A stretch of DNA of 64,000 nucleotides from Candidatus Sulfuritelmatomonas gaucii. GTDB taxonomy: Bacteria > Acidobacteriota > Terriglobia > Terriglobales > Acidobacteriaceae. The stretch is taken from positions 12,463 to 76,462 of the forward strand of contig OKRB01000002.1 of assembly GCA_900290245.1 (NCBI GenBank). The letters are read 5' to 3'. The position numbers and the translations under genes are program-made. The notes under the pieces are model-generated. The model was not told the origin of the DNA. It ran no database searches and was given only the letters and a program-made list of their open reading frames with translations. This document shows positions 1 through 64,000 of the stretch, piece after piece. Each line of letters starts with the position of its first letter. Positions within the stretch are counted from its first letter, which is position 1.

Positions 1-53
1 AGAACAGAGAACAGAGAACAGAGGGCCCCAATTTCTAATCTCTAATCTCTGCT
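1..53. repeat. Heptamer array, inverted pair
   Basis: Three exact AGAACAG units (1-21), a GGGCCC centre (23-28), then TCTCTAA-type units (33-51). The two arms are roughly complementary, so the RNA could fold around GGGCCC. It begins directly after the stop codon of the leftward BMC-T gene. Confidence 0.8.
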
Positions 54-617
54 TTACACGTACTCGCGGAATAACTCAGGCGACGGATTGGGAATGATGC
101 CCTTGCCGACGAGCATGCCATCGTCGTCGGCGACCTTGCAGCCGGCGGTGACGGCGGCCTGCATGCTGGCCACGTCGCCTGCCATGAGCACGAACCCCTT
201 GCCGCCGAGCGCCATGGCGAGGTGAACGCGCATCAGGGTGACGGCGGCGGATTTGACGGCGGCATCGGCGACCTCGATGATGCTGGCCGCGGAGAAAGTC
301 TCGATGACGCCGATGGACTTGAGCTGAGCGGGTTCGATGTCGACAGTCTGCGAGATGGCCTGCAGCACCGTGGGATGGACGCGCGCGATTTGGCGGCGCT
401 CAATGAGCGAGGCCCCGGCCGCCGCCGCTCCGGCGGCTAGCGCCGACTGCACGCTGGTGACGTCGCCGGAAACGACAATGAGAAACTTGCCCGAGCAGAT
501 GCTGCGCGCGAGTAATAGTTGCACGCTGCCCGCCTTGAGCATCAGGTCTTCGACCACGAATCCCGTGGCCACGCTGGATAGTTCGATGAGTCCGATGGAA
601 TTGATTTCGGTGGCCAT
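54..617 (-). CDS. pduT: BMC-T tandem-domain shell protein, PduT-like
   Basis: This 187-aa protein contains two consecutive BMC folds (about residues 5-90 and 98-183) and should assemble as a pseudohexameric trimer in a microcompartment shell. The segment SICSGKF puts Cys41 where PduT has the pore cysteine (TICPGKF) that ligates a [4Fe-4S] cluster at the trimer axis, so a redox-active pore is likely. The second domain ends in VGKGIIPNPSPELF, close to the PduT C-terminus. The ATG has a good ribosome binding site (AAAGGAG, 6 nt). It lies on the same strand as the PduS-like gene upstream, and PduS and PduT are known electron-transfer partners. Length is normal for the family. The shell function is clear; the Fe-S cluster is inferred from the cysteine position. 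Confidence 0.9.
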   Translation of the reverse strand: MATEINSIGLIELSSVATGFVVEDLMLKAGSVQLLLARSICSGKFLIVVSGDVTSVQSALAAGAAAAGASLIERRQIARVHPTVLQAISQTVDIEPAQLKSIGVIETFSAASIIEVADAAVKSAAVTLMRVHLAMALGGKGFVLMAGDVASMQAAVTAGCKVADDDGMLVGKGIIPNPSPELFREYV

Positions 618-890
618 GGTGGCTCCTTTGAAGGGCAGTGATCAGTGGTCAGTGAGCTTTCAGCTATCAGCCTTCAGCTTGGTCGTTGTCTTACGGTCCC
701 TTCATTCCCGTCTTACGTCTCCGGTCCCGCGTCTTACATGTCTTACGCGCCGTCTTACGTCGACTTGCTTGCGGCGTTCGTGTCTTGCCTCAGGGGCTGA
801 AGCCCTGAACTTGGTTTGAGCTTTGTACGGCATGAATAAACTCATGCCCTGATACAAACCTCGGTTTCGTCTCTCCTATTCCCTGTCGCC
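618..890. repeat. Intergenic repeat cluster between the PduT- and PduS-like genes
   Basis: Holds three repeat types. At 635-682 are 7-bp units of the GTGGTCA and TTTCAGC kinds. GTCTTAC occurs exactly at 689, 710, 731, 740 and 752, with a variant near 780. At 789-860 are two hairpins: CAGGGGCT/AGCCCTG (791-807), then a long stem TTTGTA (822-827) with TACAAA (853-858) enclosing GGCATGA (829-835) with TCATGCC (842-848). No coding signal was seen. Read leftward, this is the 5' untranslated region of the PduT-like gene. Confidence 0.75.
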
Positions 891-2231
891 TTACGTTTCG
901 ATCACTACCGCATCGCTGCCGACGGTGACGCGGCCGTCGATGCTTGCGTGGATGCGCGCGCCGAGCTTGCCTGTTTCCGGCACGGCGATGAGATCGCCGA
1001 TGCGCACGCGATCGCCGGATTGGACCGTCGCAACGGCCGGCGCGCCTGCATGCTGCTTGAGCGGCAATGTCACCTTGCGCGGCGCGAAGTTGTGCTCGGT
1101 GAGCGGCCCTTCGTTGCGGAATTCGCCGAGACCGAGCCTGGCGATGAGGCGGCGCATGGGCACGCGGCGGAACTCGGCCATGGGGTGCGGAGTAATCGAT
1201 TCGGGCGTGCCTTTCCAGGTGAGGCCCCGCTCGCGCGCGACGGGCTTGCCCTGCACGCAGACGTTTTTCGGATCGAGATCTTCAGGGCAGGCGAACATTG
1301 TGCACAAGTTGCACTCGCAGCAGTAGAGCGTGGCGACCGTAAGATCGCCCGGCTGCGAAAAGCCCAGTGACTGCATGGCGCGGTGTGGCTCGATGGGATG
1401 GCCGAGAAGGTAGCGCGGGCAGAACTCGGTGCAGAAGCGGCATTGATCACATGCAGAGCGGCCGATCTTGGCGATGTGCATCCACGGCGCGTTGTGGCGG
1501 CGGATGAGCGCGTGCTCGGCGGGCAGAATGATGATGCCTCCGGTGGTCTTGGTGACGGGCACGTTGAGGTCGGCCGCGGGCTTGGCCATCATCACGCCGC
1601 CGAGCAGCACGCCGAAGTCGGCGACGGTCGGGCCGCCGGCTGCGTCGATGACTTCGCCGATGGTGATGCCCACGGGAACGCGCAGGGTGACGGGATTGGC
1701 GACGGCGCCGGCGATGGTCAGATATTTGTTCGTGACGGGCTGGTCGAGGCCGATGTTCATTAGGGTCTCGACATTGGCCACGGCGGTGTCGACATCTTTG
1801 GGCAGACCGCCCGGCGGAATGACGCGGCCTGTGATCATGTGCACCAGGATGAATTCGTCGCCGGCAGGATAGCAGTCAGGCAGGGCGACGACGCGGATGC
1901 CGGCCGGAGCAACGGCTTCGAGCGCGGCGATGATGTCCTGGTACTTCTCCTTGACGCCGATGACGCCCTCGCGCGCGCCGACGAGTTGCATGGCGATCTG
2001 CATGCCGCGTAAAAACGGCTCCGCGTGGTGGTGCAGGAGTTCCTTGTCTTTATGGAGGAGCGGCTCGCACTCGGCAGCGTTGGCGATGAGGAGCGGGACC
2101 TGGGTGCGGAGTTTTACGGCGGTCGGAAATCCTCCTCCGCCGGCGCCGATGATACCGAGCTCCTCGATACGGTCCAGGGAGGGGGTGCCGAGGGTGGTCT
2201 TTGCGCCAAAGTTGCCGGTTTTTGGCGTCAT
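891..2231 (-). CDS. pduS: PduS/RnfC-like Fe-S flavoprotein (NADH or cobalamin reductase type)
   Basis: This 446-aa protein matches the length and layout of PduS. It has an N-terminal glycine-rich nucleotide/flavin segment (GAGGGGFPTAVK, about residues 30-41), an SLBB-type region in the middle, and two cysteine clusters for [4Fe-4S] centres: CDQCRFCTEFCP and CCECNLCTMFACP. A C-terminal RnfC-like barrel follows. In Pdu compartments PduS oxidises NADH and reduces cobalamin, passing electrons through PduT. No B12-dependent diol dehydratase is visible here, so recycling NAD+ made by the aldehyde dehydrogenase, with electrons leaving through the PduT-like pore, is a more economical idea (inference). 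It starts at ATG 2231, divergent from the kinase gene, and is read with the PduT-like gene. Confidence 0.88.
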   Translation of the reverse strand: MTPKTGNFGAKTTLGTPSLDRIEELGIIGAGGGGFPTAVKLRTQVPLLIANAAECEPLLHKDKELLHHHAEPFLRGMQIAMQLVGAREGVIGVKEKYQDIIAALEAVAPAGIRVVALPDCYPAGDEFILVHMITGRVIPPGGLPKDVDTAVANVETLMNIGLDQPVTNKYLTIAGAVANPVTLRVPVGITIGEVIDAAGGPTVADFGVLLGGVMMAKPAADLNVPVTKTTGGIIILPAEHALIRRHNAPWMHIAKIGRSACDQCRFCTEFCPRYLLGHPIEPHRAMQSLGFSQPGDLTVATLYCCECNLCTMFACPEDLDPKNVCVQGKPVARERGLTWKGTPESITPHPMAEFRRVPMRRLIARLGLGEFRNEGPLTEHNFAPRKVTLPLKQHAGAPAVATVQSGDRVRIGDLIAVPETGKLGARIHASIDGRVTVGSDAVVIET

Positions 2232-2269
2232 AATTTCGGTTTTACCTCAGAATCCGCCAAAAGTAACGA

Positions 2270-2299
2270 TTGACTCTGCTCAAGAATATAGCGTATCAT
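2270..2299 (+). promoter_or_regulatory. Predicted sigma-70 promoter of the rightward BMC operon
   Basis: TTGACT (2270-2275) and TATCAT (2294-2299) are separated by 18 bp, 29 bp before the ATG of the kinase gene. The site lies in the 96-bp divergent gap between the leftward and rightward BMC transcripts. Confidence 0.55.
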
Positions 2300-2327
2300 T
2301 CATTTTCAATCAAGATCATTCAACAAG

Positions 2328-3599
2328 ATGAAGATTTTGATCCCAAATATCGGCAGCACCTCGTTCAAGTATCGGCTGCTTGAACTCGACGAGACTGCCG
2401 GGCCGGAGGGCTCTGGGGAGAAGGTTCTGGCCCAGGGGCGGGTGGAGCGGATCGGGCAGCCAGGCGGGGAGTGCGCCGACTGCACGGCGGCGATCCGCAA
2501 GTGTATCAGCGAGATAGCGGGGCCCGGCAAGCCGCTTGCGAGCCTCAAGGAGATCGGGGCAGTGGGCTTCAAGGCCGTGCATACAGGTCCGCTGAATACA
2601 CCGCAAATTATTGATGACGCGTTTCTGGTCGTAATGGAGGAGTTCAGCTTCCTGGCGCCGGCGCACAATCCTCCCTATATCGCGGCGATGAGGGCGTTCC
2701 GGCAGGAACTGCCCGAGGTTCCGCTGGTCGCGGTAATGGAGCCGTTCCCCTACCGATTCATGGACGAGGCGTCGACCACCTACTCGGTGCCCTATGCGTG
2801 GCGCATGGAGCACGGCATTCGGCGCTACGGTTTTCACGGAGCGAGCCACCGCTCGGCGAGCGAGCGGGCGCAGGCTGCGCTCGGGCGGAAGGATCTGCGC
2901 CATATCTCCTGCCACCTGGGCGGCAGCTCGAGCGTGGCAGCTTTCAAAAATGGCGTGGCGATCGATATAAGCATGGGTGCTTCGCCGCAGTCGGGCCTGC
3001 CGCAGAACAATCGCGTGGGCGACATCGACGTGTTCGCCGTGCTGCACATGATGAAGAAACTCGGACTGGGGCCGGATGAGATGGCCGCGCTGCTGGGCAG
3101 CGAGTCGGGGCTCGCCGGAATCAGCGGCACCAGCGGTGATCTGCGCGATCTGGAAGAGGCGGCAGCGAAGGGCGAGAAGCGCGCGCGGCTGGCGCTCGAC
3201 GTGTTTGTTCGTGCGATCCGGCATTATGTGGGCGCGTTTCTGCTGGAGTTGGGCGGGCTGGACGTGATCACGTTTTCCGGCGGCATCGGCGAGAACAGCG
3301 CGGCGATTCGCGCGGCCGTGCTGAAGGACCTGCGCGGTTTCGGGATTGAGCTCGATGAGGCGAAGAACGCGGCAATCCGCAGTGAAGGCGAGATTTCGAC
3401 GCTGCGCTCGGCAGTGAAGGTGCTGGTGATTCCGGCAAACGAGGAAACCATCGTCGCGCGGGAGACGGTTGCCGTAGTCCTGAGAGCGCGAGGAAAGGCA
3501 ACCGCAGATTCTTCGTCTCCGCAGGGCGCAAAGGGCGCGCCCCGCTTCGCTCAGAATGACAGGTCTGATTTGCAGCATGCTGTCGAAACGAAACGCTGA
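2328..3599 (+). CDS. Acetate/propionate-family kinase of the BMC locus
   Basis: This 423-aa acetokinase-family protein has the N-terminal phosphate/Mg segment NIGSTSFKYRLLEL and the second family signature around GFHGASHRSA. The family makes ATP from an acyl-phosphate and ADP. Next to PduL it should complete acyl-CoA to acyl-phosphate to carboxylate plus ATP; for a lactaldehyde pathway the substrate would be lactyl-phosphate (inference). It is the first gene of the rightward operon, with no clear Shine-Dalgarno. The last ~35 residues (from ARGKATADSSS) look like unstructured extra sequence. The DNA there contains CGCTTCGCTCAGAATGACAG (3543-3562), which looks like non-coding dispersed sequence, so the tail may be a recent read-through extension. 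Usual family length is about 400. Confidence 0.85.
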   Translation: MKILIPNIGSTSFKYRLLELDETAGPEGSGEKVLAQGRVERIGQPGGECADCTAAIRKCISEIAGPGKPLASLKEIGAVGFKAVHTGPLNTPQIIDDAFLVVMEEFSFLAPAHNPPYIAAMRAFRQELPEVPLVAVMEPFPYRFMDEASTTYSVPYAWRMEHGIRRYGFHGASHRSASERAQAALGRKDLRHISCHLGGSSSVAAFKNGVAIDISMGASPQSGLPQNNRVGDIDVFAVLHMMKKLGLGPDEMAALLGSESGLAGISGTSGDLRDLEEAAAKGEKRARLALDVFVRAIRHYVGAFLLELGGLDVITFSGGIGENSAAIRAAVLKDLRGFGIELDEAKNAAIRSEGEISTLRSAVKVLVIPANEETIVARETVAVVLRARGKATADSSSPQGAKGAPRFAQNDRSDLQHAVETKR

Positions 3600-3611
3600 A
3601 CAGGATCGGTT

Positions 3612-4289
3612 ATGGCAAGCGCAGCAAACACGGTTTCGATTGACAGGGCCACGGTGGAGCGCATCGTGCGCGAGGTGGCGCTCGAATACCTGGGCCACGG
3701 CGGGAAAGGGCCTGCGCCGTCGCTCACTGTCCAGACTTCGTCGCGCCACATGCACGTGAGTCGCGAGGATATGGACGTGCTCTTCGGTCCCGGCTCGGAG
3801 CTCACCGTCGACCGTCCGCTCTTCCAGGAAGGCAACTACGCGGCCAAGGAGATGGTAACCATCGTGGGGCCGCGCAGCCGCATCATTTCGAACCTGCGCA
3901 TCCTGGGGCCGATGCGCAAGCAGTCGCAGGTGGAACTGGCGTTTACTGACGCCATCATGCTCGGCTTCAACGATCTGCCAGTGCGGCTCTCCGGCGACAT
4001 CAAGGGCACGCCCGGTGCGGTGATCATTGGGCCCAAAGGTGTGGTGGAGCTGAAGGAGGGCGTGATTCGCGCCGCCATTCACGTGCACATGAGCGACAAG
4101 GAGGCGGCGCACTTCGGCGTGAAGCACGGCGACATGATGAAGCTGCGCGTGGGCGGGCCGTCGGGAGTCACATTCAATCGCGTGCATGTGCGCGTAGACC
4201 CGACGTACCGGCTGAACGTGCACATGGACACGGATGAGGCGAACGCCTGCGGGTTGCATTTGACCAAAGATGTGGAGCTGTTCAAGTAA
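3612..4289 (+). CDS. pduL: PduL phosphotransacylase
   Basis: This 225-aa PduL interconverts acyl-CoA and acyl-phosphate inside the compartment, regenerating CoA. It shows the family zinc-ligand histidines: SSRHMHVSRED near residue 42, the central IHVHMSDKEAAHFG, and a late LNVHMDTDEAN. Residues about 8-25 (SIDRATVERIVREVALEY) form a predicted amphipathic helix before a Gly-rich linker, the usual place for a PduL encapsulation peptide. The start is 12 nt after the kinase stop, with AGGA upstream. Family assignment is very secure. Confidence 0.95.
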   Translation: MASAANTVSIDRATVERIVREVALEYLGHGGKGPAPSLTVQTSSRHMHVSREDMDVLFGPGSELTVDRPLFQEGNYAAKEMVTIVGPRSRIISNLRILGPMRKQSQVELAFTDAIMLGFNDLPVRLSGDIKGTPGAVIIGPKGVVELKEGVIRAAIHVHMSDKEAAHFGVKHGDMMKLRVGGPSGVTFNRVHVRVDPTYRLNVHMDTDEANACGLHLTKDVELFK

Positions 4290-4332
4290 CGCAAGTGAAG
4301 TTGAGTAACGCCAGGCAACAAGAGAGGAAGCG

Positions 4333-4626
4333 ATGAAACAAGCGCTTGGAATGGTTGAGACAAAGGGGCTGGTCGCGCTGTTTGAGGCGACCGACGCCAT
4401 GCTCAAGAGTGCAAATGTAACCTTCGCCGGCTGGCAGACCGTGGGAGCAGGTCTGGTGACCGCCTTTGTGGAAGGGGACGTGGCGGCGGTGAAAGCTGCG
4501 ACGGACGCGGGCGCGGAAGCGGCATCCCGGATCGGCGAGGTGGTGAGCGTGCAAGTGATCTCGCGGCCTCACGACGAGCTGCCGTCTTTTGTTCAGAACA
4601 CCAAAGCTGCAGCGAAAAAGGCCTAG
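4333..4626 (+). CDS. BMC-H shell hexamer protein (copy 1)
   Basis: This 97-aa single-BMC-domain protein opens with the classic [20 protein letters not shown] and forms hexameric shell tiles. The pore loop is QTVGAGLVT. The C-terminus extends past the usual PHDEL with an Ala/Lys-rich tail. A strong ribosome binding site (GAGAGGAAGCG) precedes the ATG. It is the first of three BMC-H paralogues in a row, which would form mixed facets with different pores. The TAG stop is made by the first unit of the following heptamer array. Confidence 0.95.
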
Positions 4627-4767
4627 CTCCTAGCCTCTAGCTACTAGCCGCTAGCTTTGATGCGGTGGCGCGAACGTTAGAGGAATCACCAGAACCATTG
4701 GTGGGTTGGTGAACAGACGGATTGAGCATGAACGAGCTAGAAGCTAGCAACTGGTAGCTAGAAGCTG
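4621..4767. repeat. Inverted pair of heptamer arrays between BMC-H copies 1 and 2
   Basis: Left arm 4622-4656 is built of CTCCTAG, CCTCTAG, CTACTAG and CCGCTAG units. Right arm 4734-4767 carries GAGCTAG, AAGCTAG and TAGCTAG units in the opposite sense. About 77 bp of unrelated sequence lies between. The left arm contains the stop codon of BMC-H copy 1. Confidence 0.8.
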
Positions 4768-4784
4768 CTCGTCAAGGAGACGAA

Positions 4785-5054
4785 ATGAGTCAGGCAATTG
4801 GATTGATCGAAACCAGAGGCATGGTGGGACTGGTAGAAGCGAGCGACGCGATGGTGAAGGCTGCCAGCGTGGAGCTGGTGAAGACCGTGCAGATTGGCGG
4901 GGGCTACGTGACCACCATTGTGCGCGGTGATGTGGGCAGCGTGCGCGCCGCGGTGGACGCTGGCGCGGCGGCGGCCAAGATGGTGGGAGAGCTGGTGTCG
5001 AGCCACGTGATTCCGCGGCCCCACGATGCGCTGGTGGAACACATGTTGAAGTAG
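4785..5054 (+). CDS. BMC-H shell hexamer protein (copy 2)
   Basis: This 89-aa BMC-H paralogue begins [20 protein letters not shown]. Its pore loop is [11 protein letters not shown], bulkier than the GAGLVT/GSGLVS loops of its neighbours, so it may admit a different metabolite. It ends in [13 protein letters not shown] without an added tail. The ATG follows a strong ribosome binding site (CAAGGAGACGAA). The domain fills the whole protein. Confidence 0.95.
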
Positions 5055-5063
5055 CGCCGGCCC

Positions 5064-5097
5064 AGCTTTTAGCTATTAGCTCTTAGCTTTTAGCTCG
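5064..5097. repeat. Heptamer array after BMC-H copy 2
   Basis: Units TTTTAGC, TATTAGC, TCTTAGC and TTTTAGC follow each other with an exact 7-bp step, beginning 9 nt after the stop codon. Confidence 0.75.
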
Positions 5098-5196
5098 GTC
5101 GAGGCTACGGAAGCGCTGGAACTTCCTCCCCATTTTGCGAGCAACGCAGACGTGGAGAGGCTGGACGGATTCACAAGACAGAAGTGGAGAACGCAC

Positions 5197-5469
5197 ATGG
5201 CGAGTGAAGCACTGGGAATGATCGAAACCAAGGGCCTGGTGGCCCTGGTGCAGGCAACGGACGCGATGCTGAAGGCGGCCAGCGTGAAGTATATGGGCTG
5301 GAACAAGGTTGGCAGCGGCCTGGTGTCGGTGTACGTGACCGGCGATGTGGGCAGCGTGCGGGCCGCGGTGGATGCAGGCGCAGCCGCAGGCCGCGCGGCC
5401 GGCGAGGTGGTGAGCGTGCACGTGATCGCGCGCCCGCATGACTCGCTCGGCACGATTGTGCCGAAGTAG
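5197..5469 (+). CDS. BMC-H shell hexamer protein (copy 3)
   Basis: This 90-aa BMC-H paralogue starts [20 protein letters not shown] and has pore loop NKVGSGLVS, the standard small-pore type, so it is a candidate bulk shell protein. The ATG at 5197 is chosen over an in-frame upstream start at 5152 because GGAG lies 7 nt before it and the family fold begins here; the extra 15 residues would not fit. Confidence 0.94.
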
Positions 5470-5482
5470 AGGCTCGCGTAAT

Positions 5483-5523
5483 CCCACCCTAGCCGCAAAA
5501 AACAAAGACGCGGCGAGGGTGGG
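5483..5523. repeat. Long intergenic hairpin, GGGTGGGGCACCC type
   Basis: CCCACCCTAGCCGC (5483-5496) pairs with GCGGCGAGGGTGGG (5510-5523) at 13 of 14 positions around an A-rich 13-nt loop. GGCACCC follows directly. Similar GGCACCC/GGGTGGCC words occur near 11152, 23180-23250 and 63980. Confidence 0.7.
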
Positions 5524-5590
5524 GCACCCGTCCATCGAACAAGGGGGGCTTCAGCTCCAGAAGGAACGCGGCCGCGCAAGAGGTTCGCAA

Positions 5591-5887
5591 ATGTTTATAG
5601 CGAAAGTGATTGGAAATGTCGTTTCCACGCAGAAGATCGCAAAGTTTCGCGGGATGAAGCTGCTGCTGATTCAGCCCTACATCAACAAGGAAGGGAAGCT
5701 GCAGATCTCGGGAAGCTCAGTGGTCGCGGTCGATGGCGTGGGTGCCGGCGAGGGCGAGTGCGTGCTGTTCACGCAGGGCAGTTCCGCGCGCCTGACGCCC
5801 GCAACCAAGGATGCGCCCGTCGATGCGGTGATCGTGGGCATCGTGGACACCATTGAGGTGGGCGGCGCGACGGTTGCGAAACCGTAG
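5591..5887 (+). CDS. BMC-P shell pentamer protein (copy 1, EutN/CcmL family)
   Basis: This 98-aa protein has the EutN/CcmL fold: MFIAKVIGNVVSTQKI at the start, a central LQISGSSVVAVDGVGAGEGE strand-turn and the terminal DAVIVGIVDTIEV strand. Pentamers of this family cap the shell vertices. The true start is ATG 5591 (AGAGG, 7 nt upstream), because the reading frame upstream to 5438 is intergenic hairpin DNA. It is followed by the aldehyde dehydrogenase after 23 nt. Confidence 0.94.
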   Translation: MFIAKVIGNVVSTQKIAKFRGMKLLLIQPYINKEGKLQISGSSVVAVDGVGAGEGECVLFTQGSSARLTPATKDAPVDAVIVGIVDTIEVGGATVAKP

Positions 5888-5910
5888 CGGGAGATTCGGG
5901 GAGTTTCGAA

Positions 5911-7386
5911 ATGCAGACGCAACAACAAGTCTCGCCAGAGGTGATTGCAGAGATTGCCAGAGAGGTGGTAGCGCGGCTGCGCACGCAGATGCAGCCGGCC
6001 CCGGTCGCGGCGCATGCGGCAGTGACGACAGCGCCAAGAGCCGCAGTTGCCCCGCGTGACGGAGTGTTTGCCACCGTGGATGAAGCCGTGAATGCGGCCT
6101 ATGAGGCGCAAAAAAAGGTCGCCGCGCTGAGCCTGGCTGACCGCAAGCGGATCGTCGACATCATCGTCCGCATCTGCAACGACCGGCGCGAAGAACTTGG
6201 CCGCATGGAGCTGGAAGAGACCAAGGTTGGCCGGCTGGATCACAAGATTCTGAAGCTCACCAACATGCGCTTCGTTCTGGGTGTGGACGCGCTGCACACC
6301 GAGGCGCGCAGTAATGAAACCGGCGTGTGCCTGATTGAGCACGCACCGTGGGGCGTGATCGGCATGATGCTGCCGGTGACGCATTCGGTGCCCACTATGG
6401 CCTCGAACGCCATCAATGTTGTTGCCGCCGGGAATGCGGCGGTCTTTGGGCCGCATCCTTCGGGCGCAAAGGTGGCGCAGTACGCGCTGCAACTGTGGAA
6501 TCGCGAGATCGAGCGCGAGCTGGGCGTCGCCAATGTGTTCACCACCACGGTTGAGCCGACGATTGAAGCCGCCGAGCAGATCTTCCATCATCCCAAGGTT
6601 GCGCTGCTTTGCTGCACGGGAGGCGCGGCGGTGGCGCAGGCCGCGGCCAAAACCGGCAAACGCGTGATTGCAGGCGGCCCGGGAAATCCGCCGGTGGTGG
6701 TGGATGAAACGGCCGATCTGGATCGCGCCGCACGATGCATTATTGAAGGCGCGGCTTTTGACAACAACCTGCTGTGCATTGGCGAGAAGGAAGTGTTCGT
6801 TGTAGCCTCTGTGGCCGATGCGTTTATTGCCGCGATGAAGCGCGCCGGCGCATACCAGCTCGACCGCTCGGCCATCGATCGCCTGACCAAGGCGGCATTC
6901 AGTTTTGAAGGTGGCGGAGGCGGTGGATGCGCCCGCGCGCATGTGAAGAAGAATCTCGTGGGCAAGGATGTTGCCGTACTGGCGAAGGCTGCAGGAGTGC
7001 AGGCGCCGCCGGGAACCGATCTGCTGTTCGGCGAGACCGATGAGAATCATCCGTTTGTTGTGGAAGAGCAGATGATGCCGTTCGTCCCCATTGTGCGCGT
7101 CAGTTGCGCCGATGCGGCCATCGCCGCCGCTGTCAGGGCCGAACACGGCTACCGGCACACGGCCATCATCCACACCAACAATCTGGAGACTGCGACGCGC
7201 ATGGCGCGCGCCATCAACACTACGCTTTTCATTCACAATGCAGGTTCGCCGGCATCTTTGGGTGTCGGCGGGCCAGGTTACTTCAGCCACACGATTGCGA
7301 CTCCGACGGGCGAGGGAATCACTACTCCGCTCACATTTACGCGGGAGCGGCAGATGGTGGTCGGAGATGCGTTGCGAATCATTTGA
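5911..7386 (+). CDS. pduP: CoA-acylating aldehyde dehydrogenase, PduP-like
   Basis: This 491-aa enzyme belongs to the CoA-dependent aldehyde dehydrogenases of BMCs and should convert lactaldehyde (or propionaldehyde) plus CoA and NAD+ to acyl-CoA. The predicted catalytic cysteine is in DNNLLCIGEKE, and the Rossmann region includes the turn TGGAAVAQA. Residues about 8-25 (SPEVIAEIAREVVARLR) form a predicted amphipathic helix followed by an Ala/Pro linker (about 28-50), the layout of a PduP encapsulation peptide. GGGAG lies 7 nt before the ATG. The gene sits between BMC-P copies 1 and 2, as expected for a core enzyme. Confidence 0.93.
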   Translation: MQTQQQVSPEVIAEIAREVVARLRTQMQPAPVAAHAAVTTAPRAAVAPRDGVFATVDEAVNAAYEAQKKVAALSLADRKRIVDIIVRICNDRREELGRMELEETKVGRLDHKILKLTNMRFVLGVDALHTEARSNETGVCLIEHAPWGVIGMMLPVTHSVPTMASNAINVVAAGNAAVFGPHPSGAKVAQYALQLWNREIERELGVANVFTTTVEPTIEAAEQIFHHPKVALLCCTGGAAVAQAAAKTGKRVIAGGPGNPPVVVDETADLDRAARCIIEGAAFDNNLLCIGEKEVFVVASVADAFIAAMKRAGAYQLDRSAIDRLTKAAFSFEGGGGGGCARAHVKKNLVGKDVAVLAKAAGVQAPPGTDLLFGETDENHPFVVEEQMMPFVPIVRVSCADAAIAAAVRAEHGYRHTAIIHTNNLETATRMARAINTTLFIHNAGSPASLGVGGPGYFSHTIATPTGEGITTPLTFTRERQMVVGDALRII

Positions 7387-7470
7387 GAGCAGTGGTCAGT
7401 GATCAGTGGTCAGTGGTCAGAAAAACAGGGGCGTAGGGACCAGGGGCTGGGGACTAGAGAACAAGGATTT
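7387..7470. repeat. Heptamer arrays after the aldehyde dehydrogenase gene
   Basis: Exact 7-bp steps of GTGGTCA, GTGATCA, GTGGTCA, GTGGTCA (7392-7420), then a G-rich set with GGGACCA, GGGGCTG, GGGACTA (7434-7458). The array starts right after the TGA stop. Confidence 0.8.
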
Positions 7471-7488
7471 GGGAAACAGGTCTTCGAA

Positions 7489-7815
7489 ATGTTTTTGGCG
7501 CGCGTTGAAGGAACGGTCGTGGCAACAGCAAAGCATCCGTCGCTGAGTGGATGCCGGTTTCTGGTGGCGCGGCGGCTTGAAGCCGATGGATCCGCGGCCG
7601 CGGAGCCGAACGTGGTGGTGGATTGGCTGGGCGCGGCGCGCGGCAGTACCGTGATGGTTTCAACCGACGGCGATATTGCGCGGGAGCGGTTCGGCAACAA
7701 CACTCCGGCGCGCATGGTGGTGGTGGGGATCGTGGATGCGGTGCAGCAGCCCGAGATACCCGAAAATGCGTCGCTGGCGTCGAAGCAGGCTGGCGAAAAA
7801 AGGAGCGCGGCATGA
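7489..7815 (+). CDS. BMC-P shell pentamer protein (copy 2)
   Basis: This 108-aa EutN/CcmL-family protein starts MFLARVEGTVVATAKHPSLS and contains the VVVGIVDAVQ closing strand, followed by a ~20-residue charged tail missing in copy 1. Start ATG 7489 is chosen because the sequence upstream in frame is heptamer repeat. The stop codon overlaps the start of copy 3 (ATGA), so the two are translationally coupled. Several BMC-P paralogues are common in aldolase-type BMC loci. Confidence 0.92.
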   Translation: MFLARVEGTVVATAKHPSLSGCRFLVARRLEADGSAAAEPNVVVDWLGAARGSTVMVSTDGDIARERFGNNTPARMVVVGIVDAVQQPEIPENASLASKQAGEKRSAA

Positions 7816-8099
7816 GGCTCGGCATCGTGCGCGGACACATCACCTTGACTCCGGCGGTTGAGTCGTTTCACTCGCGGACGCTCGCCATCCTTGAGCCGGT
7901 TACGATACAGAATTTGCGGGCGAAGAACGGGCAGGGCGGTGGCAAGGCGCTGATCGCGATCGACGAGCTCGGAGCAGCGACGGGCCAGATGGTGGCATTC
8001 ACCGAGGGGCGCGAGGCGGCGAATCCTTTTTATCCCGCGCCGGTGCCCGTGGATGCGTACCTGGCGCTGATTGTCGATACGGTTGACGTTGCGCAATAG
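7812..8099 (+). CDS. BMC-P shell pentamer protein (copy 3)
   Basis: This 95-aa EutN/CcmL-family protein starts MRLGIVRGHITLTPAVESF and ends AYLALIVDTVDVAQ. Its opening is more diverged than in the other two copies, but the family turn GAATGQMVAFTEG is clear. A strong ribosome binding site (AAGGAG) lies inside the end of copy 2. Separate pentamers may occupy different vertices or offer mixed assembly. Confidence 0.92.
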   Translation: MRLGIVRGHITLTPAVESFHSRTLAILEPVTIQNLRAKNGQGGGKALIAIDELGAATGQMVAFTEGREAANPFYPAPVPVDAYLALIVDTVDVAQ

Positions 8100-8129
8100 A
8101 GAGTTTTGATCGGATTCCGAGGTGAGGAA

Positions 8130-9239
8130 GTGAAGCACGGAGAAAAGAGCATCGATCTGGGCAGCCGCAAGCTTGTGGCGATGCGCGATGTGCAGGATGC
8201 GCTGGCGGCGGGCGCTACCAGCATTGAAACGGCGGCGAATTGCGTGGTGACGCCTTCGGCCCGGGACTTCCTGCAGCAGCACGGCATCGAGCTGGTGATG
8301 GACAAGGCGGCGGATGCATCCGCTCCGGCTGCTTCGGACGATTATGCTTCAGCGCCCGCCGCAGTCAAGAGCCAGGCCGCTGTCAATCGCCGGCTGTTTA
8401 CCACGCCGGAAGCTGAAGAGATCAAGAAAGAGATCTGCTCAGTGGGCCGCAAGCTGTGGATGCGCCAGTTCGTTGACGGCAACGGCGGCAACATCTCGTA
8501 TCGCATCGGGCCGAATGAGGTGTTGTGCACGCCGACTCTGGTGAGCAAATACGACCTGACGCCCGAGGACATCTCGCTTACGGATCTTGAAGGCAATCAG
8601 ATTGCCGGTTCGAAGCCGCGGACCAGCGAGCTTCTGCTGCATCTGGAAATCTACAAGTCGGTGCCCGAGGCAAAGGCCGTCGTCCACTGCCATCCGCCGC
8701 ATGCCACGGCCTACGCCATCACCGGCCGCGTGCCGCCGAACATGATCATCCCGGAGTTTGAAGTTTTCGTGGGCAAGGTTGCGATTTCGCCCTACGAAAC
8801 GCCGGGGACGAAAGCGTTTGCTGAAACCGTTCTGCCTTACGTGCGCGAGCACAACACCGTGCTGCTCTCGAATCACGGCATCGTTTGCTGGGCCGATACG
8901 GTGACGCATGCGGAATGGTATGCGGAGGTGCTTGAGACATATTGCTGGACGTTGATGCTGGCCACGCAGCTGGGGGTGCCGATCTCAACCATCTCAGAGC
9001 AGCATGGCTCCGACCTGCTGGCGATCAAGAAGAAGCTCGGCCTGCCCGATATTCGCTTTGACACCTCGCGGATGAAGGAGTGCCAGCTCTCCGATCTCGA
9101 AGTTCCCGGCTCAATCGCATTGGAACCGACCCCGTGCGACGGGAACAACAGCAACGGCGGGAACGGCGGCGCTGACCTGGAATCGCTGGTGAAGGCGGTG
9201 ACGGACGCGGTGATGGAGGGGCTGGAAAACAGGGAATAG
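8130..9239 (+). CDS. Class II aldolase of the BMC, with N-terminal domain and C-terminal encapsulation peptide
   Basis: This 369-aa protein has a class II aldolase/adducin core (about residues 93-315) with the phosphate loop DGNGGNISYR, the zinc motif HCHPPHATAY and the late SNHGIVCW. It should cleave L-fuculose-1-P or L-rhamnulose-1-P to DHAP and L-lactaldehyde, feeding the neighbouring dehydrogenase. Stand-alone FucA/RhaD are 215-275 aa. The extra N-terminal ~55 residues include NCVVTPSARDFLQQHGIEL, resembling a short segment in some Eut proteins, then an Ala-rich linker. The C-terminus has an Asn/Gly linker and a helix LESLVKAVTDAVMEGL, a likely encapsulation peptide. GTG 8130 is chosen (GAGG 7 nt upstream); a TTG at 8106 is possible. 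The substrate cannot be decided from sequence alone. Confidence 0.88.
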   Translation: MKHGEKSIDLGSRKLVAMRDVQDALAAGATSIETAANCVVTPSARDFLQQHGIELVMDKAADASAPAASDDYASAPAAVKSQAAVNRRLFTTPEAEEIKKEICSVGRKLWMRQFVDGNGGNISYRIGPNEVLCTPTLVSKYDLTPEDISLTDLEGNQIAGSKPRTSELLLHLEIYKSVPEAKAVVHCHPPHATAYAITGRVPPNMIIPEFEVFVGKVAISPYETPGTKAFAETVLPYVREHNTVLLSNHGIVCWADTVTHAEWYAEVLETYCWTLMLATQLGVPISTISEQHGSDLLAIKKKLGLPDIRFDTSRMKECQLSDLEVPGSIALEPTPCDGNNSNGGNGGADLESLVKAVTDAVMEGLENRE

Positions 9240-9300
9240 GGATCAGGGAGTAGGGAATAGAAATACGGGACCAAGGGAACAAGGGTCCGAGGGAACAAGC
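9226..9300. repeat. Heptamer/octamer array at the aldolase stop codon
   Basis: Units AGGGAAT, AGGGATC, AGGGAGT, AGGGAAT continue into 8-bp units of the GGGAACAA type. The stop TAG of the aldolase lies inside the first unit, and the last residues (ENRE) are encoded by repeat-like DNA. Confidence 0.75.
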
Positions 9301-9341
9301 CAGCGACGGAGCATGGGAACGAAGCGCAACACAGAGCCACG

Positions 9342-10100
9342 ATGAAGGGTGCTGAACGGCAACTGAGAATCCGGCAGATGCTTGAGACCCGGGACTTCAT
9401 CGACTCGGAGACTCTTTGCCGCGAGCTGGACGCATCAGAGTCCAGCGTTCGCCGCGATCTCGACATCCTGGAACAGGAGGGCCTGCTGCGACGCGTCTAT
9501 GGGGGCGCGGTCGCGGTGCAGTCGCTGCCGGGCCGAGCATTCGACTACGCGGCAGAGAGCGTGCGCCTGAGCGAAGAGAAGGACCGCATCGGCAAGCTCA
9601 CGGCCGGCTTGATTGAAGACGGACAAACCGTGATCCTCGACGGCGGCTCGACCGTGGCCGCGGTGGCCCGCGAGCTGGCCTCGAAATCGCTACATATCGT
9701 CACGAATTCGCTGCCCATAGCGGAGACCTTTGAATCGCTGCGCAACATCGAGCTGACGCTCACCGGCGGCTATCTCGATCCGCGCCTGCGCGTGATGCTG
9801 GGTCCGTTTTGCGAGCAGATGCTCGGCGCTATTCGCGCCGATGCCGTGATCATGGGCATTGGCGGCATCACCGAAAGCGGAATCAGCAACAACAATACCC
9901 TTGTGGTTGGGTCGGAGCAGAAGATGATTGAGGTGGCGAGCCGGGTGATCCTCGTGGCCGACCACACTAAGTTTGGCCGGGGAGGCATGATTCCGGTGGC
10001 GCCGCTCAACGCTGCGCATGTCGTTGTGTCGGATGCGGGGCTCGGCTCGGAATACGTCGCGCTGCTGCGCGACAATGGCATTCAAGTGCTTCTGGCATAA
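9342..10100 (+). CDS. DeoR-family transcription regulator
   Basis: This 252-aa repressor-type protein has an N-terminal winged HTH (about residues 6-58, with SESSVRRDLDILEQEGLLRRVYGGA) and a C-terminal sugar-phosphate sensing domain containing VILDGGSTVAAVA, ADAVIMGIGGIT and VADHTKFGRGG. DeoR proteins typically repress sugar operons and release DNA on binding a phosphorylated intermediate. As the last gene of the BMC cluster it is the obvious candidate regulator of the compartment, sensing fuculose- or rhamnulose-phosphate or DHAP (inference). It lies 102 nt after the aldolase, separated by a repeat array. Confidence 0.9.
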   Translation: MKGAERQLRIRQMLETRDFIDSETLCRELDASESSVRRDLDILEQEGLLRRVYGGAVAVQSLPGRAFDYAAESVRLSEEKDRIGKLTAGLIEDGQTVILDGGSTVAAVARELASKSLHIVTNSLPIAETFESLRNIELTLTGGYLDPRLRVMLGPFCEQMLGAIRADAVIMGIGGITESGISNNNTLVVGSEQKMIEVASRVILVADHTKFGRGGMIPVAPLNAAHVVVSDAGLGSEYVALLRDNGIQVLLA

Positions 10101-10144
10101 TCGGAGCGGCTACCGAAGAGGATGGGACAACCGCAGGAAACCTG

Positions 10145-10774
10145 ATGCAAATTGACGCGCACGACGTTTTGATTGTTACCGATGTGCAGAATGATTTCTG
10201 CCCCGGCGGCACGCTTGCCGTTCCGCACGCCGACGAGGTGATCGCGCCGATTCATCGCGTCGCGCCACTCTTTGAGCACATCATTCTCACGCAGGACTGG
10301 CACCCGGCGAATCACACTTCCTTCGCGACGTCGCATCCCGGCAAGCAGCCGTTTGAGACCGTTGAGCTCGCTTATGGCGCGCAGACGTTGTGGCCTCCGC
10401 ACTGCGTGCAGGGCAGCGCCGGCGCGGAATTTCACCCCGCGCTCCACCTTCTGCAAGCGGAACTGATCCTGCGCAAGGGATTTCGCTCGCAGATCGATTC
10501 CTATTCGGCATTCTTTGAAAACGATCGAGCCACGCCGACGGGTCTTGCCGGTTATCTGCGGGAACGTGAACTGACGCGAGTCGTTCTTGCGGGGTTGGCC
10601 TATGACTATTGCGTCGGCTACTCCGCGCTAGACGCGCGGCGCCTCGGCCTGGAGGCATTTGTTCTGCGCGACGCCTGCCGCGCCATCGACCTGAACGGTT
10701 CGGCCGCCGCCATTGAGAACGAGTTTGCGAGCGCAGGCGTAACGGTCATCACATCGGCGAAGCTTTCCGGCTGA
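10145..10774 (+). CDS. pncA: Nicotinamidase
   Basis: This 209-aa isochorismatase-fold enzyme should hydrolyse nicotinamide to nicotinate in NAD salvage. The catalytic triad is visible: Asp in DVQNDFCPGG, Lys in LRKGFRSQIDSY and Cys in LAYDYCVGYSA. The metal-binding segment is QDWHPANHTSF. Length is typical of PncA. It starts 44 nt after the DeoR gene in the same direction and could be co-transcribed, but has no obvious link to the BMC beyond NAD supply. Confidence 0.93.
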   Translation: MQIDAHDVLIVTDVQNDFCPGGTLAVPHADEVIAPIHRVAPLFEHIILTQDWHPANHTSFATSHPGKQPFETVELAYGAQTLWPPHCVQGSAGAEFHPALHLLQAELILRKGFRSQIDSYSAFFENDRATPTGLAGYLRERELTRVVLAGLAYDYCVGYSALDARRLGLEAFVLRDACRAIDLNGSAAAIENEFASAGVTVITSAKLSG

Positions 10775-10829
10775 CGCCGCCTGACCTAAAATTGCTTAAG
10801 GCCTGCCGAACGAAAGAACCTCTCCGCGT

Positions 10830-11087
10830 ATGTCGCGCAACTTTTACATTCTCGCCGCCACACTTGGGTTCTTCGCTCTTGTCTCGGGGGGCATGACGCT
10901 GGTGCCTTCAAACTTTCAGCCGGGACTGCCGGCCAACGGCTCGCTGTGGCGCACACTTGCGCTCATTCTTCTTCTGGCGGCGCTGGCGTCGGCTCTGGTG
11001 GGTACCATGAGCAACCTTTTCGAGCAGGTGGACCGGCGCAGCGAAGAGACGCGCCGCACGGCGCGGAAGAGGCGGCGCGGCAAGTAG
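10830..11087 (+). CDS. Small two-helix membrane protein, unknown
   Basis: An 85-aa protein with two predicted membrane helices (about residues 6-26 and 42-63) and a strongly basic C-terminus (RRTARKRRRGK), which should lie in the cytoplasm. No family was recognised. It lies between pncA and queD on the same strand. Its stop is followed within a few bases by an octamer array. Confidence 0.6.
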   Translation: MSRNFYILAATLGFFALVSGGMTLVPSNFQPGLPANGSLWRTLALILLLAALASALVGTMSNLFEQVDRRSEETRRTARKRRRGK

Positions 11088-11090
11088 AGG

Positions 11091-11128
11091 CAGTGGGTCA
11101 GCAAGTCAGCAAGCCAGCGAGTCGGCCT
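11091..11128. repeat. Octamer array
   Basis: TCAGCAAG, TCAGCAAG, CCAGCGAG and TCGGC follow one another with an 8-bp step just after the stop codon at 11087. The same words occur inside lpxK at 14092-14131. Confidence 0.7.
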
Positions 11129-11223
11129 GACCCTGCCCTGGCAAAGCCAGAACGGGGCACCCGCGTCCGCAAATTAAAATGAGGGAGTGCGGTGCATCTC
11201 TCCCGCACGGGATCGAGCAGGCG

Positions 11224-11601
11224 ATGTACGAAGTTACCGTGGAGGCAGATTTTTCCTCCGGCCACTATCTCCGCAACTACCGGGGCAAGTGCGAGAACCC
11301 GCACGGGCACAACTACAAGGTGCGTATCACGCTGGCCGGCACTGAACTCGACGAAGCGGGCCTGCTGCTCGACTTCAAGCTGCTCAAGCAGGTGCTGCGG
11401 CCGGTGGTTGAACGCATTGACCACCAGATGCTCAACGACCTGGAACCATTCACCACGCTCAATCCGTCGGCCGAAAACATCGCAAAGTATTTTTACGACG
11501 AGACCAACCGGTCGCTGGCTAGCATCACTGCCGGCCGCGTGCGCGTAAAAGACTGCACCATCTGGGAGACGGACTCGACGACTGCGACTTATTTCGAGTA
11601 G
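11224..11601 (+). CDS. queD: 6-carboxytetrahydropterin synthase-like (QueD/PTPS family)
   Basis: This 125-aa protein of the 6-pyruvoyl-tetrahydropterin synthase family converts dihydroneopterin triphosphate to 6-carboxytetrahydropterin for queuosine and other 7-deazapurines. Zinc ligands are FSSGHYL and HGHNY, the nucleophile Cys is in GKCENPHGHNY, and the family DHQMLND and late TIWETDS are present. The ATG at 11224 is used because homologues begin with MYEVTVEADFSS; the GTG/ATG starts upstream add unrelated residues. No queC or queE is seen nearby. An 8-bp repeat array starts 4 nt after the stop. Confidence 0.9.
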   Translation: MYEVTVEADFSSGHYLRNYRGKCENPHGHNYKVRITLAGTELDEAGLLLDFKLLKQVLRPVVERIDHQMLNDLEPFTTLNPSAENIAKYFYDETNRSLASITAGRVRVKDCTIWETDSTTATYFE

Positions 11602-11605
11602 CTGC

Positions 11606-11663
11606 GGGGTGCTGGCTCGGATCGTTGGTTCGTTAGGGGGTTCGCTCGCGGGTTCGGTCGCCA
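11606..11663. repeat. Octamer array of TTCG words after queD
   Basis: TTGGTTCG, TTAGGGGG, TTCGCTCG and CGGGTTCG follow with an 8-bp step between the convergent queD gene and the secreted-protein gene that ends at 11668. Confidence 0.6.
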
Positions 11664-11667
11664 AACC

Positions 11668-12336
11668 TCAGTTCATCTCGCTTGACTTCGACTGCAGGTA
11701 CTTATTAAAGGGAACCTCAAAGGAGAAGAGCTCTTTGCCATCGGCGTCGCGCAGCTCGCGCACATAGAGCTTGGCGCCGACCAGCGGATTGCTCAAGCCG
11801 GAGACGTCGTAAAACAGGAATCCCGCGCGCGTGGTGTGCGGCTCAACCACAAGAGCCGAGTACTCGAATTCATCGAAGTCGGCCTCAATCTCCTTGTTGC
11901 TGCCCTTGGGCTTGGTGTGGATCGGCGGCAGCGGGCCGGGCAGGGGAATCTTGGATCCCTGGCGCTCCTTGCGCGTCATCAATCGCTCCACGTCCTCCGG
12001 CTCGGCTGCCTGGATGCGTTGGCCCTCCGCCGTCTCAAAAAGGATCCGCGCGTCGCGCAGCGAGATAGGGTGGTCTCCCTGGTTGGTCACAATGAGGCGA
12101 ACCGGCATCACGTCGTGGCCCAGGTAATCGACGCGGAAGATGGACCCTTTTTCCTTGGTGTCATAGGGCTCGACGGCGATGGCCACGTGTTCGTCAGGAT
12201 GCACTTCCACGGCCGGATAGGTGGTGGCAGCCTGCACCGGCGGCGAGACATGGTCGCCCGCCATGGCGGGCAGTGCCAGAAAGAGCAACAACCAAGGAAT
12301 CCGGGGCAAAGTTTTCACCGTGTCCGACTGTATCAT
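11668..12336 (-). CDS. Secreted protein of unknown function
   Basis: A 222-aa protein with an N-terminal signal peptide (hydrophobic IPWLLLFLALPAMAG, cleavage likely near residue 27). The mature part is soluble, with a segment RLIVTNQGDHPISLRDARI that reads like an immunoglobulin-like beta domain describing a non-structural extension. No catalytic motif was recognised. It is divergent from waaA. The 54-bp gap between them contains TTGACT (12341-12346) and a short inverted repeat GGTTAG/CTAACC (12358-12376). Confidence 0.7.
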   Translation of the reverse strand: MIQSDTVKTLPRIPWLLLFLALPAMAGDHVSPPVQAATTYPAVEVHPDEHVAIAVEPYDTKEKGSIFRVDYLGHDVMPVRLIVTNQGDHPISLRDARILFETAEGQRIQAAEPEDVERLMTRKERQGSKIPLPGPLPPIHTKPKGSNKEIEADFDEFEYSALVVEPHTTRAGFLFYDVSGLSNPLVGAKLYVRELRDADGKELFSFEVPFNKYLQSKSSEMN

Positions 12337-12390
12337 CTTGTTGACTGGGCACCCAATGGTTAGACCGGAGCTAACCCGTTTCGGTTACGT

Positions 12391-13704
12391 ATGCTCCTTC
12401 TTTTCTATAACGTTGTCTTGATGCTGGCACTGGTTGCCGGCGCGCCGTGGTGGCTTTGGCGCATTGCGACTACGCGCAAGTATCGCGAAGGGTTGCGGGA
12501 ACGCCTGGGCCGGGTTCCCAGGCGGCTAAGGCAAGGTTCCCTCCCCGACGCCGAGCGCCCGCTGATCTGGGTGCACGCGGTTTCTGTCGGCGAGGTGCTC
12601 GCGGTGACTCGCCTCGTTAAGGACCTTGACGTTGCGCTTCCCGGCTACGAGGTTGTTGTCTCAACCACCACCCGCACCGGCCAGGCGCTGGCTCGCGAGC
12701 GGTTTGGAGCCAACCGGGTGTTCTACTGCCCGCTGGACCTGCCGTGGGCCGTGAGCAACTATATGCGCGCTCTCAAGCCGAGCCTCCTGGTCCTGGCGGA
12801 ATCCGAGTTCTGGCCGAATTTGCTGGGCGGCTGCTTCCGGCGCGACATCCCAGTTGCGGTGGTGAATGCGCGCATCTCCAGCCGTTCGTTTCCGCGCTAT
12901 GAAAAGCTGCCCATTCTGTGGCGCCCGCTGCTGGGGCGGCTGAATTGCGTGCTTGCCCAAAGCCAGACCGATGCCGACCGGCTGGTGGCGCTCGGTTGCC
13001 GACCTGAGCGGGTATCGGTTGCCGGCAATCTCAAGTTCGACGTGCGCGTGCGAGAGGAGGCCGAAGCGACGCGGTTCCTCAAGTCGTTGACCGCCGGACT
13101 GCGGTTCGTAGTCGCAGGCAGCACGCTCGATGGCGAGGAAGCTGTGCTGATTGAAGATTGGCCTCGGATGCTTGTCGCCAATCCCAGGTTGGCGATGATT
13201 CTCGCGCCGCGCCATCCTGAGCGGTTCGACGCCGTTGCTGCGCTGCTGGAGAAATCGGGCAGATTGTGGTGCAGGCGGTCAGAGTGGAAGCCGAGACCGG
13301 CACGTCCGCTTCGGCCCGGGGAAATTCTGCTGCTCGACAGCATCGGCGAGTTGGCTTCGGTCTATTCGCTGGCGAGCGTTGCGTTCGTCGGCGGCAGCCT
13401 GGTTCCAGCCGGCGGGCATAATCCGCTGGAGCCGGCGCAATTCGGCGTGCCCATCGTGATGGGACCGCACTACGCGAACTTCATCGCCATCACCGACAGC
13501 CTGCGCAAAGCCAATGCGCTGCGCATCGCCGAAGTGGAAGATCTGGCCACGGCCCTGATCGCCCTCATCAACGATCGCGAGTTGGCAGTGGCTATGGGCG
13601 CGCGCGCCATCGAGGTTTTCGAGCGGCAGGCGGGAGCGACTGACCGCTGCGTGGCGGCTATTTGCAGATTGCTTGGGGTGAATGCGGCCGGAGAGCGCGG
13701 CTGA
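12391..13704 (+). CDS. waaA: 3-deoxy-D-manno-octulosonic acid (Kdo) transferase
   Basis: This 437-aa membrane-anchored GT30 glycosyltransferase adds Kdo to lipid A precursor. Residues 1-20 form a membrane anchor. The Kdo-transferase N-domain follows with LIWVHAVSVGEVLA and ESEFWPNLL, and the C-domain contains VGGSLVPAGGHNPLEPAQFGVP, the nucleotide-sugar binding part. Length is typical. The stop codon overlaps the start of lpxK (TGATG), a common waaA-lpxK coupling, and the pair places the organism among LPS-making Gram-negatives. Confidence 0.95.
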   Translation: MLLLFYNVVLMLALVAGAPWWLWRIATTRKYREGLRERLGRVPRRLRQGSLPDAERPLIWVHAVSVGEVLAVTRLVKDLDVALPGYEVVVSTTTRTGQALARERFGANRVFYCPLDLPWAVSNYMRALKPSLLVLAESEFWPNLLGGCFRRDIPVAVVNARISSRSFPRYEKLPILWRPLLGRLNCVLAQSQTDADRLVALGCRPERVSVAGNLKFDVRVREEAEATRFLKSLTAGLRFVVAGSTLDGEEAVLIEDWPRMLVANPRLAMILAPRHPERFDAVAALLEKSGRLWCRRSEWKPRPARPLRPGEILLLDSIGELASVYSLASVAFVGGSLVPAGGHNPLEPAQFGVPIVMGPHYANFIAITDSLRKANALRIAEVEDLATALIALINDRELAVAMGARAIEVFERQAGATDRCVAAICRLLGVNAAGERG

Positions 13705-14699
13705 TGAAGCGCGCAGAACGGCCGCTGCTTTGGCCGCTTGTGCCGGTCTACCGGCTCGGCTTGGCGCTGCGCGAGTTTGAGCTGCGCTCGGGGCTGAAGC
13801 CGGTGCGGCGTCTGCGGTGGCCGGTGATCAGCATCGGCAATCTGTCGACTGGCGGCTCGGGAAAGACGCCGCTGACGATTACGCTGGCGAGGGCGATTGC
13901 GGCGCGCGGCGTGTACGTGGATCTGCTTTCGCGCGGCTATGGCCGGTGCGGTAAAGCTGCCGCGCGTGTCGACTCCAACGCTACGGTGGCGGAGTTCGGC
14001 GACGAGCCGCTGGTGATTGCGCGCGAGGCCGGTGTGCCAGTGTATGTTGCGGCAGAGCGTTACGAGGCTGGGTTGATGGCGGAGGGAGCAAGTCTGCAAG
14101 ACAGCCAGTCAGCGAGTCAGCGAGTTGGCGTGCATCTTCTCGACGATGGGTTTCAGCATCGACAGCTTGCGCGCGATGTGGACATCCTGCTGCTGAGCCG
14201 CGCCGATTTGCACGACCATCTGCTGCCGGCCGGAAATCTTCGCGAAGCCTTGCACGCGGCGGAGCGCGCCGACGTGATTGCGATCCCTGCGGATGAAACG
14301 GATGTGGAGGCGGAGATCCGATCGCGCGGCTGGCGTGCCGAAGTCTGGCGCGTGCGGCGCAGGATGGATGTGCCGCAAGTCGATGGGCCGGTGTTTGCGT
14401 TTTGCGGCATCGCGCGGCCGGGGCAGTTTTTCGATGGACTGGAAGCGGCCGGAGCGAGGGTCGCCGCGCGGGTTGCGTTTCCCGATCATCACAACTATTC
14501 GGCGCGCGATCTCGAGCGGCTCGCGTCGCAGGCGCAAGCGGCCGGAGCTACGGCGCTGCTGACCACGGAGAAAGATCGTGTGCGGCTGGGAGCGAACGCG
14601 GCATCGCTGCCGATCAAGACTGTGACATTGCGGATCGAGGTTGAGGATGAAGCGGTAATCGTTGACTGGCTCCTGCGCTGCGCGGCAGTACAAGGATGA
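13704..14699 (+). CDS. lpxK: Tetraacyldisaccharide 4'-kinase
   Basis: This 331-aa inner-membrane kinase phosphorylates the lipid A disaccharide at the 4' position. The P-loop is GNLSTGGSGKTPL (about residues 45-57), and family motifs LSRGYGR and HLLDDGFQHRQLARD are present. The start is ATG 13704, overlapping the waaA stop. Between residues ~131 and ~143, just before VHLLDDGFQH, the chain reads ASLQDSQSASQRV, which family members lack as far as I can judge. This stretch is encoded by CAGCCAGTCAGCGAGTCAGC-type octamer repeat DNA and looks like an in-frame insertion of the intergenic repeat. The catalytic Asp motif after it is intact, so activity is probably kept. Confidence 0.93.
   Translation: MKRAERPLLWPLVPVYRLGLALREFELRSGLKPVRRLRWPVISIGNLSTGGSGKTPLTITLARAIAARGVYVDLLSRGYGRCGKAAARVDSNATVAEFGDEPLVIAREAGVPVYVAAERYEAGLMAEGASLQDSQSASQRVGVHLLDDGFQHRQLARDVDILLLSRADLHDHLLPAGNLREALHAAERADVIAIPADETDVEAEIRSRGWRAEVWRVRRRMDVPQVDGPVFAFCGIARPGQFFDGLEAAGARVAARVAFPDHHNYSARDLERLASQAQAAGATALLTTEKDRVRLGANAASLPIKTVTLRIEVEDEAVIVDWLLRCAAVQG
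14092..14131. repeat. Octamer repeat inside lpxK
   Basis: CAGCCAG, TCAGCGAG, TCAGCGAG and TTGGCG words with an 8-bp step lie in frame within lpxK. They resemble the intergenic array at 11091-11128. Confidence 0.65.
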
Positions 14700-14730
14700 A
14701 AACGCCTACCGTAGCCCAGCGTCGATTCGC

Positions 14731-15867
14731 TTACAGCCGCTCGTCCATCGGAATCCACGGCGAGGGATAGACGGGGCCGATGTATTCGGCGCGCGGGCGG
14801 ATCAGGCGGTTGTCGTCGAGCTGCTCGATCACGTGCGCGGCCCAGCCGGCAACGCGGCTCACGGCGAAGATCGGCGTGTAGAGATCGATGTCGATGCCCA
14901 GCGTGGCGTAGGTCGAGGCCGAATAAAAATCAACGTTGGCGTTCAGCTTTTTGTCTTTGTTGATGAAGAGCTCGATGGCGCGCGACATCTCGTACCACTT
15001 GGGATTTCCCGAATCTCTGCCCAATTGCTCGCTCATCTTGCGCAGGTGGGTGGCGCGCGGGTCCTCGGTCTTGTAGACGCGATGCCCGAAGCCGGAGATC
15101 TTCTGCTTGGCGGCAAGCATGTTCTTCACGTACTCCACCGGATCGCAGCCCTGCTTGTCGATGGTGAGCAGCAGGCGCATCACGCCTTCGTTGGCGCCGC
15201 CGTGCAGCGGGCCTTTCAGCGCGCCGATGGCGCCGGTGATGGCTGAATGGATGTCGGAGAGGGTTGCGGCGATGACGCGGGCGGCAAAGGTGGAGGCGTT
15301 CAGTTCGTGGTCGGCATGAAGAATGAGTGCAATATCCAACGTTCGTGTGGCTGTCTCCGAAGGCTTTACGCCATTCAGCATCCAGAGGAAATTGCCCGCG
15401 TGGGTGAGTGACCGGTCCGGCGGAACAATTTCCTTTCCCTTGCGCAGCCGGTCATAAATGGCCACGATCATGGCGATCTGCGCGGTCAGGTTATAAGCTT
15501 TGCGCACGTTGGCATCGTGCGAATTGTCCTTCTCATCGGCGTCGTAGAAGCTCAACGCCGACACCGTAGTTCGCAGCACTTCCATGGGCGTGGCCGAGGT
15601 AGGAAACGACCTCAGCAGGTCGATGATGCGCTGATCGAGCGACCGGGCCAGGGCGAGTTGCGAAGAGAATTCCCGCAGCGCCAGCTCATTCGGCAGAAAG
15701 CCGTTCCACAACAGGTAGGTGGTTTCCTCAAAGGTCGAGTGCTCAGCCAGCTCGTGAATGTCGATGCCGCGGTAGGAGAGGATCCCCGCTTCTCCATCGA
15801 TCCAGCAGATACCGGAGTTCGCGGCGACAACGCCTTCCAGACCCTTTCCTGCGACAGCGGTCGGCAT
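14731..15867 (-). CDS. gltA: Citrate synthase (type II citrate/2-methylcitrate synthase family)
   Basis: This 378-aa enzyme condenses acetyl-CoA (or propionyl-CoA) with oxaloacetate. Active-site segments are visible: ILHADHELNASTF, GPLHGGANEGV and GFGHRVYKTEDPRA. The short form (about 375 aa) matches the Gram-positive/archaeal-type synthases, which include both citrate and 2-methylcitrate enzymes; sequence alone does not separate them. The start is taken at ATG 15867 (GGGGAG 11 nt upstream); a longer in-frame start at 15957 adds 30 basic residues not typical of the family. No prp genes are adjacent, which slightly favours citrate synthase. Confidence 0.92.
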   Translation of the reverse strand: MPTAVAGKGLEGVVAANSGICWIDGEAGILSYRGIDIHELAEHSTFEETTYLLWNGFLPNELALREFSSQLALARSLDQRIIDLLRSFPTSATPMEVLRTTVSALSFYDADEKDNSHDANVRKAYNLTAQIAMIVAIYDRLRKGKEIVPPDRSLTHAGNFLWMLNGVKPSETATRTLDIALILHADHELNASTFAARVIAATLSDIHSAITGAIGALKGPLHGGANEGVMRLLLTIDKQGCDPVEYVKNMLAAKQKISGFGHRVYKTEDPRATHLRKMSEQLGRDSGNPKWYEMSRAIELFINKDKKLNANVDFYSASTYATLGIDIDLYTPIFAVSRVAGWAAHVIEQLDDNRLIRPRAEYIGPVYPSPWIPMDERL

Positions 15868-16027
15868 AGCCTTGGTTTCTCCCCTTCTTGTGGGCTGTTT
15901 GGCCGTTGCGGTGGACTTCCGGGCCGCGAAGAGGTCCGGCGCCAAAAAACACGCCAAAGACCTTTATAACTTAGCCGTTCCGTGCTTGTCACGGATTGCG
16001 GGACCGGACACCATCGGTCGTTGGCCA

Positions 16028-16060
16028 GTTGTGCACCATTGGGATGAAAAGCTGCACAAC
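16028..16060. promoter_or_regulatory. Inverted repeat upstream of citrate synthase
   Basis: GTTGTGCA (16028-16035) and TGCACAAC (16053-16060) are perfect inverted arms 17 bp apart, in the divergent gap between gltA and the gene at 16279. This could be an operator pair or a hairpin. No promoter was assigned with confidence. Confidence 0.4.
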
Positions 16061-16278
16061 CCGGGCCGGTTCGATATATTCTCTGTAGATTCCCAGGAGG
16101 CGCGAGGGGCGTTCCGGTTTCGGGAGGCGCGAACCCCTCCGAATGACCGTCAACCATGGGGAGTTCCGGAACGAGTGAGACAAATTCCCCCCAATCTGGC
16201 GTCTAACCGGACAAGATGCCGAGATACCGCCAGGCGTGGTTCCTTTGAAGGGACCTGCCTGCCCAGGAAAGGTAACGA

Positions 16279-17109
16279 ATGAGCGACGAACTTGAAGAAG
16301 CACCCCGAACTTACTCCGGCGCCCTGCTGGCGGCAATTGCTGTCGCCCTTCTGGCTGCCATCGCCAGCCTCATATGGTGTTTTACGCTGGGCAGCCGGAT
16401 GAGCACCGCACAAGCGGAGCTGACCGACACACAGCAGCAAAACGCCAAGCTGGCCGCCGACCTGCGGGAGACCGAGGCGCGGCTCCAGGTGACCACCGAT
16501 GAGCTGGGCAAATCGCTGGGCCTGACGCAGAAGCAGTTGGACGAGCGGGCGCAGGCGATCATCCAGCGTGAGCAAGCCGACGAGCAGAAACTTGAAAGCG
16601 AACAGAAGCAGACCGCGCAGCAGGTCAGCCAGGTTTCCAGCGCCGTGACGAACGTGCAGTCGGATGTAGGCGGCGTGAAGACCGACCTCACCAAAACGCA
16701 AACCGATCTGGCGACAACCATCACCCAGCTCTCGCAAGTGCGCGGCGATTTGACCAATACAAACAGCGTGATTGCCCGCAATCATGACGAGCTGGTGCTG
16801 CTCGAACACAAGGGCGACCGCAATTACTACGAGTTCAGCCTGAGCAAGGGGCAGCGCAAACCCGTGGGCACGGTCAGCATGGAGCTTAGAAAGACCGACC
16901 AGAAGCGCAACAAGTTCACCCTTGACATCTTTGCCGACGACAAGGTGTATGAGAAGAAAGACCGGAACGTGAACGAGCCTTTGCAGTTTTACAGTGGCAA
17001 GGATCCCGCTCTCTACGAGATCGTAGTCAACAACATCAATTCAAGGAATGAGATTTCGGGCTATCTATCCACGCCCAAGGGCGCGCCGGCACCGGCTACT
17101 GCTCAGTAA
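16279..17109 (+). CDS. Membrane-anchored coiled-coil protein, unknown
   Basis: This 276-aa protein has one N-terminal membrane helix (about residues 14-36), then a long Gln/Ala-rich coiled coil (about 40-170, heptads such as TQTDLATTITQLSQVRGDL), and a C-terminal beta-rich domain of about 95 residues containing NYYEFSLSKGQRKPVGTVSM. The topology suggests a periplasmic domain held away from the membrane by the coil. No named family was recognised. It is convergent with, and overlaps by 14 bp, the next gene, and both are single-anchor envelope proteins. Confidence 0.75.
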   Translation: MSDELEEAPRTYSGALLAAIAVALLAAIASLIWCFTLGSRMSTAQAELTDTQQQNAKLAADLRETEARLQVTTDELGKSLGLTQKQLDERAQAIIQREQADEQKLESEQKQTAQQVSQVSSAVTNVQSDVGGVKTDLTKTQTDLATTITQLSQVRGDLTNTNSVIARNHDELVLLEHKGDRNYYEFSLSKGQRKPVGTVSMELRKTDQKRNKFTLDIFADDKVYEKKDRNVNEPLQFYSGKDPALYEIVVNNINSRNEISGYLSTPKGAPAPATAQ

Positions 17110-17707
17110 TTGCCACATGGGGCGCGACGGTGAGGTTGGGCTGGTACCGGAAGGTGAAGGTATAGTCCAGCTTTGTGTGCCCGTCCCACTCCTGCTTGGT
17201 CATGCGGAATGAGGAGACGAACGATGCCTCCAGGGTCTGGCCGGGCTGCAACGTGGTGTCGAGCGGTGAAAGGCCCTGGTCGTGCGGCACCGGAAGGTCG
17301 GGATAGGCGATAAAGATCCGGTCATAGTCAGTCTTGTTTGCCGCATAGCTGGAGTGGATGCCGTCACTGAGCGTGGCATTGGTCACCACGTTGGTGAGGA
17401 ATAGCGGGAAATTGCTCTGGTTGTGCAGCCTGACCTTGGTAAAGACCATCACCTGGTCAACCTCTTCCGTGGGCATCGGCGCGCCGTTGGCGTCGAAGCC
17501 TGACGTTTCAGTATGTTGCGGGTGCGCCCACACAGAAAGAATATCGGCGGTTGCGACCGGCGGCTTTTGTCCCAGAATCACGTAAAGCGCAATCGCGGCG
17601 GTGACCACCACGGTAGCGATGATCGTGGCCACGACCACATGACTGGTGCCTCTGGTCAGCTCCTCGCCGCGCGCTGCATCGTCCTGGTCTTGTTGCAATA
17701 GGCTCAT
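17096..17707 (-). CDS. Single-pass membrane protein, unknown
   Basis: A 203-aa protein with a short charged N-terminus, one membrane helix (about residues 24-46, VVVATIIATVVVTAAIALYV) and a periplasmic domain rich in beta-strand pattern (VMVFTKVRLHNQSNFPLFLT). The phrase pattern resembles the 11668-12336 protein (effects on 'networks of Asn/Ser' strands), but no homology can be claimed. Its last codons overlap the 3' end of the convergent gene. Confidence 0.7.
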   Translation of the reverse strand: MSLLQQDQDDAARGEELTRGTSHVVVATIIATVVVTAAIALYVILGQKPPVATADILSVWAHPQHTETSGFDANGAPMPTEEVDQVMVFTKVRLHNQSNFPLFLTNVVTNATLSDGIHSSYAANKTDYDRIFIAYPDLPVPHDQGLSPLDTTLQPGQTLEASFVSSFRMTKQEWDGHTKLDYTFTFRYQPNLTVAPHVAITEQ

Positions 17708-17793
17708 AGGCGTCCCAATCCTCGTTGCGCCCTTATCTTATCTCCAATTGCATGTCACAGGCCATGGCTTCCGTGGAGCGCAGTCCTGCCGCC

Positions 17794-19536
17794 TTATGCC
17801 CGTGGCCGCAGGCCGGCCAGAAAGCCCTTGGCATCTCGCGTATTCAGCACGTCTTCAGGAGTCAACCAGGCGCGGCGTAGTTGTCGCGCGCCGTATCCCA
17901 TCTTTCCCAGGTTTCGGCTGTCATGCGAATCCGACGACATGACAATCTTGCAGCCCAGCTCTTTCGCCAGCCGCAGGTCATGGTCATTCAGGTCAAGGCG
18001 CTCCGGCGCGGCATTGTGTTCCATGGCCACGCCCAGCTCCGCCGCGCGCCGCAGAATCGCACCCATATCCAGGGCGAAGGGTTCCCGGCGCAGCAGCAGG
18101 CGGCCCGTGGGATGGCCCAGAATCCGGACATTGGGATTCTCAATGGCCCTCATCACTCGCTGCGTCATCTCCTCGCGACTCTGATCAAAGCGCGAGTGGA
18201 TGCTGGCGATGACCACATCCATCTGCGCAAGGACTTCATCGGCCAGGGCGAGCGCCCCGTCGGCCAGAATGTCCACTTCGATGCCGGTAAAGATGCGAAT
18301 ACGACCTTTGATGGCACTGTCCACTTCGCGTACCTGCTTGATCTGCTCCAAAACGCGCTTTTCATCCAGACCGTTGGTGATGCCAATGAATTTCGAGTGG
18401 TCGGTGATGGCGATGTACTGGTAGCCGCAGGCGATGGCGGCCTCGGCCATTTCACCAATGGAATTGCGCCCGTCGCTGGCCGCGGTATGCATGTGCACGT
18501 CGCCGCGGATATCGCTGAGGGCGACAACGCGCGGCAGCTTGTGGTCCGCAGCGGCATCGATCTCGCCCAGGTTCTCGCGCATCTCCGGCGGCATCCAGTC
18601 CATCTTCAGGGCCGAGTAGATTTCTTCCTCGGTAGCCGCGGCCACGATGGACTCGTCGTCGAGCCGGGCCAAAGCCCACTCGTTCAGGGTGTAGCCCATC
18701 TTGAGCGCGCGCTGGCGCAGCACCACGTTATGGGCCTTCGATCCGGTGAAGTACTGTAGCGCGGCGCCGTAAGAGGCCGAAGGCAGCAGGCGCACGTCCA
18801 CCTGCATGCCCTGCGCGACGTGGAAGCTGACCTTGTTTTCGCCCTTGACGATGATGTCGTGGATGCCGGGATAGGCGGCGATATACTCTACCGCCGCGCC
18901 CGTCTTTTCAGGAGCGCAGGCGGGTCCGGTGGCCAGCAGGTCCAGATCGCCGATGGTTTCGCGCCCGCGCCGCAGCGAACCCGCCGGCGTCACCTTGTCG
19001 ATGCCCTTGAACTTCTTGAGGTAGGCGACGATGCGCTCCGCTTCCTCTTCGGCCACGTCGATACGGAAACGCCCGACGCTGCGGCGGTAATCCTCGATTC
19101 CCTTGCGCAGCTTCTCAATCTGCTTGTCGCCCATGCGCGGCAGGCCCTTCAGGCGGCCCGCGTCAATGGCCCCGGCAAGCTGGTCGACGGTGCCGATCTG
19201 CGCGGCATCCCACAGCAGGGTCACCGTCTTTGGGCCCATGCCCGGCAACTTCAGCAGCTCCAGGATGCCGACGCCGTATTTCGCCAGCAGCTCGTCGCGC
19301 TGGGGCAGCGTGCCCGTAGCGACGATTGCCTGCAGCTTGGCTGCCATGCTTTTGCCGATGCCGTCAATTTCCATCAGGCGCGCGGCGTCGTTCGCCGCTT
19401 CCACCAGGTCGACTGTGGTTTGCTCCGCAGCGTCGGCGGCGCGGCGGTAGCTGCGGACGCGAAAGCTGTCGGCGCCGTCGATCTCCATCAGGTCGGCTGT
19501 TTCCGCAAGCAGGCGGGCCATCGTTTTGTTGTCCAT
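17794..19536 (-). CDS. polX: DNA polymerase/3'-5' exonuclease PolX with PHP domain
   Basis: This 580-aa protein is a bacterial family X DNA polymerase. It has helix-hairpin-helix segments near residues 50-110 (DGIGKSMAAKL and LPGMGPKTV), a Pol beta-like nucleotidyltransferase core with AGSLRRGRETIGDLDLL, and a C-terminal PHP phosphoesterase domain starting near DIRGDVHMHTAASDG, with AITDHSKF and late SDSHDSR metal sites. It works in DNA repair gap filling and exonuclease proofreading. Length and order of domains are standard. The ATG has GGAGGG 7 nt upstream. Confidence 0.95.
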   Translation of the reverse strand: MDNKTMARLLAETADLMEIDGADSFRVRSYRRAADAAEQTTVDLVEAANDAARLMEIDGIGKSMAAKLQAIVATGTLPQRDELLAKYGVGILELLKLPGMGPKTVTLLWDAAQIGTVDQLAGAIDAGRLKGLPRMGDKQIEKLRKGIEDYRRSVGRFRIDVAEEEAERIVAYLKKFKGIDKVTPAGSLRRGRETIGDLDLLATGPACAPEKTGAAVEYIAAYPGIHDIIVKGENKVSFHVAQGMQVDVRLLPSASYGAALQYFTGSKAHNVVLRQRALKMGYTLNEWALARLDDESIVAAATEEEIYSALKMDWMPPEMRENLGEIDAAADHKLPRVVALSDIRGDVHMHTAASDGRNSIGEMAEAAIACGYQYIAITDHSKFIGITNGLDEKRVLEQIKQVREVDSAIKGRIRIFTGIEVDILADGALALADEVLAQMDVVIASIHSRFDQSREEMTQRVMRAIENPNVRILGHPTGRLLLRREPFALDMGAILRRAAELGVAMEHNAAPERLDLNDHDLRLAKELGCKIVMSSDSHDSRNLGKMGYGARQLRRAWLTPEDVLNTRDAKGFLAGLRPRA

Positions 19537-19851
19537 TGCCGGGCCCTCCGTCGGTGGTCGAGGGGTTCCAGAACTGTTTTACCGCAATGCCGGCAGGGCA
19601 GGCGGTCCTTTTCCTCAGGAAAAATGCCGTGCCAGACACAGCGCGGGCACGCTCAAAGCGCAAATGTTTGGAGAGCGGCCGCAATTCACGGCGCACCCGG
19701 TCAATGACGAGCCTGGCGGAGGGGGCGCAGAACGCGCTTAGCGCGACACGCTGCACTGTCACTGGAGTCTGTGATGGGAGGGACTTTCAGGGGCGCAGTT
19801 CCCCCGCCCGCCGGGCGGCGGTCTTGCAAGAACGCCCGGGCCTACAAGCGC
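19537..19851. other. Gap of 315 bases without a gene
   Basis: No convincing gene. The only structure seen is a GC-rich near-palindrome CCGCCCGCCGGGCGG near 19808, downstream of the leftward cold shock gene, which could help end that transcript, but no T-run accompanies it. Confidence 0.4.
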
Positions 19852-20085
19852 CTACGCGGCGCTGTGGGCGGCAGCATCCCGGAGACGGATTACGGCGTCC
19901 GCCTGCGGGCCTTTCTGGCCTTCGACTATGTCGAACTCAACTTCATCGCCTTCTTTGAGCGTTTTGTATCCGTCCAGTTGAATCGCTGAGTAGTGAACGA
20001 ATACATCAGGCCCGTCGTCGCGTCCGATGAATCCGTAGCCCTTGGCGTTGTTAAACCACTTGACCTTTCCCTTGTACTGAGCCAC
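19852..20085 (-). CDS. Cold shock domain protein
   Basis: This 77-aa single-domain cold shock protein binds single-stranded RNA/DNA and acts as an RNA chaperone. RNP1 is KGYGFIGRD and RNP2 is [12 protein letters not shown] start at 20085 (AAAGG 8-12 nt upstream) is chosen because the family begins [11 protein letters not shown]; the upstream in-frame ATG would add 20 basic residues. A strong hairpin lies ~31 nt upstream in the leader. Confidence 0.94.
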
Positions 20086-20115
20086 TGGATGTGCCTTTCT
20101 TTTCTCTTGCGAGGG

Positions 20116-20151
20116 AATACGGCGAGTCTTGAGGGGAATCCTCACCGTATT
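20116..20151 (-). promoter_or_regulatory. 5' UTR hairpin of the cold shock gene
   Basis: On the minus strand AATACGGTGAG and CTCGCCGTATT form an 11-bp stem (one G-U pair) around a 14-nt loop, ending about 31 nt before the GTG. This may act on mRNA stability or as a cold/heat-sensitive structure; that role is inferred only from csp leaders in general. Confidence 0.5.
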
Positions 20152-20278
20152 ACTTCAGACGCGGAGAATAGGGGAAAGGTTGGACCTGAGGCTGATTCAG
20201 TCGTGTGGTCCCACAAAGTGAAACGATTGTGCGCTTTGCGGACCGTAGGCTGTGGAAAACTCTAGCCGATTTTTACCA

Positions 20279-20923
20279 TTAATCCGTGGAACGTGAGCGA
20301 TGAAAGCGGTCGTAGAGCAGAACGCTCGTCAGCGTTTTGCCGTCCATGATTGCGCCTTTCTTGATCATCTTCAGCACCTCTGACAATCGGACCAGCCTCA
20401 GCTCGATCACTTCATCGTCCTCGGGTTCGGCCTCGCCGGCCTCGAGCCCTTCGGCGACAAAAACTTTCATCGCCTCGCCGAGAAAACCCGGGCTGGCGAA
20501 GTACTCGACCAGCGGGCGCCACTTCTTTGCCCGGTAGCCGGTTTCCTCGATGAGCTCGCGCTGCGCGGCGGCGAGCGGCTCCTCGCCCTCGTCGATCTTG
20601 CCGGCCGGCAGCTCCCACAAGTACTGGTTGGCGGCGTGACGGTACTGGCGCTCCATCACGATCCACGGGTCGCGCTTATGTTTTGCGTTGTCGAGGGCGA
20701 GAATCACCACGCTTCCGTTATGGCGAATCACATCCCGCTCGTTTTGCTGCCCTCCCGGCTCAATGATCTTGTCGTGGTACACACGGAAGAGCTTGCACTC
20801 GAACACGACTTTGGAGCTGAGGACTTTGGCCCGTTCCGTTGCCGCGCCGGAATTTGCAGGTTTCTTCGCCTTTGCCGGTTTGGCCTTCGCGGCTTTTCCC
20901 TTGTTTTTCGTGGGCATTTCCAC
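20279..20923 (-). CDS. Nudix hydrolase, ADP-ribose pyrophosphatase type
   Basis: This 214-aa protein has an exact Nudix box (GKIDEGEEPLAAAQREL then IEETGY) and upstream WELPAGK, as in ADP-ribose pyrophosphatases (NudF group), which clear ADP-ribose and similar nucleotide sugars. The first ~30 residues are a Lys/Ala-rich extension (KNKGKAAKAKPAKAKK), unusual for the family and possibly nucleic-acid binding or disordered. A second in-frame ATG at 20917 is equally possible. Confidence 0.88.
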   Translation of the reverse strand: MEMPTKNKGKAAKAKPAKAKKPANSGAATERAKVLSSKVVFECKLFRVYHDKIIEPGGQQNERDVIRHNGSVVILALDNAKHKRDPWIVMERQYRHAANQYLWELPAGKIDEGEEPLAAAQRELIEETGYRAKKWRPLVEYFASPGFLGEAMKVFVAEGLEAGEAEPEDDEVIELRLVRLSEVLKMIKKGAIMDGKTLTSVLLYDRFHRSRSTD

Positions 20924-21097
20924 TCCTGTTTGTTGGCGAGCGCTCGTTGAGCGTAATTCAAGACGAGTATACGCAGCGCGGCCCTCTTCGTTCGCCGCTT
21001 CTGCATCGTAGAGGGCTGCCGTGGCATCCTTAACTCAGCAGCAAATCAGGATTTTGCGCGTGCGCATCCACATCCTTTTGAGGCGGGCAAGCCGCAA

Positions 21098-22699
21098 GTG
21101 AACGAATTGTCGACCGCAGAGTGTTATCCCGTAACCGTGATGCCGGGGCAGAGCCGCCTCTTCGCCGATTTTTGCGCCGGTTCGCTGGGCGCGTTTCTGC
21201 CGTCGGATGGGCCGGACCCGAAGCGGCCTCCGCTTCCCGCGCACTGGCCGGAGCTGGTTCACCTCGTCGCGACGCAGAATCGGTTCGCGGCTCAGGAAGA
21301 TTCGGTTGCCGCTCTTGCCGGGGGCGCGGGAGCCATCCTGACGGGACAACAAGTGGGTCTGTTCGGCGGACCGCTGTTTTGTCCCTTCAAGGCGGCAACG
21401 GCGATCGCCAGGGCGCGCCAAGGCACTGCGCAAGGCAGACCACATGTGGTCATTTTCTGGCTTGCCACTGAAGACCACGACTTTGCCGAGATCAATCAAG
21501 TTGCCTTTCCTGCAAGCCGGGAGCTGGCCACGCTGAAGTACGAGGCCGCGCCGGAGTTCGCATTGGCGGCGGGTAGGATCGTTCTCGCTGACGCCATCAC
21601 GCCCCTGGTGGAGCGCGCTGCGGAACTGATGGGGCCGTCAGAAGCCACTGACATCCTGGTGGCCGCCTACAAGCCGGGCCGCACGTTCGCGCAGGCCTTC
21701 GGCGACTTTTACTCGAAGATCTTTGCGGCGCAGGGACTGCTCGTCGTCGATGCCGGCGGACGCGAGTTCCATCGGCTTGGGGCGACGGTGCTGCGGGCGG
21801 CGATCGAGCGCGCCGACGAGTTTCACGCTGCGCTGGTTGCGCGAGGCCAGGCCCTTGAAGCTGCCGGCTATCACGCGCAGGTTGCGGTTACGCCGCAGTC
21901 GAGCCTGCTGTTCCTGATCGACAACAAGACCGGAGCGCGCATCGCGCTGAAGCGCATGGCACCGAGCGCTGGCGAGCCCAATGGCCTCTGGCAGGCTGAC
22001 AGCCAGACCTACTCGACCGCGGATCTCTGCGGCATTCTCGACGCGGAGCCGGAGCGGATTTCGCCCGCGGCGCTGCTGCGGCCGGTGTTTCAGGACTTCC
22101 TGTTTTCGACGTCGGTGCAGGTCGGCGGCCCTGCGGAGATCGCCTACCTGGCGCAGTCCAACATATTGTTCGAGCGCATTCTCGGCCGCCAGACGCCTCC
22201 GCTGCCGCGCTTCTCGGCCACGCTCATTGAGCCCGCGATCGGCAAGCTGCTGCGCAAGCACGAGCTCGAGCTGGAGCAGGTTTTCGCCGAAGAGAATGCG
22301 GCGTCGCTGGCGCAACGGCTCGCTGCGCGTGCCATGCCCATTGAAACCAAGCAGCGCCTGGCCGCGGCGGGCAACGCGCTCGATGCCGAGCTGAACGCGC
22401 TGGTCGAATGGATGCAGTCGCAGGACAAGGGGCTGGGCCAGTCAGCCGAAACGGCAGCCGGAAAGATGCGCTACCAGATGAACCGCATGCGCACGCTGGC
22501 GGCCAACTTCCAGCTGCAGCGCGAGGCCACGCTCTCGCGGCACGCCGAAAGCATCTATCATGCGCTCTATCCCGGCGGCGTGTTGCAGGAGCGGGTGCAT
22601 GGCGGCGCATATTATTTCGCGCGCTATGGGCTGGAGCTGGCCGAGACGATCTGCGAGCAGGCGGCGCAGTGCGCCGGGCATACGGCGCTCTGGCTGTGA
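21098..22699 (+). CDS. bshC: Bacillithiol biosynthesis cysteine-adding enzyme
   Basis: This 533-aa protein matches BshC, the putative ligase joining cysteine to glucosaminyl-malate in the last step of bacillithiol synthesis. It shows ILTGQQVGLFGGPLF (about residue 84), FWLATEDHDFAEINQ and a long C-terminal helical region. A GTG start at 21098 fits the family N-terminus. No bshA or bshB is nearby, but the gene predicts bacillithiol as a main low-molecular-weight thiol. A heptamer array follows the stop by 4 nt. Confidence 0.9.
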   Translation: MNELSTAECYPVTVMPGQSRLFADFCAGSLGAFLPSDGPDPKRPPLPAHWPELVHLVATQNRFAAQEDSVAALAGGAGAILTGQQVGLFGGPLFCPFKAATAIARARQGTAQGRPHVVIFWLATEDHDFAEINQVAFPASRELATLKYEAAPEFALAAGRIVLADAITPLVERAAELMGPSEATDILVAAYKPGRTFAQAFGDFYSKIFAAQGLLVVDAGGREFHRLGATVLRAAIERADEFHAALVARGQALEAAGYHAQVAVTPQSSLLFLIDNKTGARIALKRMAPSAGEPNGLWQADSQTYSTADLCGILDAEPERISPAALLRPVFQDFLFSTSVQVGGPAEIAYLAQSNILFERILGRQTPPLPRFSATLIEPAIGKLLRKHELELEQVFAEENAASLAQRLAARAMPIETKQRLAAAGNALDAELNALVEWMQSQDKGLGQSAETAAGKMRYQMNRMRTLAANFQLQREATLSRHAESIYHALYPGGVLQERVHGGAYYFARYGLELAETICEQAAQCAGHTALWL

Positions 22700-23306
22700 C
22701 GAAAGCAGGGCAGAGGGATCAGGGGTATGCCGACATGCGATGTACACCTCTGATCCCCCTACCCCCTAGTCATTCCTGGGCTTAAGTGATTTTTTGGGGC
22801 GAGATGGGCAGTGGCTATCTCCTACAGATCACTGAAAGAAAAAGAGTTAGATCAAAAATCCTGATAAATGAAGCATTGAGCGGCGTCAGCGGAGTTTGCG
22901 GCGTTAGCGGAGCTAAAAAGCAGGCGAGGTATCCGGTATGGCTCCGGAATTCAGGGTCGCTCCATTGCCCTGCTACATCAGCTACTAAGACAAATGTAGA
23001 GATTTCGCAGAAATAATCTGCAAAGTGCGCGGGAGAAACATTGGGTTTGGCATGAAAGGGTTGAGGTGGGTTCGAGGCGGCGGAGTGCTTGACTTTCGCG
23101 AACGTGCCTGCCGCAGTAGATCGCTCCCAAGTCTCCGGATCCAACGGGCCAATCAGGAGTGATCCAGGCGATTGTGAATCCCAGGTCTCAGAAGCGAGAC
23201 CTGGGGCACCCCTTCTTTCACCCATTTTGCCTCTTGGGGAGCTGGGCCACCCGCCCGTTGACAAACCCGCGCCAAACCTCGATTCTGTACCCCTCGGAGG
23301 ACGACA
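22700..23306. other. Gap of 607 bases: repeats and hairpin, no gene
   Basis: At 22704-22770 is an inverted pair of heptamer-like arms (GAGGGATCAGGGGTA versus CTCTGATCCCCCTA). At 23180-23205 is a perfect 10-bp stem CCCAGGTCTC/GAGACCTGGG with a 6-nt loop, followed by GGCACCCC and, at ~23240, GGGCCACCCGCCC. No protein-coding signal was convincing in either strand. Confidence 0.6.
23180..23205. repeat. Perfect 10-bp hairpin beside GGCACCCC
   Basis: CCCAGGTCTC (23180-23189) and GAGACCTGGG (23196-23205) pair perfectly around AGAAGC. With the neighbouring GGCACCCC it resembles the element at 5483-5530. Confidence 0.65.
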
Positions 23307-23588
23307 TTGGCTACGCTGCACATCGAACACCCGATCACCGACTTCGCGACGTGGAAGGCAGCCTTCGACCAATTTGCAGGCAAGCGCGCAGACGCTGGGG
23401 TGACGGAGCATAGGATTCATCAACCGGTGGACGATCCGGCATATGTGGTCGTCCAGCTGGATTTTCCGACCGTGAAACAGGCGCAAGCCTTTCGAGAGTT
23501 TTTGGAGACGCGTGTGTGGGCGACGGCAGCGAACTCTCCCGGGTTGGCGGGGAATCCTCAAGCACGGGTGCTCGTGACTGCTGCGTGA
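23307..23588 (+). CDS. Small protein of unknown function, dimeric alpha-beta barrel-like
   Basis: This 93-aa protein starts at TTG 23307 behind a strong ribosome binding site (CGGAGG, 6 nt). The pattern VTDFATWKAAFDQFAG ... VVVQLDFPTVKQAQAFREFL resembles small ferredoxin-like (antibiotic monooxygenase/cyclase type) proteins that act as dimers, but no active-site residue can be named. It is a lone gene between two gene-free stretches. Confidence 0.7.
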   Translation: MATLHIEHPITDFATWKAAFDQFAGKRADAGVTEHRIHQPVDDPAYVVVQLDFPTVKQAQAFREFLETRVWATAANSPGLAGNPQARVLVTAA

Positions 23589-24186
23589 TCGGCGTGAGGC
23601 AGCTTTGGAGCTATTCCGCCAGTCCGTGCAAGCTCGAGGAAATGCGTTCGCAAGTGTTCAGCGTGTAGACCAGTTTTTCGTGTATGAATCCGCGCCGCTG
23701 ACGGGTACCGGAGCGGTCGGCTTGTGTTCCGCGATATGCAGGCAGCTCGGAATGTCAACTGTTGACTTCAGGGCGACACACTCTTTGACGTGTTTTTGGG
23801 CGTATTGTCGGCGACTCGGAATTAATGCCGATTTTGATTTTCGAAGGGCCAACGCAGATCCCCGTTCGACTTCGATCGCTGCGTGATCCCCACTCAGGAC
23901 AGGCTTTCGTCTCCATCGCTGCTCTCAGGGGCGTCAGGATGACGGCGCGTAGGAGAAACACGAATTGTGCTGAATTCGGCGTTATTGGCGTATCGTCGGC
24001 AACTCTGCTGATACTCAGCCAAGAGTCTGGCAAGGGGTCGGCCGTTCGCACAAGGAACGCGGATCTGCCGCTGCGATGGGGATACCGGATCACAGCCGCT
24101 TGCTGCGATTTTCTGATCCCCGACCCCCGAAAACTGAAAACTGATCTCTGGTCGTATAATTCCCGCGAGCTAAAACGAAGCTTCTC
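23589..24186. other. Gap of 598 bases: no gene, heptamer array near its end
   Basis: No reading frame with coding character. GGCGTATTGTCGGCGACTC near 23800 and GGCGTATCGTCGGCAACTC near 23988 form an imperfect direct repeat. At 24112-24147 is a heptamer array (CTGATCC, CCGACCC, CCGAAAA, CTGAAAA, CTGATCT), just before the promoter of the next gene. Confidence 0.5.
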
Positions 24187-24190
24187 ATGA
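24142..24190 (+). promoter_or_regulatory. Promoter/leader copy 1 (TATAAT)
   Basis: Contains a perfect -10 TATAAT (24155-24160) and runs to the start codon at 24187. It is the same as 24911-24959 at 45 of 49 positions. No good -35 box was seen, so an activator may be needed. Confidence 0.6.
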
Positions 24191-24891
24191 GGCATTTCTT
24201 TGTATTGCTGATCGCGGCATCGCTTACTGCCCCGGCCTCGCATGCACAGAACACTAAGCAGCATCCTTCATTCGAAATACTGACGCACCGTATGGATGTC
24301 GATGTAGATGGAGCGCCTGACGCTTACGGTCCGCCGGGCAAGCAGGCACTCGACACGCTTCTTGATGCGCATTACCTCAATCGCGCCGACAAACCAATCG
24401 TCGGTTATCTGATTGATGAGCACAATCGCCCGATTCTGCAGGGCCCAAACGATCCCTTCCCCGGCTATTACATTTCTCAGACCGCCTTCACCGATATTGC
24501 GAATCAAGATGAAAGGGATCCAAGGCGCTACGTCGACGCCCGCAAGATCAATTACGTCGTGCGCGGCAACGCGGCCCGGCGGCGCGGTGTAAAGGTGGGC
24601 GATTTCGTGTCTGTTTATTCGAAGCGCAGGCGCATGAGCGTGTTCGCTATCGTCGGAGATACAGGCAATCCCACCGGCGACGAAGGCTCGCTTCACTTAT
24701 TGCAGGATCTGGGATATCCGTTCCACGACGGCATCAGCGACTCAGTCGAAAAACCTGAGATCGTCATCCGGTTCTACCCAAAATCGAACCCAAAGCAGCA
24801 ATTCTTCTTTACCCAGGCCGAGCTGGACGAAGCAGCCACGAAACTTGGCCTGAGCCGGGATTTCGCCGGTGCTCCCATGACGAATCGATAA
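24187..24891 (+). CDS. Secreted protein, GH75 chitosanase-like
   Basis: A 234-aa protein with a signal peptide (about residues 1-20, ending SHAQ). The mature part has the order VDGAPDAYGP, YVDARKINYVV, GDFVSVYSK and AIVGDTGNPTGDEGSLHLLQ, which resembles the fungal-type chitosanase family GH75 (catalytic acids in the Asp-rich segment and near the GDTG turn). If so it would hydrolyse chitosan or related polymers outside the inner membrane. Assignment rests on motif resemblance. The gene shares its leader and signal peptide design with the esterase gene downstream. Confidence 0.65.
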   Translation: MRHFFVLLIAASLTAPASHAQNTKQHPSFEILTHRMDVDVDGAPDAYGPPGKQALDTLLDAHYLNRADKPIVGYLIDEHNRPILQGPNDPFPGYYISQTAFTDIANQDERDPRRYVDARKINYVVRGNAARRRGVKVGDFVSVYSKRRRMSVFAIVGDTGNPTGDEGSLHLLQDLGYPFHDGISDSVEKPEIVIRFYPKSNPKQQFFFTQAELDEAATKLGLSRDFAGAPMTNR

Positions 24892-24910
24892 AGAGATCGA
24901 GATCGACCCT

Positions 24911-24959
24911 TGATCCCTGGTCGTATAATTCCCGCGAACCAAAACGAGGCTTCTCATGA
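24911..24959 (+). promoter_or_regulatory. Promoter/leader copy 2 (TATAAT)
   Basis: TATAAT at 24924-24929, same layout as copy 1 with four mismatches in 49 bp, extending into the start codon at 24956. Confidence 0.6.
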
Positions 24960-25906
24960 AGCATGTCCTTGCAATCTTCATTGCCGCATCACTGGCTCTG
25001 CCTACCGCAAACGCGCAAGCGGTCAACTGCGCCACGCCAGGCGCGGACAATGCGTTCCTGGGCATCCAGACCATTCGCCTGTGGCCGGGAACGCCTCCTG
25101 AAGCGAAGGGCGACACCTGCGACGACATCCCGGCATTGACCGTGTTTGAGCCACATCCTGGAACTGGGAATGGCTCGGCGGTCGTGATCTTTCCCGGCGG
25201 CGGTTACATGCACCTGGCCGGAAATCTTGAAGGCCGCCAGTTCGCGGACTGGTTCACCGCGCACGGATTCCGGGCGTTCATTCTCACTTACCGGCTGCCC
25301 TCGCACGGCTACCTGCTGCCGGTTCCGCTGATCGACGCAAGGCGGGCGATCCAGACCGTGCGGGCGCGGGCAATGGACTACCACATTGCGCCGAACCGCA
25401 TCGTGCTGATCGGGTTTTCGGCCGGCGGACACCTGGCGGCGCTGGCCGCAACCCAGCCGGTCGCGGGCGATCCCAACGCCGAGGATGCGATCGACCGCGT
25501 TTCCAGCCGGCCGGACTACGTTGTGCTCGGTTATCCGTGGATCGGGGCCGTTTCAACGGACTACACGCATTTGAATTACTGCAAGGAGTTCCACCTCGAA
25601 GATCAGTGCGCGGCGCTGATTGCCAAGTACAACCCCGACTTGTTCGTGAGCAAGGACATGCCACCGACGTTCATCTACCACACGTTTGACGACCGGACCG
25701 TGCCCATCGAGCAGAGCCTTGATTTCTTTGAGGCCCTGGTGAAGGCCGGCGTGCCGACGGAGTACCACGTCTTCGCGAGCGGGGCGCACGGCAGCGGGCT
25801 GGGCAAGGGAGACCCGGCGCTGGACCAATGGCCCAACCTGCTGGAGAACTGGCTGCGGGCGCAGGGGCTGCTGACGGTGGACAAGGATGCAGTGGGAGCG
25901 CGGTAG
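24956..25906 (+). CDS. Secreted alpha/beta hydrolase (acetyl xylan esterase / BD-FAE type)
   Basis: This 316-aa protein has a signal peptide (about 1-21, ending ANAQ) and an alpha/beta-hydrolase fold. The oxyanion segment is FPGGGYMHLAG, the nucleophile Ser is in GFSAGGH, the acid is probably Asp in TFDDRTVP and the His is in GAHGSGLG near residue 280. Such enzymes remove acetyl or feruloyl groups from plant or other polysaccharides. Together with the GH75-like gene it suggests a small polysaccharide-degrading pair with a duplicated promoter. A repeat element begins 6 nt after the stop. Confidence 0.85.
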   Translation: MKHVLAIFIAASLALPTANAQAVNCATPGADNAFLGIQTIRLWPGTPPEAKGDTCDDIPALTVFEPHPGTGNGSAVVIFPGGGYMHLAGNLEGRQFADWFTAHGFRAFILTYRLPSHGYLLPVPLIDARRAIQTVRARAMDYHIAPNRIVLIGFSAGGHLAALAATQPVAGDPNAEDAIDRVSSRPDYVVLGYPWIGAVSTDYTHLNYCKEFHLEDQCAALIAKYNPDLFVSKDMPPTFIYHTFDDRTVPIEQSLDFFEALVKAGVPTEYHVFASGAHGSGLGKGDPALDQWPNLLENWLRAQGLLTVDKDAVGAR

Positions 25907-25911
25907 AAGAG

Positions 25912-26100
25912 CAGCTTTTAGCCATCAGCCGTCAGCTTTCAGCGCGAGCTTGCTATTTTTCGTGTTATTGATTCAAAAAAGGGAAGACGGACGGCCCGCG
26001 TTCCGGAAAAGGGATTTTCCGGGCTGCGTCGGCACAACGCTCGGCGCCCGAAGACCACCGCGGCGGTTCTGAAAGCTGACGGCTGAGAGCTGGTTGCTAA
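25912..26100. repeat. MITE-like element with perfect 18-bp inverted ends of heptamer repeat
   Basis: TCAGCCGTCAGCTTTCAG (25925-25942) is the exact reverse complement of 26069-26086. 126 bp lie between, including TCCGGAAAAGGGATTTTCCGG-like dyad sequence. Both ends are extended by further TTTAGC/CATCAGC units. No transposase is present. Confidence 0.75.
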
Positions 26101-26262
26101 ATGCCCCCAAAATTAGAGGCGGGCAGCCAGCTTCGGGAGTGGAAGGAGTTCCCGGAACTGCTGCCCGCTGGACCCTGGACCGGGTCTAGGTGGTACTTTT
26201 AAGTTTAGGCTGGTTTGGAACAAAAGCAAGCTCTTTTTTGCACTAATTTTCCCATGTCGTGA

Positions 26263-26274
26263 CTGTGATCACAG
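26263..26274. promoter_or_regulatory. Perfect palindrome CTGTGATCACAG upstream of the atp operon
   Basis: A 12-bp perfect palindrome 27 bp upstream of the predicted -35 box. It looks like an operator, but it lacks the 6-bp spacer of CRP sites, so no regulator is named. Confidence 0.4.
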
Positions 26275-26288
26275 AATGCCGTGGCCGA

Positions 26289-26330
26289 GGCCCCCTGTGC
26301 GTTGACTTGGGGGCCTTTGCTTGATACAAA
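26289..26330 (+). promoter_or_regulatory. Predicted atp operon promoter inside a GC hairpin
   Basis: TTGACT (26302-26307) and TACAAA (26325-26330) are 17 bp apart. GGCCCCC (26289-26295) and GGGGGCC (26309-26315) can pair across the -35 box, followed by TTTGC. It could be an upstream terminator overlapping the promoter. Confidence 0.5.
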
Positions 26331-26385
26331 AAGGTGTTCCACTAGAAAAACCCTTATCTGATCACCGGAGCGGCCCGGTACTGCC

Positions 26386-26844
26386 ATGCAAGACATTCTT
26401 CAACAACTCGGCGACCTGTTGATCAACGCCATCCCTACGGCGTTGCTCTTTATCGTGCTGGTGTTCGCCTATCAATTTCTGGTTCAGGGCCCGCTGACGG
26501 CGGTTCTCGCCAGGCGCCGCGCTTTGACTGAAGGCGCAATGGAAGATGCGCGCAAGGCCATCGCCGAAGCTGAATCCAAAGCCGCGGAGTACGCCATGCG
26601 GCTGCGGCAGGCGCGCGCCGAGGCCTACAAGCTTCGCGAACAGCGCGTGAAGCAGTGGAATGGCGAACGCGACGCCGCGCTCGATACGGCGCGGAAAGCA
26701 GCAGGTCAGAAAGTGCGCCAGGCCAGGGCCGAGCTCGACGCCCAGGCCGACACGGCACGCAAAGTGATCCAGGCTTCCGCCGCCGACCTCGCCGGCCAGG
26801 CCCTTCGCGCCGTTTTGCCGGCCACTGCCGGGGGTTCACGGTGA
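26386..26844 (+). CDS. ATP synthase subunit b'
   Basis: This 152-aa protein has one N-terminal membrane helix (about residues 14-34, ALLFIVLVFAYQFLV) and a long charged helix typical of Fo peripheral-stalk b subunits (AESKAAEYAMRLRQARAEAYKL). Two different b-type genes in tandem (b' then b) suggest a heterodimeric stalk as in photosynthetic bacteria and several acidobacteria. It is the first gene of the operon, overlapping the next gene by 4 nt (GTGA). Confidence 0.88.
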   Translation: MQDILQQLGDLLINAIPTALLFIVLVFAYQFLVQGPLTAVLARRRALTEGAMEDARKAIAEAESKAAEYAMRLRQARAEAYKLREQRVKQWNGERDAALDTARKAAGQKVRQARAELDAQADTARKVIQASAADLAGQALRAVLPATAGGSR

Positions 26845-27599
26845 CTTACTCCCTCCGCCACGGACGCCCCGTTGCCAGCCTTTTCCGTACCGTTTTCGTA
26901 GCCTTCGTCGCTGCCGCATTCGCTTTCGCGCCTCTTCGCATTGCCGCGCAGGCGCCGGTACCCGCACATTCGTCTACGCCGGCGGCAACGAGTACACCGG
27001 CGAACGGCTCGGCGGCGGCGGAAAATTCCAATTCCGACGATGAAGAAAAGGCCTTCCTGTACTCACCCGCCGTGCAATCGGTGGCCCGCATTCTGCACCT
27101 GAAGGTGGAAACGACCGTTCACATCTTCCTGGGAATTAACTTCGCTGTAATCTTTCTGCTGATCGCCGTCCCGCTCGGCCGCTACATGCCAAGGATCATT
27201 CGCAAGCGCTCGCAGACTCTCGGCCATCACCTGAGTGAGGCGCGCGAGGCAACCGCGGACGCAAAGACGCGACTGAGCGCCGTGGAGGCGCAGCTTGCCG
27301 GACTGGGCGAGGAGATCGCCAAGTTTCGCGCTGAGGTGGAGCAGGAAGCTCTCGAAGACGAAAAACGCATCAAGGCGTCGCTCCATGAAGAGAGCGCGCG
27401 CATTGTGGCGTCGGTCGAGCAGGAGATTGGCGTAGCCGTGGCCCAGGCCAAGCGCGGATTGCGCAACTTTGCCGCAGATCTGGCCATTGAGCAGGCTTCA
27501 AAACAAGTGGTGCTGACGCCGGAGACAGATCGCGCCCTGATTGCCGAATTTGTCTCCGGGGTTGCCGCCGACGGCGCGAGCAAGGGAGGAAAGAACTAG
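26841..27599 (+). CDS. atpF: ATP synthase subunit b with an N-terminal extension
   Basis: This 252-aa b subunit is long (usual 155-190). Residues ~12-36 look like a signal peptide or extra membrane helix (VFVAFVAAAFAFAPLRIAAQA), then comes a Thr/Ala/acidic linker (to about 75), then the usual membrane helix (about 95-115, INFAVIFLLIAVPLG) and the stalk helix. A GTG start at 26841 is chosen because it overlaps the b' stop (GTGA); an earlier in-frame start at 26655 would run inside b'. The extra N-terminus may place a periplasmic or cytoplasmic domain on the stalk. Confidence 0.88.
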   Translation: MTYSLRHGRPVASLFRTVFVAFVAAAFAFAPLRIAAQAPVPAHSSTPAATSTPANGSAAAENSNSDDEEKAFLYSPAVQSVARILHLKVETTVHIFLGINFAVIFLLIAVPLGRYMPRIIRKRSQTLGHHLSEAREATADAKTRLSAVEAQLAGLGEEIAKFRAEVEQEALEDEKRIKASLHEESARIVASVEQEIGVAVAQAKRGLRNFAADLAIEQASKQVVLTPETDRALIAEFVSGVAADGASKGGKN

Positions 27600-28139
27600 A
27601 TGCCTGCCTTTGTCAACCGCTACGCCCAGGCCTTTGCCGATGTGGTGACCGATCGCAAACTCGACACCGCCGTTCTCGATCGCCAATTTTCCGATTTTCT
27701 GGCTACGTGGGAAGGCAGCGTCGAGCTGCGCACGTTCTTTGCGAATCCCGCCACACCGGCCGCGCAGAAAATCACCATCCTGGACAAGTTGAACGAGAAG
27801 ATGGGCCTGCAAAAGGAACTGCGCAATCTGCTCGCCGTGCTCATTGCCAACGATCGCATCGGCCACGTGGCGGAAGTGGCTGCGTCCTGGCGCCGGATTC
27901 TGCGGGAGCAGCAGGGAATTCGCCCAGCGGAGATTGTGACGGCGCGCGAGTTAACGAAAGATGAACGCGACACGCTGGTGAATGAAGTGGCGAAGCTTGC
28001 GGGCGCCAAAGTGGACGCGAGCTTCAAACTCGATGAGTCGATCCTGGGCGGCACGGTGGTGCGCATCGGCTCGACAGTGTATGACGGCAGCGTGAAAGGC
28101 CGGCTCGAAAGGCTCAGAGTGGCATTAACCGGCTCCTAG
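27600..28139 (+). CDS. atpH: ATP synthase delta subunit
   Basis: This 179-aa OSCP/delta protein joins the peripheral stalk to the top of F1. It starts FVNRYAQAFADVV and carries the late family segment ILGGTVVRIGSTVYDGSVKGRLERL. Its ATG directly follows the TAG stop of subunit b (TAGATG) with GGAGG upstream. The stop codon TAG is part of a following heptamer array. Confidence 0.93.
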   Translation: MPAFVNRYAQAFADVVTDRKLDTAVLDRQFSDFLATWEGSVELRTFFANPATPAAQKITILDKLNEKMGLQKELRNLLAVLIANDRIGHVAEVAASWRRILREQQGIRPAEIVTARELTKDERDTLVNEVAKLAGAKVDASFKLDESILGGTVVRIGSTVYDGSVKGRLERLRVALTGS

Positions 28140-28243
28140 CTGCTAGCTTCCAGCCGCTAGCCCCTTGTTGCCGGGTTTGACTGTCGCTCGTGAAGGACGG
28201 AAAAGGAAAGCTAGAAGCTAGTAGCTAGAGGCTAGAGGCTACG
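28131..28243. repeat. Inverted pair of heptamer arrays between atpH and atpA
   Basis: Left arm 28131-28163 has CTCCTAG, CTGCTAG, CTTCCAG, CCGCTAG units. Right arm 28208-28243 has AGCTAGA, AGCTAGT, AGCTAGA, GGCTAGA units. The arms are complementary across 44 bp. The left arm contains the atpH stop. Confidence 0.8.
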
Positions 28244-28277
28244 AAGCAAGAACGAAGAATTAGGAACAGGAACGCAG

Positions 28278-29810
28278 ATGGCTCAAATCAAAGCAGACGA
28301 AATCACACAGCTCCTGCGCGAGCAGATCGCGAACTACGACTCGAAGGTTCAGGTTGACGAGGTCGGCACCATCACTACGCTCGGCGACGGTATCGCCCGC
28401 ATCCACGGCCTCGACAAGGTGATGGCCGGCGAGTTGCTCAGCTTCCCGCACGACATTGCGGGCCTCGCGCTGTCGCTTGAAGAAGACCAGGTCGGCGCGG
28501 TCATCCTCGGCGATTACACCGAGCTGAAAGAAGGCCAGGAGGTCAAGCGCACCGGGAAGATTCTTTCCGTCCCCGTGGGCACGGCGATGATCGGCCGCGT
28601 GGTCAATTCTCTCGGCCAGCCCATTGACGACAAGGGCCCGGTCGATACCAAGGACACGCTCCCCGTCGAGCGCCTTGCCCCCGGCATCATCGACCGTCAG
28701 CCCGTGCGCGAGCCCATGGCCACCGGCCTGAAGGCCATTGACGCCATGATCCCCATCGGCCGTGGCCAGCGGGAGCTCATCATCGGCGACCGGCAGACTG
28801 GCAAAACCGCCGTCCTGCTCGACACCATCATCAACAACGCGAAAAACGACCTCATCTGCATCTACTGCGCCATCGGCCAGAAGCGCTCGTCGATCGCGCA
28901 AGTTGTGCAGACGCTCACCGAGCATGGCGCCATGGGCCACACCATCGTTGTCGCGGCTTCGGCGTCAGAGCCCGCGCCGATGCTTTACCTGGCGCCTTAC
29001 GCCGCGTGCGCCATGGGCGAGTACTTCCGCGACAACGGCAAGCATGCGCTGGTGATGTATGACGACCTTTCAAAGCACGCCATGGCCTACCGCGAAATTT
29101 CGCTGCTGCTGCGCCGCCCGCCGGGCCGCGAGGCGTATCCGGGCGACGTGTTCTATCTCCACTCCCGGCTGCTCGAGCGCGCCTCAAAGCTCAGCGACAA
29201 GCGGGGCGGTGGGTCGCTGACCGCGCTGCCTGTGATCGAAACGCAGGCCGGCGACGTCTCGGCGTACATTCCCACCAACGTTATTTCCATTACCGACGGG
29301 CAGATTTTCCTTGAGACCGACCTGTTCAACTCCGGCGTGCGTCCGGCGGTCAACGTCGGGCTCTCGGTTTCGCGCGTCGGTTTCTCGGCGGCCATCAAAG
29401 CGGTCAAGCAGGTGGGATCGACACTGAAGCTCGATCTGGCGCAGTATCGTGAGCTCGCGGCCTTCGCGCAATTTGGTTCTGATCTGGATCCGCTGACGCA
29501 AAAGCAGCTGGCCCGCGGTGTGCGCCTGACCGAACTGCTCAAGCAGCCGCAGTTCCACCCGCTCACCTGGCAGCAGCAGGCGGTGGTTCTGTTCGCCGGG
29601 ACGCAGGGCTATCTTGACGATTTGAAAGTGGAAGACATTCGCGCCTTCGAGGACGGCCTGTACAAGTACTTCGCGGACGCGCAACAGGCCCTGCTCGACG
29701 ACCTGACCAAGAAGAAGCAACTTGATGACGACCTCCGCAACCGCCTGCATGCGGCGCTGAAGGAGTATTCGGCGGATTTCAAAGAGGAGCTGGCTGCGAC
29801 CTCGGCTTAA
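28278..29810 (+). CDS. atpA: ATP synthase alpha subunit
   Basis: This 510-aa subunit forms the non-catalytic part of the alpha3beta3 head. It has the P-loop GDRQTGKTA, the Arg-finger region GFSAAIKAV and the family signature [13 protein letters not shown]. Length is standard. The ATG has GGAAC/AGGA-type upstream sequence. Confidence 0.97.
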
Positions 29811-29872
29811 GAGCTTGTAGCTTGTACCCGGTAGCCTGTAGCTCCGGGCCACCAGCTACGGGCTACCGGCTA
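29811..29872. repeat. Hairpin-forming heptamer repeat between atpA and atpG
   Basis: CCGGTAGCCTGTAGCT (29828-29843) and AGCTACGGGCTACCGG (29854-29869) make a 16-bp stem, 15 Watson-Crick pairs and one G-U, with a 10-nt loop. It starts 1 nt after the atpA stop and ends 32 nt before atpG. Confidence 0.85.
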
Positions 29873-29903
29873 AGAACGATCATGTGAAAGCGATGAACGA
29901 GCA

Positions 29904-30977
29904 ATGGCGAATGTCTTAGATCTCCGACGCCGCATCCGCAGCGTGAAAAACACGCGGCAGATCACCAAGGCCATGAAGATGGTTTCGGCGGCCAAACTGC
30001 GCCGCGCGCAGGAACGGGCGCTGGCTGCGCGGCCCTATGCGCGCATGATTGAGAGCGTTTTGGAGTCGCTCCGGCGCCGCGTCGATCTCTACGACGAGAA
30101 GACCGGCAACCTTTGCCATCCGCTCTTTCTCACGCGGCCTGAAAAGCGCGTTCTGCTCATCGTGGTCAGCGGTGACAAAGGCTTTGCCGGCGCATTCAAC
30201 GCCAACATCCTCAAGACGGCGTACCAGTTCATCTCGGGCAACCCGGACAAGGAAATCGACATTGAAGCCGTGGGCCGCAAGGGCCGCGACCAGTTGCGCA
30301 GGCGTTATCCCGTGGCCGCCTACTCCGAGATGACGGACGAACACGGAGAGGCGCACCGGTTACGCAACGCGCGGCTCAACAAGGTGGAGCTCACCGGCGA
30401 CCACCCCGGCCTGCTGGTCCACCTCGACCCCAAGCGCGTCGAGGAGATGGCGCATAACATCATCTCGCGTTACGTGCACGAAGAAATTGACGCCGCATAC
30501 ATCGTTTACAACGAGTTCAAGTCGGTGATTGCGCAGCGGCTGGTGGTCGAGCGCCTGCTGCCGCTCATCGAAGTGGGCCGGCCGCAGATCACCGGAGCCG
30601 TGGAACCGACCGCCGAAGAAAAGGAACGCGCAGCCCAGGCGGCGATCTCGGCGGGCATCGAACTGGAACCGGCCGACACCACCGAGGCCGACGAAGAAGC
30701 GAAGAAATTCGGCACTTCGAACGTCGATTACATCTACGAGCAGCGGCCTGAGGAACTGTTCGCCGGCCTGCTGCCGCAGTACATCTTTTCCATGCTGTTT
30801 CATGCCATGACGGAGTCGGTGGCCGCCGAGCACGCGGCGCGCATGACGGCCATGGATTCGGCCACCAACAACGCTTCCGACATGATCGACTCGCTCACGT
30901 TGCACATGAACCGCGTGCGCCAGGCTGCGATCACCAAGGAGATTATTGAGATTGTTTCGGGAGCGGCGGCACTTTAA
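29904..30977 (+). CDS. atpG: ATP synthase gamma subunit with an insertion
   Basis: This 357-aa central-stalk subunit is about 65 residues longer than usual. The start (DLRRRIRSVKNTRQITKAMKMVSAAKLRRAQ) and end (MTAMDSATNNASDMIDSLTL, VRQAAITKEIIEIV) are canonical. The extra sequence lies mainly around residues 230-275 (EEKERAAQAAISAGIELEPADTTEADEEAKK) in the globular part, acidic and probably on the surface. Function should be unchanged; a regulatory role of the insertion is open. Confidence 0.93.
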   Translation: MANVLDLRRRIRSVKNTRQITKAMKMVSAAKLRRAQERALAARPYARMIESVLESLRRRVDLYDEKTGNLCHPLFLTRPEKRVLLIVVSGDKGFAGAFNANILKTAYQFISGNPDKEIDIEAVGRKGRDQLRRRYPVAAYSEMTDEHGEAHRLRNARLNKVELTGDHPGLLVHLDPKRVEEMAHNIISRYVHEEIDAAYIVYNEFKSVIAQRLVVERLLPLIEVGRPQITGAVEPTAEEKERAAQAAISAGIELEPADTTEADEEAKKFGTSNVDYIYEQRPEELFAGLLPQYIFSMLFHAMTESVAAEHAARMTAMDSATNNASDMIDSLTLHMNRVRQAAITKEIIEIVSGAAAL

Positions 30978-31022
30978 GGCAGGGAGCGAGCGAACGAGGG
31001 AGCAAGGGAACAAGGGAATAAG
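30977..31022. repeat. Octamer array after atpG
   Basis: GGGAGCGAGCGAACGA, GGGAGCAA, GGGAACAA, GGGAATAA run with an 8-bp step from 30981 to 31021, right after the atpG stop. The reverse sense of the same words occurs at 44425-44512. Confidence 0.75.
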
Positions 31023-31057
31023 TTTCCACTTGATTTTGAGTATTGGAGCATTGGTAC

Positions 31058-31483
31058 ATGGCAGTTCGGGATACGTTGAGATCGAAAAAGTTTTTGGTGC
31101 GATTTGGAATTGGATTTGGAAGCGCTTTGGTTGCCGTTGGCGCGTTGGTCGCGTTTGAATGCTGTTGGCTCACTTCGTCTGAGCGAAACACGGCGCAGGC
31201 CGCACTCACCGCGATCGATGACTTGCGGAACTTCAGCACCTTCAACGATGAAGATTTTGATGCAAGGGCGCAAGTGGTGCAGGACGCGGTGGAAGCGGCG
31301 AGACAGGCGGCGCATACCGCGCGCGATCAGCAAGTCGCCTTTGCGCTGATCCAGTATCTCAGTTCGATCGAGGCGGAGCACGAGGCAATGCGGACACGAG
31401 TGCTCACCTCCGAGCAAATTGCGGCTCCCGAAAGCGCGTCGAGCCGCTCGCTGAGTTTGCAGTTGCATGAAACGCTGAATTAG
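31058..31483 (+). CDS. Extra small membrane protein inside the ATP synthase operon
   Basis: A 141-aa protein of unknown family between atpG and atpD, a place that normally holds no gene. It has one membrane helix (about residues 15-38, RFGIGFGSALVAVGALVAFEC) and then a mainly helical, Ala/Gln/Glu-rich region (ARAQVVQDAVEAARQAAHTA). The start ATG 31058 has GGAG 9 nt upstream. It ends 30 nt before atpD. It could be an operon-specific assembly factor or a passenger; sequence gives no function. Confidence 0.7.
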   Translation: MAVRDTLRSKKFLVRFGIGFGSALVAVGALVAFECCWLTSSERNTAQAALTAIDDLRNFSTFNDEDFDARAQVVQDAVEAARQAAHTARDQQVAFALIQYLSSIEAEHEAMRTRVLTSEQIAAPESASSRSLSLQLHETLN

Positions 31484-32956
<1,473 letters not shown>

Positions 32957-33058
32957 GAAGCAGCTGCTAGCCTCTAGCTGCTAGCTTCTAGCCGGTCCAG
33001 TTGAGTAATCAGCGTGCCGGTTGTTAGCTAGGAGCTAGTAGCCAGTAGCTGGGAGCAA
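32957..33058. repeat. Inverted pair of heptamer arrays between atpD and atpC
   Basis: Left arm 32960-32996 (TGCTAGC, CTCTAGC, TGCTAGC, TTCTAGC, CGG) and right arm 33017-33056 (CCGG, then TAGCTAG, GAGCTAG, TAGCCAG, TAGCTGG units) are complementary around a 20-bp centre. Confidence 0.8.
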
Positions 33059-33061
33059 TTT

Positions 33062-33514
33062 ATGGCTGACGAATCCAACCAACTGCGCGTGCGGCTCGTG
33101 ACTCCCGAGCGCGTTTTGTTCGAGGCTGATGCCGCCACCGTCGAGCTGCCCGCGAAGAATGGCTACATGGAAGTGCTGTATGGGCACGCGCCGCTGCTGG
33201 CCGAGCTGGGCGCGGGCGACGTGACCATTCAGGGCGCTGCAGGCTCCGAAGCCGCCGGCGCTGAGGGTCCTACGCGTTACAACGTGAGCTGGGGATTCGT
33301 TGAGGTCTTGCCCAATCGCGTTACGATCCTCGCCAGCGACGCGCTCAAGCCCGAAGAGATTGACGTGCAGCGCGCCGAGCAGCAACTCGACCGCGGCCTG
33401 AAGATGTGGAAGGAAGCCGGTGAAAGCGAAGAAGCCTACGACGAGGCGCTCCGCGTCATCTCAGAAGCCGAAGCCAAGATGGCCTCCGCCGGCGCAGAGA
33501 TCAAGACGCACTGA
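33062..33514 (+). CDS. atpC: ATP synthase epsilon subunit
   Basis: This 150-aa subunit couples gamma rotation and can inhibit ATP hydrolysis. It begins LRVRLVTPERVLFEADAATVELP and has the beta-sandwich plus two-helix C-terminus (QRAEQQLDRGLKMWKEAG). It contains a short Ala/Gly insertion (QGAAGSEAAGAEG). It is the last gene of the operon and is followed by a hairpin terminator. Confidence 0.93.
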   Translation: MADESNQLRVRLVTPERVLFEADAATVELPAKNGYMEVLYGHAPLLAELGAGDVTIQGAAGSEAAGAEGPTRYNVSWGFVEVLPNRVTILASDALKPEEIDVQRAEQQLDRGLKMWKEAGESEEAYDEALRVISEAEAKMASAGAEIKTH

Positions 33515-33538
33515 CCCGGACCCGTCCGATCCGCTTCA

Positions 33539-33571
33539 CACAAAAGCCCCGCTTGCGAGCAGGGCTTTGTG
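33539..33571 (+). terminator. Terminator hairpin after the atp operon
   Basis: CACAAAAGCCC (33539-33549) pairs with GGGCTTTGTG (33562-33571), one bulged A, 24 nt after the atpC stop. The T-run is part of the stem, as in A/T-rich bidirectional terminators. Confidence 0.55.
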
Positions 33572-33674
33572 CAGTGTCGCACACGATCGTTTGCTCGGGG
33601 TTTGCTGACGCAGGAACAGGGCTCGCAGGCTTTACCCCTTGCGTGCGTCCAACTTCTGAAACTAAGGTTTCATC

Positions 33675-35729
33675 GTGACCCATTCGCGATGGTTCTTTGT
33701 CAGTGCGATCTTCCTCGCCTCATTCCTGCTGTTTCTCGTCGAGCCCATCGCGGCCAAGCAGTTGCTCCCGTTTCTTGGCGGATCGGCTGCGGTTTGGATC
33801 ACCTGCCTGGTCTTCTTTCAAACCGCGCTGCTGCTTGCCTACCTCTACGCGCACTGGCTTGCGCGCCATCCGCACTGGCGCTTGCATCTCGTTTTGCTGC
33901 TCGCCGCGTTAGGTCTTGCTGTTTTATGGGCCTTCGGACGCATCGATCTCTCGAGCGGCCCGAGCCATCCCATTGCCACCATCTTCCTCGCCCTCGGTTT
34001 ATGGATCGGCCTGCCCTTTCTCGCGCTTGGCGCAACCAGCCCGCTGTTGCAGGTGTGGTGGTCGCGGGTCGAGCGCTCCGCCATTCCCTACCGCCTCTTT
34101 GCGCTTTCCAACCTGGCTTCGCTGCTGGCACTCGGCGCTTACCCAACGCTGATCGAGCCTCGCCTCACCCTGCATGCGCAGCGCATCGTCTGGTTTTGCG
34201 GCTTCGCGGCGTTTTCGTTGCTGGCCGCGATCCTGACGCTCCGCACGCGTTCCGCCGCCGCACCCATCTCCCCCGCTGCTGCGGAAGAGTCTGGGCCGCC
34301 GTCGCCGCTCGGACACAAGCTGCTGTGGCTGCTGCTGCCCATGGCCGGATCAATGCAACTGTGTGCCGTTACCGCATACATCACCGCCAACATCGCGCCC
34401 ATGCCGCTGCTCTGGATTCTGCCCCTCGGCGTCTATCTGCTCACGCTGATCCTCGCCTTCGAGTTCCCGCGCCTGTTGCCGCGCGGCATCGTCGTGCGCC
34501 TTCTTGCGGTCATGCTGGGCGGGCTCGGCTACATGCTCTCGCAGGTCGACGTCACGGTGCCGATTCGCATCGGCATCGCCTTCTTTCTCATCGAGCTCTT
34601 CGTCGCATGCCTGTTCTGCCACAGCGAGGCTTACGCGCTGCGCCCCGGGCGTGCCTCAGAATCCACGGTCTTTTATCTGCTCTTTGCCGCCGGCGGCGCA
34701 CTCGGCTCGGTCCTCGTCGGAATTGCCTTTCCGCTTTTGTTCTCGTTCAACTATGACGTTGCCCTCACCTTCGTCTTCACGGCGCTGCTTGCGCTGGCGG
34801 CCACTTGGAAGGTGCACTGGGGCCAGCGCCTGCTCTGGTCGGCAGCCAGCGTTATGCTCCTGGTGCTTGTGGTCTGGATCCACATTGCTTACCAGCGCGG
34901 CACGATTGTCGCCGTGCGCAATTTTTATGGTGCACTCCGAGTAAAGCAGGACTACAGCAGCTTTCCTGGAGCGACCGTGCGCACACTGACCAATGGCTCC
35001 ATCGAGCACGGCACGCAGATCTTCGGTTCCGACGCGCAGAGAAAAACCCCGACCACCTACTACGCCGAAGATTCCGGCATCGGGCTCGCGCTGCGTTTCT
35101 GCTGCCTCGGCCCAAACGGGTCCAGATCAACCCCGGGCCGGCCTCGCTCCATTGGCGTCATCGGCCTGGGCGCAGGAACGCTTGCCGCCTACGGCAAGCC
35201 GGGCGATCGCATCCGCTTTTATGAAATCAATCCCGCGGTTGTGCCCATCGCGCAGAATGCCTTCACCTACATGCGCGAGTCGGGCGCGCAAATCAGCGTT
35301 GTAGTGGGCGATGGGCGCACCTCGCTCGCAAGCGAACCGCCGCAGCACTTCGACGTGCTGGTGGTCGATGCTTTCACTGGCGATGCGATTCCGCTGCATC
35401 TGCTTACCTGCGAGGCGCTCGCCCTCTATCGCCGCAACCTGGCGCCCGGCGGAATCATCGCCTACCACGTTTCGAACCAGCACGTGGATCTGGAGCCTGC
35501 CATCGCCTTGCTGGCCCAGAACGCAGGCATGACTGCTCGGAGCCTGACCACCCCACCTCATCCCGAACTCGGCGAGTACACTGCGCGCTGGGTGCTCGTT
35601 ACAGACAATCCCACCTTCTTCTCTACCCCAGAGATCGTAGACAGTGCCCCATCTCTTCCCGTTTTCAGGCCCGGCCTGCGCCTCTGGACCGACGATTTTT
35701 CGAGCCTGCTGCCGCTGCTGCAGTGGTGA
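33675..35729 (+). CDS. Membrane protein with C-terminal spermidine-synthase-like domain
   Basis: This 684-aa protein has about 10 or more membrane helices in its first ~400 residues and a C-terminal domain (about 470-640) of the spermidine synthase/methyltransferase fold: GVIGLGAGTLAAYG, FYEINPAVV, VVDAFTGDAIPLHLLT. Such fused proteins are widespread in acidobacteria and their substrate is unknown; polyamine transfer is only one option. The start is GTG 33675. It lies alone after the atp terminator. Confidence 0.85.
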   Translation: MTHSRWFFVSAIFLASFLLFLVEPIAAKQLLPFLGGSAAVWITCLVFFQTALLLAYLYAHWLARHPHWRLHLVLLLAALGLAVLWAFGRIDLSSGPSHPIATIFLALGLWIGLPFLALGATSPLLQVWWSRVERSAIPYRLFALSNLASLLALGAYPTLIEPRLTLHAQRIVWFCGFAAFSLLAAILTLRTRSAAAPISPAAAEESGPPSPLGHKLLWLLLPMAGSMQLCAVTAYITANIAPMPLLWILPLGVYLLTLILAFEFPRLLPRGIVVRLLAVMLGGLGYMLSQVDVTVPIRIGIAFFLIELFVACLFCHSEAYALRPGRASESTVFYLLFAAGGALGSVLVGIAFPLLFSFNYDVALTFVFTALLALAATWKVHWGQRLLWSAASVMLLVLVVWIHIAYQRGTIVAVRNFYGALRVKQDYSSFPGATVRTLTNGSIEHGTQIFGSDAQRKTPTTYYAEDSGIGLALRFCCLGPNGSRSTPGRPRSIGVIGLGAGTLAAYGKPGDRIRFYEINPAVVPIAQNAFTYMRESGAQISVVVGDGRTSLASEPPQHFDVLVVDAFTGDAIPLHLLTCEALALYRRNLAPGGIIAYHVSNQHVDLEPAIALLAQNAGMTARSLTTPPHPELGEYTARWVLVTDNPTFFSTPEIVDSAPSLPVFRPGLRLWTDDFSSLLPLLQW

Positions 35730-35800
35730 GGCGCTCGACAGACTTTCCGAGGCCGAAGCCAAAACCGTTCCGGCCGGTCGGGCGACAACACCGCCCGAGC

Positions 35801-36526
35801 CTATTCCTTCAGCCGCTGCAGCGCCAGCGGCATTGCGTAGCCCATCTGCGTGAATGTGCCGCTCATCGTACTCAGGTCGTCGGCAATCTTGCCGGTAAAC
35901 ACCGCACCGATACCCTTGATCTCGATGGTCAGTGTTGAACCGGCGCGCTTCACTGAAGTCGCGGGCATCCAAACCGGGCTCTGATCAGGGCTCTGCATCT
36001 TCGCGGTCAATCCGTCCTGCGTGTTCACGATTTTGAAGAAGATGCGCAGCCTGGTTGTGCCTGCATCGAGCACGCCCGTCCAGGTTCCATCAATATCCGT
36101 AGGAGGCGCGGGCTGGGGTGCGGCTGCCGCTGCGACTGCCGAAGCCTCCGAAGCCGTTAGGCGCTTGAAGTTCAGCTCGAGCGGCTGCCCCTGCGTCCAG
36201 ATGCCGTCAATCTCAGTGACGTCCTTGTTGACGGTGCCTTCATACGTTCCGTGAACGGCATCTACCGTCAGACTCAGCTTTGCATCCTTCAGTGAAATCG
36301 CGCTGACCGGGATCCCGTACGCACCCTGGTCCACGCTGTCGAGAGTGGCCGTGAGCGCGCCATCCTTGCCCGCAGTAACGTGCAGCACGAGCCGCAATTG
36401 AACGCCTCCCGCGCTTAACGTTCCCTGCCAATCGCCCGCCAGTTGCGCCTGCGCCCGGCAGGCAGGAGCAAGCATCGCAGCCAGGCCGATTGATAAAGCC
36501 AGATTACGAATCGTGATGCCGTTCAT
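35801..36526 (-). CDS. Secreted protein of two repeated beta-domain units, unknown
   Basis: A 241-aa protein with a signal peptide (about residues 1-25, ending CRAQ). Two related ~100-residue units follow: LAGDWQGTLSAGGVQLRLVLHV and later IDGTWTGVLDAGTTRLRIFFKI, each with a calycin-like strand pattern and closing ELNFKRL / PLALQRL. This indicates an internal duplication. Such modules are common N-terminal parts of acidobacterial esterases; here they stand alone. The start is ATG 36526 with GGGAGAG upstream; an upstream in-frame start adds 7 residues. Confidence 0.75.
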   Translation of the reverse strand: MNGITIRNLALSIGLAAMLAPACRAQAQLAGDWQGTLSAGGVQLRLVLHVTAGKDGALTATLDSVDQGAYGIPVSAISLKDAKLSLTVDAVHGTYEGTVNKDVTEIDGIWTQGQPLELNFKRLTASEASAVAAAAAPQPAPPTDIDGTWTGVLDAGTTRLRIFFKIVNTQDGLTAKMQSPDQSPVWMPATSVKRAGSTLTIEIKGIGAVFTGKIADDLSTMSGTFTQMGYAMPLALQRLKE

Positions 36527-36822
36527 CGTTCTCTCCCTCTTGAGCAAAGCATCCTAGCAGAACCGGGCAAGGGCAGCGCTGCGCGCCATCACCGTTCCTC
36601 TGTTCCGTCGCCTCCCGATCCCGCATTTCTCCCGCTGCGGCCAGCGAAATCGCAGCCGCAACGCGGATTCTTCATCAGCAAAAACCAGCCTGCACCCACC
36701 ACGCGGACTGTACGAACACGGGAGAAATGCCTTAAAGTGACAATCGAGGCTTCTCCCGCGCAAAACGCTGGAATTGCGCGACCTGCATCGAGCCGCAACC
36801 TGCTTCCTTGAAGGAATCACGC

Positions 36823-38811
36823 ATGTCCACCTTGTCACCTTCCGTTGCCAACCGGGATATCGACTCCACGCTGCGCGAGAACCGCGTCTTTCCGCCGCCG
36901 CCCGAGTTCAGCGCCCGGGCCCACATCAAGAGCCTCGCCGAATACGAAGCACTCCACAAGCAATCCATTGAAGACCCGGAAAAATTCTGGGACGGCGTGG
37001 CGCGCGAATTGCACTGGTTCAAGCCGTGGGACAAGGTTCTTGAGTGGAATCTGCCGTGGGCCAAGTGGTTCGTCGGCGGCAAGATGAACTTGAGCTACAA
37101 CTGCCTTGACCGCCATCTAGACGGTCCTCGCCGCGACAAGACCGCGCTCATCTGGGAAGGCGAGCCGGGCGAGATTCGCCGCCTGACATACGCGGAGCTG
37201 CACGCCGAAGTGCAGAAGTTCGCCAACGTGCTCAAGTCGCTCGGCATCCAGAAGGGCGACCGCGTAGCCATCTACATGGGCATGACGCCCGAGCTGGCCA
37301 TTGCGCTGCTGGCTTGCGCGCGCATCGGCGCCATTCACTCCGTCATCTTTGGCGGATTCGCCGCCAACGCCATCGCCGACCGGGTTGCCGACTCGGGATG
37401 CGTGGCCATCATCACGCAGGACACAAGCTATCGCCGCGGCAACGAGGTCAAGCTCAAGGCAACCGTGGACGAAGCCATGCCCGCCTGCCACACGGTGAAG
37501 CACGTGATCGTGTACCGCCGCGCCGGCTCAGCGGTGAACATGGTGGCGGGCCGCGATCACTGGTGGCACGATCTTGTGGCCAAGGCCGCGCCCGAGTGCC
37601 CCGCCGAGCCCATGGACTCGGAGGACTCGCTCTACATCCTCTACACTTCCGGCACCACCGGCAAGCCCAAGGGCCTGGTCCACACCACCGGCGGCTACGC
37701 CGTGCAGACTTACATCACCACGAAGTACATCTTCGATCTGCGCGACGAAGACATTTACTGGTGTACGGCCGACATCGGCTGGGTCACCGGCCACTCCTAT
37801 GTGGTGTATGGCCCGCTGCAGTGCGGCGCCACGGTGCTGATGTATGAAGGCGCTCCGAATTATCCTGACTTTTCGCGCTTCTGGAAGATCATTGATGATC
37901 ACCGCGTAACGATTTTCTACACCGCGCCCACGGCTATCCGCGCCTTCATCAAGTGGGGTCACGAGTTCGTCGACAAGTACAAGCTCGACTCGCTGCGGCT
38001 GCTCGGCACCGTCGGCGAGCCCATCAATCCCGAGGCGTGGATGTGGTACCGCGAGAAGATCGGGCGCAATCGCTGCCCCATCGTCGACACCTGGTGGCAG
38101 ACCGAGACGGGCGCCATCATGATCTCGCCGCTGCCCGGCGCCATCGCCACCAAGCCCGGCTCGGCGACGCGGCCATTTTTCGGCATTCAGCCTGAGGTCG
38201 TCACGCGCCCCGATGCCAACGGGAATTTCAAGACGGTCCCTGCCGGCAGCGGCGGCCTGCTGGTGATTCGCAAGCCGTGGCCGTCGATGGCCCGGACGGT
38301 GTACGGCGATCCCGAGCGCTACAAAAAGACGTATTGGTCCGACGTTCCCGGCTGCTACTTCACCGGCGATGGCGCGCGCCAGGACGCCCACGGCTACTTC
38401 TGGCTGATGGGCCGCGTCGACGACGTGATCAACGTGAGCGGGCATCGCCTGGGAACGATGGAGGTCGAGTCCGCGCTCGTCGCGCATCCCAAGGTGGCCG
38501 AGGCCGCGGTCGTCGGCCGTCCCGACGATCTCAAGGGCCAGGCCATCGCAGCTTTCGTCACCCTCGAGAGCGGGAATCAGCCCGGCCCGGAGCTCAAAGA
38601 CGAGCTGCGCAAGTGGGTGGCGAAAGAGATCGGCGCGCTGGCGCGGCCTGATGATATCCGATTCACCGAGGCATTGCCCAAAACGCGCAGCGGCAAAATC
38701 ATGCGCCGCCTGCTGCGTGAGCTCGCTACTCATGGCGAAGTCAAGGGCGACGTGACCACGCTCGAAGACTTCACCGTAATCGCCAAGCTGCGCGAAGCGG
38801 AAGAAGGCTGA
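36823..38811 (+). CDS. acsA: Acetyl-CoA synthetase
   Basis: This 662-aa AMP-forming enzyme makes acetyl-CoA from acetate, ATP and CoA. It has the P-loop-like [11 protein letters not shown], the adenylate motif DTWWQTETG, the hinge region [18 protein letters not shown] and the C-terminal acetylation-site lysine in [15 protein letters not shown]. Start ATG 36823 is used (AAGGA 7 nt upstream) rather than TTG 36808. Length is standard. Confidence 0.96.
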
Positions 38812-38975
38812 GTCTGCCTCAACGCGCTTACAGTCGGCATAACCTCCCAATTGCCGACGATCCGACCTGAACCTATGATGCTGGTCCGGACCGCTTTTAG
38901 ATCAGAGCCTCATTGCGCTCCTTCATTGCAAGAAAAGGCTCGATCGGACGCCGCCATCTGCGAAGGCTGTGTGGA

Positions 38976-39743
38976 TTATTCTTTGCTGCTGACGAGAGAG
39001 AACATGGCTCCCTGAGGGTCCTGGCCATTGATGATCCAGCTTCCTCCGGGTACCTGCACGGGGCCGTTCATGATCTTTCCGCCGCCGGATTCAACACGTT
39101 TGATGGCTGCCTTTATCGAGTCGACGTTGAAGTAGAAGTTCCAGCATGAAACAGGGATTTGGGGCGTTTTGGTCATCATCCCGCCGTCCCCCATTTCCTT
39201 GTGGTCGCCTTCGTCGAAGATGCGATAGACACCCATGGGTCCCATGTCCATATCGCTGACCTTGGTCCAGCCAAAGAGCTTTTTGTAGAAGTCGGAAGCT
39301 GCTTCGACGTCAGTTGTGTAGAGTTCGTGCCAGCCGATGGTGCCGGGAGTCGGTGGTGCGGGGCGTTGCGGCGAGGGCATTTTTGGGTGAGGGGTGAAGA
39401 CCACAATGGCAGCGCCCTGCGGATCGGACATGACGGCGAAGCGAAGCATTTCGGGAACGTCGGTGGCGGGCTTCCACAATTTGCCGCCGGCTTCGACAAT
39501 CTTTTCGACATGAGCATCAACATCACCGACCGCAATGTAGCCTATCCATGCGACATGTCCGGGGATGTTCAGCATGCCGGCAATTCCAACCTCACCGAGG
39601 TTGAAGGTAGTGTACTGGGGGCCGTCAGTGCCGGGCATTTCATGGGTCGTCCAGCCGACAACGTCAGAGTAAAACTTGCCGGCTGCTTTCGTATCGCTGG
39701 TCATCAGTTCGTACCAGCTGAACTTACCTTTTGGCGTAAACAT
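38976..39743 (-). CDS. Double-domain VOC (glyoxalase-like) protein
   Basis: A 255-aa protein with two tandem VOC domains (about residues 5-115 and 125-250), starting FSWYELMTSDTKAAGKFYSDVVGW and IGWHELYTTDVEAASDFYKKLFGW. This group (DUF953-like/27 kDa antigen type) binds metals or small molecules but has no fixed reaction. A ribosome binding site (AAGGAG) is present. A 14-bp palindrome lies 60 bp upstream. Confidence 0.85.
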   Translation of the reverse strand: MFTPKGKFSWYELMTSDTKAAGKFYSDVVGWTTHEMPGTDGPQYTTFNLGEVGIAGMLNIPGHVAWIGYIAVGDVDAHVEKIVEAGGKLWKPATDVPEMLRFAVMSDPQGAAIVVFTPHPKMPSPQRPAPPTPGTIGWHELYTTDVEAASDFYKKLFGWTKVSDMDMGPMGVYRIFDEGDHKEMGDGGMMTKTPQIPVSCWNFYFNVDSIKAAIKRVESGGGKIMNGPVQVPGGSWIINGQDPQGAMFSLVSSKE

Positions 39744-39802
39744 CGCGAGAGATTCTCCTTTTTGGCGGACTCACCTGGGAGTCAGCGTCCAGTGGGCTGC
39801 AG

Positions 39803-39816
39803 AGTTGATATCAACT
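39803..39816. promoter_or_regulatory. Perfect palindrome AGTTGATATCAACT
   Basis: A 14-bp perfect palindrome 60 bp upstream of the VOC gene, of the sort bound by MarR-type dimers. A second dyad GTGTCG/CGACAC (39880-39899) lies further upstream. No regulator gene is adjacent. Confidence 0.45.
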
Positions 39817-40020
39817 TGAGCACAGGCGTGTCAATTGGGCAGAAGTTAATTTTGGTTGACGGGATGCGCCAATGCAGACGTGTCGTCTAAGTTCGACACG
39901 GGACATTTGCAGGAAGTGCCGCGCGCAAAAGGATCAATGTGTGCTCAGCATTCTTGGAGTGAAGGGACTTTTTTTGAGGCTTGCTCCGGGAATTGCTGCA
40001 ACTCCCGGGAGATAAGCGCC

Positions 40021-40947
40021 TCATGCGGCAGCTCCGCTCGTTGTTCCGCCGACAGAGACGGCTTGAGGCATATGGCGCCTCTGCGGCGTGGGTAACGGAT
40101 GGCGATCAAGCCACTCAAGCACGATGCGGTTTGCCAGTTCGGGCGTCTCTTCGAACACGGCGTGACCACCTCCCGGCAGCACGATGAGTTCGGAACCGCT
40201 CAGTGTGCGGTTCAGCTTAACGGCGGAAATCAAGTCGACCGTATAATCGCGATCGCCCCACAGCAGCAGAGTTGGAATGCCCTTCACACGGCCGAGCGCG
40301 GCTTTCAGCTTAGCCCTCTCTGAGAACCAGCAGCGAACAATTGAGAGAACGTGGCGCAATGTGACCGGGTTCCGCAGTACATCGACAATCTCATGCAAAC
40401 ATCGATCGACCACGCGGCCGGCTCCTCCATACAGCTCTCCGAGGACGATGCGCTGAATCTGCGCCGGAGAATAGGGCAGCAGCCTGGCGAGAAGTCCCCC
40501 CCACACGGTGCCATACGTACGCACAATCTGATCACCTGAGCGAGAGTAGGGGTTGGCGGGCGCGAAGAGGGCGAGCCTGCGCACGCGCCGGGGATGCAAC
40601 GCGGCAAGCATGAGCGCGACGGCACCCCCGTATGAGTGAGCGACGAGATCGGCCTCGGGAAGTTCGAGCGCGTCCATGACTGCGATGATGCGATTGGCTG
40701 TGGCCTGAAGTCCCGGGTCCAGACCTCCGACTCGCTGCGACTTGCCCATGTTCACCAGGTCGATCGCATAGATGGCGGCATGCTGAGCGAGGGCAGCAAT
40801 GTTATTCCGCCAGTTTCGACTTGAACCCAGCAATCCATGAATGAGCAGCATCGGTCTGCCGCTTCCAGCATGGAGATAGTGGACGCGAACGGCACCGACA
40901 TCCACAAATGCTTCTTCGTACGCCGGTTGCGGGGCCTCCTGCATCAT
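40021..40947 (-). CDS. Alpha/beta hydrolase
   Basis: This 308-aa hydrolase has the oxyanion segment LLIHGLLGSSRNW, the nucleophile Ser in LVAHSYGGAVA, an acid in LLWGDRDYTV and the catalytic His in LPGGGHAVFEE. The substrate is unknown. The start is set at ATG 40947 because GAGGA lies 9 nt upstream and TATATAAC further up; the frame stays open to 41091 and would add 48 residues (including a possible hydrophobic stretch), which is less likely. Confidence 0.85.
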   Translation of the reverse strand: MMQEAPQPAYEEAFVDVGAVRVHYLHAGSGRPMLLIHGLLGSSRNWRNNIAALAQHAAIYAIDLVNMGKSQRVGGLDPGLQATANRIIAVMDALELPEADLVAHSYGGAVALMLAALHPRRVRRLALFAPANPYSRSGDQIVRTYGTVWGGLLARLLPYSPAQIQRIVLGELYGGAGRVVDRCLHEIVDVLRNPVTLRHVLSIVRCWFSERAKLKAALGRVKGIPTLLLWGDRDYTVDLISAVKLNRTLSGSELIVLPGGGHAVFEETPELANRIVLEWLDRHPLPTPQRRHMPQAVSVGGTTSGAAA

Positions 40948-41201
40948 CGCAAGAATTCCTCGTATATAACTTGGCCCTGTTGCATACTGCTTCATGCGGT
41001 ATGCGCTGCGGAGAAGCGAATTACCAAATGCAACCCAGCGAATGATTTGATGTTTGGGGAGACTATGTTTGGGCCCCTCCCCTGAAAACAATCGCGTCGA
41101 CGGTAGTCCGGTCTCTGTGCGCCCAGCGAATCTGCCTCCCTATAATTGAAGTGGGATTGGCGCGCTCTCCGCCTTATCGACCTTACTGTTTTGGGGAACG
41201 C

Positions 41202-41774
41202 ATGGCTGCACTGATTGAAGCGATCGACGTAAAGCGCAAGATGGTTTTTGAGTTTGAAGGCACTCCGTATTATTGCCTTGAAGTCGAGGTCTCCACTCCA
41301 ACGGCCCGTGGCGGCCAGACTCTCGTTCGCCTCAAGATGCGCAACCTGCTCACGCGCGCCGTCTTCGACAAAACCTTCAAAGCCGGGGAAAAGTTCAAGG
41401 AGCCGGACCTGGAAATTGTCGAGTCCTCCTACCTCTACAGTGATTCTGAAGGCTCTTACTTTCTCGACCAGCAGAGCTTCGATACGCACACGCTCTCCCC
41501 GAGCATGGTTGGCGACGCGACGGACTTTCTCGTCGATGGCTCGCTGATCCAGTTGCACAAGTTCAACGGAAACCCCATCGGGTTGCAGTTGCCGGCCCAG
41601 GTTGAGCTCAAAGTTGCGTATACCGAGCCCGGAGTGCGCGGCAACACATCAGGCGACGTAACCAAGCTCGCACGGCTCGAAACTGGCCTCGAGATCAAGG
41701 TTCCTCTCTACGTTCAGGAGGGCGAGAAGGTGAAGGTTTACACCGAAACCAGGGAGTTCGCCGGCCGCGCCTGA
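41202..41774 (+). CDS. Elongation factor P family protein, EfpL/YeiP-like
   Basis: This 190-aa three-domain EF-P homologue relieves ribosome stalling. The tip loop reads STPTARGGQTL, like the SPTARG loop of YeiP/EfpL and unlike the lysine-bearing PGKGQA loop of E. coli EF-P, so modification by EpmA is not expected; an arginine is at the tip. The C-terminal OB domain has LETGLEIKVPLYVQEGEKVKV, normal for the family. The start is ATG 41202; frame upstream to 41151 is probably leader. A TATAAT (41141-41146) lies ~60 bp before the start. Confidence 0.9.
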   Translation: MAALIEAIDVKRKMVFEFEGTPYYCLEVEVSTPTARGGQTLVRLKMRNLLTRAVFDKTFKAGEKFKEPDLEIVESSYLYSDSEGSYFLDQQSFDTHTLSPSMVGDATDFLVDGSLIQLHKFNGNPIGLQLPAQVELKVAYTEPGVRGNTSGDVTKLARLETGLEIKVPLYVQEGEKVKVYTETREFAGRA

Positions 41775-41793
41775 ATGTCGCTCGAAGTGCGAT

Positions 41794-42045
41794 TCAAGGT
41801 TTGCGAGGCGCGTTCGACAACTTGCGCCATGCCCACCGAACGAAAATTACAAAACTCCATATAAAGGCTGGCGCTCCGACAGGAGCGAATGCAACCGCGG
41901 GCAGGAAACCGTCAATGTTGTTTCCGTTCGGACCTGAGCAGCCATGGCTCAAGCAGTACTCGCCCGCCCACAGAATTGAGAACATCCACAGACCGGCAAT
42001 CACATATGCGATGGTTCTGAGGATGCGCATACCTATTCGTACCAC
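41794..42045 (-). CDS. Small membrane protein, unknown
   Basis: An 83-aa protein with two predicted membrane helices (about residues 8-28 and 47-70) joined by a loop with two cysteines (EYCLSHGCSG). No family was recognised. It is convergent with the EF-P gene. The start may be GTG 42045 or ATG 42030. Confidence 0.5.
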   Translation of the reverse strand: MVRIGMRILRTIAYVIAGLWMFSILWAGEYCLSHGCSGPNGNNIDGFLPAVAFAPVGAPAFIWSFVIFVRWAWRKLSNAPRKP

Positions 42046-42134
42046 CCATTTTTAGGAGCGGAGCGCTGGAAGCGGTTCCAATCGGCGTGCGAATCGGCGG
42101 CTAATCGACGAGTCCGCTTCGGTAACCTTAGAGC

Positions 42135-42740
42135 ATGGAGCTTGCATTCCAACCTCTGCAGGGCCGCTTCGTGCGCCTTGAGCCGTTCAGGCCCGGGCTC
42201 AAGGAAGAGGTGCGCGCCGCCGTCGATTGCGATCCGGAAACCTGGGCCATCATGGCGGGCTGCGCCCTGGGCGATCGCTTTGAGGAGTTCTGGTCAGCGG
42301 CCTGCAGCGCGCCGGCATCCGAGCGCATGCCGTACGCTATCCGCAGGCTCGCCGATGGTCGGGTTGTGGGCGTGTCTTCGATGTATCTCGCGCTCGTCAG
42401 TCAGGGCGGAATCGAAATCGGCAGCTCGTTCGTGCATCCTGATGCGCGCGGCGGCCCTGTCAATCCTGAGGCCAAGCTGCTCATGCTCGGCCATGCGTTC
42501 GCCGCCGGAGCGGCGCGGGTGCAGTTTCGCGTGGACACGCGCAACCTGCGCAGCCAGGCAGCCGTCGCCAGGCTGGGCGCGGTGCGCGAAGGCATTCTGC
42601 GCCGCGACCGGATCACGTGGAACGGCTTCATCCGCGACACAGTGTTCTTCTCGATCCTCGATTCCGAATGGCCCGCGGTAAAGCTGCGCCTGGAAGAGCG
42701 CCTCGCAGGTTTCCGTCCGGAAGAAAACGCCGCATTGTGA
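42135..42740 (+). CDS. GNAT N-acetyltransferase (RimJ/RimL type)
   Basis: A 201-aa acetyltransferase of the ribosomal-protein/amino-acid acetylating group. It opens LQGRFVRLEPFRPG, has the acetyl-CoA strand region GVSSMYLALVSQGGIEIGSSFV and the typical RNLRSQAAVARLGAVREGIL ending. The target is unknown. Length is standard. Confidence 0.88.
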   Translation: MELAFQPLQGRFVRLEPFRPGLKEEVRAAVDCDPETWAIMAGCALGDRFEEFWSAACSAPASERMPYAIRRLADGRVVGVSSMYLALVSQGGIEIGSSFVHPDARGGPVNPEAKLLMLGHAFAAGAARVQFRVDTRNLRSQAAVARLGAVREGILRRDRITWNGFIRDTVFFSILDSEWPAVKLRLEERLAGFRPEENAAL

Positions 42741-42757
42741 CGCCGCTTCGCCGCGCA

Positions 42758-43933
42758 TCACTCGGTGATGGCCGCCATCTCTGAATGAACGACGCGCGCG
42801 CCGCTCTTGTTCCGCGTCGCCATCAGATACCAGATCAGCCATGCAGGCGCGGTCCACAAATAAAACGGCGAAGGCAGTTGAATGGAAAAGATCACGCCCG
42901 GCAGGCCCGCAGCCACAACAAGCCCGAGCAGAATCCAGTCCCAAAGACTTTTTCCCGCGGCAAACATCCCCGCCAAAATGGCTGGAAACAGCAGCGCCTG
43001 GTCACTGTACCAGGAATACGGAGAGCATGCGACAGAGACCAGCAGCACAAGCATTCCCTGGTCCGTCCACGCCCAGCGGTCGCGCCGCGTCCAATAGAAC
43101 CACGCCGACCATGCGCACCCAATCGCGACGGGCAGAAACTCGATCCATTTGTCGTGGCGATCGATCAAAAATCTCAGAGCCACGCCGACGGTCGGCAGAA
43201 ACACATCCATGATGCGCGCTGACTGCATCAACTGCCGGTATTGCGTCCAGATGTTGCGGTCAACGCTGAGCGTGAGCGCACAGCTCGCAGCCAATGCGAT
43301 CAGGAAACCGCCGACAACTTGGAACTTTCTTTGCCGCGCCGACCAGAGCAAGAGCACCACAATGCACGCCAGAAACAAGTGCGGTTTCAGAGCGCACGGC
43401 AGCAGCGCCGCCCCCGCGAGCCACGGCCGCGTCTTGTGGAGGTAGAGAAAGAGAACGACTCCGAGCAGAAAAAAGATGCCGAGCTGGCCCGCCATCAGGC
43501 ACGAGAGTGTGGGAGGAAACGCAAAAGCAAGCAGGTGCAGCCGGGTATCGCGGCGTCCAAAGATCATCCAAAGCAGCCACGTAGAGACGCCGGTTGCGCC
43601 CAGCATCACAAGCAGCCACAGAATCAGTGCCGGTTTTGCGCCCAGGTAGCCGAGCGGCAGCACGAAGAAAAATGCAACCGGTGGGCTCATGGAGATCTTC
43701 GGCGTGTTTTCCTCCATCCCGAGGGCTTTTTCCAAACCGAAGATCGCGCCGACGTCGTAAGGGTTGGCGCCCTGAATCAACTGTCGCTCCGCTGCCCAAT
43801 ACTGGATGAAATCGCGCCCGGTGACGCTCTTGCTGTCAATGCTGAAGGCATAGATTCCGGCGACCAGGCACACGCCGGCAGCAATAATTAAAGCTGCGGC
43901 GAACTTTCGCGCCAGGTTCTTCTCGTCCGGCAT
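42758..43933 (-). CDS. Polytopic membrane protein, GT87 (DUF2029)-like mannosyltransferase
   Basis: This 391-aa protein has about 9-10 membrane helices. The first periplasmic loop contains GRDFIQYWAAERQLIQGANPYD, with the Asp/Tyr pattern of GT87 polyprenyl-phosphate sugar transferases, and a later loop PHLFLACIV lies near the membrane. It should move a mannose-like residue onto an envelope acceptor. Assignment is by pattern. Three 22-bp direct repeats lie directly upstream. Confidence 0.75.
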   Translation of the reverse strand: MPDEKNLARKFAAALIIAAGVCLVAGIYAFSIDSKSVTGRDFIQYWAAERQLIQGANPYDVGAIFGLEKALGMEENTPKISMSPPVAFFFVLPLGYLGAKPALILWLLVMLGATGVSTWLLWMIFGRRDTRLHLLAFAFPPTLSCLMAGQLGIFFLLGVVLFLYLHKTRPWLAGAALLPCALKPHLFLACIVVLLLWSARQRKFQVVGGFLIALAASCALTLSVDRNIWTQYRQLMQSARIMDVFLPTVGVALRFLIDRHDKWIEFLPVAIGCAWSAWFYWTRRDRWAWTDQGMLVLLVSVACSPYSWYSDQALLFPAILAGMFAAGKSLWDWILLGLVVAAGLPGVIFSIQLPSPFYLWTAPAWLIWYLMATRNKSGARVVHSEMAAITE

Positions 43934-43957
43934 GGGATCATCTTATGCAGCCAACAT

Positions 43958-44023
43958 TCTTAAGTCACGCTACGAGCGCTCTAAAGTCACGCAGCGGGCT
44001 CTCTTAAGTCACGTTGCCGGCGC
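43958..44023. repeat. Three 22-bp direct repeats (TTAAGTCACG) upstream of the GT87-like gene
   Basis: TTAAGTCACG at 43960, TAAAGTCACG at 43982 and TTAAGTCACG at 44004 are exactly 22 bp apart, and the remaining part of each unit is also similar. They end 25 bp upstream of the start codon of the leftward gene. Two helical turns between copies would place bound proteins on one face. Confidence 0.75.
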
Positions 44024-44164
44024 CACCGCTCCGGGATGGCGCCACAACGGCGCGTGGCCCCGGCGTTCGCCACCCTGAATCGCACGCCGCCGCATTAACT
44101 GAGTGTGTTCGTCCATTGAAGATGTAATCTCGCCCGGACCGATTTCCGTCCAATCCTAGTACAA

Positions 44165-44419
44165 GTGAAGACTGTCGCAACCCAATATCGTTGCCCATGC
44201 TGCGGATATAAAACCCTGAACGCTCCGGCAGCGATGGTTTTGTGTCCCGTTTGCTGGTGGGAAGACGACGGGCAGGAAGACAGCGACGCCGCAGAAGTTC
44301 GCCTTACGGTCAACGGCCAGCTCAGTCTCGACCAGGCACGCGAATACTACACCCAGTGCGGCGCGGCGCATCCGCGCTTTCTCCCTTACGTCCGCAAGCC
44401 CGAGCCCGCCGAGCACTGA
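44165..44419 (+). CDS. Cysteine-rich CPCC-type small protein
   Basis: An 84-aa protein starting YRCPCCGYKTL and followed by LCPVCWWEDDGQ, the zinc-binding pattern of the Cys-rich CPCC family; the function of the family is unknown. The start is GTG 44165, with no clear Shine-Dalgarno, so the true start may be different. A C-rich octamer array follows the stop by 2-5 nt. Confidence 0.75.
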   Translation: MKTVATQYRCPCCGYKTLNAPAAMVLCPVCWWEDDGQEDSDAAEVRLTVNGQLSLDQAREYYTQCGAAHPRFLPYVRKPEPAEH

Positions 44420-44421
44420 TC

Positions 44422-44512
44422 GCGCTCGCTCCCATGGCGCCCAATTCCTCTCTGTCTTTGCTCCCTTGTCCCCTCGCTCCATTGCTCCCTCGTTCCCTGC
44501 CTTCGCGGTTTG
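44422..44512. repeat. C-rich octamer array after the CPCC gene
   Basis: TTGCTCCC, TTGTCCCC, TCGCTCCA, TTGCTCCC, TCGTTCCC words run with a near 8-bp step, the reverse sense of the array at 30977-31022. Confidence 0.7.
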
Positions 44513-44635
44513 ACCCTTCCCGCAAACCCCCGTACCATGAAACTAGGTATTCCCCCGGCCAGACGGCGATAGACTGCCTTGAACGAACGCCCGTGGCCGC
44601 AGTCATATTGGCGCGCGCGCCGGGAAGGTAAAACG

Positions 44636-46030
44636 TTGAGTTTCAGCAGCACCGTCGAAAACAAAACGGAAACGGCCGACACTGAGCACAACCACGAAGC
44701 CGCAGAAGAAACCCACTCGCATGGACCGGTTCTGAACCCCGATTGCACACGGGAGCTGGTCATCGATGTGCCCGCCGACGAAGTCGCCAAAACCTGGCGC
44801 AACGTCGCCAACAACTATCGCAAGTACGCGAAGATTCCGGGCTTTCGTCCCGGCAAGGTGCCGGAGAACATCGTCCGCCGCCGCTTTGCCACCGAGATCC
44901 GCAAGGAAGTGATCGACTCGCTGCTGCCCGAGCGCTTCAACAAGGCGATCAACGAGCTCGGCATTCGTCCCGTGGGCCAACCCCAGGTGCTTGAGCTGAC
45001 GCTTGAAGAGGGCGCCCCGCTCCATGCCAAGGCCGTCTTCGAGTATCTTCCTGCGTTCTCCATTGATGGCTACAAGGATGTAACGGTTCCCAAACCCTCA
45101 GCCGAAATCACCGAAGATGAATTCCAGCGCGAACTGGAGCAGCTGCGCGATTCGCGCGCCGTGATGGAGCCGGTAGAAGAAGACCGCGCGCTCGCCGACG
45201 GCGACTGGGCGCAGATCAGCTACAAGGGCCAGGTCCAGAATGAGGCGGCAGAACCCGCAGCCGAGGGCGAGGCGCCCGCTGCCGAAGCGCAGCCCATTGC
45301 CGGCGAAGACACGCTGGTTGAAATCGGCGGCAAAGATACGGTGGAAGCTTTCACCAACGCACTGCGCGGGACCAAGCCCGGCCAGGAATTGAAGGTCGAG
45401 GTCATCTATCCCGCCGATTACTCGCAAGCCAAGCTGGCCGGCGAGACCGTTGCTTATGACGTGGAAGTGAAGGCGATCAAGAAGCGCGTCCTTCCCGAAT
45501 TGAACGACGACTTCGCAAAGGAACTGGGACATTACGAAAGTTACGCGGATCTGGAGAAAAGTGTTCGCGAGTATATGGAGAGCCGCAAGCAGCGCAGCGT
45601 TGAGGCCGAAACCAAAGACAAGCTCTTCGCGGCGCTGGCCGAGCGGTTTACCTTCTCGGTACCCGAGTCGCTGGTACAGGACCAGGTGGACACGCGGCTG
45701 GAGCGCGGCCTGCGTGCCCTTGCCGCTCAGGGAATGCAGCCCGACCAGATGCGCAAGCTCGACTTCACCCGCCTGCGCGCGGCGCAGCGTGACAGCGCGG
45801 TTACCGAAGTGAAAACCAACGTGCTCCTCGATCGCATCGCCGGCGAAGAAAATATCACCGTCAGCGACGAGGAGTTGGAACGCGAATTACAGATCGCCGC
45901 AATCCAGTCTCGCGAGCCTCTGGATGCCCTTAAGGTGCGATTGACCAAAGACGGCGGACTGGGTAGGATCAAACAGCAACTCAGACGAGAGAAGACGGCT
46001 TCTATCTTGTATGAACGCCTGCCTGGTTAG
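44636..46030 (+). CDS. tig: Trigger factor
   Basis: This 464-aa ribosome-bound chaperone has the N-domain binding signature FRPGKVPENIVRRRF (usual GFRxGKxP), a PPIase domain split by an Ala/Glu/Pro-rich insertion (AAEPAAEGEAPAAEAQP) and the C-terminal cradle. A TTG start at 44636 is chosen (GGGAAGG 7-11 nt upstream) with an unusual His/Glu-rich N-terminal extension of about 30 residues (TEHNHEAAEETHSHGP) that could bind metal. It leads into clpP and clpX, as in many bacteria. Confidence 0.94.
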   Translation: MSFSSTVENKTETADTEHNHEAAEETHSHGPVLNPDCTRELVIDVPADEVAKTWRNVANNYRKYAKIPGFRPGKVPENIVRRRFATEIRKEVIDSLLPERFNKAINELGIRPVGQPQVLELTLEEGAPLHAKAVFEYLPAFSIDGYKDVTVPKPSAEITEDEFQRELEQLRDSRAVMEPVEEDRALADGDWAQISYKGQVQNEAAEPAAEGEAPAAEAQPIAGEDTLVEIGGKDTVEAFTNALRGTKPGQELKVEVIYPADYSQAKLAGETVAYDVEVKAIKKRVLPELNDDFAKELGHYESYADLEKSVREYMESRKQRSVEAETKDKLFAALAERFTFSVPESLVQDQVDTRLERGLRALAAQGMQPDQMRKLDFTRLRAAQRDSAVTEVKTNVLLDRIAGEENITVSDEELERELQIAAIQSREPLDALKVRLTKDGGLGRIKQQLRREKTASILYERLPG

Positions 46031-46136
46031 AAATGCTCGCTACTTTACCCCGGTGCGGTGAGCAAAGTCACTGCACTCTATGCGAACGCAACAGAAGATA
46101 GAAGCTGCAGAATGGCAGCCAGGAGCTGAAGGAAGA

Positions 46137-46727
46137 ATGGCATTAGTTCCCATGGTGGTTGAGCAGACGAGCCGGGGCGAGCGCGCCTACGACATCTACT
46201 CCCGTCTGCTGCGCGACAACATTATCTTTCTTGGTACCCCGATTGACGACATGGTCGCCAATCTTATCGTCGCCCAGATGCTGTTTCTGCAGGGCGAGGA
46301 CCCCGAAAAGGACGTTTCGCTTTACATCAATTCTCCGGGCGGCTCCATCACCGCCGGCCTTGCCATTTACGACACCATGCAGTTCATCAAGAACAACGTG
46401 GTGACGTACTGCATCGGCCAGGCGGCCAGCATGGGCGCGTTTTTGCTTCTGGCGGGAAACAAGGGAAAGCGCTTTGCCCTGCCCAACTCCCGCATTCTGA
46501 TACATCAACCGTCGATGGGCGGCCTCAGCGGGCAGGCCACCGACATCGATATCCATGCGCGCGAAATCCTGCGCATCCGCGAAATTACCAACAACCTCAT
46601 GGCCCGCCACACCGGCCAGCCCCTCGAGAGGATCGAGCGCGACGTCGAGCGGGACTTCATTATGAACGCGGAACAGGCTAAGGAATATGGGATTGTGGAC
46701 GAAATTATCGACCGGACCCGCGCTTGA
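46137..46727 (+). CDS. clpP: ATP-dependent Clp protease proteolytic subunit
   Basis: This 196-aa serine protease makes the ClpP tetradecamer. The catalytic Ser is in [11 protein letters not shown], His in [10 protein letters not shown], Asp further on, and the substrate strand [11 protein letters not shown] is intact. Start ATG 46137 gives the usual length; an earlier frame start at 46080 would add 19 residues. Confidence 0.96.
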
Positions 46728-46785
46728 GCGTAACCTAGCCGTTTCATGGGATTTGGATTAAACTCTTTTTGGGGGAGCAACCAGT

Positions 46786-48057
46786 ATGAAGACGCGGACG
46801 GGACCCGAAGAGGCGTTGCGTTGCTCGTTCTGCCATAAATCGCAGGACGCTGTAGCCAAGTTGATCTCTTCACCAAGTGATTACCCTCGCGCCTATATCT
46901 GCGACGAGTGCGTTGCTGTTTGCAACTCGATTCTGGATGACGATCGAAGCGGCGAGACTCCCGCCACCACAGCAGGCCATCTTCCCAAGCCCACCGAGGT
47001 AAAAGGCTTCCTCGACGATTACGTGATCGGGCAGGACCAGACCAAGAAGAAGCTTGCCGTTGCGGTCTACAACCACTACAAGCGCGTCCAGATGAATCGT
47101 GTGCGCAACAACGAAGTCGAGCTCACCAAGTCCAACATCCTGCTTATCGGCCCCACCGGCTCCGGCAAAACACTGCTCGCGCAAACTCTCGCCAAAATGC
47201 TTGACGTGCCCTTTGCCATCGTCGACGCCACCACGCTCACCGAAGCCGGCTACGTGGGCGAGGACGTGGAGAACATCATCCTCAAGCTTCTGCAGGCCGC
47301 CGACGGCGATGTGAACCGGGCGCAGCAGGGCATCATCTATATCGACGAGATCGACAAGATCGGCCGCAAAGACGAGAACCCCTCCATCACACGCGACGTG
47401 AGCGGCGAAGGCGTGCAGCAGGCCCTGCTCAAGATTCTTGAGGGCACCGTGGCCAACGTTCCGCCGCAGGGCGGGCGCAAGCATCCGCACCAGGAGTTCA
47501 CTGCGGTCGACACTACCAACATCCTCTTCATCTGCGGCGGCGCGTTCGTCGGGCTTGAGCGCATCGTCGGCCGGCGCATCGGGAAAAAAGCGCTGGGCTT
47601 CCGCACCGTGGATGCCGAGGCGGATCAGGCAACCACTCGCTCGCATCGCGATACCGAACTGCTGCGCAAAACCGAGCCGCAGGACCTGATCAAGTACGGC
47701 CTCATCCCCGAGTTCGTCGGCCGCTTGCCTGTCGTAAGTGTTCTCGACGAGCTCGACGAAGCGGCGCTCATCGAGATCCTTACCAAGCCGCGGAACGCCA
47801 TCCTCAAGCAGTACCAGCGCCTCTTTGAGTACGAAAACGTGCGCCTGCACTTTACAAACGAAGCGGCATGCGCCGTTGCGCGTGAGGCCATGGCGCGCAA
47901 GGTGGGAGCGCGCGGTTTGCGCATGATTCTGGAAGAGCTGATGCTCGACCTGATGTACCACCTGCCCTCGAACAAGCGCGTGCGCGACCTCGAAATCACC
48001 AAGGATATGGTCGAGCGCCGCGACCTGTCGCTCTGCCTGCTCGAAAAAGCCGGCTGA
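46786..48057 (+). CDS. clpX: Clp protease ATP-binding subunit ClpX
   Basis: This 423-aa unfoldase has an N-terminal zinc-binding domain (CSFCHKSQ and ICDECVAVC), the P-loop GPTGSGKT, Walker [11 protein letters not shown], the pore loop GYVGEDVE and the RKH loop [10 protein letters not shown]. It delivers substrates to ClpP. A strong ribosome binding site (GGGGGAG) precedes the ATG, 58 nt after clpP. A terminator follows. Confidence 0.97.
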
Positions 48058-48084
48058 TGCTTTCTGGATTCTACTGAGTCACCG

Positions 48085-48114
48085 TGCCCGGGCTTCGGCC
48101 CGGGCATTGTTGTT
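48085..48114 (+). terminator. Intrinsic terminator after clpX
   Basis: TGCCCGGGC (48085-48093), a TTCG tetraloop and GCCCGGGCA (48098-48106) form a perfect 9-bp stem followed by TTGTTGTT, 28 nt after the clpX stop. Confidence 0.85.
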
Positions 48115-48406
48115 CAGGGCCGAATACGATCACTCCCGCCGCCCAGTACAATCCAATGCCGCCAACCTATCCGATGCAATGTAATGGCGCCATGCAATTT
48201 CGTTTTGCGTGAATCGGCAATCTCCGCGCCTGAGGCGTGCAGGAGCACTGACCACCGAGTAAGTGACGAGCAGGCGGTGATCCGGCCGAAACCACGTTCA
48301 AGCCACGAAAAACATCCCAGAATCTGACTTGCCAGAACTGCTGGTTTCCCTTGTGAATTTGCAGAGGAACAACTGAATGCCGGGCCGATTCCCCGGCCTG
48401 CCTCTG

Positions 48407-48457
48407 CTGTCCGGTTTTGGACAGAGCTTCTCGAATACGGACAGAAATCACTGACAG
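48407..48457. promoter_or_regulatory. Palindromes upstream of the permease promoter
   Basis: CTGTCCGGTTTTGGACAG (48407-48424) is a dyad with 6-bp arms and a 6-bp spacer, then GGACAG (48439) and TGACAG (48452) half-sites. They lie about 60-110 bp upstream of the -24 element, where an enhancer-binding activator would sit. Confidence 0.5.
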
Positions 48458-48514
48458 GAAGCGGACCCGATGAGCGTATCTTGTTGTAGGCACATCGGCT
48501 ATCGGACTCGCGGG

Positions 48515-48531
48515 TTGGCGCGCAAAATGCA
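48515..48531 (+). promoter_or_regulatory. Predicted sigma-54 (-24/-12) promoter
   Basis: TTGGCGCGCAAAATGCA has GG at 48517-48518 and GC at 48529-48530, the required 12-bp step, and differs from TTGGCACG-N4-TTGCW at two places. A start near 48542 would leave a 27-nt leader before the ATG. Confidence 0.6.
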
Positions 48532-48568
48532 GATGTAAAAGGTAAAATCCACCTGTGCTGAGGCTCCT

Positions 48569-51028
48569 ATGAGGACTGTTCTTCAGGACCTTCGGAATGC
48601 ATTGCGCCAGGTGCGCAAGACGCCGGGCTTCACACTTGTTGTTGTGCTGATGCTGGCTCTCGGTATTGGCGCCAATACTGCCGTCTTCAGCGTGATGAAC
48701 GCACTGCTAATGCAGTTGCTGCCGGTGAGCCGTCCCAGCGGCCTCTCCTACGTGAGAATGGCCAACGGTCAGGGGCAGCCTCCAAATGCCAACAATACAG
48801 GCAACAACAGCACTTCGTTTTCCGAGGTTACGTTTGAGGCTCTTCGGCAGCGCAGCGACGTTTTCGAGGAGCTCATTGCCTACGTTCCCCTCAGCTTTAG
48901 TGGGGGGGTGGCAGTTCGCCACGGTGAACTGCCGGAGGAGGCAGGAGGCGAAGAGGTCAGCGGCAACTTCTTTTCCGGCGTAGGCGTTCGTATGCAAAGC
49001 GGCCGCGGATTTACGCTGGCGGACGAGAAAGATCACGCTTCCATTGCAGTAATCAGTTACGGCTACTGGACGCGAAGTTATGCGCGCGACCCGGGCGTGT
49101 TGGGGCAGACGCTCTATGTCAAGGGCGTTCCCATGACGGTAGTGGGCGTGACGGCTCCAGGATTCAAGGGCATTGAGCCGCTGGATACGACGGATTTTTG
49201 GATTCCTTTGCAGAACCGGCCAGAATTGAATGCCTGGGGAACGCCTTTCGATGTAAATAAGACTTACGGCTCTCCAAAATGGTGGTTTCTGCTCATGATG
49301 GCGCGACTGCGTCCCGGCGTCACTCCCGCGCAAGCGCAACAAGCACTTGCAGGAACATTCGGTGCCGTCGTCAAACAGAGCATCGGCACGGACAATCTAA
49401 AGGAGTGGAAGCCGCTGCTTGAGTTCGTTCCTGCGCGTGGCATCGCACTTCTTACGGATTACGTCCGTGAACCGATGCAAATCCTCATGGGCCTGGTTGC
49501 GCTAGTACTGCTGATTGCCTGCACAAACGTGGCCATGATGATTCAGGCGCGCAACACGGTTCGCGAACACGAGTTCAGCCTGCGCCTTGCCATTGGGGCA
49601 AGCCGCGGAATTATCTTTCGACAGTTACTGTGCGAAAGCATGTTGCTGGTTTCAGCCGGTGCCGGAGTTGGTTGGCTGTTCGCGATCGGCGCCACACGCA
49701 TGTTGGCCGTCTGGTCGGGCTCAGAGGTTGGGCTCAGCCCCGATTTCACGGTGCTGCTGTTTACGTTGCTCATCTCCTCGGTCGCCGCCGTGGCCTTCGG
49801 ACTGATCCCTCTGTGGACCGCTGTTCGTGCCCCGGTCGCGCGCGTGCTGCGCTCCACTTCGGCCGGCGCCACAACAAGTCATGCTCGCGCTGTGGGCAGT
49901 CGCATTGTGCTTGCCTGCCAGGTGGCGTTCTGCCTCGTGCTGCTGATGGCGGCAAGCCTGCTGCTGCGCACGTTGCGCAACTACGCAACACAAGATCTGG
50001 GAATGGAAGCGGAAGGTTTACTTGTTTTTGGCGTTACACCACAAGGCCAGATCGATTCGCACTTGTTCTATCGCAGCTTGCTCGATCGGCTGAGACAGGT
50101 CCCCGGGGTTGAGTCCGTATCCATGGCGCACAGTCGTCCCGGCTCCGGCTGGAGCAACAACAATGGCCTGATGTTGGATGGAATTCGGCTGCAGGGCCAG
50201 GGTGTCCGTTCCAACAACGTCGGCGCCGGGTTCTTCCATACCCTGGGCGTTCCCGTTCTTGCCGGCCGTGAAATTGCCGAATCAGACACCGAAGACACTC
50301 AGCCGGTCGTTCTTGTCAATGAGACATTCGTCAAGCAGCACCTGGCCAACACCAACCCACTGGGTCACCAGCTTGGTGATAAGCGTCGCTACACAATCGT
50401 TGGGGTAGTACGCGACAGCAAATACAGAAGCGTGGATGAGCCGCCAATGTCCATGAGCTATTACGCAGCCATGCAGGCAAAATCAATGACCACCATGCAG
50501 ATTGAAGTCCGCACGCGCGGGAATCCGATGGCCATGCTTCCGGAAATCAGGAAGACTGTGGCAGGACTTTATCCAGATGTTCCACTTCAGCAGCCGATGA
50601 CACAGCTCGAGCAATTCACAAAGTCGTACAGGCAGCAACGGATGTTCGGCGCCATGGGTGGATTCTTCGGCGTGCTGGCGGCATTGCTGGTGGCGACCGG
50701 GCTCTACGGAACGTATTCGTTTCGCGTCAGCCACCGCACAACGGAAATCGGCGTGCGCATGGCGCTAGGCGCGAGCCGCGCAGAGGTGCTGGCTATGGTG
50801 ATGCGCGAGAGCCTGTGGGTGCTCATCGGGGGTCTTGCCGCCGGCATACCGCTCACGCTCTTCGCCGTTCGTCCGCTCAAATCGATGCTCTATCAGATGT
50901 CTCCGTTAGACCCGGTCAGCTTCGTTGTTGCCGTTGTAGCCATGATTCTTGTCGCCGGATGCGCCGCTCTGATTCCCGCACGCCGCGCCGCGTCAATCGA
51001 GCCGATGCAGGCGCTGCGCGCAGAGTGA
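48569..51028 (+). CDS. ABC-type permease of the MacB/FtsX acidobacterial duplicated (ADOP) type
   Basis: This 819-aa membrane protein has an N-terminal helix (about residues 21-41, GFTLVVVLMLALGIGANTAVF), a MacB periplasmic core (about 60-260), an FtsX three-helix module (about 285-420), a second periplasmic core (about 460-650) and a second FtsX module (about 690-800, EIGVRMALGASRAEVLAMVM). It has no ATPase domain; a partner ATPase must be elsewhere. Such permeases export antimicrobial or envelope compounds and are numerous in acidobacteria. The likely sigma-54 control is unusual for a transporter in the middle of a protease cluster. Confidence 0.9.
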   Translation: MRTVLQDLRNALRQVRKTPGFTLVVVLMLALGIGANTAVFSVMNALLMQLLPVSRPSGLSYVRMANGQGQPPNANNTGNNSTSFSEVTFEALRQRSDVFEELIAYVPLSFSGGVAVRHGELPEEAGGEEVSGNFFSGVGVRMQSGRGFTLADEKDHASIAVISYGYWTRSYARDPGVLGQTLYVKGVPMTVVGVTAPGFKGIEPLDTTDFWIPLQNRPELNAWGTPFDVNKTYGSPKWWFLLMMARLRPGVTPAQAQQALAGTFGAVVKQSIGTDNLKEWKPLLEFVPARGIALLTDYVREPMQILMGLVALVLLIACTNVAMMIQARNTVREHEFSLRLAIGASRGIIFRQLLCESMLLVSAGAGVGWLFAIGATRMLAVWSGSEVGLSPDFTVLLFTLLISSVAAVAFGLIPLWTAVRAPVARVLRSTSAGATTSHARAVGSRIVLACQVAFCLVLLMAASLLLRTLRNYATQDLGMEAEGLLVFGVTPQGQIDSHLFYRSLLDRLRQVPGVESVSMAHSRPGSGWSNNNGLMLDGIRLQGQGVRSNNVGAGFFHTLGVPVLAGREIAESDTEDTQPVVLVNETFVKQHLANTNPLGHQLGDKRRYTIVGVVRDSKYRSVDEPPMSMSYYAAMQAKSMTTMQIEVRTRGNPMAMLPEIRKTVAGLYPDVPLQQPMTQLEQFTKSYRQQRMFGAMGGFFGVLAALLVATGLYGTYSFRVSHRTTEIGVRMALGASRAEVLAMVMRESLWVLIGGLAAGIPLTLFAVRPLKSMLYQMSPLDPVSFVVAVVAMILVAGCAALIPARRAASIEPMQALRAE

Positions 51029-51387
51029 AAAACGAGGAAGGGTCACACGCTTCTTGGGTCCGGATTCATTCACCTAGTTGGCATGAGATCGCCAGTTCAA
51101 TGAGCGGGGACGACGAGAGCAATTCATTTGCGGCGCAACGTTAATCCGTTAATTAACGCCAATAGCCCAAAACGCTCATCGAGCCGAGGCGGGCCTCATT
51201 TCGGTGCTCCGGTCGTTTCGTCGCCGATCCAAAAACTACTGCTCAGCAAGTAGTGCTTCTCCTGGCGGGGCCCCCAGAATCCGTTAGTCGACAAAACATG
51301 GCCTGAAGGCACTTTCGACTTAGGCGCTGGGTTGAGGAGATCGGCTGGAAATGTTAACCAATCCCTGGTCACGTGCGTATTAGCTGC
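51029..51387. other. Gap of 359 bases without a recognised gene
   Basis: Contains a small dyad GTTAATCCGTTAATTAAC-like stretch near 51140-51158 and otherwise no clear structure. A leftward open frame across 51196-51528 runs antisense to the next gene and was not accepted. Confidence 0.4.
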
Positions 51388-52155
51388 ATGACTCGGATGT
51401 TCAGATTCAATCTTCTCCTCTTGCCCTTCCTCGTTGTCGGGCCGTTGCTTGCCGGCGCCGCTGCTCAGAAACCGGCCTTCGAGGTTGCAACCATCAGGCC
51501 CAGCAGAGAAGCCGTCAAATTTGAGCACGACGGAAAAACAGAGTTCTTAGGCGATACCCTTCGCATGCAGGATGTAACCGTGAACACCTGCATCAAGCTC
51601 GCATATCACGTTCAGGACCGCCAGATCGACGGCCCGGCCTGGCTCGAGAACGATCGCTTCGACATCACGGCAAAGACCGATGGCCCTGTAGTCGAAGACA
51701 CCATGAAGCGGATGCTGCAATCTCTGCTCGCCGACCGCTTTGGCCTCAGCTTTCATCGCGAGCCCAGAGAGATGAAGGTCATCCTGCTCACCGTTGCAAG
51801 CGGCGGAGCCAAACTTAAGCCCGCGGCAGCGCCGGACGGGAAACCCTTCCGCGAGAACTCGGTCAATGGCACAATCGCGAAATCCATGCCGATCCGCGAG
51901 TTCGCCGACTTTCTCTCTGGGCCGCTCGATATGCCGATGGTCGACCGTACAGGCCTTACCGGAAAATACGACTTCGCCATCGACTTCACGCCTTATTTGC
52001 CTGACCCGACAAAAAATATGGATGGAACCAAACCCGATACGACCGCCATCCTCAAAGCCGCATTAAATGACGAACTCGGCCTGAAGATGACGGGCGGCAA
52101 AGCGCCAATCGACGTCCTTGTCGTCGACCACGTCGAAAAGCCTTCACAGAATTAG
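51388..52155 (+). CDS. TIGR03435 family soil-associated secreted protein
   Basis: This 255-aa protein has a signal peptide (about residues 1-25, ending GAAAQ) followed by FEVATIRPSR, the hallmark opening of the TIGR03435 family, then AYHVQDRQIDGPAWLENDRFDI, LLADRFGLSFHREPREM and GLTGKYDFAIDFTP. The family is expanded in acidobacteria and its role is unknown. The start may be ATG 51388 or 51397 or GTG 51373. Confidence 0.9.
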   Translation: MTRMFRFNLLLLPFLVVGPLLAGAAAQKPAFEVATIRPSREAVKFEHDGKTEFLGDTLRMQDVTVNTCIKLAYHVQDRQIDGPAWLENDRFDITAKTDGPVVEDTMKRMLQSLLADRFGLSFHREPREMKVILLTVASGGAKLKPAAAPDGKPFRENSVNGTIAKSMPIREFADFLSGPLDMPMVDRTGLTGKYDFAIDFTPYLPDPTKNMDGTKPDTTAILKAALNDELGLKMTGGKAPIDVLVVDHVEKPSQN

Positions 52156-52443
52156 CCGAGCGCTTGGCAGAAGGTGGGCGAGAGACCAGCCAAAACGACT
52201 GAAGTAATCTCGCCACGATTCTGAATCACTCCGTCTAACTGCCGCCATTCCAATCAGTAAGACACCCATTCCCATCCCCTATCTTCAATCAGCACATAAC
52301 TTTCGTCATAGCGCCATAAGGCCACTCTGCCCATTCGCCGTGCCAGCCATTCCGCTGTACAATCCCTACATGACTCTTCGATCAGCCTGGCCGAATGGGC
52401 TGGCGGAGGGGTGTGAAGTCCGCAAGGCGCAAAGGGGACCCGG

Positions 52444-54855
52444 ATGACCGCAAACCGCGAAAAAAACGAGCCGCGCAAGCTGCCCATGATGCCGATTCGC
52501 GACATGGTCATCTTTCCCTACATGATGACCCCGTTCGTGGTGGGCCGCGAGTCGAGCGTCCGCGCCCTTGAAGAAGCCCTCAACGGCGACCGCAAGATCT
52601 TTCTCGCCACGCAGCACGACGCTTCAATCGACGAGCCCAAGGCCAAGGACATCTTCCAGGTCGGAGCGATCTGCAACATCGTGCAGAGCGTGAAGATGCC
52701 CGACGGCAACATCAAGGTGCTGGTCGAGGGCGTTGAGCGCGCCAAATCTATCGACGTGACCGACCGCGACGGCTTCTTTGTGGCCACGGTGCGCACCGGC
52801 AAAAGTCAGTTTGAGATGACACCCGCGGTCGAGCAGCTCATGCAGCGCGTGACTACGCTGTTTGAGAACTACGTCAAGCTGCAGCAGTCGCTCAATTACG
52901 AGACCATCATTGCCACCGTGCGCATGGATGAGCCCGCCAAGCTCTCTGACACCATCGCCGCCAACCTGCAGGTCGGCATTGAAGAAAAGCAGGAGTTGCT
53001 CGCCGTCTTCGATCCCGCGGCGCGGCTGGCGCGGCTGGCTGACATGCTCGACGTGGAAATTGAAAAACTCGATCTCGACCGCAACATCCAGTCGCGCGTG
53101 AAGCGCCAGATGGAGCGCGCGCAAAAAGAGTACTACCTCAACGAGAAGATCAAGGCCATCCAGAAGGAACTGGGCCGCGGCGAGAAAAGCGAGTTCGACG
53201 AGCTGCGTAAGAAGATCGAATCCGCGGGCATGCCCAAGGAAGTCCTGGAGAAGACCGTTCAGGAACTCAAGAAGCTCGAAGCCATGCCGCCCATGTCGGC
53301 CGAATCCACCGTCAGCCGCAACTACATCGACTGGTTGCTGGCCGTGCCGTGGAAGAAGAAATCTAAGGAAACCCGCTCCATTGACTACGCGGAGAAGGTC
53401 CTCAACAACGACCACTACGGTCTCGAAAAGATCAAGGAACGCATCCTTGAATTCCTCGCCGTGCGCCAATTGGTGAAAAATCCCAAAGGTTCGATCCTGT
53501 GCTTTGTCGGCCCTCCCGGCGTGGGCAAAACTTCGCTCGGCATGTCGATCGCGAAATCCACGGGCCGCAAGTTCGTGCGCCTTTCGCTGGGCGGCGTGCG
53601 CGACGAAGCCGAGGTCCGGGGCCATCGCCGCACCTACATCGGCGCCATGCCCGGCCAGATCATCCAGCACATGAAGCGCGCCGGCACCAAGAACCCCGTG
53701 TTCCTGCTCGACGAGGTCGACAAGATCAGCTCCGATTTTCGCGGCGATCCGGCCTCCGCGCTGCTTGAAGTGCTCGACCCCGAGCAGAACGTCACCTTCC
53801 AGGACCACTACCTCGACGTCGACTACGACCTGTCGCAGGTGCTCTTTGTAGCCACGGCCAATGTGCTGCACACTATTCCGCCGGCGTTGCAGGACCGCAT
53901 GGAAATCCTGCGCCTGCAGGGCTACACCGAGCCGGAAAAGCTTGAGATTGCGCGCCAGTACCTGGTGAAGAAGCAGCGCGAGCAGACCGGCCTGAGCGAA
54001 AAGAACATCGTCTTCAAAGACGACGCGATTCTCGAAATCATCCGCTCCTACACGCGCGAAGCCGGCGTACGCAACCTGGAGCGCGAAATCGGCAACGTGT
54101 GCCGCAAGGTCGCGCGCAAAGTGATAAAGGGCGGAATCAAGCACAAGGAAGAGATCAGCGCGCAGAATATCTCGGAGTTTCTCGGCGTGCAGAAGTTCCG
54201 CGACTCCGAGGCGCACGAGAGGAGCGAAGTCGGCCTCGTCACCGGTCTCGCGTGGACTGAAGTCGGCGGCAGCATCCTCACCACCGAGGTGCAGGTCCTC
54301 GACGGCAAAGGCAAGCTCACCATCACCGGCCAGATCGGCGACGTGATGCAGGAGTCAGGACAGGCCGCGCTCGCCTACATCCGCAGCAAGGCGCATGCCC
54401 TCGGCCTGTCGCGCGAGTTTTATCGCAATGTCGACATTCACCTGCACGTTCCGGAGGGCGCCATCCCCAAGGACGGACCTTCGGCTGGCATCACCATGGC
54501 CACGGCATTGGCCAGTGCGCTGGCCAAGATTCCTGTGCGCCGTGACGTCGCCATGACCGGCGAAATCACGCTGCGTGGCAAGGTACTGGCCATCGGCGGC
54601 CTGAAAGAGAAATTGCTCGCCGCCCTTCGCGCCGGAATCTTTGAGACCATCCTGCCCCGCGCCAACGAGAAGGATCTCTCCGAGCTGCCCGACAACATCA
54701 AGAACGCCATGAAGCTCCACTTCGTCGACACCATGGACGAAGTTCTGGCGCTTGCGCTCGAACGCCCGCTGCCTGCCCCACTTCCGGATGAAACGCAGAC
54801 CCTCACTGCGGTTCCGCCCGCCGAGGTGCCCGGCAATCTTCCAGCGCCCCAGTAA
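52444..54855 (+). CDS. lon: ATP-dependent protease Lon
   Basis: This 803-aa protease has the N-terminal substrate domain, the P-loop [13 protein letters not shown], Walker [11 protein letters not shown], and the C-terminal Ser-Lys dyad (Ser in PKDGPSAG and Lys in [14 protein letters not shown]). It degrades misfolded and regulatory proteins. Length is standard. A possible -10 TACAAT lies at 52358-52363, about 80 bp before the ATG. Confidence 0.97.
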
Positions 54856-54975
54856 TTTTCAGCTCGCTATCGGCGTTTAATCGCCAGCCGTGCACTGGCG
54901 CGGCCGCATGCATTTGGGATGACACACTCGCGCGTGCCCTTTACACTTGGTCCGACGTGCGAGGAGTGTCTTTTC

Positions 54976-57246
54976 ATGCTGAGCCGGCGAAGTTTTCTAA
55001 AGACGGGCATCACCACCGGAGCCGCGGCGTTGCCGCTGGTATCCAGGATCGACGCGCTGGACGGCGCAACTTTGGCAGCCCAGCAGACGGGTGGAGGCGA
55101 GAACGCCGCGACGGGGATTCTCGTCCCGCTGCCGGATCGCCTGCCACAGCAGCAGATCCCGGCAGAGCCCTGGCAAAACCGTGTCCGCCGCGTGGGCCAA
55201 ACCAACATGACCGAGCACGATCCCGCGGTGATGAACGTGGAGGAGTGGGCCGACTACTGGCACTCAGCCAAGGTCGATGTCGTCTTTGTCAGCGTCACCG
55301 GCATCCTCGCGTTCTATCCCTCCAAGGTGCCGTTCCACAAGCATGGAAAATTCCTGAACGGCCGCGACTTCTTCGGCGAGTGCACGGCGGCGGCAAAGCA
55401 GCGCGGCATGCGCGTGGTGGCACGCATGAGTCCCGACCTCAACTGGCCCGATGCGCTCGCGGCTCATCCTAAATGGGCGATGCGCCACAAAGACGGCTCG
55501 CCGCAGCTCTCCACCGAGGATCCACGCCTCTTCAAGACATGCATGTTCTCCAGCTACATGGATGATTACGTCCCCGCGATCATGCGCGAAATCAGCTCTC
55601 TCTACGACGTCGATTGCTTTTACACCAACGGCTGGCCGCCGCTGGGCAATTTGCCCGAGTGCTACTGCGCCAATTGCTCGAAGCTGCCGCCGGGCGGCAC
55701 GCCGGCCTACTGGCGCGTCTTCACCGAGCGGGTGCTCGCGCTGTGGCAGCGCTACGACGCCATCGCCAAGGAGAAGCAGGTCGACAGCTTTTACTTCGCC
55801 AACTCCGGCGGCAATGTGCGCGGCGGGCCGAATCTCGACCAACTCGGCAAAATCATCGCCTGGTTCCAGGCCGATAACCAAGGCCGCACCTACGAAGATC
55901 CCGCAGTGTGGGGATGCAGCTCGCAGGGCCGCGCGTGCAACGCGGTGCTCGACGGCAAGTTCGCGGCGAACGTGACGGCAGCCTACTCGACCGGAAATCC
56001 GGGCTGGCGCAACGCGTCGAAGTCTCCCGACGAAACGCGCATGTGGATCAACGAAACACTGGCCAGTGGCATGGTGCCGTATCTGCATTTTGTCGGCGCG
56101 GAAAAAGGCTTCTGTGAAGATCGCCGCTGGCAGAAGCTGGGCGTGGATTACTTTGATTGGACAGCGCGCCATGACGCGCATCTCGCCGCGCGCCGCTCCA
56201 TCGCCAACATCGGCGTCGTGATCGGCCAGAGCACGCAGCTTCTTTATCCCGGTCCGGCCACCGTGCGCACGCGCGCCTACATGCACGAAACGACTCAGGG
56301 AATCTACGATGCGCTGCTGCGCGGCCGCTTCGCCTTCGACTATGTCCACGAAGACCGCCTCGAGCCAGAGCGCCTCAAAAAGTATCGAGCGCTTCTGCTG
56401 CCCAACGTGGCCATGCTCAGCGACCGGCAATGCGAGCAACTCAGCGATTATGTCCGCGCCGGCGGCTCGCTGATGGCCGACTTCGAGACCAGCCTCTACG
56501 ACGAAAACCTCAACCCGCGGGCCGATTTCGGTCTTGCCGGCCTGTTCGGCGTCAGCAAAGTCGGCGATGCAGTGGGCACCAACGGCAATCCGTATTACGC
56601 GCGCATTGAAAGACCAGAATCGCCGCCGCCGCAATCGCCCGCCCCGCACGCAATCGTTGAGGGCTTCCGCGACACGAACTGGATTCCAGGAGCGCAGAAT
56701 CGCCTGCCACTCAAGCCCGTCGGCAATCCGGTGCTCACCGTGGTTCCGGGATTTGTGCGCTATCCGCCGGAACTCGCATATCCCCCGGTTTCAGAGACCA
56801 CTGAACCGGCCGTGGTGCTGCGCGAATCCGGCTCAAGCCGCCTCGCCTGGTTTTCGGGCGACGTGGAGCGCACCTGGTGGCTCACCGGCCACGGCGATCT
56901 GCTGCGCCTGCTCCACAACACGATTCGCTGGCTCACCCACGATGAGCGAGTCGTCAGCGTCGAAGGGCCCGGCTTCATCGAGATGTTCGCGTGGGAAACG
57001 CGTCCAGGCTATGCCGTTCATTTGCTCAATTACTCAAATGCCAACGCATTCCACGGCTGGATGCAGTCGATCGATCCGCTTGGGGCCCAGCAGTTGAGCA
57101 TGAAACTGCCGCCGCAAGTGCACGTGAAATCCGTCGAGCTGCTGCGCGCGGAGCAGACCGTGCCCTTCAAACTCGACGGTCAGACGCTGCGCTTCACAGT
57201 GCCGGCCGTCGCCGATTACGAGGTGGCGGCAGTGACAGTGGCGTAG
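54976..57246 (+). CDS. Tat-exported glycoside hydrolase-like protein with trimerisation domain
   Basis: This 756-aa protein has a twin-arginine signal (LSRRSFLKTG) at its N-terminus, a TIM-barrel-like region resembling the hypothetical glycosyl hydrolase group GHL6 (EWADYWHSAKVDVVFVSVTG, DCFYTNGWPPLGNLPECYC) and a later beta-galactosidase-trimerisation-like domain (LSDRQCEQLSDYVRAGGSLM). It may degrade a fucose- or galactose-containing polymer in the periplasm. The start ATG 54976 is set by the Tat motif and GGAG 9 nt upstream. The exact substrate and active-site acids are not determined. Confidence 0.75.
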   Translation: MLSRRSFLKTGITTGAAALPLVSRIDALDGATLAAQQTGGGENAATGILVPLPDRLPQQQIPAEPWQNRVRRVGQTNMTEHDPAVMNVEEWADYWHSAKVDVVFVSVTGILAFYPSKVPFHKHGKFLNGRDFFGECTAAAKQRGMRVVARMSPDLNWPDALAAHPKWAMRHKDGSPQLSTEDPRLFKTCMFSSYMDDYVPAIMREISSLYDVDCFYTNGWPPLGNLPECYCANCSKLPPGGTPAYWRVFTERVLALWQRYDAIAKEKQVDSFYFANSGGNVRGGPNLDQLGKIIAWFQADNQGRTYEDPAVWGCSSQGRACNAVLDGKFAANVTAAYSTGNPGWRNASKSPDETRMWINETLASGMVPYLHFVGAEKGFCEDRRWQKLGVDYFDWTARHDAHLAARRSIANIGVVIGQSTQLLYPGPATVRTRAYMHETTQGIYDALLRGRFAFDYVHEDRLEPERLKKYRALLLPNVAMLSDRQCEQLSDYVRAGGSLMADFETSLYDENLNPRADFGLAGLFGVSKVGDAVGTNGNPYYARIERPESPPPQSPAPHAIVEGFRDTNWIPGAQNRLPLKPVGNPVLTVVPGFVRYPPELAYPPVSETTEPAVVLRESGSSRLAWFSGDVERTWWLTGHGDLLRLLHNTIRWLTHDERVVSVEGPGFIEMFAWETRPGYAVHLLNYSNANAFHGWMQSIDPLGAQQLSMKLPPQVHVKSVELLRAEQTVPFKLDGQTLRFTVPAVADYEVAAVTVA

Positions 57247-57328
57247 CAGACACAGAAAACATAGGAATTTCGCGGTGTCATCCCAACCGACTATATCGCA
57301 GTGCAGGCGGTCGAAGGGTGCCCCGAAC

Positions 57329-57362
57329 CGTTCCCTAATCCCTAATCCCTGGTCCCTGTCTT
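57329..57362. repeat. Heptamer array at the end of the glycosyltransferase gene
   Basis: CCCTAAT, CCCTAAT, CCCTGGT, CCCTGTC with an exact 7-bp step (57333-57360). The reverse sense contains the TAG stop (57335-57337) and codes the last residues QGPGIRD of the leftward gene. Confidence 0.8.
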
Positions 57363-58621
57363 TCGAGTTTCTCCAGCGCATCACATGCCGTCATCACGCC
57401 ATTTTCGCGCGCAACTTCTTCGGCCGCGGCTCGTGCCCGCTCGTCATACTCCGGCTCGGAAAGCATCTCCCTCGCCTTGCGCGCCACACGCCACGCTTTA
57501 AAGTCGGAGCGCTGAACGACGCGCGCCACTCCCAGGCGCCGCATGCGCCGTGCGTTGTCCGGCTGGTCGTGCGAGTAGGGCATGATCAGCATTGGCCGGC
57601 CCGCGCGCAGGCATTGCGCCGTGGTGCCCACACCACCTTGATGAACCACGAGCGACGCGCGCGGAAACAATCGTGAATACGGCGCGTACTCTGCCACGCA
57701 AATCAATTCGGGCAGCGAAATCTCAGGTCTATTGCGCGGATCGTCCCCGATCAGCAGCACGGCGCGCACGCCCAGCTTGATGGCCGCTCGCGCCGATTGC
57801 TCGTAGAAATCGCCCGCAGCCATCACCGCAGCCGAGCCAAGCGTGAAAACAGCCGGCGGCTCGCCCGCATTCAAAAATGTTTCAAGCTGCGAGGGTAGTG
57901 CGGCGTTGCCGGCGTCCGCATCGTAAAAACAGAATCCCGTAATCAGCGTGTGCTCAGGCCAATCCTTCTGCTCGACGCCCAGAACGCGCGAGAAGAGCGC
58001 GAGCACCAGGTGCGGCGAGTGCTTGGCCTCGAAAATGGGGTTCTTGCCCATCGGCAAGCCGAGCTCGCGCCGCAGTTCGTAAATCGGCTCAGGCCATTTG
58101 CGCGTGACAAAGCGCGCCAGCCGACGCATGGCGCCGCCCATGCCCGGAGCCTTGTCGGCGCGCGACAGCCGCGGATACGGCGGCAGCACCGGTGGATCGT
58201 ACGCGGAAAAAAACGAGAACGGCGCCAGCACGTAGCTTGCCCACGGAATACCCGTCACCTCCGCCACAATCGGTCCCGCGTAGTTCAGTTCGCCCAGCAG
58301 CAGCAGATCGGCGCGCGCGGGCCGCGTCGCCGCGTCGAGCAGGTCGTCATAGGTCTGCCTCAGCACCGGGAAGAGGAATTCGCGCAGCCCTGTCTCCGTG
58401 CCCTTCTTCACGTCGTAAATCATCTGGATGAGCAGCGTATTCGAGGGATCGATATCGGGCCGGAGCGCGTGAAATTCAATGCCGAGTGGCTCGATTTTCC
58501 GGCGGTAGAGGTTGGGCAGCGCCATCACCGGCGAGTGGCCGCGGCGCTTCAGTTCGAGCGCAATGGCAATCAGCGGATTGATATCACCAAAGGTGCCGAT
58601 GTTCGACAGAACGATGCGCAA
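57335..58621 (-). CDS. UDP-glycosyltransferase, MGT/GT1-type
   Basis: This 428-aa cytoplasmic glycosyltransferase (UGT/macrolide GT fold) starts LRIVLSNIGTFGDINPLIAIALEL and has the C-terminal donor site VVHQGGVGTTAQCLRAGRPML and IMPYSHDQPDNA. It would glycosylate a small hydrophobic acceptor. TTG 58621 is chosen (GAGGA 8 nt upstream); an upstream frame start at 58696 adds ~25 residues. The last residues QGPGIRD and the stop come from a heptamer array. Confidence 0.9.
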   Translation of the reverse strand: MRIVLSNIGTFGDINPLIAIALELKRRGHSPVMALPNLYRRKIEPLGIEFHALRPDIDPSNTLLIQMIYDVKKGTETGLREFLFPVLRQTYDDLLDAATRPARADLLLLGELNYAGPIVAEVTGIPWASYVLAPFSFFSAYDPPVLPPYPRLSRADKAPGMGGAMRRLARFVTRKWPEPIYELRRELGLPMGKNPIFEAKHSPHLVLALFSRVLGVEQKDWPEHTLITGFCFYDADAGNAALPSQLETFLNAGEPPAVFTLGSAAVMAAGDFYEQSARAAIKLGVRAVLLIGDDPRNRPEISLPELICVAEYAPYSRLFPRASLVVHQGGVGTTAQCLRAGRPMLIMPYSHDQPDNARRMRRLGVARVVQRSDFKAWRVARKAREMLSEPEYDERARAAAEEVARENGVMTACDALEKLERQGPGIRD

Positions 58622-58686
58622 TCCCGGGATCCTCAGGGCATGAAGGGTCGCAGCTTTGAGGGTAATGCATGGCGGGAGTCCGCCGC

Positions 58687-59508
58687 ATGATAACAATTGA
58701 AAAATTCTTCGGGTTGGCGGAAATCTGCATTAGAGTATTGCTCATGCCCGGTCACAGCAAAGCCACCATTGTCAGCATGGCCGTCGTCACCGTCGTCATC
58801 ACTTCGCTGCTGCACGAGGGGCTGGGCCATGGCGTGACCGCATGGCTGCGGGGCGACGTGGTTCGGGAGCTCACCAGCAATCATCTCGACTCTGTCCGCC
58901 GCGATCGGCTGGTTGATGCAGGCGGTACCATCGTGAATCTCGTTGCAGGCGCGATTTGCCTGTTTGCCTCGGCATTCGCGCATCGCGTCAACACTCGCTA
59001 CTTTCTCTGGTTTCTCGGCAGCGTCAACCTGCTACTCGGCGCCGGCTACTTCCTCTTTTCCGGCGTGCTCGGTCTTGGCGACTGGGCCGACCTGATTCGC
59101 GGATTTCCGCACGCTGCTCCGTGGCGCGTCGGCATGGCTTTTTTGGGCGCCGCGTTCTACTTCTTCTTTGTGCGCCTCATCGCGATTACGCTTCATCCAT
59201 TTGTGCCGCGCCGCAGCGATTACAACATCGTGGCCCGGCTGCCATACCTTGCCGCGTGCGCCTTCTGGTGCCTTGCCGGAGCGTTTGATCCGCTCGGCTT
59301 TCGCCTGATGCTGCTGTCTACCATTCCAGCTTCATTCGGCGGCATGTCGGGCCTGCTTTGGGCCGACAGCCTTATACCGGGCGCCAAACCGGAAGAAGAA
59401 CTCGTGGTCGAGCGAAGCCCGATCTGGTGGACCGTGGCTATTGTGCTCGGTTGCGCATTCCTGCTCACCGTGGCCCGCGGAATCGAATTCCATCAGCCGC
59501 AGACCTGA
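58687..59508 (+). CDS. Membrane protein with HExxxH motif, unknown
   Basis: This 273-aa protein has about 6 membrane helices and the segment TSLLHEGLGHGVTAWLRGD near residue 42. HEGLGH has one more residue between the histidines than the HExxH of M50-type proteases, so protease activity is doubtful. Starts at 58669, 58687 and 58744 are possible; 58687 has GGGAG 8 nt upstream. Confidence 0.7.
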   Translation: MITIEKFFGLAEICIRVLLMPGHSKATIVSMAVVTVVITSLLHEGLGHGVTAWLRGDVVRELTSNHLDSVRRDRLVDAGGTIVNLVAGAICLFASAFAHRVNTRYFLWFLGSVNLLLGAGYFLFSGVLGLGDWADLIRGFPHAAPWRVGMAFLGAAFYFFFVRLIAITLHPFVPRRSDYNIVARLPYLAACAFWCLAGAFDPLGFRLMLLSTIPASFGGMSGLLWADSLIPGAKPEEELVVERSPIWWTVAIVLGCAFLLTVARGIEFHQPQT

Positions 59509-59540
59509 TCCGCTGGTGACTCTGCCAGCGCTTTCCGCAG

Positions 59541-60479
59541 TTACTGCCCAGGTTTTGGCTTCGCGCTGGCGCAGGCCGTCGGCACATCCTTCAGTGTCGG
59601 CTGAAGGTCTGGCCAGTATGGGCTCTGCTTCAGCAGCGAGCAAAAATCCCCAAGGGAAGGGAAGGGATTCTGCTGCGCCTTCGGTCCCAGCGCATCCACA
59701 AACTTCCACGCCATGGTAGAGTGCCCTGTGTAAATCAGATCGAGCACGACGCCCCACAGCGACTGCCCGATCTCGTCAGCGTTTTCCGCATTCACTACCT
59801 TCCGCGCCGCGCCTAGTTCCTTGTTCCATTGCGCCGGCGTGGGCGCAGCCTTTTGCATCTTGTCCATGGCCAGATGAAAGCCGCCGCCTTTCTTGTCGTC
59901 GATCCAGCGCAGCGTCACCACCTCTGAAGGCGAGCAGGCAAAGCACGTGGGCCAATAGGCAAACGTCCAGTCGGCCGTGATGTAGTAGTAGGTCCCATCC
60001 TTGGCGCGCTCAAAGTGCGCTTCGTCGTCATCGGCATCGTTGAGCGTAGCCAGCAATTTAAACTCCGGCGCAAGCTCGAATACGTAATGCGTCATGCAGC
60101 AATGCGCGCCGCCGGTATACGTGGAAACAATCATGTCGGGCCGGCCGAGTCCGGTCAGGTCAGTGCCGTTCGGGATGAATGGAACGTTCCAGTCTGCATT
60201 ACTTGGCTGGCCCAGGGTTGCGTTTTGATAGCCATCGAGTACCTTGCTGTAAATGAGCTTGCCGCCGCTCGTCACCCGCAGGCATATGCCGTCGTCGCGT
60301 GAATACGTCCGGAAAGTGAACTTACCCACCGTTACCACGCCCATTGGATTCTTGCTCGCGCACGCCGCCACAACGTTTTTCGCCGGGTACTGTGCGAAGA
60401 GCTGCGCCGAAGCAGCGAGCAATAACGCCACCAGCATGCCGGCCAGAGCCCACGCTGGTTTCCACGCATCTTGCCTCAT
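59541..60479 (-). CDS. Secreted protein, unknown
   Basis: A 312-aa protein with a signal peptide (about residues 8-30, ALAGMLVALLLAASAQLFAQ). The mature part reads VTVGKFTFRTYSRDDGICLRV, GRPDMIVSTYTGGAHCCMTH and later a Trp/Pro-rich segment, suggesting a beta-propeller/FG-GAP-like domain describing a sensor or binding protein, not a recognised enzyme. The ATG 60479 is used; the frame upstream is repeat-like DNA. Confidence 0.7.
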   Translation of the reverse strand: MRQDAWKPAWALAGMLVALLLAASAQLFAQYPAKNVVAACASKNPMGVVTVGKFTFRTYSRDDGICLRVTSGGKLIYSKVLDGYQNATLGQPSNADWNVPFIPNGTDLTGLGRPDMIVSTYTGGAHCCMTHYVFELAPEFKLLATLNDADDDEAHFERAKDGTYYYITADWTFAYWPTCFACSPSEVVTLRWIDDKKGGGFHLAMDKMQKAAPTPAQWNKELGAARKVVNAENADEIGQSLWGVVLDLIYTGHSTMAWKFVDALGPKAQQNPFPSLGDFCSLLKQSPYWPDLQPTLKDVPTACASAKPKPGQ

Positions 60480-60529
60480 AATCTCTCCGTGATTCCTGCA
60501 ACAATAGCACCATGGGATATGCTTTTTCC

Positions 60530-60568
60530 GATCTCTAGTCTCTGATCTCTGTTCTCTGATCTCTGTCT
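60530..60568. repeat. Heptamer array TCTCTGA/TCTCTGT
   Basis: TCTCTAG, TCTCTGA, TCTCTGT, TCTCTGA, TCTCTGT with an exact 7-bp step (60532-60566), ending 3 nt before a small gene. It is the same family as the array at 1-53. Confidence 0.85.
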
Positions 60569-60570
60569 TT

Positions 60571-60702
60571 ATGAAGATCCTCCTCGCCATTGCCGCCATC
60601 GTCCTCATCGCCGGCTCGCTCTACGCCGACTACAAGTGGCGCCGCTGGATAGAAGCCCGCCGGCAGCAACGCGACCATCCCGATTCCGGCGCCAAGCCCT
60701 GA
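60571..60702 (+). CDS. Small 43-aa single-helix membrane protein
   Basis: A short reading frame giving MKILLAIAAIVLIAG followed by SLYADYKWRRWIEARRQQRD and a short tail. One membrane helix (about 3-19) is followed by a strongly basic, Trp-rich segment, a common plan of small membrane proteins. It lies between two heptamer arrays, and its TGA is part of the second one. Confidence 0.5.
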   Translation: MKILLAIAAIVLIAGSLYADYKWRRWIEARRQQRDHPDSGAKP

Positions 60703-60730
60703 CCGCTGGCCCCGACCCCCGACTCCCGCC
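60699..60730. repeat. Heptamer array after the small gene
   Basis: CCCTGAC, CGCTGGC, CCCGACC, CCCGACT, CCCGCC with a 7-bp step, starting at the TGA stop. Confidence 0.65.
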
Positions 60731-60790
60731 ATTCCCCCTCCTCCCCGTTCTTCGTTCGTTACAATGGCTTTAGGGAGCCGTCCAACCAAC

Positions 60791-61510
60791 ATGCGTTCGA
60801 TCCTTGCCACTCACTTCCCCAAGCGCCGGGCCCGCGCCATTTCGCACCGCACCATCTCGCTCCGTGCCCGGCTGCTTGCTGCTCTTGCGCCCGCCGCGCT
60901 TCTTGCCTCCGTAATCTTTTGCCCGGCCGTCGCCGCGCACGCCCAGTTTGGCCCTCCGGCCACCACCCCGGTCCACGACCCCGCCGCGCTCAAGCCGCCG
61001 CCGGGCGCCAAGGTCGCCATCATAGAATTCGAAGACCTGGAGTGCCCCGACTGCGCCTTTGCCAACCCTGTGCTCAAGCAGGCCGCCGAGCAGTATCACA
61101 TCCCTTGGCTTCGCCACGACTTCCCGCTGCCCTTCCACAACTGGAGCTTCCAGGCCGCCGTCAACGCCCGCTTCTTCGACACCAAAAGCAAGACCCTCGG
61201 CGACGAATACCGCGATTACATCTTCGCCAACCAGATCTCCATTGAAACGCCGGCGCAGCTCCAGCAGTTCACGCAGAAATTCGCGCAGGCTCACGGCGTC
61301 GCGCTGCCATTCGCCGTCGATCCCATGGGCAAGTTTGCCCAGGCGGTCAAGGAAGACTACGCCCTCGGCCAGCGCATCGGCATCGAGCACACGCCTACCA
61401 TCTGGATCGTCACCAACGGCTCCCACGTCGCGCCGTTCGTCGAGGTGGTCGACCGCAGCAAGCTTTACCAGCTCATCGACCAGGCCATCGCCGAAACCCG
61501 CGGCCACTAG
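60791..61510 (+). CDS. Secreted DsbA/thioredoxin-fold protein
   Basis: This 239-aa exported protein has an N-terminal signal region (about 20-45) and a DsbA-type fold with the redox motif CPDC in EFEDLECPDCAFANPV and the cis-Pro loop EHTPTIWIV. It resembles the DsbA/DsbG-like thiol oxidoreductases and may form or isomerise disulfides. The start may be 60764 or 60791. Confidence 0.85.
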   Translation: MRSILATHFPKRRARAISHRTISLRARLLAALAPAALLASVIFCPAVAAHAQFGPPATTPVHDPAALKPPPGAKVAIIEFEDLECPDCAFANPVLKQAAEQYHIPWLRHDFPLPFHNWSFQAAVNARFFDTKSKTLGDEYRDYIFANQISIETPAQLQQFTQKFAQAHGVALPFAVDPMGKFAQAVKEDYALGQRIGIEHTPTIWIVTNGSHVAPFVEVVDRSKLYQLIDQAIAETRGH

Positions 61511-61582
61511 CCAGGTGCCCAACATTCGGCGTCCGCCGCGGCTGAGCTTTGCGCCTATGGTGGAAAAGCGCTCAGCGTAACC

Positions 61583-62080
61583 ATGAGACCCGCCCCCGCC
61601 CATCCCGCACCCCTACGCGCCATTCTGTGGGGCGGCCTGCTCTGCGGCGCGCTCGATATCACCGCCGCCTTCGTCATCTACGGCGCCATGGGCCTTCCTC
61701 CCACGCGGCTGCTTCAGGGAATCGCCTCCGGCCTCCTCGGCCCGCGTGCCTTCGCCGGCGGCGTTCCCACCGCGCTGCTCGGCTTCTTCTCTGAGTTTCT
61801 GATCGCCACCGGCACCGCAGCCGTCTATGTCCTCGCCGGCCTCTGGATGGTCTTCCTCACGCGCCGCCCCTGGCTCGCCGGCCCGCTCTATGGAATCGCC
61901 GTCTACTGGTTCATGCAGCTCGTGGTGCTGCCGCTGTCGCGCTACGCCCACCGCCGCTTCTCGCTCCGGATCACGCTTATCGGCATCGCCATCCACATGG
62001 TCTGCGTGGGCCTGCCCATCGCGCTCGCCGCCCGCCGCTTCGCTACATGCAGGGAGCAGGGAGTAGCCAGTAGCCGGTAG
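61583..62080 (+). CDS. Four-helix membrane protein, unknown
   Basis: A 165-aa protein with about four membrane helices. The first is ILWGGLLCGALDITAAFVIYG; the pattern GLWMVFLTRRPWLAGPLYGIAVYWFMQLVVLPLS is common among acidobacterial orphan proteins of unknown function. The last residues REQGVASSR and the TAG stop lie in a heptamer array (AGGGAGC, AGGGAGT, AGCCAGT). Confidence 0.7.
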   Translation: MRPAPAHPAPLRAILWGGLLCGALDITAAFVIYGAMGLPPTRLLQGIASGLLGPRAFAGGVPTALLGFFSEFLIATGTAAVYVLAGLWMVFLTRRPWLAGPLYGIAVYWFMQLVVLPLSRYAHRRFSLRITLIGIAIHMVCVGLPIALAARRFATCREQGVASSR

Positions 62081-62235
62081 CCAGTAGCCGGTGGCGAAAA
62101 ACTCTAAAGCCCGGAAATCGCAGTTGAGAACAAAAACAGAAAAGCCAATAGCGAGAATTCTTCAGCTACAAGCTACCGGCTACCAGCTACAGGCTGACCC
62201 CTAGTCCCTAATCCCTGGTCCCTAGTCCCTGCATC
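62050..62235. repeat. Inverted pair of heptamer arrays between two convergent genes
   Basis: Left arm 62050-62094 (AGGGAGC, AGGGAGT, AGCCAGT, AGCCGGT, AGCCAGT) and right arm 62162-62232 (CAGCTACAAGCTACCGGC, then CCCTAGT, CCCTAAT, CCCTGGT, CCCTAGT). The arms carry both genes' stop codons, TAG at 62078 (+) and 62208 (-). Confidence 0.8.
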
Positions 62236-63251
62236 TCGATCTTCACCAGCTCCTGCCCGCCCGGCGCCACCATCCGCGTTTGCGGAGCGCGCCAGTGGTC
62301 AATGTAGCTGATGCGGTGCACGCACCCGATGGTGCAATGCGGCGCGCAGCTCTTCGCCGTCACAAACTCGCGCTTCACGTCCTCGCGCGTATACTCCGCC
62401 ACCGGAACCGCCGGATACCCGCGCTGCTGCGAGCAGTAGTGCACCAGCCCGTCTTCGCACACATACAAGTACCGCGAGCCCGCGCGGCAGCGCCAGTTGT
62501 TCGGCCGGCCCATTGCAATCGCTTCCTGGAACTTGTCAAACTGCGCGTAATTCGTCTTCCTGCGGTCGGCCATCGCGTGGTACACGCGCGCCTCGTCCTC
62601 TTTCAGCGGCTTCAGTTGCCCGTCGCTGTCGTGGATGATCCCGATCGTCGACTCAAACCCCAGCTCGAGCGCGCGCCGTCCGACCACCAGCGCGTCATTC
62701 GGATTCTTGATGCCCCCGCCCACCACCGAGTTGATGTTCACGTGGAACTCGGCAAACTCGGCCAGCATCTCCAGGCGCTTGTCCAGAGTCTTCAGCGATT
62801 TCTTTGACACCTCGTCCGGCTCCAGATTGTCGATCGAGATCTGCATGTGGTCCAGGCCCGCGCGGTTCAGCCGCTCGATGCGCTCGGGGCTGAGTAGAAA
62901 GCCGTTCGTAATCATCCCCGCAATCGCGCCCGTCTTCCTGATGCGCCGGATGATGTCGTCAAGCTGCGGGTGCGTCAGCGGCTCCCCGCCCGAGATGCCG
63001 ATCATGGCCGTACCCAGCCGCCCCAGCGCGTCAATGCGCCGGTACATCTCTTCGAGGGGGACGGGCTCCGAGACCTTGTCGTATTCATTGCAATAGGCGC
63101 AGCTCAGGTTGCAAAAGCGCGTAGGGATGATCTGCACCAGCACGGGATGCGCCGTATTCGCCAGCGCCCGCACCACCATCGCGTACTCGCGCACCTTGCG
63201 CGTAACCGCCTTCCAGCGGCCCCTCAGCGTCGATCTCCGGGGAGTGCCCAT
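62208..63251 (-). CDS. Radical SAM protein with C-terminal cysteine-rich segment
   Basis: This 347-aa protein has the radical SAM cluster motif CNLSCAYC, the SAM-binding GGEPLTHPQ, and a C-terminal region with CRAG, YVCEDG, HYCSQ, CAPHCTIGC that may hold an auxiliary Fe-S cluster (SPASM-like). It may modify a lipid, peptide or RNA. The final MQGLGTRD is encoded by the heptamer array that also provides the TAG stop. It is divergent from the HEPN-like gene. Confidence 0.88.
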   Translation of the reverse strand: MGTPRRSTLRGRWKAVTRKVREYAMVVRALANTAHPVLVQIIPTRFCNLSCAYCNEYDKVSEPVPLEEMYRRIDALGRLGTAMIGISGGEPLTHPQLDDIIRRIRKTGAIAGMITNGFLLSPERIERLNRAGLDHMQISIDNLEPDEVSKKSLKTLDKRLEMLAEFAEFHVNINSVVGGGIKNPNDALVVGRRALELGFESTIGIIHDSDGQLKPLKEDEARVYHAMADRRKTNYAQFDKFQEAIAMGRPNNWRCRAGSRYLYVCEDGLVHYCSQQRGYPAVPVAEYTREDVKREFVTAKSCAPHCTIGCVHRISYIDHWRAPQTRMVAPGGQELVKIEMQGLGTRD

Positions 63252-63370
63252 CTTTACTATTGAATCACATCTAGAACGCGGCGACTCGGCGTCTGACAGC
63301 AGCCAGGCCGCCCCGCTCTAGGCGCGCTAAGGAGCCCGGCATATGCTGTGCAGTATCGCCGAGAGGCTCT

Positions 63371-63940
63371 ATGTCAATTCACCTGAATCTGAACAGCTTA
63401 ACCGTCGAAGCGATTGAAGAGTATCTCGCAATCACGAAGTACTGCGTCGAAACTCGTAAAAACGGTGGAGGGATCTACGGATACCCGGCAACGTTGCTAC
63501 TCTTCTGCGTGATCGACGCGATTGGCAATGGGAAGCGCGCTGGAAAAGAGCCATTTCGCATCTTGAAGGAGGCACCATTCAACTGCAGGCTCAATGATGC
63601 CCAGATAAAGACATTGGAGACGTGGTATCGTAACCCGCTCGCTCACGAAGGAATGATCGCACCGGGGGTGTGCCTCAGCCCGGAAGAAAGCGGCGATGCC
63701 TTCGCGGTCGTTGGCGACGAGCCAGTGCAAATTCGCGTAAAGACCCTATACAATCTCGTTCGCGCGGCTTGGGACCAGATAGACAAATCGACGCTGAAAA
63801 GCAACTGGGGGCCCCGTAGACTGCCAAAGAATCTGAACCCGACCGCAAGCCCGAGCGCAACAGCCTCCGTGCAGATAGCCGTGACCGGTTCACTATCGCA
63901 GGCTCAACGGGGCGCGAGCAGTGCCACCGAAAAGCCCTGA
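63371..63940 (+). CDS. HEPN-like protein of unknown function
   Basis: A 189-aa protein of mainly helical character. The segment TWYRNPLAHEGMI contains RxxxxH, the hallmark catalytic motif of HEPN-type ribonucleases and related proteins, and the surroundings (KTLETWYRNPLAHEG) fit. The last ~55 residues (from PRRLPKNLNPTASPSATAS) are Ser/Ala-rich and probably disordered. No nucleotidyltransferase or antitoxin partner is visible before the window ends. Confidence 0.55.
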   Translation: MSIHLNLNSLTVEAIEEYLAITKYCVETRKNGGGIYGYPATLLLFCVIDAIGNGKRAGKEPFRILKEAPFNCRLNDAQIKTLETWYRNPLAHEGMIAPGVCLSPEESGDAFAVVGDEPVQIRVKTLYNLVRAAWDQIDKSTLKSNWGPRRLPKNLNPTASPSATASVQIAVTGSLSQAQRGASSATEKP

Positions 63941-64000
63941 CGAGCCGCGCTAACCTTCAACTGACCGCTAGGTGCGGGCGGGTGGCCCGGATCCCTCACC
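63941..64000. other. Window edge with GGGCGGGTGGCCC
   Basis: The last bases contain GGGCGGGTGGCCCGGATCCC, which resembles the GGCACCC/GGGTGGCC elements at 5483-5530 and 23180-23250. Confidence 0.4.

Follow-up and report, generated by a model that had tools for sequence, protein, structure and literature searches.

Inverted heptamer arrays past stop codons as candidate arms of an intercistronic hairpin element in Acidobacteriaceae

Tandem arrays of degenerate seven-nucleotide units lie a few nucleotides past stop codons in Candidatus Sulfuritelmatomonas gaucii and its congeners. The arrays are mostly four to five units long, the unit combines a fixed core with freer positions (YAGxxNN in this genus), and two arrays sharing a spacer usually belong to one unit family and point in opposite directions. 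Arrays are present in some species and absent in others, and at one orthologous spacer their families differ. Two features organize these sequences, the pairing of an array with an inverted partner and the fixed core of the unit, and both are absent from an earlier note on the window (the whole 64,000-nucleotide stretch analyzed). What the arrays do and how they spread we infer: with a probability of roughly 0.4, they would form the arms of hairpins between cistrons, a class of element whose kept structure marks a cistron boundary in polycistronic mRNA and is not a terminator. One arm of four to five heptads, core plus freer positions, would begin a few nucleotides past the stop codon, and a reversed array from that family would often follow further along, directly ahead of the next ribosome-binding site. 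The structure itself may be what is kept, a long stem of 5–6-bp helices broken every 7 nt; such a boundary could guard the preceding cistron against 3' decay and insulate the next start. Gain and loss would concern whole elements at a time, the post-stop site being either tolerated or preferred.

The earlier note had listed arrays at 18 stop codons of the window, and a 7- or 8-bp array lies within 12 nt of 15 of them (Table 1); the claim is weak at 22699, where an inverted repeat takes the place of an array, and at 11601, which has a period-12 TRF row only, and at 44419 the array is 38 nt away. A window scan placed period-7 or period-8 arrays with scores of at least 9 within 12 nt of 13 of the 18 stops (4626, 5054, 7386, 9239, 11087 (8-mer), 25906, 28139, 29810, 30977 (8-mer), 32956, 60702, 62080, and 62208), and TRF placed tandem 7-mers at stops 54 (30–50) and 57335 (57332–57350). 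Across 457 spacers of 20–1500 nt, sampled from 878 kb of the window's genome, 40 period-7 and 10 period-8 arrays reached a score of at least 12, as compared to 0.2 per dinucleotide shuffle for either period (10 shuffles); periods 14, 16, and 21 followed with 23, 6, and 7 arrays, and every remaining period within 4–24 gave 0–4. Gene interiors held 14 arrays in 754 kb and spacers 76 in 150 kb, with 30-nt gene flanks assigned to the spacers and period-7 and period-8 rows counted separately. The window is array-rich: 17 of its 51 spacers of at least 30 nt bear arrays, versus 41/493 elsewhere in the sampled genome. Gene calls came from a hexamer-based ORF caller built in-house, not from Prodigal; stem, congener-alignment, arm-complementarity, and pair counts cover spacers up to about 260 to 540 nt, and the remaining counts cover spacers free of N runs, from a minimum that varies between 15 and 60 nt up to 1500 nt.

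Such arrays also occur in 400 kb sampled from G002, a 5.99-Mb genome in a single contig, and in Acidobacteria bacterium AB60 (L097) and Silvibacterium bohemicum S15 (L099), whose records are not marked as metagenome assemblies, one underlying scan having no shuffle control. An assembly artefact, which the earlier note had allowed for, is thus unlikely. Rfam returned 0 matches in the window at the gathering threshold, and no paper on such repeats in Acidobacteria was among those listed by a literature search.

Table 1 Arrays, arms, and related features of the window
Positions	Strand	Feature	Source
1..50	-	Two 7-mer arrays, AGAACAG x3.3 (1-23) and AATCTCT x3 (30-50), past stop 54 of BMC-domain gene 54-617	TRF, Pfam
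636..680	-	7-mer array 5' of the start of minus-strand gene 54-617	TRF, period scan
4622..4656	+	Left arm, TAGCTNN family, overlapping the stop of BMC gene 4333-4626	
4735..4766	+	Right (inverted) arm ahead of the start of BMC gene 4785-5054	incl. Pfam
5064..5095	+	YAGCTNN-type array, 9 nt past stop 5054	
7390..7420	+	CAGTGRT array, 3 nt past stop 7386	
9228..9299	+	CAGGGAN/TAGGGAN 7-mers over stop 9239, then 8-mers (GGGAACAA)	
11097..11123	+	8-mer array (GTCAGCAA), 9 nt past stop 11087	
22708..22764	+	19-nt inverted repeat, arms 22708-22726 and 22746-22764, 8 nt past stop 22699; weak as array	
25913..25943	+	YAGCYNN array, 6 nt past stop 25906	
28132..28161	+	Left arm, TAGCTNN, over the atpH stop (28139)	
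28208..28252	+	Right inverted arm ahead of the atpA start (28278); whole spacer z 0.07, no better than shuffles	
29812..29872	+	Both arms, YAGCTNN, atpA-atpG spacer	
30981..31022	+	8-mer array (AGGGAACA), 3 nt past the atpG stop	
32962..32992	+	Left arm, TAGCTNN, 5 nt past the atpD stop	
33026..33056	+	Right inverted arm, ending 5 nt ahead of the atpC start; spacer -56.9 kcal/mol, z -5.8	
44458..44498	+	8-mer array, 38 nt past stop 44419	
57332..57350	-	Array reaching into the end of glycosyltransferase-like gene 57335-58621 and supplying its stop codon	TRF, Pfam
60530..60568	-	TCTCTGA array, divergent spacer as called	
60699..60757	+	Degenerate 7-mer array across stop 60702	
62049..62092	+	GTAGCCR array encoding the C-terminal extension and stop (62080) of gene 61583-62080	
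62164..62230	-	AGCTACM arm and CCCTAGT array across stop 62208 of radical SAM gene	incl. Pfam

The association with gene ends, measured as the distance from array to stop against a null, holds across the genus (five genomes, 1.88 Mb). Between genes of the same direction, 46 of 99 arrays lie within 12 nt of the stop where 22.0 are expected (p 2.5e-4), and in convergent spacers the ratio is 15/18 against 10.4 (p 0.008), with no start codon competing there. Start codons are not enriched (14/99, 22.1 expected). The null lets arrays extend up to 30 nt into genes, and a narrower one, allowing them less far, lowers the expectations to 16.3 (co-directional), 8.6 (convergent), and 16.3 (start). Array coverage is 6.8% at 10–19 nt past stops and no more than about 1% farther out than 60 nt. 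Among spacers of at least 60 nt, arrays occur in 71/548 co-directional, 17/153 convergent, and 10/226 divergent ones.

A position behind stop codons, convergent genes included, would also suit transcription terminators or 3'-end signals of transcription units, as the earlier note had proposed. This reading was not borne out since arrays sit within the ATP-synthase operon, in four of the five window spacers that separate atpH, atpA, atpG, a small ORF, atpD, and atpC. Across the atp region (27500–33600), terminator-like sites numbered 3, versus 6.7 in shuffles, and none fell on any array; the arrays of that region do not take the form of a hairpin with a T tract ending a transcription unit. We consider termination very unlikely.

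Where one spacer carries two arrays, 58 of 71 pairs join the same family in opposite orientation, as compared to 15.7 (maximum 24) upon re-pairing; direct-orientation pairs number 15/71. The five genomes alone give 23/31 inverted same-family pairs against 10.4 (maximum 17). These 71 pairs exclude 11 two-arm copies from one genome (L122) that a two-arm query had retrieved; with them the count is 69/82. Spacers with such pairs are thus able to form hairpins. Stems of at least 12 occur in 20 of 51 array-bearing co-directional spacers (1.3 in shuffles), the other 31 having no such stem, and in 23/393 array-free ones (5.7 in shuffles). Eight window spacers were folded, five of them with arm pairs; four are clearly stabler than shuffles, and the atpH–atpA spacer, which has arm pairs, is not. 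A dispersed family in a genome other than the window's folds in a 6+1 rhythm, which favors the hairpin reading. An RNAalifold comparison gave a covariation term of 0.27, with double changes in 2 of 27 pairs.

The two arms do not mirror each other unit by unit. In arrays picked regardless of pairing, arm-to-arm complementarity was not above that of unit-shuffled arms (p 0.055, 0.82, and 0.79). An origin of one arm as a snap-back copy of its partner is rejected, as unit order does not correspond between them. Stems preselected for pairing (n = 69), a biased selection, averaged 19.0 against 17.2 when shuffled, with 6% at p ≤ 0.05; in such a biased set the free positions N5 and N6 were paired at 50% (25% expected) and 85% (34% expected), respectively. 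A signature of the RNA strand was sought in 74 co-directional stems, where G.U and A.C pairs (97 and 86) showed no asymmetry; the test has little power because array-free controls give ratios (28:14 co-directional, 37:25 all) similar to the 30:20 with arrays.

Unit sequence varies from array to array inside one genome, and the claim of the earlier note that the unit changes while the 7-bp step is kept agrees with two analyses: i) column heterogeneity was 721 against 472 ± 24.5 in simulations (116 arrays), variation being concentrated in certain unit positions, and ii) strict YAGxx chains of 3, 4, 5, and 6 units numbered 31, 46, 31, and 2, whereas a single mononucleotide shuffle gave 3 chains of length three and none longer. 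CAGGGAN 7-mers and GGGA-type 8-mers are present in this DNA. Plain slippage growth, also suggested in the earlier note, is not supported as the sole cause, since chain length peaks at four to five units with no fall-off and variation sits in certain columns. An extended version holds that hairpin-assisted slippage or template switching makes heptads as a by-product of replication and that purifying selection spares only those behind stops; the depletion of arrays in genes and divergent spacers fits this account, and heptameric simple repeats are described as common in bacteria, with a proposed link to polymerase slippage, in the sections of PMC4692102 drawn on here. We judge it improbable, for unit number is peaked, variation is position-specific, the arms are not mirrored, and the stop preference extends to convergent spacers.

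Formation of G-quadruplexes, as proposed for the GGGAATC repeats of Xanthomonas, would be in keeping with the position, four-unit preference, and inverted pairs that the excerpted account of those repeats shares with ours, and with the occurrence of G-containing 7-mers and 8-mers as named above. However, among strict 7-nt chains of at least three units (8-mers not counted) a GG core is found in just 13 of 110, and the CT, TG, and TT families, which have no G tracts, share the same length peak. The 97 chains lacking a GG core refute G-quadruplexes as the general cause, an explanation that is scarcely credible for the element as a whole; it may still hold for the GG family.

Of 15 genomes examined in the genus, 14 have an array in the atpD–atpC spacer, as judged by eye. 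These arrays belong to six unit families, assigned by eye, which carry no phylogenetic signal: the labels require 11 changes on a 16-taxon tree against a mean of 9.8 for shuffled labels. Two congeners, L073 and L074, differ in family though their atpG and atpD are 88% identical. Among several congeners, orthologous spacers of the TAGCTNN type can be aligned at 80–84%, so the pattern is partly one of plain descent and not of turnover. In 13 spacers outside the genus no array was seen by eye, and since array-free atp spacers of 8–85 nt exist within it, the element is not strictly required there. That letters are replaced between related species while the layout is kept suggests that shape weighs more than sequence.

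Differing families in close congeners, and orthologous spacers with the element present in some species and absent in others, would also follow from a non-autonomous dispersed element of REP or MITE type, its hairpin recognized by a mobile-element enzyme and the post-stop sites being those where insertions survive; we regard this as possible, if doubtful. In the L122 genome, both arms of one element find a match at 11 examined places, 8 of which lie within 15 nt of a stop; identity at the 10 non-query places is 69–79%. This points to possible whole-copy homology in this one genome. Two window genes also terminate inside an array, an end encoded by none of the homologues listed, and Y1 transposases occur in 24/25 genomes of the array-rich genus and 8/14 of the next family. 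Yet these transposases are scarce (34/41 genomes overall, 0–10 copies each), no target-site duplication was established in a by-eye look, unit sequence differs among arrays inside one genome, and element loops within the genus lack clear homology (mean SW 6.71, as compared to 6.36 when shuffled). L122 loops resemble each other slightly more than shuffled loops do (7.13 versus 5.72), a weak effect, and their near-constant length of 35–43 nt is partly ascertainment, the query having held both arms. A search of the L119 genome returned mainly single-arm matches.

Heptamers near gene ends in Xanthomonas, Nostoc, and Beggiatoaceae are explained case by case, by G-quadruplexes or regulator binding, in the sections of PMC4692102 and PMC4679880 used here. 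Our arrays agree with them in position, number of units, and inverted arrangement and are built from many unrelated units, most of them non-G. This shared layout, together with one orthologous spacer that keeps it under differing letters, points to a common cause independent of sequence. The 15 genomes with an atpD–atpC spacer offer natural replicates for the effect of such spacers on operon mRNA. Going beyond hairpins at cistron boundaries in one genus, we would only tentatively propose a widespread bacterial intercistronic class defined by architecture: two inverted arrays of four to five heptads lying between a stop and the next start, in a 7-nt rhythm of helix and mismatch, and kept at given spacers through full unit replacement. 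The heptamers of Xanthomonas, Nostoc, and Beggiatoaceae would then be special cases, and a machinery or structural constraint that counts seven nucleotides may stand behind them all.

REP elements are short intergenic palindromes of many copies and conserved sequence, and are not heptad arrays. The arrays are likewise short, intergenic, and multi-copy, but they consist of heptads, and a conserved palindromic sequence was not found: families vary within the genome and loops have no clear homology. The STRR heptanucleotides of heterocystous cyanobacteria are tandem heptamers. In this they resemble our arrays; for Calothrix, three heptanucleotides are mentioned in the consulted part of PMC4692102, which describes neither pairs of inverted arrays nor an anchoring at stops for them. 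The TAACTGA repeats of marine Beggiatoaceae, Cyanobacteria, and Bacteroidetes are intergenic heptamers as well, and reverse-complementing TAACTGA gives a CAGTTNN-type unit found here. They are described, in the cited sections of MacGregor (2015, PMC4679880), as one unit in 2–6 copies in the main genome, mostly immediately ahead of start codons, with one inverted repeat overall and related heptamers seldom repeated. Membership in that group is ruled out for our arrays, which have many families, are anchored at stops, and are not enriched at starts.

The closest known system is the GGGAATC heptamers of Xanthomonas, which match ours in position, unit number, and inverted pairing. According to the portions of Rehm et al. 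(2015, PMC4692102) considered here, the Xanthomonas and Nostoc repeats (GGGAATC and GGGGA(C/T)T) are degenerate heptamers of fixed and free positions and of unknown function; each lineage studied has one G-rich unit type, tied to G-quadruplexes, and arrays reach 26 units, with mostly four in Xanthomonas. On the coding strand they lie up to 50 bp past the stop, and on the opposite one ahead of the next start; they occur between aligned ORFs and rarely between divergent ones, and inverted pairs number 70 and 75 in two Xanthomonas genomes and are few in Nostoc (PMC4692102). Here, too, degenerate heptamer tandems are mostly intergenic, lie near the stop on the coding strand, are rare between divergent ORFs, comprise about four units (4–5 cores), and form inverted pairs as in Xanthomonas. 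A G-tract, G-quadruplex-capable unit is not general among them; with a GG core in 13/110 chains they fall outside the G-quadruplex family despite their similar layout. In contrast to the Xanthomonas and Nostoc repeats as described in those portions, one genome holds many families with mostly non-G cores, 8-mers in addition, and the family at an orthologous spacer changes between species. In our judgment the arrays are of one kind with the Xanthomonas heptamers, and what is new is an intercistronic hairpin element that retains its layout through turnover of its sequence.

Tandem repeat analysis with TRF returned 68 rows for the window, among which periods 7 and 14 stood out. Across 457 spacers drawn from 878 kb of the host genome, an assembly of 5.29 Mb in 162 contigs, 40 arrays of period 7 and ten of period 8 were detected, against 0.2 each in dinucleotide shuffles. 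The earlier note had placed such arrays at the stop codons of about 18 genes; an array of period 7 or 8 lies within 12 nt of 13 of these 18 stops and TRF adds an array at two more, while one array sits 38 nt off and two stops are weak. Arrays occur in 17 of 51 window spacers versus 41/493 in the remaining sampled genome, a fourfold higher density. The left end of the window, also array-rich, encodes BMC shell proteins, an aldehyde dehydrogenase, a class II aldolase and an RnfC/Nuo51-like protein, and is likely a microcompartment locus.

Positional preference was queried in five genomes of the genus (1.88 Mb, 1,117 spacers), with coverage computed over the 927 spacers of at least 60 nt. Coverage past stops was 4.8% at 0–9 nt and 6.8% and 6.3% in the following two bins, falling to roughly 1% at most farther than 60 nt away; upstream of starts it peaked at 2.8%. 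Against a null permitting arrays to reach up to 30 nt into genes, the proposed crowding at stops was borne out: 46 of 99 arrays in same-direction spacers lay within 12 nt of a stop (22.0 expected, p 2.5e-4), as did 15 of 18 in convergent spacers (10.4 expected, p 0.008). The convergent result carries weight because start codons do not compete there. Starts were not crowded in same-direction (14/99 arrays, 22.1 expected) or divergent spacers (3/12, 3.4 expected). Omitting arrays whose overlap with a gene exceeds 10 nt left 39/92 same-direction (15.3 expected) and 10/13 convergent arrays (5.3 expected) near a stop. Widening the stop null and, for the inverted pairs below, removing an ascertained set made the effects smaller without abolishing them.

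Sixteen of the 99 same-direction arrays start at or before the stop-codon end, and two window genes terminate within an array that supplies their final codons and stop. In the case of the glycosyltransferase-like gene, an array at the gene end is absent from all 14 homologues listed (72–86% identical); for the other, none of the 16 listed, more distant homologues (about 33–45%) encodes the C-terminal extension, and one of these homologues, L250, carries CCCTGTT-like units some 20 nt past its stop.

Coordinates of features discussed, in the window unless a sampled locus (L-handle) is named
Feature	Coordinates	Remark
Likely microcompartment locus	1-9300	
atp operon	27600-33514	plus strand; atpH, atpA, atpG, small ORF, atpD, atpC
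118-aa ORF	31127-31483	no Pfam match; between atpG and atpD
Glycosyltransferase-like gene	57335-58621	
Second gene ending in an array	61583-62080	
Very long hairpin of 8-mer units	L172:8814-8999	between two genes; stem score 44; GGTTCTGN
Intercistronic hairpins, arms 9-mer by eye	L200:4765-4876; L164:1434-1735	ACGCAGAGG, CGCGAAGGA

Read on the coding strand, the unit past stops is nearly always of AG type (47 arrays; a few exceptions, judged by eye), the usual form in the genus being YAG followed by two bases common to the array (CT, GG, TT, TG and others) and two freer bases. Variation is concentrated in particular unit columns: across 116 arrays, heterogeneity was 721 versus 472 ± 24.5 simulated, with 437 invariant columns versus 358. 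Strict core chains numbered 31 of three units, 46 of four, 31 of five, two of six and none longer; a single shuffle, the control here, gave three chains of three and none longer. Measured more loosely, 60 of 135 period-7 arrays span 28–34 nt and 16 at least 42 nt. G-quadruplexes as the general cause were rejected, as the GG core occurs in just 13 of 110 strict chains and larger families without G tracts also peak at four to five units.

Where one spacer holds two 7-mer arrays, 58 of 71 pairs are inverted and of the same unit family, compared with 15.7 (maximum 24) upon random re-pairing of right arms; in direct orientation 15/71 qualify. The five genomes alone gave 23/31 (10.4 re-paired, maximum 17). 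Stem scores of at least 12 were reached by 20 of 51 array-bearing same-direction spacers (1.3 in shuffles) and by 23 of 393 array-free ones (5.7). Arm pairing did not exceed that of unit-shuffled arms in the genus (p 0.055) or in two further sets (p 0.82 and 0.79), and the arms therefore have their unit family in common, but no copied unit order. Among eight window spacers folded as RNA, five of them with arm pairs, four were clearly stable (z −5.8, −5.2, −3.9, −2.8), whereas the other four, at z 0.1 to −1.3, were close to shuffles, atpH-atpA among them despite its arm pairs. We infer that inverted pairs may serve as hairpin boundary elements between cistrons of operon mRNA; the means by which the arrays spread is likewise inferred, and a link of the arrays to Y1 transposases is possible. 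Against the hairpin function stand the many partnerless arrays and the G.U:A.C ratio in stems (97:86), which shows no RNA-strand bias and is read against weak controls (28:14 and 37:25 in array-free spacers).

Four of the five atp operon spacers carry arrays. The earlier suggestion of transcription termination found no support in this operon, where terminator-like sites numbered 3 versus 6.7 in shuffles and none fell on arrays; an Rfam scan of the window matched no family to the arrays. By eye, with both spacer ends present, atpD-atpC holds an array in 14 of 15 genus genomes, host included, and in none of 13 spacers outside the genus. Six families occupy this site (TAGCTNN, CAGTTNN, CAGTYNN, CAGGGAN, CAGRTNA, GTTCGCN), and the sister loci L073 and L074, 88% identical over atpG and atpD, carry unlike ones. 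On the FastTree tree, array presence requires two changes and family 11, versus 9.8 on average when the labels are shuffled. Full turnover is argued against by the TAGCTNN spacers of four genomes (L068, L069, L071, L074), which align at 80–84% over 55–71 nt, as descent predicts. Genus atpG-atpD spacers measure 10–85 nt without and 85–181 nt with an array, except those of 536 and 725 nt in the host genome and its relative L065, which as measured include extra sequence with an ORF match. The 118-aa ORF has a partial match (41%) at the same site in L065; several congeners have a short spacer there.

Further afield, arrays scoring at least 11 occur in 27 of 80 named loci around atpG (counted without shuffle control), among them loci in records whose titles read Pyrinomonadaceae, gp4 and others, where the units differ. 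Within a 100-kb sample of each, a genome of the same order (G026) carries three arrays and one of the same class (G039) seven. The L122 genome holds a dispersed family of 44 matches, both strands of one place often being counted separately. Of its 11 two-arm copies considered (two additional long matches were left out), eight are no farther than 15 nt from a stop; the fold has 6-bp helices with single unpaired positions between, and its minimal covariation weighs against the hairpin function. The 9-mer-like arms in L200 and L164 suggest that unit lengths besides 7 and 8 may join the class.

Published heptamers offer two comparisons. The TAACTGA repeats of MacGregor 2015 (PMC4679880) lie chiefly upstream of start codons. 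The GGGAATC heptamers of Xanthomonas, according to Rehm et al. 2015 (PMC4692102), mostly comprise four units, form 70 and 75 inverted pairs, are 83% kept from one species to the other and are tied to G-quadruplexes. Placement and layout are common to both systems, whereas the G tracts found there are mostly absent here; we therefore argue that the present arrays are a variant of the Xanthomonas type, calling for a sequence-independent cause.
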